The notes under the pieces were generated by a model. That model saw only the letters and a list, made by a program, of their open reading frames with translations, did no database searches and was not told the origin of the DNA. This document shows, piece after piece, positions 1 to 22,423 of a stretch of DNA of 22,423 bases; position 1 is the first letter of the stretch, and every line of letters begins with the position of its first letter. The DNA comes from a virus, in the IMG/VR virus record IMGVR_UViG_3300025816_000078, positions 1-22,423 of that record, one strand, 5' to 3'. The position numbers were made by a program, and so were the translations under genes.

Positions 1-111
1 TGTGCCTATGTTTGTTTTAGTTTGCCTAAGTGTATATTAGACATATAGTACATAATATACAACTATATTTATCAGTTGTCTACTACTATTATTGGTAATG
101 TGGAAGTTTTA
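1..111. other. Left-edge intergenic stretch
   Basis: No convincing gene lies here. On the minus strand the only reading is an 18-codon frame starting at TTG at about position 62, which looks like chance. The stretch holds one late-promoter-like element pointing left (66-73), so the next minus-strand gene probably starts beyond the left edge. I see no clear hairpin terminator after the 639-residue gene. Confidence 0.5.
66..73 (-). promoter_or_regulatory. Late-type -10 element (GATAAATA), leftward
   Basis: On the minus strand the bases read GATAAATA, one mismatch from the T4 late -10 TATAAATA. No start codon of a convincing gene follows within the window, so the target lies further left. It fits the set of similar elements in this window. 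Confidence 0.4.
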
Positions 112-2031
112 TTATGCTAGGTCGGCCAGCGTCTTGATTCTGTCTAGTTCCGTGTTGATTGCTTCTGCTTCCGCTTGTGCTTCTTCTGGAACTTCCATTT
201 CTTCTTCTGAAAAAAACTCTTCAAGTTGTAAGCCTGCCATCTCTATAGCATCCTTCAGTGTGTACTCGTCGTCACCAACTTTAAACTTGTCGCCTGCTTT
301 CATGCCTGCCGCCTTGGCTTTCTGTACTGCCTGTGCAAACTGATTGCCTTCGTTAGTTTTGTCTGCGTATCCTGGTGTGCCTGCTTTCATTCTTTTGTAA
401 GCAGTTGTGTTCATCATTTTATCTGCTTTGGTAACATCTAATTTGGTTGCGTTCTCTTTGTCTTTCTTTTCGATTTCAGAATCTTTTGGTCCTGTTGCAT
501 ATTCATCAATGTCATTAACCCAATTCTCAAACGCTTCAGTCTCTTTGGCCTTGCCTTTTAAATCTTTCTTGGGTGCAAAGTCACCTGGTTCCATTCTTAC
601 TTGATCTGTGTATCCTGGCTCTGACTGCATTTTTTTGTAGTCGTCGATGTATCTCTTGGCCAACTGAACCGCGATCTTCTTGTTCTTGATGTAGTCCGGT
701 GTTGGTTTGAATGTTGCTGAATTTTCTTGTTCCATTTCATCTGCTACTCTAGAAGCGAAGTTTGCCACCCTGTCTTCCTCTCCTGTTTTAGTCAACAGTC
801 TTGATGCTATGTCTGATAGTATAGAACTTAACATCGTGTTCTTGTTTGTGAATTTTGTAACTTTCAACATCTTGTCTGCTGAATCGTCTTTCCTTAAAAC
901 TAATTTTTGATCAGGATCATTTAAGAAACTTTGAACTACTGCTCCATGGTCCACTGGTGCTTGTACAGGTGCGTCAATTGGTTCTGCATCTGGCTCTAAT
1001 TCGTTCACTTGCCCTTCTTCCTTTGGAGCATTTTCTAGTTCACTCATTATTCTGTTTATGATTGGTAATGCATCTTCAACTCTGCTGTCTAGGTTTGTCA
1101 TTGTGAACTTCTCTCTCATTTTGTTAACAGTTTCATCGTCCAGTATTTGTTCTTCTGATGTTTTGAAATCTTTACTTGCGTTTTCGTAGTGTGCTTGGTT
1201 AGAAAGGTTCTTCATGTAACCTCTTAGGTTCTCTAGTTTCAATTTTGTCTGCTCAATGATGTCGCCTGCGTTGTCGTTCAACTGATCTTTGTTAGTAACA
1301 TATCTCGAGAATGAATTTAGTTTTGCTATGTCCTCTGATGTTGAAACGATGTGCTGTCCAAATTCATCATGTGGTCTTCCACCATTTGACACGTGTCTCA
1401 TCATTGCTCTCGCACCTGCTAAATGAGTTAATGGATACTTGAATCTTTCGCCGTCTTCGTTTTCAATGTATAGTGATTGTATCTGTCTTGATCTTGCACC
1501 TGGCACAGTCTCGTCAACTTTGCCTTTGTGTCTGATTATCAATTTTGTTTTGTTTAGGTTCTCGTACGAACGTTTTGCAGTGCCTGTTAGGCCTTCTGTA
1601 ACACCTGCTAGTTTAGTGATTCTTGCTAGTTCTTCTGACATTTCATCAGTATTTACCGTTTTGTTCGTATCTGCAAGATTTTCATAGTCCTGCTTCGTTA
1701 GGTTGTTTTTGGTGATATCCCTAACGTCAAATCTCATTTGATGCTCCACTGCAAAGTCTTTCAACTCTTTAAGGAATGCATACCACTCGTCTCTGCTGTC
1801 CTCATCAATCTTGTTAACTAGATCCCTGTTGTAGTACACTTTCATGTTCTCACCGTCTGCTAGGCTTATGCTTACGCTACCAAAAGTGTCTGCGTCCTCG
1901 GCAAATTCAAACTCAAAAAATACAGCACTGCTTGGATCGGCTGTAGCGGCACCATTTTCATCACCTAGTCTGATGTTTGAGAATTGCGATCTTATCTTGT
2001 TGAATAAATCTTCGGAGTTTTTAGGGTTCAT
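112..2031 (-). CDS. Conserved hypothetical protein of T4-like marine phages, 639 aa
   Basis: A long hydrophilic, charged protein with no signal peptide or membrane segment, probably cytoplasmic or virion-associated. A segment at about residues 164-230 has the pattern EN.DGERF.YP..HL.GARAM.RHV..GG.P.D..GQHI. From memory this recurs in hypothetical proteins of marine T4-like phages; its function is unknown to me. A Pro/Ala/Val-rich linker near residues 345-365 separates N- and C-terminal halves. The motif ITKLAGV (138-144) resembles ILKLAGV in the 276-residue protein at 3676-4506. The ATG at 2031 is chosen because AATAAATA ends 7 bases before it and no Shine-Dalgarno is present. It is the last gene of the gp18-to-gp17 run, 12 bases after the terminase stop codon. 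A structural or head-assembly role is inferred from location only. Confidence 0.8.
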   Translation of the reverse strand: MNPKNSEDLFNKIRSQFSNIRLGDENGAATADPSSAVFFEFEFAEDADTFGSVSISLADGENMKVYYNRDLVNKIDEDSRDEWYAFLKELKDFAVEHQMRFDVRDITKNNLTKQDYENLADTNKTVNTDEMSEELARITKLAGVTEGLTGTAKRSYENLNKTKLIIRHKGKVDETVPGARSRQIQSLYIENEDGERFKYPLTHLAGARAMMRHVSNGGRPHDEFGQHIVSTSEDIAKLNSFSRYVTNKDQLNDNAGDIIEQTKLKLENLRGYMKNLSNQAHYENASKDFKTSEEQILDDETVNKMREKFTMTNLDSRVEDALPIINRIMSELENAPKEEGQVNELEPDAEPIDAPVQAPVDHGAVVQSFLNDPDQKLVLRKDDSADKMLKVTKFTNKNTMLSSILSDIASRLLTKTGEEDRVANFASRVADEMEQENSATFKPTPDYIKNKKIAVQLAKRYIDDYKKMQSEPGYTDQVRMEPGDFAPKKDLKGKAKETEAFENWVNDIDEYATGPKDSEIEKKDKENATKLDVTKADKMMNTTAYKRMKAGTPGYADKTNEGNQFAQAVQKAKAAGMKAGDKFKVGDDEYTLKDAIEMAGLQLEEFFSEEEMEVPEEAQAEAEAINTELDRIKTLADLA

Positions 2032-2037
2032 ATAGTG

Positions 2038-2045
2038 TATTTATT
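2038..2045 (-). promoter_or_regulatory. Late-type -10 (AATAAATA) six bases before ATG 2031
   Basis: The minus strand reads AATAAATA, then six bases (CACTAT), then the ATG of the 639-residue gene. The element overlaps the stop codon of the terminase gene. With T4 late spacing, transcription would start within a base or two of the A of the ATG. Confidence 0.6.
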
Positions 2046-3636
2046 ATCCTGTGAACGATCCAAATATGGGCATTGGTGTTATCTCACTTGTACGATCTGT
2101 CCATTTCTCAAATATTTTAGGGTCAAAATCCGCCAACACTTTCATCATACGAGTCATTAATAGACACGCACTGACTAGGTCATCGTGCTGTCCCGGTTTT
2201 GCTTTGTAACTCATGCCACTAGCCACGAAATCTTTGAGTTCTGATATAAGCAGTTGTGAATTGATCTTCATTTTGTTGTTCTCTATAAGTTCTTTGAATT
2301 TTGTACAGGCATCTATCTTGTGTTTGGCAGTGGTATTGAACCCTCTTCTGAATTTTCTTCTATGTCCTTTCCTTATGGGTTCTGATAGGAACATGCCCAT
2401 TATGTTTTCTTCTCCTATGTCCATTACCCTTAACAGGGCGGCCTCGCCTAGCGAGTTATTCTCCATTGAATAGAATATCTGTGGTGTTGCTGTTGCATCT
2501 TTTTCCATGATTGTATCATGTAGATGTTTTGTGATACTTTGCAGGATTCTTACCTGTTGATTCATTGGCGTTGTGTTGTGATGCCATTCTCCAACTTGCT
2601 CAAATGTGGGTAACTCGAAAACTTGTATTGCGGCGTAGTCACCGCCTGTTCCCATGCTAGGATCTAAAGATACCATGTATGTCATTCCTGGTGTTGGACG
2701 TTTGAACCAACGTACCTGTCCTGTTGTTTCCACCGGAGCCGAGGCGTCCATGTCTGCTAGATGAATACTGTCAATTAGGGTTTCATCAAAGATTAAGAAT
2801 TCACATTCGTGTTCCCTCCTGAACCTCTCATCACCGATCCTGGCCTTCTCTGCTTCCGCCCATTCTTCGTTCCTGTCTGGGTGTTCTGACCAGTGTGCCT
2901 TCATGGCGTAGAAGCCATTTGTTCCTACTAGTTTGTCATTGCCATACTCGTCAAATCTCTTGTTTGCTTCCTTCCAGATCAATGCGAACTGGTCTTCGTC
3001 ACTGTTAGGTGTGCTTGTGATCATACACTTACCACCTGTACTCAATGTTGGTGACAGTGATGTCCAAAACTCCTTGGCCTTCTCTGGTGGTTGCACGAAC
3101 GCGAACTCATCACAGTAGATCAAAGTAAGTGACATACCCCGTCCTGTGTTCTCAGTTGTTGTGGTCGCCATGATCTTTGATCCGTTGTCAAACTCTATGC
3201 TGTTCCTGTTGTATTGTGTCACGCCCGCTTTGATCCAACTGGGCAACATCTCGTATGCGTAACGCACCCTCGACATTATGTCTGATGCTCCTGCGTATTT
3301 GTGTGCGGCGATTAGTATCTGTGAATCTGGTCTGAACATGGCATACCAAATAAGGAATCCTGACGCACATGTGGTCTTGCCCGTCTGTCTAGGTAGCATG
3401 GCAATTGAAAATCTGTGATCGTTGTAACTGTTGATCAGTCTTTCTTGATACGGGAATGGCTGGAACGGCATTGAACCTTTCACAGGATGTTGTATCTTCA
3501 TGAATGTTTTCATAAAGAACAATGGCCCCGTTTTTGGGTCCATGCACTTCTCAAGTTGTTCCACTTGGGCCTTGCTGTATTTGTGTTTCTTGTGCGCCTT
3601 CTTAATTTGGTCGCTATCTAGTGATACATACGCCAT
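2044..3636 (-). CDS. 17: Terminase large subunit (gp17-like packaging ATPase/nuclease)
   Basis: Motor of DNA packaging: it cuts concatemeric DNA and pumps it through the portal. Visible motifs: adenine-binding Q-motif region FQPFPYQ (58-64), Walker A-like LPRQTGKTT (81-89), Walker B TLIYCDE with D176/E177, and coupling motif TSTP (207-210). The C-terminal RNase H-like nuclease domain shows SLDP with D325, an acidic E392 in SMENNSLGE, and D485/D486 in QHDDLVSA. These match the catalytic triad positions known for T4 gp17. At 530 residues it is somewhat shorter than T4 gp17 (610). Its partner gp16 is not adjacent: two unknown genes (3676-5120) lie between. The ATG at 3636 follows a GTTAAATA element by seven bases and has no Shine-Dalgarno. 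Confidence 0.97.
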   Translation of the reverse strand: MAYVSLDSDQIKKAHKKHKYSKAQVEQLEKCMDPKTGPLFFMKTFMKIQHPVKGSMPFQPFPYQERLINSYNDHRFSIAMLPRQTGKTTCASGFLIWYAMFRPDSQILIAAHKYAGASDIMSRVRYAYEMLPSWIKAGVTQYNRNSIEFDNGSKIMATTTTENTGRGMSLTLIYCDEFAFVQPPEKAKEFWTSLSPTLSTGGKCMITSTPNSDEDQFALIWKEANKRFDEYGNDKLVGTNGFYAMKAHWSEHPDRNEEWAEAEKARIGDERFRREHECEFLIFDETLIDSIHLADMDASAPVETTGQVRWFKRPTPGMTYMVSLDPSMGTGGDYAAIQVFELPTFEQVGEWHHNTTPMNQQVRILQSITKHLHDTIMEKDATATPQIFYSMENNSLGEAALLRVMDIGEENIMGMFLSEPIRKGHRRKFRRGFNTTAKHKIDACTKFKELIENNKMKINSQLLISELKDFVASGMSYKAKPGQHDDLVSACLLMTRMMKVLADFDPKIFEKWTDRTSEITPMPIFGSFTG

Positions 3637-3643
3637 AGTGTAG

Positions 3644-3651
3644 TATTTAAC
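3644..3651 (-). promoter_or_regulatory. Late-type -10 (GTTAAATA) seven bases before ATG 3636
   Basis: The minus strand reads GTTAAATA then CTACACT then ATG of the terminase large subunit. It is a weaker match than TATAAATA but keeps the TAAATA core and the spacing seen at other genes here. Confidence 0.5.
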
Positions 3652-3675
3652 GCTGTGATGTAACTTGGAAAAGTA

Positions 3676-4506
3676 TTACTTTGCTTCTTTGTCTTTGATG
3701 GCTTTTTTCATTGGTTCTTTTTTATCGCCATCTTTGTCCATGTCTAAGAAGTCAGGTTTTGCCGCTTCTTGATATGCAGTTTTGAAACTTTCGTACTGTG
3801 TTCTAAGACTGTTAGCCAACTCTTCCTCAGTGATCTTGTCTTCTGCCGCCATTGGATTGTCGCCTGGAGAAACTCTTGGATGTGTTTGCTTTTGTCTGTT
3901 TAAACCACCTGAGTGTTTGTTTACCAAACTGTCAACATCTTGAACCTTTTCTTCTGGTTCGTTTGCAAACGTTTCTTCTTTTTGTTCGTCTTCTGGATTC
4001 TTGATTATGTCTCTCATTCTAGCCATGTCCATTGAACCCGCCGCATCGTCATCGCTGTGATCCATGTCTGATCCATGTTCTGGCTCTTGGCTAATCATTG
4101 CCTGATCAACTTGTTGCACACCTGCAAGTTTTAATATCTGCATCATCATTGATGCTTCCTGAGGGCTGTCAGTTGAAATTTTAATTGCTTCTTTCACAGT
4201 TTCTTTTTTGTCTTCTTTGCCTGCTTTTTTGTCATGGTACGCTTTTAGACCTGCTGGCATCTTGCCTTCAACTGCTTCTTCTGTTCCGTTGATGCTGTCC
4301 CAGAAACCTGCTAGGCTCTCACCGTGTTTCTTTAAGAATTCTTCTCTTGAAAGTTTCTCTGCTTCGTCGTGCAAGTAGTCTTTCATGCCACCTTCAGTAA
4401 CTGCTTTTGGATTTGTCTTCTCAACGTTCTCCACTGCGTCTTTGACCAATTCAGGTTTTGATTCTGCTATTTCTTTTAACTTTGTTAATACGTCGATCAT
4501 TTCCAT
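3676..4506 (-). CDS. Hypothetical acidic/lysine-rich protein with EF-hand-like C-terminus, 276 aa
   Basis: Not assignable to a named T4 protein. It is very rich in Glu, Asp and Lys and probably helical or partly disordered, with no membrane segment. Features: ILKLAGV at about residues 123-129, an Asp/Met-rich stretch in the middle, and a C-terminal DMDKDGDKKEPM (255-266) that resembles a calcium-binding EF-hand loop (D255, D257, D259, G260, D261). The gene starts two bases after the stop of the 203-residue gene with AAGGAAAG just upstream and no late-type element, so it is probably translated from the upstream gene's transcript. Its position between gp16 and gp17 suggests head assembly or packaging, but that is inference. 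Confidence 0.8.
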   Translation of the reverse strand: MEMIDVLTKLKEIAESKPELVKDAVENVEKTNPKAVTEGGMKDYLHDEAEKLSREEFLKKHGESLAGFWDSINGTEEAVEGKMPAGLKAYHDKKAGKEDKKETVKEAIKISTDSPQEASMMMQILKLAGVQQVDQAMISQEPEHGSDMDHSDDDAAGSMDMARMRDIIKNPEDEQKEETFANEPEEKVQDVDSLVNKHSGGLNRQKQTHPRVSPGDNPMAAEDKITEEELANSLRTQYESFKTAYQEAAKPDFLDMDKDGDKKEPMKKAIKDKEAK

Positions 4507-4508
4507 AA

Positions 4509-5120
4509 CTATTTCTTTCCTTCTATTGGGTGTGCTTTTGTGATTTTTGAGAACGGACTTGGTGTTCCTACTTCTTCTTTGCTCATTGCATCTTGTGTTT
4601 TGTTGTCTTTGCCGTTTACAATTTCGTATCTGTCTTCTTTGTCTTTTAATAATTCTTTAAGAAGACTCATGTTGTGTTTGTCACCAAAGTGCTCTTCACC
4701 TTTAACCGGATGCTCTTGGAATTTTGTTTCTACGTCTGCTATCTTATTTGCCAATTCAGACTTCTTAGCAACCTGCATGTCGTCTTGGTATTCTTCTGTA
4801 GGCTCACCTGGTTTCCTTACAACCATGTGTGTCATCGGAATCCTTAGTAAGTCCGAAAGGTACTCATGCATCACTCTCGGTGACTCTGGATAGTTGGTTG
4901 TAACGTCAAAAATAGTAACTTGTTCGTTGCTTAATCTTGGAAAGTCCAAAGGCAAAGTCATTATTGGTGTGCTTTTGCCTGCTGACATTTTAGCAAGATC
5001 AAATTTTTGCAGTGCTGTTTCTAAAGCATTCTTGTCAATGTCTTTTGGCTCGCCAGCAATCTTAATTCTATAGTCATATGACTTAGTTGATTCTGTTAGG
5101 TAGTCTTGGAACGTGCTCAT
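4509..5120 (-). CDS. Conserved hypothetical protein of marine T4-like phages, 203 aa
   Basis: Function unknown. The N-terminus MSTFQDYLTES has the amphipathic M..F..YL.ES form I associate with several head-related proteins of T4-like marine phages. A central conserved-looking core includes TPIMTLPLDFPRLSN and, near the middle, RKPGEPTEEYQ. The C-terminal third is charged and low in complexity. The frame is open to a TTG at 5126, but the ATG at 5120 is preferred because ACTAAATA ends seven bases upstream and TTG offers no better ribosome site. It lies three bases from the end of gp16 and is followed after two bases by the 276-residue gene, so the three probably form one packaging/head cluster. 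Confidence 0.82.
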   Translation of the reverse strand: MSTFQDYLTESTKSYDYRIKIAGEPKDIDKNALETALQKFDLAKMSAGKSTPIMTLPLDFPRLSNEQVTIFDVTTNYPESPRVMHEYLSDLLRIPMTHMVVRKPGEPTEEYQDDMQVAKKSELANKIADVETKFQEHPVKGEEHFGDKHNMSLLKELLKDKEDRYEIVNGKDNKTQDAMSKEEVGTPSPFSKITKAHPIEGKK

Positions 5121-5126
5121 ATGCAA

Positions 5127-5134
5127 TATTTAGT
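5127..5134 (-). promoter_or_regulatory. Late-type -10 (ACTAAATA) six bases before ATG 5120
   Basis: The minus strand reads ACTAAATA then TTGCAT then ATG. The element lies in the last codons and stop of gp16. Its spacing supports the ATG at 5120 over the TTG at 5126. Confidence 0.55.
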
Positions 5135-5657
5135 CTTTTTTAAGTAGTTTCTTCATTAATTCGTTACGATCAGATATGACGAATCCGTCGCTTTCTTCCA
5201 CTGGACCACCGTCTTTGTTGCCCTGATCTAACTTCTGCTTTTTAAGTTGTAATTCGATCATTTTAAGTTTCTTGTCGATTTTGCCGCTTTTGGCGTCTAT
5301 GGCGTTCCTTAGGAAATTGCCCGCAACTTCGAATATACGTCCTGAATATCTGGAGTCAACGTTCATGCCCAAATCCATCAGATTCTTGTAACTTTCTTCC
5401 GCTTCTATGGCCAGTTTGTCCAGTTCAAGATCACTCAATTCGCCTAGACCTTTTACCTGTGGCAGTGCGGCCGCAACCTTGTCAAATTCCGCATAACTTT
5501 TCTGTAGATTCTTCTGTGTCTGTGGATCTAGATTCTTGGCAGAAGCGTGTTGTCCATTTGCCTCCTTGATCTTCTTGTCTTTTTCCTTCTTGTCCACCTC
5601 TTTGAATGCCTCTTTGACATTTGGTAAATTAAGAATGTCCTCTAATTTTTTTGTCAT
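5130..5657 (-). CDS. 16: Terminase small subunit (gp16-like)
   Basis: Small terminase recognises phage DNA and stimulates the gp17 ATPase. The 175-residue length is close to T4 gp16 (164). The central part (about residues 75-145) has the family's two-helix coiled-coil pattern: DLELDKLAIEAEESYKNL, then GRIFEVAGNFLRNAIDAK, then a Lys-rich helix KKLKMIELQLKKQK. This resembles the T4 gp16 helices that start DLEDDYG and continue with a MEVFATLMGQ-type segment. The N-terminal 40 residues are very charged. I assign it by this pattern and by context (gp4 just upstream, gp17 downstream), not by a clear catalytic motif. The ATG at 5657 follows AGTAAATA by five bases. Confidence 0.8.
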   Translation of the reverse strand: MTKKLEDILNLPNVKEAFKEVDKKEKDKKIKEANGQHASAKNLDPQTQKNLQKSYAEFDKVAAALPQVKGLGELSDLELDKLAIEAEESYKNLMDLGMNVDSRYSGRIFEVAGNFLRNAIDAKSGKIDKKLKMIELQLKKQKLDQGNKDGGPVEESDGFVISDRNELMKKLLKKD

Positions 5658-5662
5658 CGTCG

Positions 5663-5670
5663 TATTTACT
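5663..5670 (-). promoter_or_regulatory. Late-type -10 (AGTAAATA) five bases before ATG 5657
   Basis: The minus strand reads AGTAAATA then CGACG then ATG of gp16. The element overlaps the stop codon of gp4. A five-base gap would place the late start site on the A of the ATG. Confidence 0.55.
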
Positions 5671-6106
5671 TACGTTTGCCGTTGTGGAACAACTGTTCTT
5701 CTGAAACAACCCTGAATCTAATTTTTCTCTGTTTGGCGTATGCGTTTGCGGCCTCCCACTTGGCCATGTTGATCACGACCTGTTTCTTCTTGGCCATACT
5801 CTTGCCCGCGGCCTCCATTGTGGTCTGGCTCATGGGTTTAACTTCAACCATCTCAGCGTGTTTACGACCTTCCTTGTCTTGGTACACTATGAAGAAGTCA
5901 GGCACGTACACAGTGTACTTGCCCGTAAATGGATGCCTGTACGGTATCTTAATTGACTCTGAGGCCCATTGATACACGTTTGGATGTTCATCACACAGTC
6001 TCATGAAAGAATGTTCCCAACTTGATCTGTATGTCGGTGTTTTAGTGCCCACGTATTTCTCCGCGTTCTTGGGAGAGAACTTGCCCCTAGCAAATCTTGG
6101 TAACAT
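5666..6106 (-). CDS. 4: Head completion protein gp4-like, PD-(D/E)XK nuclease fold
   Basis: In T4, gp4 acts at the head-completion step after packaging, together with gp2 and others. The 146-residue product matches the T4 gp4 length (150). It shows the family layout: a basic N-terminus with PKNAEKYVG (12-20), then TYRSSWEHSF with E31, WASESIKIPY with E50, and a nuclease-like core of VPDFF with D70 followed by EVK at 88-90. Together these look like a PD-(D/E)XK/TnsA-type catalytic set (D70, E88, K90) with nothing missing. The start overlaps the previous stop as TAATG, so translation is probably coupled to the 125-residue gene. gp16 follows eight bases downstream. Confidence 0.85.
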   Translation of the reverse strand: MLPRFARGKFSPKNAEKYVGTKTPTYRSSWEHSFMRLCDEHPNVYQWASESIKIPYRHPFTGKYTVYVPDFFIVYQDKEGRKHAEMVEVKPMSQTTMEAAGKSMAKKKQVVINMAKWEAANAYAKQRKIRFRVVSEEQLFHNGKRK

Positions 6107-6483
6107 TAGTCTATGATGTTTCTAGATACCGTCTCTTTAGTGGCCAGTGTTTTCCTCACACCCAGCCTACTTGACTTGTATCTGTTGGCGTTTAATATTA
6201 TGGTCATCAGTTCAGACAACAGTGCCGGTGTGGCATACGTCAACTGATCCAGTATCTGTTGTGGTTTGATATTGTCTATCTTGGCCTGGGCCAGTATTGC
6301 ATACGCTGTTGACTCCGCCGCCGATCTAGAGAAGTCACGTTTGACGAAGAACGCTATGGTGCTGTCATATTCACCCACATTAAATTGGTAGTCGGTCTCA
6401 TAGGCAGTGGTGGTCAGTTTGTCCACGGTCTTCTGCAATTCGTCCTTGTCCTTTGGTGGTAAGTTTGTGTAAAATTCAGTCAT
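6106..6483 (-). CDS. Hypothetical small protein, 125 aa
   Basis: Not recognised by name. It is a mixed helical protein with an N-terminal FYTNLPPKDKDELQ, a middle FFVKRDFSRSAAESTAYAIL, and a C-terminal LSELMTIILNANRYKSSRLG followed by VR. It has no Cys motifs or membrane spans. Similar small proteins accompany tail and baseplate genes in marine T4-like phages as far as I remember, but I cannot name a T4 equivalent. It overlaps the gene before it (tube-fold protein) and the gene after it (gp4), each as TAATG, so the three form a translationally coupled set. A baseplate or neck accessory role is only inference. Confidence 0.8.
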   Translation of the reverse strand: MTEFYTNLPPKDKDELQKTVDKLTTTAYETDYQFNVGEYDSTIAFFVKRDFSRSAAESTAYAILAQAKIDNIKPQQILDQLTYATPALLSELMTIILNANRYKSSRLGVRKTLATKETVSRNIID

Positions 6484-7874
6484 TATATCGTCGCCTTCTC
6501 TGTTGCTATCTCGACATCCTGCGTCTGTCTTTCAATTTTTATAAATCCCTCTGTGACCAACTTCCTTACATCTGTGATAGCCTTGCTGGTGTACACATTC
6601 TTTATGTTGTCAGCAGATGCTTCATATTCAAGATTGGATTGTGCTATTGTGAGTCCCTTACGAGAACCAATGTCTCTGAAATATATTGCGGCCGCTATCT
6701 CATCTCTGACATTCGCGTCATTGGATACAAGATTAAACGACTCGTCGGCACCCAGGAAGTTCACTGTGTCCGTGGTTGAATTTGTTATAACTGTGTTGTT
6801 GGCTTGATTATTATTATCCGCAGTACCCCTTGCTGATGCCAATGCTGAAGCACCCACTATGGCCGCCGCGCCAACTGAGAACTGTGCAACTGGGTTGGTT
6901 ATCGAGCCCGCCTGTTTTCCAACTTCGAGGATACCGTCCTTGGCAATGCCTTTCAGTTCTTCCTTCACGGCCGATTTTTTAATTTTTTTAGCGTTGTTAT
7001 ATGTATTCGAAGCACCAAGTATTGCACCCAATATGTTTCCTGATTGCACATTCCTGATTACCGAACCTACGCCGTCCACCACGCCTCCAGGACCAAAAAT
7101 GCTATTAGTGCCTCCTCCCAACACTGTGAGTGGGCTGGGTGAATTGTCATAGTTGATTGTTGCAAAACCAGGAACGTTGTTCTTGTTGATTATACCTGAT
7201 TTGTATATCACTGTCTCATACAGTATCTGCATGGTGTTGTTCATTATACCTTGACCGTCTGCTTGGTCTAGGTTGTCGTGTGAGAATGATCCTATAACGG
7301 GATTGACAAGAGTCATTGATGTGAAACGTTTTTTGTGTAGCACGAATATCTCAATGCCTTTGAGGTATGGTTTCTGTCTCTGCCTCGGTGTGTCCATACC
7401 AAACTTGGTCGTTTGTCTCGCATCGCCAAAATTATAGTAATCATCCTTGGTGTTTGAAATTGTTAGGTCGTTGTTCATGCCTATGGAATCTGCTATGTTG
7501 TACTCGTAATACTTCTTCCAGAATGCGTTGACCGTGTCTGCGTGGTCATCATGGAATGTGATGTTCACGGGTTCGTACGCTATCCTTGTACCCGCATACA
7601 TCTTCTTGTTGTACTGTGTTTTTTCTTCGTAACTCAAGTTGTACTTGGGTAGTTCACACTGCTTGACCAACATGTTCAGTTGGTACCTCTCATTGGCATT
7701 AAAGCCGTCAACGAACAGGGTTTCATCTGTGTTGAAAACAACATGAAACAGGAACTTCTGTTTTGGCATCAACTTGAAATTGTCGTCTATGTACAATCTC
7801 GATGCGTGTTGGTAGTCTTTCATACCCGGTAGTCCGTCCTGGAAACCTTTTAGGAAATTGTTTATGCTTGGCAT
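6483..7874 (-). CDS. Tail-tube-fold structural protein, candidate tube initiator/baseplate hub component, 463 aa
   Basis: The first ~140 residues resemble the tail tube protein encoded just upstream (gp19): KFLFHVVF, then VKQCELPKYNLSYEEKT, then KMYAGTRIAYEPVNITFHDD, matching gp19's TKQVIDITRPNLTFDN, KVYVAGKHTWDPITITLRDD. T4 itself has a second tube-fold protein, the initiator gp54, so a gp54-like role is plausible but not proven. The middle contains QKPYLKGIEIFVLHKKRFTS. The C-terminal 200 residues are Gly/Ala/Asn-rich with a hydrophobic stretch near residues 325-350 (VGAAAIVGASALASA). The frame is open to a GTG at 7892. The ATG at 7874 is preferred because a perfect TATAAATA lies five bases upstream and would fall inside the coding region if GTG were used. 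Confidence 0.8.
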   Translation of the reverse strand: MPSINNFLKGFQDGLPGMKDYQHASRLYIDDNFKLMPKQKFLFHVVFNTDETLFVDGFNANERYQLNMLVKQCELPKYNLSYEEKTQYNKKMYAGTRIAYEPVNITFHDDHADTVNAFWKKYYEYNIADSIGMNNDLTISNTKDDYYNFGDARQTTKFGMDTPRQRQKPYLKGIEIFVLHKKRFTSMTLVNPVIGSFSHDNLDQADGQGIMNNTMQILYETVIYKSGIINKNNVPGFATINYDNSPSPLTVLGGGTNSIFGPGGVVDGVGSVIRNVQSGNILGAILGASNTYNNAKKIKKSAVKEELKGIAKDGILEVGKQAGSITNPVAQFSVGAAAIVGASALASARGTADNNNQANNTVITNSTTDTVNFLGADESFNLVSNDANVRDEIAAAIYFRDIGSRKGLTIAQSNLEYEASADNIKNVYTSKAITDVRKLVTEGFIKIERQTQDVEIATEKATI

Positions 7875-7879
7875 AGTGT

Positions 7880-7887
7880 TATTTATA
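7880..7887 (-). promoter_or_regulatory. Perfect late promoter -10 (TATAAATA) five bases before ATG 7874
   Basis: The minus strand reads TGACTATAAATA then ACACT then ATG. It is an exact match to the T4 late consensus and shares the bases TGAC immediately upstream with the gp13 promoter. It lies just after the gp19 terminator, so it starts a separate transcription unit. Confidence 0.8.
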
Positions 7888-7892
7888 GTCAC

Positions 7893-7921
7893 AAAAAAAG
7901 CGCCTATAAAGACGCTTTTTT
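7893..7921 (-). terminator. Intrinsic terminator after gp19
   Basis: On the minus strand AAAAAAGCG and CGCTTTTTT form a nine-pair stem around a ten-base loop, followed by a further T run. It is about 30 bases after the gp19 stop codon and just before the next late promoter, so it insulates tail sheath/tube transcription from the packaging genes. Confidence 0.8.
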
Positions 7922-7950
7922 GCTTATAATTGCTAACTTAATTTTTTGTA

Positions 7951-8577
7951 TTACTGTCCACCACCTGTACTCAAAGTACCAATAGTTCTTGCAACTGCTG
8001 TTCCAATACCTGTGCCTGTTGGTGTCTGGATTGCGTTGTCATATCTAACTGACATCGTGATAGTTGCTGGATCTGAAGTTGCGTATGCTAGTGAGTTGTA
8101 GTTTACGTTTTCAACGTATGCACCATATAATTCAAATGTTTCTAACACATTCGGTGCACTCGCTCCGTTACCACCGTCAAGCATTTCAATCCTAGTTGTG
8201 AATTTGTAATCAATACCAGATGCCGCTGAACTCTGTTCAAAGAAATCAAACTGTTTCTGGATCTGTTCGCCAACCAGTTTAGTAACTGAGTTGTTAACGT
8301 CGTCTCTTAAAGTGATTGTGATTGGATCCCAAGTGTGTTTACCTGCAACATAAACTTTTGAGTTGTACACATCCAGTGTTACGTTGTCAAAAGTCAAGTT
8401 AGGTCTTGTTATATCAATAACTTGTTTTGTTAGTTCTGATCTTGGTGTTGATACTCCAAAATTTTCAAGTATTGCTCTGAAACGATACTGTAGTTTTGGC
8501 ATCAATAAACCCTGTGATGCTGAACTCTGATCGTTTGCTAGTGGTACTGTAAATTTTGATAAAGTTGATATTGCCAT
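7951..8577 (-). CDS. 19: Tail tube protein gp19
   Basis: Forms the rigid inner tube of the contractile tail through which DNA passes. The 208-residue product is slightly longer than T4 gp19 (163). It has family features typical of cyanophage-type tubes: ASQGLLMPKLQYRFRA at residues ~19-34, ELTKQVIDITRPNL, KVYVAGKHTWDPITITLRDD, SGIDYKFTTRIEMLDGGNGA, and a C-terminal ITMSVRYDNAIQ followed by a Gly/Thr-rich tail. The ATG at 8577 has GGAG ten bases upstream and an AATAAATA element just before that. It follows gp18 by 23 bases and is followed by a strong terminator, so gp18-gp19 form a classic two-gene tail unit. Confidence 0.96.
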   Translation of the reverse strand: MAISTLSKFTVPLANDQSSASQGLLMPKLQYRFRAILENFGVSTPRSELTKQVIDITRPNLTFDNVTLDVYNSKVYVAGKHTWDPITITLRDDVNNSVTKLVGEQIQKQFDFFEQSSAASGIDYKFTTRIEMLDGGNGASAPNVLETFELYGAYVENVNYNSLAYATSDPATITMSVRYDNAIQTPTGTGIGTAVARTIGTLSTGGGQ

Positions 8578-8587
8578 CTGTTTCTCC

Positions 8588-8595
8588 TATTTATT
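8588..8595 (-). promoter_or_regulatory. Late-type -10 (AATAAATA) before gp19, abutting a GGAG Shine-Dalgarno
   Basis: The minus strand reads AATAAATA directly followed by GGAGAAACAG and the ATG. A start site at the usual late distance would remove most of the GGAG from the transcript. The Shine-Dalgarno may therefore serve read-through mRNA from gp18, while the promoter adds a near-leaderless gp19 mRNA. Confidence 0.5.
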
Positions 8596-8600
8596 CAAAA

Positions 8601-11600
8601 TTAGTTCCCTAACTTTGCAATTTCTCCTGTGTTTTTGATTCTCAACGGTATGTAAATAAATTCAACTGACTTGATCGGCTCAATTGCTATATCCACATAA
8701 AGTTCGTTCCTGTCAATCCTTGTAGGTGTGTTGTTGGTGTCATCACAAACTACTAGGAAGTCAAACAATGCTCTCTGACCTGTTAACTCCAACAAGAATG
8801 ATTCTATTGCACCCTTGATCTCGTTTCTTGTAAGTTCATCATTTGGTTCGAAGATGAATGGTTTAGCGATTGCATCCAGTTGTGTTCTTAGATACACTGC
8901 TAATCTTGAAACGTTGATCCTGTCTAATGCAGAACTTGCCGATGTTTTAGTTAAGTTACCGAAGTTAACAATTCCTGCACCTGAGAAGAAAGTGATTGGA
9001 TTCACTTTGACCTCATGCATTGAATCTCTCACTGACTCCGTAACAGATATTGTTTCGAATTCTCCACTTGCTGTGTCGATGTAACCAACTGCTGTGGCGT
9101 TGTCAACGACACCTCTTCTTGTTCCTGCTGGTGCGAACCATGGGAAAGCGATGTTGTCGTTGTTGGCCAGTGTTCTCAACATCATGTGTGATGGTGGAAC
9201 AACGATTACTTTACCTGTGTTGTCTGTTGTAGATCCAGACGGATAAAACACACCCAAGTAATCACTTGAGCTTACTAGGCCGTCTTCACCGTTGTCCAGT
9301 GCTGACGCTGTGTTGTTTGCCCAGTTTTGTATTGAAGTTGACGTGCCCTCTAATCTTAAAGGAGTGTCCCCTACAACAAACGCTGTGTTGTTTCTATCTG
9401 TGTTTAGGTTAATCATGTTTTGAATCAGTTCTGGGTAACCAGGTGTAGCAATTACATTGTAACCTCTTTGGTCTTCTCTGATTGCTTGGTTAGTGTCGAT
9501 CTCTGATTTCAATTGTTCAACAATTACTTTTCTCTGTGCTTTTCTTCCAAAAGATCCAGAGCCGTCTGCGTTGTTGCTTGATTTAGTAACCCATCTATCA
9601 GGGAAGTAAGTTGATACGCTCTCGTTACTTTGTCTGATGTTACCTAATCCTGCGGAACCGCTACCTGGATATTTCGTAGTTGTGATGTAACTGTTTTTGT
9701 ATTCTTTCACATTGTAACCAGATCTTCTAGTGTTCCAAAGCATGATACCTTGTGGGTAGTTGTCTGGGTTAGGAGCATCTGGATCTAGGAAACCATCGCT
9801 CAACAAGTCTTTGATTGTGCTGGATGTACCCGCACCGCCTGTTGACAATGAATCTGCCTTGTCAGCCGTTGTGTGTAATCTAGCATCTGCAAACACAACA
9901 CCATCTTCTGTTGTTTGGTCTGCTTTATCAACTAATTCCCAAGCCGCGCCTGATGTAGTTACTGCAACTTGGTTCGCTGTGTTTGTAGAACTCAAAGTTG
10001 CTGATGTGTTGTATTTGTAAAGTTTTGGATAGTTTTCTAAGTCTGAAGTGTCAATCCATAAGTCGTTAGTTACAAGTGCAGTACCGTCTGACTGTGTAGT
10101 CGGTGCTGTTGCTGAAAACTGTGGACCATTTGGATCTGTTGTTGAGTATGCTGTCGCATATCCAACCCAAGTCGTTCCATTGTGTGCCATGATGTCTGCT
10201 TCGTCAGTCGCAGTGTGGTACCATAATGTACCGTCCGCTGGCTCATTAGTTGGAGAACTTGTTGAAGCAGTGTAGCTCAATCTCTTCCAGTTACTTGCCA
10301 TGATACCTGTGTTAACACTCGAGTCAAGGCTCTCACCTGTTGGTAGGTCATACAAGTTGTCAATCAATGTTGCACTGTTTGCCGTGTATGTTCCATAACT
10401 GTGTGCCGTTGTTGCACTGAAACCTGCATCTGCTAATGGTGTTCCTGTTCTGTCAACCATTCTGAACTCACCGCCAAGTTTGTGTGACATCTGGATTGCA
10501 CCTGTGCTTAATTTAGTTGCAGTAACGTTAGTCAAACCTGCCGCACTTACTGCCGCTACAAAGTCATCAGCACCAGTACCACCTAGTGTTACTGTTACTT
10601 CTGAGTTAAGTGCTTCCTGGTTCTTAACTGATTCTTGAATCGCAAAAGTTTCTGAACTTGTGAAACTTGGTGAAGTAGTATTACTTGTGATAGTAGTAGC
10701 ACCACCTTCATATCTAAAGAATTGAAAGTCTGCAACATTTCCAGTTGAGTCTACACCACCTAAATCATTGGCACCCATGCTTTCTTCAGTGACATTGTAC
10801 TGTGCATACAATGTGCCTGTAGTCAAAGCAGTTCCACCGTTTCCTGGATCTAGATTAAAGATTGCAGAGTGATGATTACTGTGAAGTGGACTAGCAACTT
10901 GAGAGAAACTTCCACTTGCTGTAGCATAAAGTTTTGCAACTAATGCCGCACCTGAGTTTGCTGATGTAGTTTTGAACCAAACTGAACCGTTAGGTCTGTT
11001 CTCGTCTGCCGTTTTCCAAGTTGGTCTGTTTGTGTGGCTTTCTTGTAAAAGTTTCACACCGTTTTTCACGCCTGCTGTAATTCCTAGGTCTGCTAAACCA
11101 GTACCTGTATTTGCTTCAAACCTGATAGTGTTAGCACCACCTGTTGAGTCACCTAAAAACTTACCGTTGTGGAAGATTTCTAAGTTACCTGTTGTGCTAT
11201 TGATCGCTGACGTAACGTTAGTAACATTACTGCCAATCGCTGTGTTAACATCTGACAATGCCGTACCACCAAAGGTAATTTCAACACCGTTCATTGTGAT
11301 CTTGTTACCACTTGTAACTGTTGTTCCTGATGCAACTGTCACTACCGGTAAAGATGTGTGCCAGTCGGTAGAACCAACATGCACCCATGTGTTACTTGCT
11401 GTTTTCTTGTAGATCTTGTTTGTAACGTGTGTCGTATTGATTGCGTAATCACCAATTACACCTATTGAAGTTTTTGGTGCACCAGTTGAGACACTGCCAA
11501 CTAGGTCACTTGTTGAAGTGATCAGTGTTGGAGTAATTGATGTGAATGATTGATTAGTCTGTGACCACTCAAATAGACCGTAACTGCTTGATGCAAGGTC

Positions 11601-12011
11601 AAACCAGTATGTGCCATCTGTTGGTGCCGCTGTTGGTGCCGAGGCACTTCCAACTAATTCTGCTGTGTCCACATTCGCTCTTAGTACGAAAGCTCTGTTG
11701 GCAACTCCTAAAAATGAGTAAGCCGCTTGTAAGCCATACTCATTCAGCTCATAACCATTTAGGCTGTTTCCCGATGCGTCTGTGTAGAATTTCGGATCTC
11801 CGAAAGTCTCTGTTAATTCTCTTTGTGACGAGATCAAATATGCAGTGTTGGCGTTGGCAGTCTGTGTTCCTGCCGCTGTGCCGTCTCCTGCACCATTTTG
11901 CTTGTCCTGTGATGATGCTACTATGAATAGTGGTGTAGTACCCGCATCTGATGGTACGTAGAAACTCTCGTTTATTACTGAAACCTCTACTCCTGGTGAT
12001 GTTAATGCCAT
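8601..12011 (-). CDS. 18: Tail sheath protein gp18 with very large insertion
   Basis: Forms the contractile sheath that drives the tube through the cell envelope. The N-terminus (MALTSPGVEVSVINES, 1-16; AYSFLGVANRAFVLRANV, 97-114) and C-terminus (NVSRLAVYLRTQLDAIAKPF, then LDFLVVCDDTNNTP-type and IAEPIKSVEFIYIPLRIKN-type segments) are sheath family. At 1136 residues it is far longer than T4 gp18 (659). Residues ~120-740 look like inserted surface domains, Ser/Thr/Asn/Gly-rich, with repeated DGT.W modules (132-160, 592-617, 649-695) and a duplicated GGT...LAD.G domain (247-313 and 476-533). The ATG at 12011 has AAGGAG ten bases upstream and a 40-base leader from an AATAAATA element. gp19 follows at 23 bases. 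Confidence 0.95.
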   Translation of the reverse strand: MALTSPGVEVSVINESFYVPSDAGTTPLFIVASSQDKQNGAGDGTAAGTQTANANTAYLISSQRELTETFGDPKFYTDASGNSLNGYELNEYGLQAAYSFLGVANRAFVLRANVDTAELVGSASAPTAAPTDGTYWFDLASSSYGLFEWSQTNQSFTSITPTLITSTSDLVGSVSTGAPKTSIGVIGDYAINTTHVTNKIYKKTASNTWVHVGSTDWHTSLPVVTVASGTTVTSGNKITMNGVEITFGGTALSDVNTAIGSNVTNVTSAINSTTGNLEIFHNGKFLGDSTGGANTIRFEANTGTGLADLGITAGVKNGVKLLQESHTNRPTWKTADENRPNGSVWFKTTSANSGAALVAKLYATASGSFSQVASPLHSNHHSAIFNLDPGNGGTALTTGTLYAQYNVTEESMGANDLGGVDSTGNVADFQFFRYEGGATTITSNTTSPSFTSSETFAIQESVKNQEALNSEVTVTLGGTGADDFVAAVSAAGLTNVTATKLSTGAIQMSHKLGGEFRMVDRTGTPLADAGFSATTAHSYGTYTANSATLIDNLYDLPTGESLDSSVNTGIMASNWKRLSYTASTSSPTNEPADGTLWYHTATDEADIMAHNGTTWVGYATAYSTTDPNGPQFSATAPTTQSDGTALVTNDLWIDTSDLENYPKLYKYNTSATLSSTNTANQVAVTTSGAAWELVDKADQTTEDGVVFADARLHTTADKADSLSTGGAGTSSTIKDLLSDGFLDPDAPNPDNYPQGIMLWNTRRSGYNVKEYKNSYITTTKYPGSGSAGLGNIRQSNESVSTYFPDRWVTKSSNNADGSGSFGRKAQRKVIVEQLKSEIDTNQAIREDQRGYNVIATPGYPELIQNMINLNTDRNNTAFVVGDTPLRLEGTSTSIQNWANNTASALDNGEDGLVSSSDYLGVFYPSGSTTDNTGKVIVVPPSHMMLRTLANNDNIAFPWFAPAGTRRGVVDNATAVGYIDTASGEFETISVTESVRDSMHEVKVNPITFFSGAGIVNFGNLTKTSASSALDRINVSRLAVYLRTQLDAIAKPFIFEPNDELTRNEIKGAIESFLLELTGQRALFDFLVVCDDTNNTPTRIDRNELYVDIAIEPIKSVEFIYIPLRIKNTGEIAKLGN
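9792..11630 (-). other. Insertion region of tail sheath gp18 (about residues 128-740)
   Basis: This part of gp18 lies between the conserved sheath termini and is low in Cys, Met and charged residues and rich in Thr, Ser, Asn, Gly and Ala. It is made of short beta-type modules with DGT.W and NGTTWV motifs, plus two copies of a ~60-residue unit. Boundaries are estimated from where sheath-like sequence stops and resumes. Confidence 0.65.
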
Positions 12012-12021
12012 TTTTCGTATT

Positions 12022-12027
12022 CTCCTT
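12022..12027 (-). promoter_or_regulatory. Shine-Dalgarno AAGGAG of gp18
   Basis: The minus strand reads AAGGAG ten bases before the ATG at 12011. It is a strong site, unlike the genes with start codons next to their promoters. Confidence 0.75.
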
Positions 12028-12050
12028 GCAAGTTACGTATATACTAGAGT

Positions 12051-12058
12051 TATTTATT
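12051..12058 (-). promoter_or_regulatory. Late-type -10 (AATAAATA) of gp18
   Basis: The minus strand reads AATAAATA about 40 bases before the gp18 ATG, giving a leader that contains the Shine-Dalgarno. It is the only such element in the gp18/HNH divergent region on this strand. Confidence 0.65.
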
Positions 12059-12100
12059 CAATCATATGGTTTTTACGACATAATTTAACGTTTTCGAGGT

Positions 12101-12112
12101 GCCTATATAGGC
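12101..12112. other. 12-base perfect palindrome GCCTATATAGGC
   Basis: A perfect inverted repeat in the divergent region between gp18 and the HNH-like gene, ending two bases before the plus-strand CGTAAATA element. It could be an operator for a dimeric regulator or a chance palindrome; without a U run it is not a terminator. Confidence 0.4.
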
Positions 12113-12114
12113 GA

Positions 12115-12122
12115 CGTAAATA
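12115..12122 (+). promoter_or_regulatory. Late-type -10 (CGTAAATA) five bases before ATG 12128
   Basis: The plus strand reads CGTAAATA then CACAC then the ATG of the HNH-like gene. The core TAAATA and the five-base gap match the minus-strand genes gp16, gp13 and the tube-fold protein, showing the arrangement on both strands. Confidence 0.55.
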
Positions 12123-12127
12123 CACAC

Positions 12128-12487
12128 ATGCAGTACAAAGACAGACCGTTGTGTACGGAGTGTAAGACCAAACCCAAGGCCTATGCCTACAAGAGATATG
12201 GCCGTGTGTATTGGCGTAGTCGGTGTGACACCTGTATCAGGAAACGGGCTGGCAAGCGAGTTGGCGGTGTGACCGCACTACAGAGATCTGGATACAAGAA
12301 GCACAGGAAATGTGAGTTGTGCGGGTTCAAAGCACAAGATAAGGCACAACTGGATGTGCTGTTTGTGGATGGTGATATGAGGAATACTGTGTCTACAAAT
12401 CTAAAAACTGTTTGCGCCAATTGCCAGAGGTTGGGCAGTACTCGTAGATTGGGATGGCGTGTTGGTCATCTTGTCGCTGACGATTAG
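12128..12487 (+). CDS. Degenerate HNH/zinc-finger protein, 119 aa
   Basis: A very basic small protein with two zinc-binding Cys pairs of pairs: C9/C12 with C33/C36, and C62/C65 with C96/C99. The second unit has the HNH-nuclease frame (CELCG, then LDVLFVDGD, N86, NLKTVCANC). However, the first catalytic His is absent (FVDGD where HHxDG is usual) and the final His after C99 is Gln. N91 remains. It is therefore probably a DNA-binding or structural treble-clef protein and not an active nuclease. It stands alone on the plus strand between gp18 and the dNMP kinase. Its last 28 codons, including C96 and C99, overlap the 3' end of the convergent kinase gene. Confidence 0.8.
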   Translation: MQYKDRPLCTECKTKPKAYAYKRYGRVYWRSRCDTCIRKRAGKRVGGVTALQRSGYKKHRKCELCGFKAQDKAQLDVLFVDGDMRNTVSTNLKTVCANCQRLGSTRRLGWRVGHLVADD

Positions 12488-13054
12488 GTCGTCTATCTTT
12501 ACGTATAATTCTTCTTTGGAGCCATTGTTCTCGATGACGAAATCAAACTCTTCCTTTGCCCAGGCGTATTCTGAACTATGTATGCCTTTGGGTTCTATGT
12601 TGCCTTCTGTGTAGTCAACAAACCAGTCCGGGTCTTGTCCTCTTTTTACAAGTATGATCTTGCCTCCACGTTCTCTGATCTGTTTCACTTCGTTGGGAAA
12701 TCTTGTGTCCGCTATCACGGTGTTTTGGCCTTTGTATCTGCCTATGCAACTGTCCACCCAGATACCGTCGTACATCTGACCACGCATCACTTCCGTGCCG
12801 AAGTATTGTAGTACCCATCTTGGGGTTGTTGGTTTGCCAAATTTTGCACTCCAAAACTTGTCCGGTTGTTCTCTCCATTGTCTGCTGGATTCCGTGTCTC
12901 CTTCGAGTAGAGCCCTGTCCCAATTGAACATGGATGCCACTGCATCTTTGAGACTTTTTGCGAAACTGTCTTTTTGATAGTCGTGTTTCTCCACCAGCCT
13001 ATCAGACACAGTGCCTTTGCCAGAACCTATTAAACCTACTACACCTACTAACAT
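12401..13054 (-). CDS. 1: Deoxynucleoside monophosphate kinase (T4 gp1-like)
   Basis: Phosphorylates dNMPs to dNDPs for phage DNA synthesis. The P-loop is GLIGSGKGT (7-15); ADTRFPNE (115-122) corresponds to the DTR motif of T4 gp1. QYFGTEVMRGQ (83-93) and a C-terminal ENNGSKEELYVKI fit the family, as does the length (217 versus 241 in T4). Residues 190-217 are a Ser/Thr/Gln-rich tail beyond the expected domain end and are encoded opposite the HNH-like gene's 3' end. The ATG at 13054 has no Shine-Dalgarno but lies six bases after a sigma70-type TATAAT with TTGAAA 17 bases further up. It is a lone metabolic gene inside the structural cluster, apparently transcribed under different control. Confidence 0.88.
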   Translation of the reverse strand: MLVGVVGLIGSGKGTVSDRLVEKHDYQKDSFAKSLKDAVASMFNWDRALLEGDTESSRQWREQPDKFWSAKFGKPTTPRWVLQYFGTEVMRGQMYDGIWVDSCIGRYKGQNTVIADTRFPNEVKQIRERGGKIILVKRGQDPDWFVDYTEGNIEPKGIHSSEYAWAKEEFDFVIENNGSKEELYVKIDDLIVSDKMTNTPSQSTSTAQPLAIGANSF

Positions 13055-13060
13055 AGGTTT

Positions 13061-13089
13061 ATTATACTATTTTTTTAAACGTTTTTCAA
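13061..13089 (-). promoter_or_regulatory. Sigma70-type promoter of dNMP kinase (TTGAAA-N17-TATAAT)
   Basis: On the minus strand, TTGAAA at 13089-13084 and TATAAT at 13066-13061 are separated by exactly 17 bases. The -35 matches the consensus at five of six positions and the -10 at all six. Six bases separate the -10 from the ATG, so the A of the ATG is the expected start site. The -35 lies inside the 3' end of the 60-residue gene. Confidence 0.75.
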
Positions 13090-13249
13090 TCTCTTTGATT
13101 GCTTCTTTTACAGATTTTAATATGGTAATTCTTAGACTCTTTTTCCTTTGCTTCAGTGCCTTCATGCTCATCAGTTCTAAATCTTGGACCAGTTGTTCCA
13201 ATTCATCTAGCGTAAGATCTGAATAACTTTTGTAATTGGAATCTTTCAT
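13067..13249 (-). CDS. Small coiled-coil protein, 60 aa
   Basis: Function unknown. The sequence is strongly helical with regular Leu/Ile spacing (LTLDELEQLVQDLELMSM, then ITILKSVKEAIKEIEKRL) and a basic C-terminus, so it is a likely two-helix coiled coil. It starts at the ATG at 13249, seven bases after a TTTAAATA element, as do other genes here. That supports it being real despite its size. It lies between gp13 and the dNMP kinase on the same strand. It could be a small regulator or an assembly factor; the sequence does not decide. Confidence 0.65.
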   Translation of the reverse strand: MKDSNYKSYSDLTLDELEQLVQDLELMSMKALKQRKKSLRITILKSVKEAIKEIEKRLKK

Positions 13250-13256
13250 TGCAGGG

Positions 13257-13264
13257 TATTTAAA
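13257..13264 (-). promoter_or_regulatory. Late-type -10 (TTTAAATA) seven bases before ATG 13249
   Basis: The minus strand reads TTTAAATA then CCCTGCA then the ATG of the 60-residue gene. It is a weaker match but has the same spacing pattern. Confidence 0.45.
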
Positions 13265-13280
13265 TGTAGTTTGTTACCAA

Positions 13281-14042
13281 TTAACCAATAACAAAACTGT
13301 GTGGAGTTCCGCCTTCTTGGAAGTTTCCTATGTCTGCTTCTAGTCTGTCAATTTCCGCTTGACCTTCTTGCTTCAATGCATCACCGTTCAGTGTGGTACC
13401 ACCCTGTGGACCTGCTATGGTATTGAATTTACCTCTCGCTTCGCCTAACATTATTTTAGAAACAGCGAGTGTGTAATCTCTTATCCACGGTTTACTGTAA
13501 ATGTCTTTGAACAATGTGATGTCAGGTCGAAAGTTGTCTGTGTGCATAAGAACTGTCTCATCGTCTGCTCTTGGTCTTTGAGTGATGGTCAATTTTTTTG
13601 TGGCCACATCAAAATGGAATTGTATAAAACTTCCAAACATTTTTCCTATCATTTCCTGGTACGATGCAAAGGCATAGTAGGTTGCTAATCCACCTGTTGC
13701 ACCCGCTCTTAAAAGATATGTGTTTGTGTAGGCCAGGTTGAATGGTTCAAACAATGTACCACCTTCACCGCCTTCTGTCCTTGATCCCACAGTCCTCCTG
13801 TTAAGGTTCCTAACATTGATGATCTCATCTGGTAGGATGTAACTGTTTTGATTTTTCTTCAATTCTAAGAACGCATATGATTCTTCCACAGCGTTTGAAG
13901 ATCTCTGTCTGAATTTGTTTACGGCTCTTTCCAGGGCCGTTTGATAGTGTTTTGGGTCTAATTCCACGTCAATCATCCCGTCACCGAGATTGTTCTTAAC
14001 GTAATCGAAAATTTCCTGTTGTCCTGTTTGTAGTTCTGACAT
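13281..14042 (-). CDS. 13: Neck protein gp13
   Basis: Part of the neck that seals the filled head and joins it to the tail, working with gp14. The C-terminal half carries the family's well conserved stretch: SKPWIRDYTLAVSKIMLGEA (about 187-206), then KFNTIAGPQGGTTLNGDALK. The N-terminal LQTGQQEIFDYVKNNLGDGM is also typical. The frame is open upstream to 14123, but a perfect TATAAATA at 14048-14055 marks the likely start. The ATG at 14042 (MSELQ) is five bases after it, the same gap as at other genes; an ATG at 14048 (MSMSELQ) overlaps the element and is less likely. At 253 residues it is shorter than T4 gp13 (309). It is divergent from gp14, unlike T4, where 13 and 14 are co-directional. Confidence 0.92.
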   Translation of the reverse strand: MSELQTGQQEIFDYVKNNLGDGMIDVELDPKHYQTALERAVNKFRQRSSNAVEESYAFLELKKNQNSYILPDEIINVRNLNRRTVGSRTEGGEGGTLFEPFNLAYTNTYLLRAGATGGLATYYAFASYQEMIGKMFGSFIQFHFDVATKKLTITQRPRADDETVLMHTDNFRPDITLFKDIYSKPWIRDYTLAVSKIMLGEARGKFNTIAGPQGGTTLNGDALKQEGQAEIDRLEADIGNFQEGGTPHSFVIG

Positions 14043-14047
14043 ACTCA

Positions 14048-14055
14048 TATTTATA
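14048..14055 (-). promoter_or_regulatory. Perfect late promoter -10 (TATAAATA) of gp13
   Basis: The minus strand reads TGACTATAAATA then TGAGT then ATG. It is an exact match to the T4 late consensus, with the same upstream TGAC as at 7887. It is back to back with the gp14 element 14 bases away. Confidence 0.8.
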
Positions 14056-14069
14056 GTCATTGCCTGTGC

Positions 14070-14077
14070 AATAAATA
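14070..14077 (+). promoter_or_regulatory. Late-type -10 (AATAAATA) of gp14
   Basis: The plus strand reads AATAAATA, then eight bases, then the ATG at 14086. With the gp13 element it forms a compact divergent late promoter pair within 30 bases. Confidence 0.6.
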
Positions 14078-14085
14078 TGTATGAT

Positions 14086-15255
14086 ATGCCAAGATTATCC
14101 ATTTTTAAGCCTGAAAAGGGCAATGACTACAAGTTCTTCGATCGCAACATCAACGAGATGTTTCAGGTGGGCGGCACGGATCTACACCTACACAAATACC
14201 TAGGTCCATATGATCAGGGAGATACCAACAAGGACGGACCTGCATCACCTAGCCAGCCTAGAGTGACCGGAAGTGATCTAAACGAAACGACCATACAGGA
14301 TTTGCTATTTTTAGAAAACAGAGACAGGAAGTATTCAAGCGACATCTATACTGTCAGGGGAATATACAATGTACAAGATGCAGATTTCAATCTATCACAG
14401 TTTGGCATGTTCTTACAGAACGACACATTATTTTTGACTGTGCATCTAAATGATATAGTAGAGAGAATTGGCAGGAAACCAATGAGCGGTGATGTTATTG
14501 AATTCCCGCACATGAAAGAAGATTATTCATTAGATGAAAGTGTGCCAATAGCACTCAAAAGATATTACGTAGTTGAAGATGTAAACAGAGCGGCAGAAGG
14601 ATTTTCGCAGACTTGGTGGCCGCACTTACTAAGATTAAAAATGAAAACTCTAGTAGACTCTCAAGAGTTCAGAGATGTAATTGGTGATGCAACAACAGAA
14701 GGATCTGTTGCCAGTTATATGAGTACATACAACAGGGAAAAAACTATAAACGATCAAGTTGTGGCACAGGCAGAACAAGACGCACCAAAGGCAGGATTCA
14801 ACTACAAACAATACTACGTTGCACCTATCGATGAGAGGGGTAACATACGTACAGAAAATGTCAATACAGAAGAACAAAGGGCCAGTAGTGATAATACTGT
14901 TAATGCAACAATAGACACACCGGCAAGTTCACATTATGGATTTTACCTAGACGGTGATGGTGTGGCACCCAACGGAAATCCTGCAGGGTTTGGTATAACA
15001 TTTCCGACAACAGGCGTAGACACAGGTGACTACTTCTTGAGGACAGATTTCTTACCGAACAGGTTGTTTAGATATGATGGAGCCAGATGGGTTAAAATTG
15101 AGGACAGTGTGAGAATAACTACAACTAACAATGATTCTAGAGGAAACTACAAAACAGGTTTCGTCAACAATACTACTGAATCAACAATAAACGGATTAAC
15201 AGTTACACAAAGACAGTCATTGACAGATGCTCTGAAACCAAAGGCTGACAATTAA
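14086..15255 (+). CDS. 14: Neck protein gp14 with C-terminal extension
   Basis: Neck protein that with gp13 completes the head and forms the tail docking site. The N-terminus (RLSIFKPEKGNDYKFFDRNI at 3-22; EMFQVGGTDLHLHKYLG at 24-40; TTIQDLLFLENRDRKY at 68-83; YNVQDADFNLSQFGMFL at 94-110) is typical of marine T4-like gp14. The 389 residues exceed T4 gp14 (256); residues ~260-389 are an extension with GDYFLRT and LFRYDGARWVKIED (314-340), similar to modules in gp15 and gp18. An ATG at 14077 is in frame, but 14086 (MPRLS) fits the family start and lies after the AATAAATA element. gp15 starts two bases after its stop codon. Confidence 0.92.
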   Translation: MPRLSIFKPEKGNDYKFFDRNINEMFQVGGTDLHLHKYLGPYDQGDTNKDGPASPSQPRVTGSDLNETTIQDLLFLENRDRKYSSDIYTVRGIYNVQDADFNLSQFGMFLQNDTLFLTVHLNDIVERIGRKPMSGDVIEFPHMKEDYSLDESVPIALKRYYVVEDVNRAAEGFSQTWWPHLLRLKMKTLVDSQEFRDVIGDATTEGSVASYMSTYNREKTINDQVVAQAEQDAPKAGFNYKQYYVAPIDERGNIRTENVNTEEQRASSDNTVNATIDTPASSHYGFYLDGDGVAPNGNPAGFGITFPTTGVDTGDYFLRTDFLPNRLFRYDGARWVKIEDSVRITTTNNDSRGNYKTGFVNNTTESTINGLTVTQRQSLTDALKPKADN

Positions 15256-15257
15256 GA

Positions 15258-16700
15258 ATGCTACACTTTTACGAAGGACAGGTTAGGAAATTTTTAACTC
15301 AATTTATCAGGATTTTGAGTAATTTTTCTGTAGAGACAGGAAAAGCGAGTGATGGATCTGTGGCTCTGAGAGCAGTGCCTGTGGTGTACGGAGATCCAAC
15401 AAGACAGGTTTCAAACATCATCAGGAACAACAGTGAGAACGCATTGAACTATGCTCCCAAGATCGCTTGTTACGTGAGAGAATTGAACTATGACAGGGAA
15501 AGAATGCAGAATCCATATCATATAGAAAAACAACATTTAAGGGAAAGAGATGTGGACAGTGATGGAAACTACACAAACCAACTGGGTGCAGGATACACCG
15601 TGGAGAAGGTCATGCCTTCGCCTTTTAGATTAGAAGTAACAGCGGACATTTTCTCATCTAACACTGATCAAAAACTTCAGATACTAGAACAGATACTGTA
15701 TTTGTTCAACCCGGATTTCGAGATACAGAAAACAGACAACTACATTGATTGGACCAGTTTAAGTTATATTGAGTTGGGAAACATCACATTTAGTTCGAGA
15801 ACCATCCCAGTGGGTGCTGATACTGAAATTGATGTAGCAACATTACAGTTTAGTATGCCAATATGGTTATCACCGCCGGTCAAAGTTAAGAAATTAGGTG
15901 TTGTTCAAAAGATTATAATGAGCATATATGACGACGACGGAGGAATAGCAAAAGGTTTAATAGATGGAGAACTTACATCTAGAAGTTATATTACACCAAA
16001 CAATTTTGGGTTATTAGTGACTGGGAATCAATTAAGATTGCTTGGTTCGACAGGTACAAATGTCAAATCAGGAGGTGACGGATTCCAAACAGGTGCTAAC
16101 GAACCCAACAACTTTGATCCTTTTGAGACCTTTGGTCCAGCGGTAAACTGGAAAGTGTTATTAGATCAGTACGGAAAAGTAACGAATGGTACATCACAGA
16201 TAAGATTAACGCAACCAAATGGAAATGAAATTATAGGCACCGTTGCGACTACTACGCTTGATGATACCATCTTATTGTACACAATCGATGGCGATACAAT
16301 ACCAAGCAATTCACTGACTGCCGTCAAGAAGATAATAAATCCTGCAACATTTGATCCAGGTACGCCGGCAAATGGAGACAGATATTTGGTTATAAATGAT
16401 GTAGGAGACAGCACAGCAAGTTTCCGAAGTGCCACTTGGGGTACACTTGTAGCAAGTGTTGGCGATATCATAGAATACAACAGTGCAACATCAAAATGGA
16501 ACGTGGCCTTTGACGCTTCAAATCCAGACAGTACACAACATTATGTAACAAACTTGAACACGGGTATTCAGTACAGATTCAATGGCACTGAATGGGTAAA
16601 ATCATACGAGGGCGTGTACACACAAGGTAATTGGAGCATAGTGCTTGACGGCGGCGCAGACCCCGGTTACAACTCAAGCCTTGACGCTACCACTCCATAA
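15258..16700 (+). CDS. 15: Tail sheath stabiliser gp15 with C-terminal extension
   Basis: Terminator at the head end of the tail: it caps the sheath and tube and connects to gp13/gp14. The first ~225 residues fit the family: MLHFYEGQVRKFLTQFIRIL (1-20), AVPVVYGDPTRQVSNIIRNN (39-58), APKIACYVRELNYDRERMQN (66-85), YTVEKVMPSPFRLEV, and the end ATLQFSMPIWLSPPVKVKKL (194-213). At 480 residues it is much longer than T4 gp15 (272). The extra C-terminal part (~250-480) contains beta-type modules GDIIEYNSATSKWNVAFD (402-419) and GIQYRFNGTEWVKSYE (436-451). It follows the gp14 stop after two bases and is probably translated from the same mRNA. The Nudix promoter is embedded in its last codons. Confidence 0.93.
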   Translation: MLHFYEGQVRKFLTQFIRILSNFSVETGKASDGSVALRAVPVVYGDPTRQVSNIIRNNSENALNYAPKIACYVRELNYDRERMQNPYHIEKQHLRERDVDSDGNYTNQLGAGYTVEKVMPSPFRLEVTADIFSSNTDQKLQILEQILYLFNPDFEIQKTDNYIDWTSLSYIELGNITFSSRTIPVGADTEIDVATLQFSMPIWLSPPVKVKKLGVVQKIIMSIYDDDGGIAKGLIDGELTSRSYITPNNFGLLVTGNQLRLLGSTGTNVKSGGDGFQTGANEPNNFDPFETFGPAVNWKVLLDQYGKVTNGTSQIRLTQPNGNEIIGTVATTTLDDTILLYTIDGDTIPSNSLTAVKKIINPATFDPGTPANGDRYLVINDVGDSTASFRSATWGTLVASVGDIIEYNSATSKWNVAFDASNPDSTQHYVTNLNTGIQYRFNGTEWVKSYEGVYTQGNWSIVLDGGADPGYNSSLDATTP

Positions 16701-16710
16701 TTGTTATAAT
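16681..16710 (+). promoter_or_regulatory. Sigma70-type promoter of Nudix gene (TTGACG-N18-TATAAT)
   Basis: TTGACG (16681-16686) and TATAAT (16705-16710) are separated by 18 bases; the -10 is a perfect match and the -35 has one mismatch. Five bases separate the -10 from the ATG at 16716. The -35 is inside the end of the gp15 coding sequence. Confidence 0.75.
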
Positions 16711-16715
16711 AACTT

Positions 16716-17144
16716 ATGAAAGATAACATTGTCTGTTCGGGTGCCCTGTTTTATGCAACCAGTACCAAACGTTTCCTATTCTTACAGAGGACTGACCGGA
16801 AGACACAAGGAATGTGGGGTTTGGTAGGTGGTAAAAGTAAATTCACGGAGAGTGCATTTGAAGGACTCAAACGTGAGATAGAAGAAGAGACAGGAAATGT
16901 ACCTAAGTTCAAAAAAGTTATACCTCTGGAGATGTTCACATCAAACGATCAGAAGTTTTTCTTCCACACATATCTAGTGGCCATAGATGCAGAATTCATA
17001 CCTAAGTTGAACGAAGAACATTCAGGATATTGTTGGACTGCGTTTGAATGCTGGCCAAAAAATCTACACATGGGCCTTAAAAATACTTTGAACAATAAAA
17101 GTATTAAAGGAAAACTACAAACTATTTTGGATCTTATAGTCTAA
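16716..17144 (+). CDS. Nudix hydrolase, 142 aa
   Basis: Hydrolyses a nucleoside diphosphate linked to another group; the substrate cannot be told from sequence. The Nudix box starts at G39 and fits the consensus: G39, E45, then REIEEETG (53-60) with metal-binding E57/E58. The position after G60 is Asn, where a hydrophobic residue is usual. MWGLVGGKSKF (33-43) precedes it, as in other phage Nudix proteins. It sits 15 bases after gp15 but has its own sigma70-type promoter and no Shine-Dalgarno, so it may be expressed earlier than the virion genes. A role in nucleotide-pool cleaning, NAD-related metabolism or mRNA decapping is possible. A strong terminator follows at once. Confidence 0.92.
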   Translation: MKDNIVCSGALFYATSTKRFLFLQRTDRKTQGMWGLVGGKSKFTESAFEGLKREIEEETGNVPKFKKVIPLEMFTSNDQKFFFHTYLVAIDAEFIPKLNEEHSGYCWTAFECWPKNLHMGLKNTLNNKSIKGKLQTILDLIV

Positions 17145-17145
17145 A

Positions 17146-17171
17146 AAAAAGGCGACCGAAGCCGCCTTTTT
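17146..17171. terminator. Bidirectional intrinsic terminator between Nudix and fibre genes
   Basis: AAAAAGGCG and CGCCTTTTT form a nine-pair stem with loop ACCGAAGC. T runs are present on both strands, so it can end both the plus-strand gp14-gp15-Nudix unit and the minus-strand fibre unit, which converge here. Confidence 0.85.
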
Positions 17172-17199
17172 GTGTTCTACTAAAAAGTATAGTTATTTA

Positions 17200-19257
17200 C
17201 TAGTGACTAACTCTGACCGCCGCTAATACTGATCCTTGACCAGCAGTAGTTTTGCTTGTAAGAGCTCTACCAATCACGTTGAATGCTGTGCATTCTGATT
17301 TTTGAGCCACTTTAGCATAACCTGGCACTGATGCAGATACTAGTCTGTCACCTTTGTTCACTGTACCGATAACTTTTACGTCTACCCTTCCTGTCATTGC
17401 TACAAACGGGTGTGAATCATCTGATCCTGCACCTGCGTTCATTTTGAATGCCGCTTGGTGTTCACCAGATATAACACCAAACACTTCGTCTGATGCTTCT
17501 TCGTTTACCTGTGTGATCTCTTCTGCGCCACCTAATGCAACAACTGTTCCTGGTGCGTATACTGAGTCAGATGCGAATCTTTCCGCTACGTCAGAATACT
17601 GTGCCGCTGATGCTGTACCTGTTAAGGTACCTATAAATCCAGTAGCGGTTATTTTACCTGTGCTTGGATTGTATGTGCATGTACCATCTGATTCAAGTCC
17701 AAGGTTACCACCGTCTAAGTCTCCACCTGCAACAAATACAACTGGATTGTTTTCATTAGTACTTTCGTTGTCTGTAATTGTGACTGTTGTTGCTACTGTG
17801 GCCACGTCAGCCGTACCTGTTACGTTACCTGTCAAAGCACCAGCAAATCCTGTTGCAGTAAGCACTCCCGAACTACTGTTGAAAGTCAAGTTGGTTCCTG
17901 TTTTAGGAGGTAAATCTCCAGTGGCCGCTGTAACAAAAAGTACGTTACAACTTGTATCACTGCTTTCGTCTGCGGCTGTAACTGCCGTTGCCACGTCAGC
18001 CGTACCTGTTACGTCACCTGTTACGTTACCTTCTAGGTTCGCTAAAAGTGTACCTGTTGATACTGTTATACCACCCGACTTGTCAGCCGCTGTTGAAGTT
18101 GTTAAACCCATTGCGAATTTGTCTGCTGACTCATCAAAGATGATTGCCGCGTTGTTACCTGTTGAACCCCTCTCGATGATGATACCTGCATCATTGTGTG
18201 ATGCTGATATACCTGTGTTAAGTTCAATCAAGTTATCTGCGATAGTTGTGTTTACTGAACTAACTGTTGTTGTTGAACCGTTTACAGTCAAGTTACCTGT
18301 TAATACAAGGTTACCACCAATTGTTGCGTTGTTAGTAATTGCCGTGTTGCCTGTTGCTGTAAGATTCAACACACCTGTTGATGTCACAGTCAAGTCAGTT
18401 CCGTCAGACTCAATCTTCTCACCACCTGTACCATATGCTATTCCCACGTCGTTTGGAATCTCTACGTCTGATGTGGCTGTAAGTTTGATCTTTGCACCAG
18501 AACTGATTGTTAAATCCGTGTCATTTGATTCAATCTTCTCACTTGCGTTGTCATCAAAAACTATACCTATGTTTTTTGGAATGTGTACATCTGATGTCGC
18601 TGTAAGATTGATCTTTGCTCCAGAATTGATTGTAAGGTCTGTGTCATTAGATTCTATCTTCTCACTTCCGTTGGCATCAAATACTAAACCTATGTTTTGT
18701 GGAATGTGTACATCTGATGTCGCTGTAAGATTAATTTTAGCACCTGATGATACTGTAAGGTCTGTGTCATTTGATTCAATTTTTTCACTTCCGTTGGCAT
18801 CAAAAACTATTCCAACGTTTTGTGGAACGTGTACGTCTGATGTTGCCGCTAAATTGATTTTAGCACCTGAAGTAACAGTAAGATCTGTGTTGTCACCTTC
18901 AATCTTCTCACCTGTACCAAATGTTACACCTACGTTAGCCGGTACTACTACGTCAGTTCCTGCTGTAAGGTTGATTGCACCCGATGCCGTGACTGTAGTC
19001 GTCGCCGCCGTCTGGCTCAATACTGCGCCGCCGTCTGCTGTGTTAGTGATTGATCCGTCTGAACCTGTGTCTGCTACTATGACACTAGTGTTAAGGATTG
19101 TAATATTTGCCTTGTCGTCTACGTATTTCTTGTTGGCCACGTCGCCGTCTGCACTTGGTGCCGCTGTGGCTAGACCTGTGATGGTGTTAGCACTTGCTGA
19201 TATCGTGATATCACCAACTTCTAATCCGTTGTTTACTCTAAAGTTTCTTGTTGTCAT
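17200..19257 (-). CDS. Repetitive tail fibre/structural protein with Peptidase_G2-like C-terminus, 685 aa
   Basis: A likely virion fibre or surface protein. The N-terminus (RNFRVNNGLEVGDITISASA, then VANKKYVDD) is typical of marine phage fibres. Residues 108-308 are five tandem ~40-residue repeats with the core EKIES.DTDLT..SGAKI.LTATSDV.IP. Two further GFxGxLTGNVTGTADVAT-type units follow. The last ~132 residues (554-685: YSDVAERFASDSVYAPGTVV, then GVISGEHQAAF, then GRVDVKVIGTVNKGDRLVS) resemble Peptidase_G2/intramolecular-chaperone domains that trim themselves from phage appendage proteins; catalysis is not proven here. The ATG at 19257 has GGGAG about 13 bases upstream and a CATAAATA element 38 bases upstream. 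The opposite strand has a long open frame that is a compositional shadow. Confidence 0.88.
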   Translation of the reverse strand: MTTRNFRVNNGLEVGDITISASANTITGLATAAPSADGDVANKKYVDDKANITILNTSVIVADTGSDGSITNTADGGAVLSQTAATTTVTASGAINLTAGTDVVVPANVGVTFGTGEKIEGDNTDLTVTSGAKINLAATSDVHVPQNVGIVFDANGSEKIESNDTDLTVSSGAKINLTATSDVHIPQNIGLVFDANGSEKIESNDTDLTINSGAKINLTATSDVHIPKNIGIVFDDNASEKIESNDTDLTISSGAKIKLTATSDVEIPNDVGIAYGTGGEKIESDGTDLTVTSTGVLNLTATGNTAITNNATIGGNLVLTGNLTVNGSTTTVSSVNTTIADNLIELNTGISASHNDAGIIIERGSTGNNAAIIFDESADKFAMGLTTSTAADKSGGITVSTGTLLANLEGNVTGDVTGTADVATAVTAADESSDTSCNVLFVTAATGDLPPKTGTNLTFNSSSGVLTATGFAGALTGNVTGTADVATVATTVTITDNESTNENNPVVFVAGGDLDGGNLGLESDGTCTYNPSTGKITATGFIGTLTGTASAAQYSDVAERFASDSVYAPGTVVALGGAEEITQVNEEASDEVFGVISGEHQAAFKMNAGAGSDDSHPFVAMTGRVDVKVIGTVNKGDRLVSASVPGYAKVAQKSECTAFNVIGRALTSKTTAGQGSVLAAVRVSH
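18334..18936 (-). repeat. Five tandem ~120-base repeats in the 685-residue fibre gene
   Basis: The five units encode 39, 41, 41, 41 and 39 residues (108-146, 147-187, 188-228, 229-269, 270-308). The middle three are nearly identical (SEKIESNDTDLT, SGAKI, TATSDV). The outer two are more divergent, a pattern expected from internal duplication. Confidence 0.8.
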
Positions 19258-19294
19258 GGTTCCATATCTCCCGCATGATTGTTAATTTAAACTG

Positions 19295-19302
19295 TATTTA
19301 TG
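19295..19302 (-). promoter_or_regulatory. Late-type -10 (CATAAATA) of the 685-residue fibre gene
   Basis: The minus strand reads CATAAATA 37 bases before the ATG at 19257. The leader carries a GGGAG Shine-Dalgarno, so this gene belongs to the leadered class along with gp18 and the 831-residue gene. Confidence 0.6.
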
Positions 19303-19316
19303 CTGTTTTGGTAATA

Positions 19317-21812
19317 TTATTCTGCTAGACAGTTGATTCTGTACGCATTAACCGTTGTAGATCCACCCGATGTTGATGCCACGCTCAATTGTAGACTATT
19401 GTCAGCATCTGACTTGAATGCCGCTGTAAAAGATAATTGTGAAGTTCCTTTGGTTGAAACAAATGGACCCTGTGATACCGAGGCCTCTCCTGGTGCACCT
19501 GCACAGTAAACTTCTTGCACACTAAAAGCACCTTCACTAGAATTTCCTCCGACCACGTAGTAAATTGCGGCTGTGGCATCATCCAGATCGAAGTCGTCTA
19601 ACGCTGTGGCACTTGAACTGACAGTTGTTGCTCCTATGATTTTTTGATTGGCATTTTCCACCGCTGTCATGGAGTCTGCTAATAAAGTTTTATGTATCTT
19701 TAGTGACAAGTTTGGTTCGTTACCTGCCGCTGAAACCACAACGTTGCTTCCGCTTATGGCCGCTGACAAAACAATCTTATCATGATTGCCAGAGTTGACG
19801 TTACCATACTGTGTTATAAATGCATTGGTTCCATTGTGTACAACCAACGCTTCTACGACACCTGTTTCAGTTTTACTGTCGTTGTCTACTAATATCAAGT
19901 ATTTTGCCGCTCTGAATGATGCATGGGCAAACGTGTCTATGCTTTCCGAAGCGGAGTCAACGTCGGTATTTGCAGTTGTGACAGTGACACCTGATGTAGC
20001 GTTAGATGTGTTCGCTGTTGATAATGGAATTTTGTAATAACTTAACTTAGAATCTGCACTTGGTGCCGTTACTTTCACCCTCACCTGGGCACTTGATATA
20101 TCAGCCGTTGTGCTTGGTAGTGAATTGTCAGACCCTGACGCACCTCCCCTAGGTGCACCTATGAATGCATTTGTGTTGTTGTGTGCGACAGTGAATATTG
20201 ACGCACTAGAATGGTCATTGGTCAAATCACTTAACGCAACAAAGTAAAAAGCCGCGTCAGCACTTGTGGCCTGGAAGTAATCGATAGTTCTTGCAGAACT
20301 ACCCACTGATTTATTATTTTTAACCACTGCCCTTGTATCATCTGATGCGGTTGCTGTGCTTGAAGCAAAACTTAATGTTCCTGAACCATCAGTCTTGAGC
20401 ACATCTCCATCACTTCCATCTGTAGTAGGTAATGTAAATGTGACGCCACCAGATACAACTTTTACTGCTCCTGTGCCGTTTGCTTTAAGTTCTAAAGGTG
20501 AATTTGATGCATTGGTTGATACCGTGTTGTCTGTTATTGTTACGCCATCTACCTGAACAGATGTTAGATTTGTCAGTGCTGTGTCTAGTGCCACAGTGAT
20601 CGTGTTACCGGAGCCACTTGTTGAGATGTTTGCTCCCCCTGAAACTTGTAGAGTTTCACTGTCGAGGTCTATGCTTAGTGCTGTTGAATCATCAGTGGCG
20701 AAATCTAGATCCTGTGCGGTGACCTGGGAATCCACGTATGTTTTGATTGCTTTGGCCGATGCCAGGGTGTCATCAGAGCCAGAAACACTTGTTAAGTCTG
20801 TGTCTAATACTCCTGATTTTAAATCTGCCACATCGATATTTGAAATACTATTTCCTGTTCCTTCAACGTCGAATGTTTTGTTTGTAAATGTTAAAGTGTC
20901 AGATGCTATGTTGGCATCTTGCGTGTCTACATATGCTTTGATTGACTGTTGAGTAGCCAGTGCGTTTGCACTATCTGATCCCATAGCGTCTTCGTCTAGT
21001 ATTGATGTGATCGACTGGCCGTTGCTTATTGTAAATCCTGCGCCAACGTCTAATGCACCGTCAACGTTGAGTGCGTCGTCTATCCTCACTGCTGTAGAAT
21101 CAGACGAACTAATATTATTGGTGACCAATGCTGTTGATGTCACAGATGATAGTCCTGTCAGCGATGTATCTAATGCTATTGTTATAGTGTTAGCAGAACC
21201 ACTTGTTGTTATATTCGCTCCTCCCGAAACTTGTAAAGTTTCACTGTCAAGGTCTATGTTTAGAGCGGTTGAATCATCAGTGGCGAAGTCCAAGTCCTGT
21301 GCAGTAACCTGCGAATCCACATATGCTTTTATACTCTGCTGTGTTGCTAATGATGTATCACTGTTTGAAGACATGTTGTCCTCATCTAGTATCGTTGTTA
21401 CGGTAGATCCACTAGTGCCTATTTTAAGGTTCTCAAGAACAACTGTTCCTGTACCACTGGCGTTGATGTTAAGATCATCGTTGGATCTGTTGGTTGAAAT
21501 TGTGTTATCGCTTATGCTTAAATCATTTAAAACTATGTTACCAGTGCCTGCCGTGGTTATGTTGAAATCAGCGTTTGACGGTGCTGTTAATGTCGATCCA
21601 ACTGATATAATGTCTGCAAGATCTTCTAGTGTTGCAAACTCTAAGGCATTTCCTGCCGCGTTGGTTCTGAGGACTTGTCCTGCTGATCCAATTGATGCTA
21701 GACCTGTTCCGCCATTTGCAACGGGTACAGTTTCTCCCGATTGGAATTCTGCCATTCCAGTGGCCACGTTAGATGAATTAAAGACTACTCGTACCGGTGT
21801 TTTATCCGCCAT
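19317..21812 (-). CDS. Large repetitive tail fibre/virion surface protein, 831 aa
   Basis: A Ser/Thr/Asp/Asn/Gly-rich protein with very few Cys, probably a trimeric fibre. The N-terminus includes VPVANGGTGLASIG and GQVLRTNAAGNALEF, typical attachment-end segments of phage fibres. The middle (about 150-420) contains LATQQSIKAYVDSQ repeats and two near-identical ~57-residue blocks (SQVTAQDLDFATDDSTAL, DLDSETLQVSGGANI). The C-terminal 330 residues hold three copies of a ~100-residue domain starting near 500, 620 and 733 with pattern hD.F......AA.Y.V, then VhHN.TNAFI-type. I recall this domain from structural proteins of marine T4-like phages. The ATG at 21812 has a GAGGGAG Shine-Dalgarno and an AATAAATA element 65 bases upstream. 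Confidence 0.88.
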   Translation of the reverse strand: MADKTPVRVVFNSSNVATGMAEFQSGETVPVANGGTGLASIGSAGQVLRTNAAGNALEFATLEDLADIISVGSTLTAPSNADFNITTAGTGNIVLNDLSISDNTISTNRSNDDLNINASGTGTVVLENLKIGTSGSTVTTILDEDNMSSNSDTSLATQQSIKAYVDSQVTAQDLDFATDDSTALNIDLDSETLQVSGGANITTSGSANTITIALDTSLTGLSSVTSTALVTNNISSSDSTAVRIDDALNVDGALDVGAGFTISNGQSITSILDEDAMGSDSANALATQQSIKAYVDTQDANIASDTLTFTNKTFDVEGTGNSISNIDVADLKSGVLDTDLTSVSGSDDTLASAKAIKTYVDSQVTAQDLDFATDDSTALSIDLDSETLQVSGGANISTSGSGNTITVALDTALTNLTSVQVDGVTITDNTVSTNASNSPLELKANGTGAVKVVSGGVTFTLPTTDGSDGDVLKTDGSGTLSFASSTATASDDTRAVVKNNKSVGSSARTIDYFQATSADAAFYFVALSDLTNDHSSASIFTVAHNNTNAFIGAPRGGASGSDNSLPSTTADISSAQVRVKVTAPSADSKLSYYKIPLSTANTSNATSGVTVTTANTDVDSASESIDTFAHASFRAAKYLILVDNDSKTETGVVEALVVHNGTNAFITQYGNVNSGNHDKIVLSAAISGSNVVVSAAGNEPNLSLKIHKTLLADSMTAVENANQKIIGATTVSSSATALDDFDLDDATAAIYYVVGGNSSEGAFSVQEVYCAGAPGEASVSQGPFVSTKGTSQLSFTAAFKSDADNSLQLSVASTSGGSTTVNAYRINCLAE
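20577..20747 (-). repeat. Internal duplication in the 831-residue fibre gene, copy 2 in reading order
   Basis: Encodes a block spanning SQVTAQDLDFATDDSTAL and DLDSETLQVSGGANI that is nearly identical to the block at 21163-21333. Differences are mostly single substitutions (N/S, T/S, A/G). Edges are approximate. Confidence 0.75.
21163..21333 (-). repeat. Internal duplication in the 831-residue fibre gene, copy 1 in reading order
   Basis: Matches the block at 20577-20747 at protein level over about 57 residues. Many synonymous differences exist between the copies at DNA level, so the duplication is not very recent. Edges are approximate. Confidence 0.75.
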
Positions 21813-21877
21813 ATATTACTCCCTCTGTGCTCCGCTTTCTTGTCGCCACGGAATGCATTCAGGTCCTTTTACGTGTG

Positions 21878-21885
21878 TATTTATT
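21878..21885 (-). promoter_or_regulatory. Late-type -10 (AATAAATA) of the 831-residue fibre gene
   Basis: The minus strand reads AATAAATA 65 bases before the ATG at 21812, with GAGGGAG near the end of the leader. It lies in the gap after the partial gene at the right edge. Confidence 0.6.
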
Positions 21886-21894
21886 GTGTATTTT

Positions 21895-22423
21895 TTAAAA
21901 TTGGAACAGTGTTACGTCTGACACCTGAGCTGACAAGGCTGAGCCGTCTGCCAGGGTAAAAGTCTGTTGTGCTTCGGTGTACACAGGTATGGTTTCAACT
22001 GTAGCGTTGAATTCCAACTCCAAATCGCCATCTTTTGCCAGTAGTTGCTCATCAGTAAATGATGTGCTACCGTCACTGACAAATACCTTGACATTTTGGA
22101 CTGGTCTTGCCGCTGTTCCTCCAGTTGCACCGAGGATGGATATTGGGTTAGTAGCAACTTTACTGCCTGATGGGAGTGTTGCCCCTGTTGCCGCTATCTC
22201 TATCGTTCCTGTGCCGTCTGATGAAATAGTTGCTCCACCAATATCTAGTGTTTCAGCAGACAAGTATGCTGTCTGCCATCTACGTGATTGACTACCTAAT
22301 TGGAACACACCATTTTGACTGGGAATCAAATTTCCTGCAATTTCTATTCCAGGGCTTGAATCTTCAGTTGATATCGTTGTGCCTGCTACTCTAATTCCTT
22401 CTATAACAACATTTCCACCACTT
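21895..22423 (-). CDS. Fibre/virion surface protein, C-terminal part (start beyond right edge)
   Basis: The frame is open from the stop at 21895 to the right edge without a stop, so this is the C-terminal part (about 175 residues) of a longer protein. A TTG at 22329 is in frame but is inside the protein and is not a credible start. Readable features: SGGNVVIEGIRVAGTTIS near the edge, then LIPSQNGVFQLGSQSRRWQT, ETLDIGGATISSDGTGTIEI and a C-terminal VYTEAQQTFTLADGS. FQLGSQSRRWQTAYLS is like the 'LG.....W...Y' units of phage fibre and neck-appendage proteins. It is probably the first fibre gene of the right-hand cluster. Confidence 0.8.
   Translation of the reverse strand, partial: SGGNVVIEGIRVAGTTISTEDSSPGIEIAGNLIPSQNGVFQLGSQSRRWQTAYLSAETLDIGGATISSDGTGTIEIAATGATLPSGSKVATNPISILGATGGTAARPVQNVKVFVSDGSTSFTDEQLLAKDGDLELEFNATVETIPVYTEAQQTFTLADGSALSAQVSDVTLFQF

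Follow-up and report, generated by a model that had tools for sequence, protein, structure and literature searches.

Results

TAAATA lies directly upstream of nine start codons in the window

Within the window, i.e. the whole 22,423-nt stretch of the viral record IMGVR_UViG_3300025816_000078, TAAATA is located 5-8 nt upstream of the ATG of nine genes. These encode a 639-aa virion protein, gp17 (terminase large subunit), a 203-aa virion protein, a gp16-like protein with a weak match to the terminase small subunit, a tube-fold protein, an HNH-like protein, a 60-aa protein, gp13 (head-tail adaptor) and gp14, the latter being the name given in the original prediction to a gene annotated as virion structural protein in PHROGs (Table 1). 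All nine gaps stated in that prediction proved exact upon inspection of the 80 nt upstream of each main gene, and the suggested comparison with shuffled sequence revealed an enrichment: 9 of 19 window starts have the element at 5-8 nt, whereas dinucleotide shuffling of the 19 upstream 80-mers (3000 rounds) resulted in none (2692 shuffles), one (291), two (15) or three (2). The hexamer as such is not enriched in the window, since 15 of 100 shuffles reach its total of 17 copies (shuffle mean 13.1). Apart from the nine cassettes, these copies comprise four at a greater distance from a start codon (gp19, 10 nt; the 685-aa gene, 37 nt; gp18, 39 nt; the 831-aa gene, 65 nt) and four located elsewhere. 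Genes with a distant TAAATA are referred to here as leadered. The full TATAAATA, the first positions of which are variable in T4-type late promoters, is present at only two window sites.

Table 1 Promoter-start cassettes, leadered late promoters and associated hairpin in the window.
Feature	Position	Strand	Layout	Distinct orthologous upstreams (gap) or orthologs (SD)
639-aa virion protein cassette	2029..2043	-	TAAATA 2038-2043, 6-nt spacer, ATG 2029-2031	gap 6 or 7 in 61/61
gp17 (terminase large subunit) cassette	3634..3649	-	TAAATA, 7-nt spacer, ATG	gap 6-8 in 58/58
203-aa virion protein cassette	5118..5132	-	TAAATA, 6-nt spacer, ATG	gap 6-8 in 63/63
gp16-like protein cassette	5655..5668	-	TAAATA, 5-nt spacer, ATG	gap 5-6 in 62/67, without TAAATA in 5
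Tube-fold protein cassette	7872..7887	-	TATAAATA 7880-7887, 5-nt spacer, ATG 7872-7874	gap 5-8 in 58/58
Terminator-like hairpin and T run	7888..7922	-	ends a few nt before the tube-fold promoter; -13.9 kcal/mol, z -5.5	
gp19 (tail tube), contrast and exception	8575..8593	-	TAAATA at gap 10, GGAG directly after	
gp18 (tail sheath) leadered late promoter	12009..12056	-	TAAATA at gap 39, SD AAGGAG	SD 4-mer in 63/63
HNH-like protein cassette	12117..12130	+	TAAATA, 5-nt spacer, ATG at 12128; divergent from gp18	gap 5-8 in 72/72
dNMP kinase cassette	13052..13089	-	TTGAAA - 17 - TATAAT, 6-nt spacer, ATG (first base 13054)	
60-aa protein cassette	13247..13262	-	TAAATA, 7-nt spacer, ATG	gap 5-8 in 70/70
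gp13 (head-tail adaptor) cassette	14040..14055	-	TATAAATA, 5-nt spacer, ATG	gap 5 in 63/63
gp14 cassette	14072..14088	+	TAAATA, 8-nt spacer, ATG at 14086	gap 6-8 in 64/64
nudix cassette	16681..16718	+	TTGACG - 18 - TATAAT, 5-nt spacer, ATG (first base 16716)	
685-aa gene leadered late promoter	19255..19300	-	TAAATA at gap 37, SD GGGAGA	SD 4-mer in 15/15
831-aa gene	21810..21883	-	TAAATA 65 nt upstream, GGGAG near ATG	SD 4-mer in 0/3 found

The spacing is conserved throughout a phage lineage

Matches to the terminase were found in 316 stretches of public viral contigs, revealing a lineage with hundreds of matches, whose phages are T4-related and probably marine. For the nine genes pooled, 571 of 576 distinct orthologous upstreams have the TAAATA core at its spacing of 5-8 nt; for this count, start positions other than ATG, GTG or TTG were shifted to an in-frame ATG close by, and orthologs without a placeable start were excluded. 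The letters of the spacer vary despite the kept length, each gene having between 9 and 50 different spacers. The start codon is ATG in 98-100% of the nine families, although start placement favoured ATG and the leadered families use ATG as well; in the conservation tables, the 2.0 bits of TAAATA arise by construction, since only sequences bearing it were taken in.

A scan of 611 ORFs on 12 contigs of the lineage identified TAAATA at gap 0-4 in 2 cases, at 5-8 in 111 and at 9-15 in 23, compared to a mean of 7.0 and a maximum of 14 in the 5-8 bin for twelve permuted hexamers. ORFs of at least 70 aa with ATG starts were called, and where an ORF had several candidate starts the one closest to the motif was chosen, permuted motifs being treated identically; AAATAT and ATAAAT (44 and 27 in the same bin) were excluded from the control means because they overlap with the motif, and 40,000 of 41,280 bases were covered for contig G009. 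Three further contigs contributed 18, 21 and 11 cases at gap 5-8 versus 2.8, 1.8 and 0.3 for the controls. Counted per family across all 15 contigs, 41 of 239 families have a gap of 5-8 and 3 a gap of 0-4. The shuffles and the lineage scan with permuted hexamers together rule out a chance placement of the cassettes.

The element resembles T4 late promoters

In T4, late promoters depending on gp55, gp33 and gp45 carry TATAAATA at -13 to -6 (PMC1524935), so that a gap of 5 would place the transcription start on the A of the ATG. The elements of the lineage share with T4 the same core, the position ahead of virion genes and the lack of a conserved -35 element, and the lineage encodes a gp55-like sigma factor (phrog_12791), which was detected in the two largest of 15 relatives, G012 and G013 (1.6e-83 and 6.2e-84), while no match was obtained in the 13 shorter relative contigs or among the main window ORFs scanned. 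Sigma70 promoters behind the TAAATA sites were considered and rejected, since no strong -35 element is present: for each of the nine genes, no more than 2% of the orthologs have five or six matches to TTGACA, which never exceeds shuffled sequence (0.02-0.07), although the mean match exceeds that of shuffled sequence for gp17 (3.38 vs 3.05), tube-fold (3.97 vs 3.20), HNH (3.32 vs 3.24) and gp14 (3.64 vs 3.35), being lower for the other five.

The cassettes would accordingly represent gp55-dependent late promoters of the T4 type, which initiate on the A of the start codon or 1-3 nt before it; an mRNA with such a 5' end would be leaderless, and the ribosome would recognise its 5'-terminal AUG instead of a leader with a Shine-Dalgarno (SD) sequence. 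If transcription instead always started at the fifth or sixth base after TAAATA, gaps of 6-8 would leave ordinary SD-less leaders of 1-4 nt. Gaps 6-8 summed indeed outnumber gap 5 in the lineage, and position 5 is an A in 50% (gap 6) and 38% (gap 7) of cases when weighted by family; however, a leader of 1-4 nt cannot hold an SD and is normally classed as leaderless, and the base preceding the ATG is a T in 59% of the leaderless families versus 37% of the TAAATA-free families, which fits a T-A start at the AUG. Hence we give such fixed initiation only a slim chance. Among 14 leadered families, a purine occupies the sixth position after TAAATA in 83% (family-weighted).

Sigma70-type promoters are also placed at start codons

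Two sigma70-type promoters that were absent from the original prediction are fused to start codons in the window, those of the dNMP kinase and the nudix gene. The TATAAT is located at gap 5-7 in 65 of 75 dNMP kinase orthologs (none within 40 nt in 9) and at gap 5-6 in 39 of 48 nudix orthologs (none within 40 nt in 8), and an SD 4-mer is found in 0/75 and 0/48, respectively. TATAAT peaks at gap 6 in the lineage (20 ORFs, 12 families), which points to a +1 register of its own; other permutations of TATAAT reach at most 6 ORFs at this gap, except for TTAAAT (12), which overlaps with the late motif. At least four of six -35 positions match in 32 of 42 cases with TATAAT at gap 5-8, versus 25 of 56 at other gaps and a background of 15%. 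Judged by these patterns, the fusion to the start codon is not limited to the putative late promoters and includes sigma70-type ones.

Shine-Dalgarno signals and start codons

The original prediction had stated that none of the nine genes has a clear SD. For seven of them, an SD 4-mer occurs in no or one ortholog; it occurs in 41/61 orthologs of the 639-aa gene and in 10/72 of HNH. For the 639-aa gene, the AGGA in the window is located 16-19 nt upstream of the start, which is further upstream than TAAATA and within the end of gp17. A strong SD (<= -4.5 kcal/mol) was found in 0 of 96 starts at gap 5-8, in contrast to 59% of 34 leadered starts with a distant TAAATA; the corresponding numbers for cassettes in G012 and G013 are 1/18 and 1/21. 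A weak SD alone proves little, since SDs are also fairly weak (median -2.95) at 416 TAAATA-free starts.

Real promoters could still yield leaders inside the annotated ORFs if the true start codons were located further downstream, and a weak N-terminal coding constraint of the HNH and 60-aa proteins agrees with this. For the other seven genes, downstream starts are ruled out by codon-position bias, with a third-position share of differences of 0.58-0.83 over codons 2-10, and we consider such misplaced starts very unlikely, the least probable of the alternatives weighed here. For gp14, an in-frame ATG at 14077, which overlaps TAAATA, was rejected because it is missing in some orthologs, whereas 14086 is kept.

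A second kind of late gene carries a Shine-Dalgarno site

The original prediction had missed late genes with an SD in the same window. SD carriers among the late genes are sheath, tube, capsid, gp32 and the long 685-aa family, several of these proteins being expected to be abundant. In genes such as that of the sheath, a strong SD is combined with a TAAATA located roughly 30-70 nt upstream. Upstream sequences suggest that the late genes are of two kinds, fused leaderless-type and SD-led. The tail tube gene gp19 is an exception in that GGAG immediately follows its gap-10 TAAATA in 31 of 47 orthologs; with a start at position 6 the SD would be lost from the RNA, so that either transcription of gp19 mainly starts elsewhere than at this TAAATA, or the gene is expressed from the promoter of gp18.

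These genes also bear on the question of whether TAAATA might be a translation signal rather than a promoter, i.e. an A/U-rich unstructured stretch bound by S1 or similar on an mRNA that starts further upstream. Many bacterial genes lack an SD (PMC3121790), and weak SDs are frequent in other genes of these phages. However, the same element is found far upstream of SD-led genes; four operon-internal genes lack it in the 80 nt upstream (58/58, 63/63, 60/62 and 58/58 upstreams); permuted A/T hexamers are not placed at gap 5-8; and little room is left for a longer RNA by the hairpin or divergent gene at tube-fold, gp13, gp14 and HNH. A role in translation alone therefore appears very unlikely to us.

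Hairpins, stop codons and divergent genes upstream of the cassettes

The tube-fold promoter is squeezed between the ATG and a terminator-like hairpin, which was missed by a simple terminator scan and revealed by folding, and which is found at the same gene in 15 of 15 lineage contigs. Among 161 cassettes, a set that counts orthologs repeatedly, 21 have such a hairpin just upstream, 15 of them being the tube-fold gene, one per contig. The palindrome preceding HNH has no significant fold (z -0.94). gp13 and gp14 are divergent, with start codons 43 bp apart.

TAAATA shares or abuts the upstream stop codon in 41 of the 161 cassettes, including three of the window: its TAA doubles as stop codon of the head-closure gene (gp16 cassette) and of gp16 (203-aa cassette), and the gp17 stop codon directly precedes the element of the 639-aa gene. 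Some starts may therefore also be reached by termination-reinitiation. That read-through polycistronic RNA and reinitiation account for the cassettes in general, with the TAA serving mainly as stop codon, seems highly unlikely, since this misfits the divergent gp13, gp14 and HNH genes as well as tube-fold behind its hairpin, no ORF on the same strand ends in the 300 nt upstream of 55/161 cassettes, and the whole TAAATA, beyond its TAA, is kept before gp16 (62/67) and the 203-aa gene (63/63).

Comparison with other phages and leaderless systems

In T4, the motif was found at gap 5-8 in 0 of 220 ORFs and at 16-30 in 21, whereas 5-8 is the main mode in the lineage; for the 25 T4 ORFs whose motif is located at gap 16-50, the SD averages -6.5. 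No ORF of Syn9 has TAAATA at gap 5-8, and in the Caulobacter phage Cr30 TAAATA is not enriched at any gap. The nearest isolate by terminase (55% identity), the Pseudomonas phage PA5oct (Arenbergviridae), has much gene order and the late motif in common with the lineage; in the 200 kb scanned, however, the motif is located at gap 16-50 for 41 ORFs and at 5-8 for only 3 of 228, which does not exceed permuted motifs. Of the six orthologs found in PA5oct, gp13, 203-aa and 639-aa have gaps of 32, 25 and 25 with SD energies of -5.8, -4.9 and -3.9, gp17 and tube-fold lack TAAATA within 60 nt and gp16 has it at gap 2, so that a direct comparison indicating leader loss is limited to three genes.

Partial counterparts were detected in the pelagimyophages HTVC008M and Mosig, in which 11 and 6 ORFs, respectively, are preceded by TAAATA at a gap of exactly 5. 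Unlike in the lineage, a minority of genes is concerned, mostly at gap 5, and the 0-4 bin contains 6 and 4 ORFs, which is close to or higher than the means of the controls (3.1 and 3.2). The longer ATAAATA was counted at a gap of exactly 5 in 8 cases in HTVC008M, 6 in Mosig, 3 in Melnitz and 3 in the Rhizobium T4-like phage RHph_I1_18 (permuted 7-mers, mean 0-0.3). HTVC008M has no TATAAT peak at gap 6.

Bacterial leaderless genes are described as having a -10-like signal some 10-12 bp ahead of the start codon (PMC3160421), and 375 leaderless mRNAs are reported for Caulobacter (PMC4117421). This geometry equals that of the lineage (gaps 5-8 after a 6-nt element), likewise without SD, but those are host genes with host promoters, while the phages have two promoter classes, each with its own register. 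Leaderless phage mRNA is not new: an AR9 study describes phage transcripts as often leaderless, although this remark involves no T4-type promoter and AR9 itself is reported to have 5' UTRs of 26-491 nt (PMC5312081). The late start motif of phiKZ, T-3ATG+1, overlaps the ATG letters as in the lineage; in contrast to a gp55-type -10 element, phiKZ uses its own multisubunit RNA polymerase, with no upstream sequence conservation reported (PMC7598289). The classic leaderless phage mRNA is that of lambda cI (PMC9031893, PMC3160421). It shares the 5'-terminal AUG and the absence of an SD with the cassettes. Lambda cI is a single regulatory gene, whereas many virion genes are affected in the lineage. 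In the open-licence literature, we found no description of leaderless late mRNAs in T4-like phages.

Relatives were also present in 4 genome contigs from three metagenome bins labelled Pelagibacter, Betaproteobacteria and Rickettsiales. The Pelagibacter-labelled bin (G016) holds a promoter identical to that of the dNMP kinase in the window, and we therefore regard the phage contigs as probably mis-binned and the labels as weak host evidence.

Discussion

We consider it very likely that the cassettes are T4-type late promoters giving rise to leaderless mRNA, alongside SD-led genes and with both promoter classes involved. The fusion of promoter and start codon put forward in the original prediction agrees with the kept spacing, the nearly empty zone at 0-4 nt, the SD depletion, the promoters squeezed between a terminator-like hairpin and the ATG, and the wider spacing seen in other T4-type phages as well as in three of the six PA5oct orthologs. 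Its leaderless late mRNA class is well supported at the core by comparative sequence, but was drawn too broadly, as the late genes are split, and too narrowly, as sigma70-type promoters take part. The leader would be missing at many genes, behind late promoters (TAAATA, gap 5-8) as well as sigma70-type promoters (TATAAT, in most cases at gap 6), whereas SD sites are present in sheath, tube, capsid, gp32 and the 685-aa family; leaderless mRNA as a major mode alongside SD-led translation is the best reading. From sequence comparison we infer the start site, the RNA 5' end, the mode of ribosome binding and the loss of leaders, as opposed to their never having been present.

An even bet, in our view, is a wider interpretation in which leaderless mRNA is the default at transcript heads (sigma70 register 6, late register 5 and up) and SDs are reserved for high-demand products such as sheath, tube, capsid and gp32, which would amount to a two-tier translation programme written in the promoter-to-AUG distance; partial versions would have emerged independently in pelagimyophages and in a rhizobial T4-like phage, a possible reason being hosts that are efficient at translating leaderless mRNA. 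This raises the question of whether these phages rely on a leaderless-favouring host or alter initiation itself.

T4-type late transcription is a textbook system, in which the motif is located well upstream of the SD, while here promoter and start codon appear to be merged in many virion genes of the lineage. The rule TAAATA, 5-8 nt and ATG finds late genes and their true start codons in uncultured phages and offers a lead for pelagimyophages, for which prediction of middle and late promoters is reported as unsuccessful in the study cited (PMC7029224).

Gene content of the window

The window, which comprises the entire IMG/VR virus record of 22,423 bases, carries T4-type virion genes encoding the terminase gp17, head closure, tail tube gp19, sheath gp18 and gp13, as well as a gp16-like protein (weak match), a dNMP kinase, a nudix protein and a sheath-stabiliser-like protein; the gene initially called gp14 encodes a structural protein. 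Two long ORFs (685 and 831 aa) probably encode fibres, and a relative of the 685-aa family also matches tail-fibre families. The closest isolate with respect to the terminase is Pseudomonas phage PA5oct (55% identity). Terminase genes of the lineage (83-100% identity; contigs L406-L409) occur in metagenome bins labelled Pelagibacter, Betaproteobacteria and Rickettsiales, and from these three labels we infer a marine origin. The window's dNMP kinase promoter is also present in the Pelagibacter-labelled bin, on a different contig.

TAAATA is located at a short, conserved distance from start codons

According to the original prediction, late -10 elements 5-8 bases before the ATG define a leaderless late mRNA class. 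All nine stated TAAATA-to-ATG gaps were reproduced. The hexamer itself is not over-represented in the window (17 occurrences, 13.1 expected); its placement is non-random, since 9 of the 19 starts have it at gap 5-8, a count that never exceeded 3 in 3000 dinucleotide shuffles. Among 160 relatives, i.e. the best 80 from each of two viral-contig scans, this gap was kept in 571 of 576 distinct 80-base upstreams (639-aa 61/61, gp17 58/58, 203-aa 63/63, gp16 62/67, tube-fold 58/58, HNH-like 72/72, 60-aa 70/70, gp13 63/63 and always 5, gp14 64/64). Spacer length is nearly constant while the letters vary: the 60-aa gene has 50 different spacers, HNH 41, gp16 33, tube-fold 22 and each of the remaining five 9-11. 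The 13 bases 5' of TAAATA are variable (0.5-0.8 bits) for gp13, gp14, gp17 and the 60-aa gene and conserved in the other five, where a gene end, a terminator-like hairpin or a palindrome is located. Third positions account for a share of 0.58-0.83 of the differences in codons 2-10 in seven of the nine genes, and for less in HNH (0.43) and the 60-aa gene (0.42). Regarding operon-internal genes, no upstream of the 276-aa, head closure and 480-aa genes contained TAAATA within 80 nt, and the 125-aa gene did so in 2/62.

The distance scan named in the original prediction as its refutation test revealed an enrichment: for the 611 ATG ORFs of at least 70 aa in the window and 11 longer relatives, the nearest TAAATA was located at gap 5-8 in 111 cases, compared to a mean of 7.0 (maximum 14) for twelve permuted hexamers, and at gaps 0-4, 9-15 and 16-70 in 2, 23 and 42 cases. 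Three more contigs (122, 139 and 54 kb) yielded 18, 21 and 11 at gap 5-8 (control means 2.8, 1.8 and 0.3). Since relatives have genes in common, family counts weigh more; over the 15 contigs, 41 of 239 families had a member at gap 5-8 and 3 at gap 0-4.

Predicted transcription start and Shine-Dalgarno (SD) sequences

The T4 late element occupies -13 to -6 as described in PMC1524935, which would put +1 on the A of the ATG at gap 5 and leave 1-3 nt at gaps 6-8. In 14 families with a promoter farther upstream (leadered), position 6 after TAAATA is occupied by a purine (A or G) in 83% and position 5 by T in 63%, preferences that appear to agree with a T4-like start position. Two of 15 relatives encode a gp55-like sigma factor, namely those above 100 kb.

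Strong SD sequences (anti-SD duplex energy of -4.5 kcal/mol or better; duplicate upstreams dropped) were found at none of 96 gap 5-8 starts, at 59% of the 34 starts that have TAAATA at a distance of 25-70 nt and at 30% of 416 starts without TAAATA. The related contigs G012 and G013 showed 1/18 and 1/21 at gap 5-8 versus 7/12 and 8/12 for distant TAAATA. An SD is present in orthologs of gp18 (63/63), gp19 (47/47) and the 685-aa family (15/15) and in gp32 of G012, and the major capsid gene of the related contig G006 has AAAGGGGAAG as SD, without TAAATA. The 831-aa gene has GGGAG in the window, yet its 3 orthologs lack an SD 4-mer. Judging from what is generally known of T4 virions, the products of the SD-carrying genes would be the abundant ones.

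Genomic context of the 161 cassettes, i.e. TAAATA at gap 5-8 fused to the start codon, varies. A terminator-like hairpin ends just 5' of 21, 15 of which belong to the tube-fold gene, one per contig in 15 contigs; in the window this hairpin, TATAAATA and the ATG are consecutive. For 55 cassettes, the 300 nt upstream contain no end of a same-strand ORF, and the divergent gp13 and gp14 start codons of the window are 43 bp apart. In the relative L177 (near 12,724, minus strand), what resembles the 3' end of a tRNA is located a few nt upstream of such a TAAATA-ATG fusion. The upstream stop codon overlaps or abuts TAAATA in 41 of 161, which leaves room for reinitiation on read-through RNA at tandem genes.

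Features of the window associated with late promoters
Feature	Position	Strand	Remark
TAA stop that is also the 5' half of the TAAATA of the following gene	5127-5132 and 5663-5668	-	Stop, promoter element and ATG packed into 14-15 nt
TAAATA of gp19	8588-8593	-	
Palindrome GCCTATATAGGC	12092-12122	+	Strongly conserved; just 5' of the HNH-like late promoter, in the intergenic region of the divergent genes gp18 and HNH
HNH-like protein	12128-12487	+	82 placed orthologs in relatives, promoter conserved

The gp19 gene conflicts with the +1 rule: its TAAATA is located at gap 10 and is directly followed by GGAG in the window, as in 31 of 47 orthologs, and a start at position 6 would exclude the SD from the RNA. 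The gene may instead be transcribed mostly from the gp18 promoter. The palindrome, for which a folding test gave no significant RNA fold, may represent a regulatory site, and the HNH-like protein, which weakly matches HNH families (E 2e-4 to 6e-4), may be a domesticated nuclease.

A parallel sigma70 register

The two best sigma70 matches (11/12) in window positions 1-20000 end 6 nt before the dNMP kinase ATG and 5 nt before the nudix ATG, and TATAAT was found at gap 5-7 in 65/75 dNMP kinase and at gap 5-6 in 39/48 nudix upstreams. In the set of 15 contigs, TATAAT has its maximum at gap 6 (20 ORFs, 12 families), with 8, 7 and 7 ORFs at gaps 5, 7 and 8; permuted controls at gap 6 reached at most 6, apart from TTAAAT, a permutation overlapping the late motif (12). 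A TTGACA-like -35 element (at least 4/6) accompanies 32 of 42 TATAAT cases at gap 5-8, compared to 25 of 56 at other gaps and 15% of random places. As the sigma70 -10 hexamer covers -12 to -7 according to PMC7598289, gap 6 would correspond to sigma70's own +1 register. That two promoter classes each occur at their own register suggests a placement of start codons at +1. In total, late or sigma70 fusions concern 203 of 917 ORFs and 59 of 239 families (15 contigs).

The cassette geometry is certain, and the cassettes very likely act as promoters. Their mRNAs are likely to be leaderless, and from the sequence we infer that these would also be translated without a leader. Phage transcripts have already been called often leaderless (a statement in PMC5312081). 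Leaderless genes are known, and so are T4-type late promoters; the literature searched did not reveal their fusion at many late genes within a single lineage, with a sigma70 register in parallel.

Comparison with other phages

Judged from motif spacing, partial versions of the fusion exist outside this lineage. Gap 5-8 was found for 14 ORFs of HTVC008M (11 exactly 5; control mean 2.4, maximum 8), 7 of Mosig (6 at 5; 2.1, 6), 3 of Melnitz (all 5; 0.8, 2) and 6 of Rhizobium phage RHph_I1_18 (4 at 5; 0.6, 2), and for none of Cr30. HTVC008M has no sigma70 (TATAAT) peak, an observation that does not fit. TAAATA also occurs at gap 0-4 in HTVC008M (6) and Mosig (4). The seven-letter ATAAATA is located at gap 5 in HTVC008M (8), Mosig (6), Melnitz (3), RHph_I1_18 (3), PA5oct (2) and P-SSM2 (1), and at gaps 0-4 the first four phages have a single case (gap 2, Melnitz). 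A pelagimyophage study in mSystems describes its own middle/late promoter prediction as unsuccessful (PMC7029224).

In contrast, T4 (0/220 ORFs) and Syn9 (0/165) have no gap 5-8 cases, P-SSM2 (3/214) and PA5oct (3/228) are inside the control range, and segments of Atu_ph07, Phosso, CBB and Vibrio 2.275.O gave 0 and SCTP-2 1/54. PA5oct orthologs were found by tblastn for six of the nine genes; TAAATA is located at gaps 32, 25 and 25 for gp13, 203-aa and 639-aa and at gap 2 for gp16, and is absent within 60 nt for gp17 and tube-fold. The sheath gene is leadered in both PA5oct (gap 46) and this lineage. Since the phages of this comparison are all leadered, the simplest interpretation is that this lineage has lost the leader.
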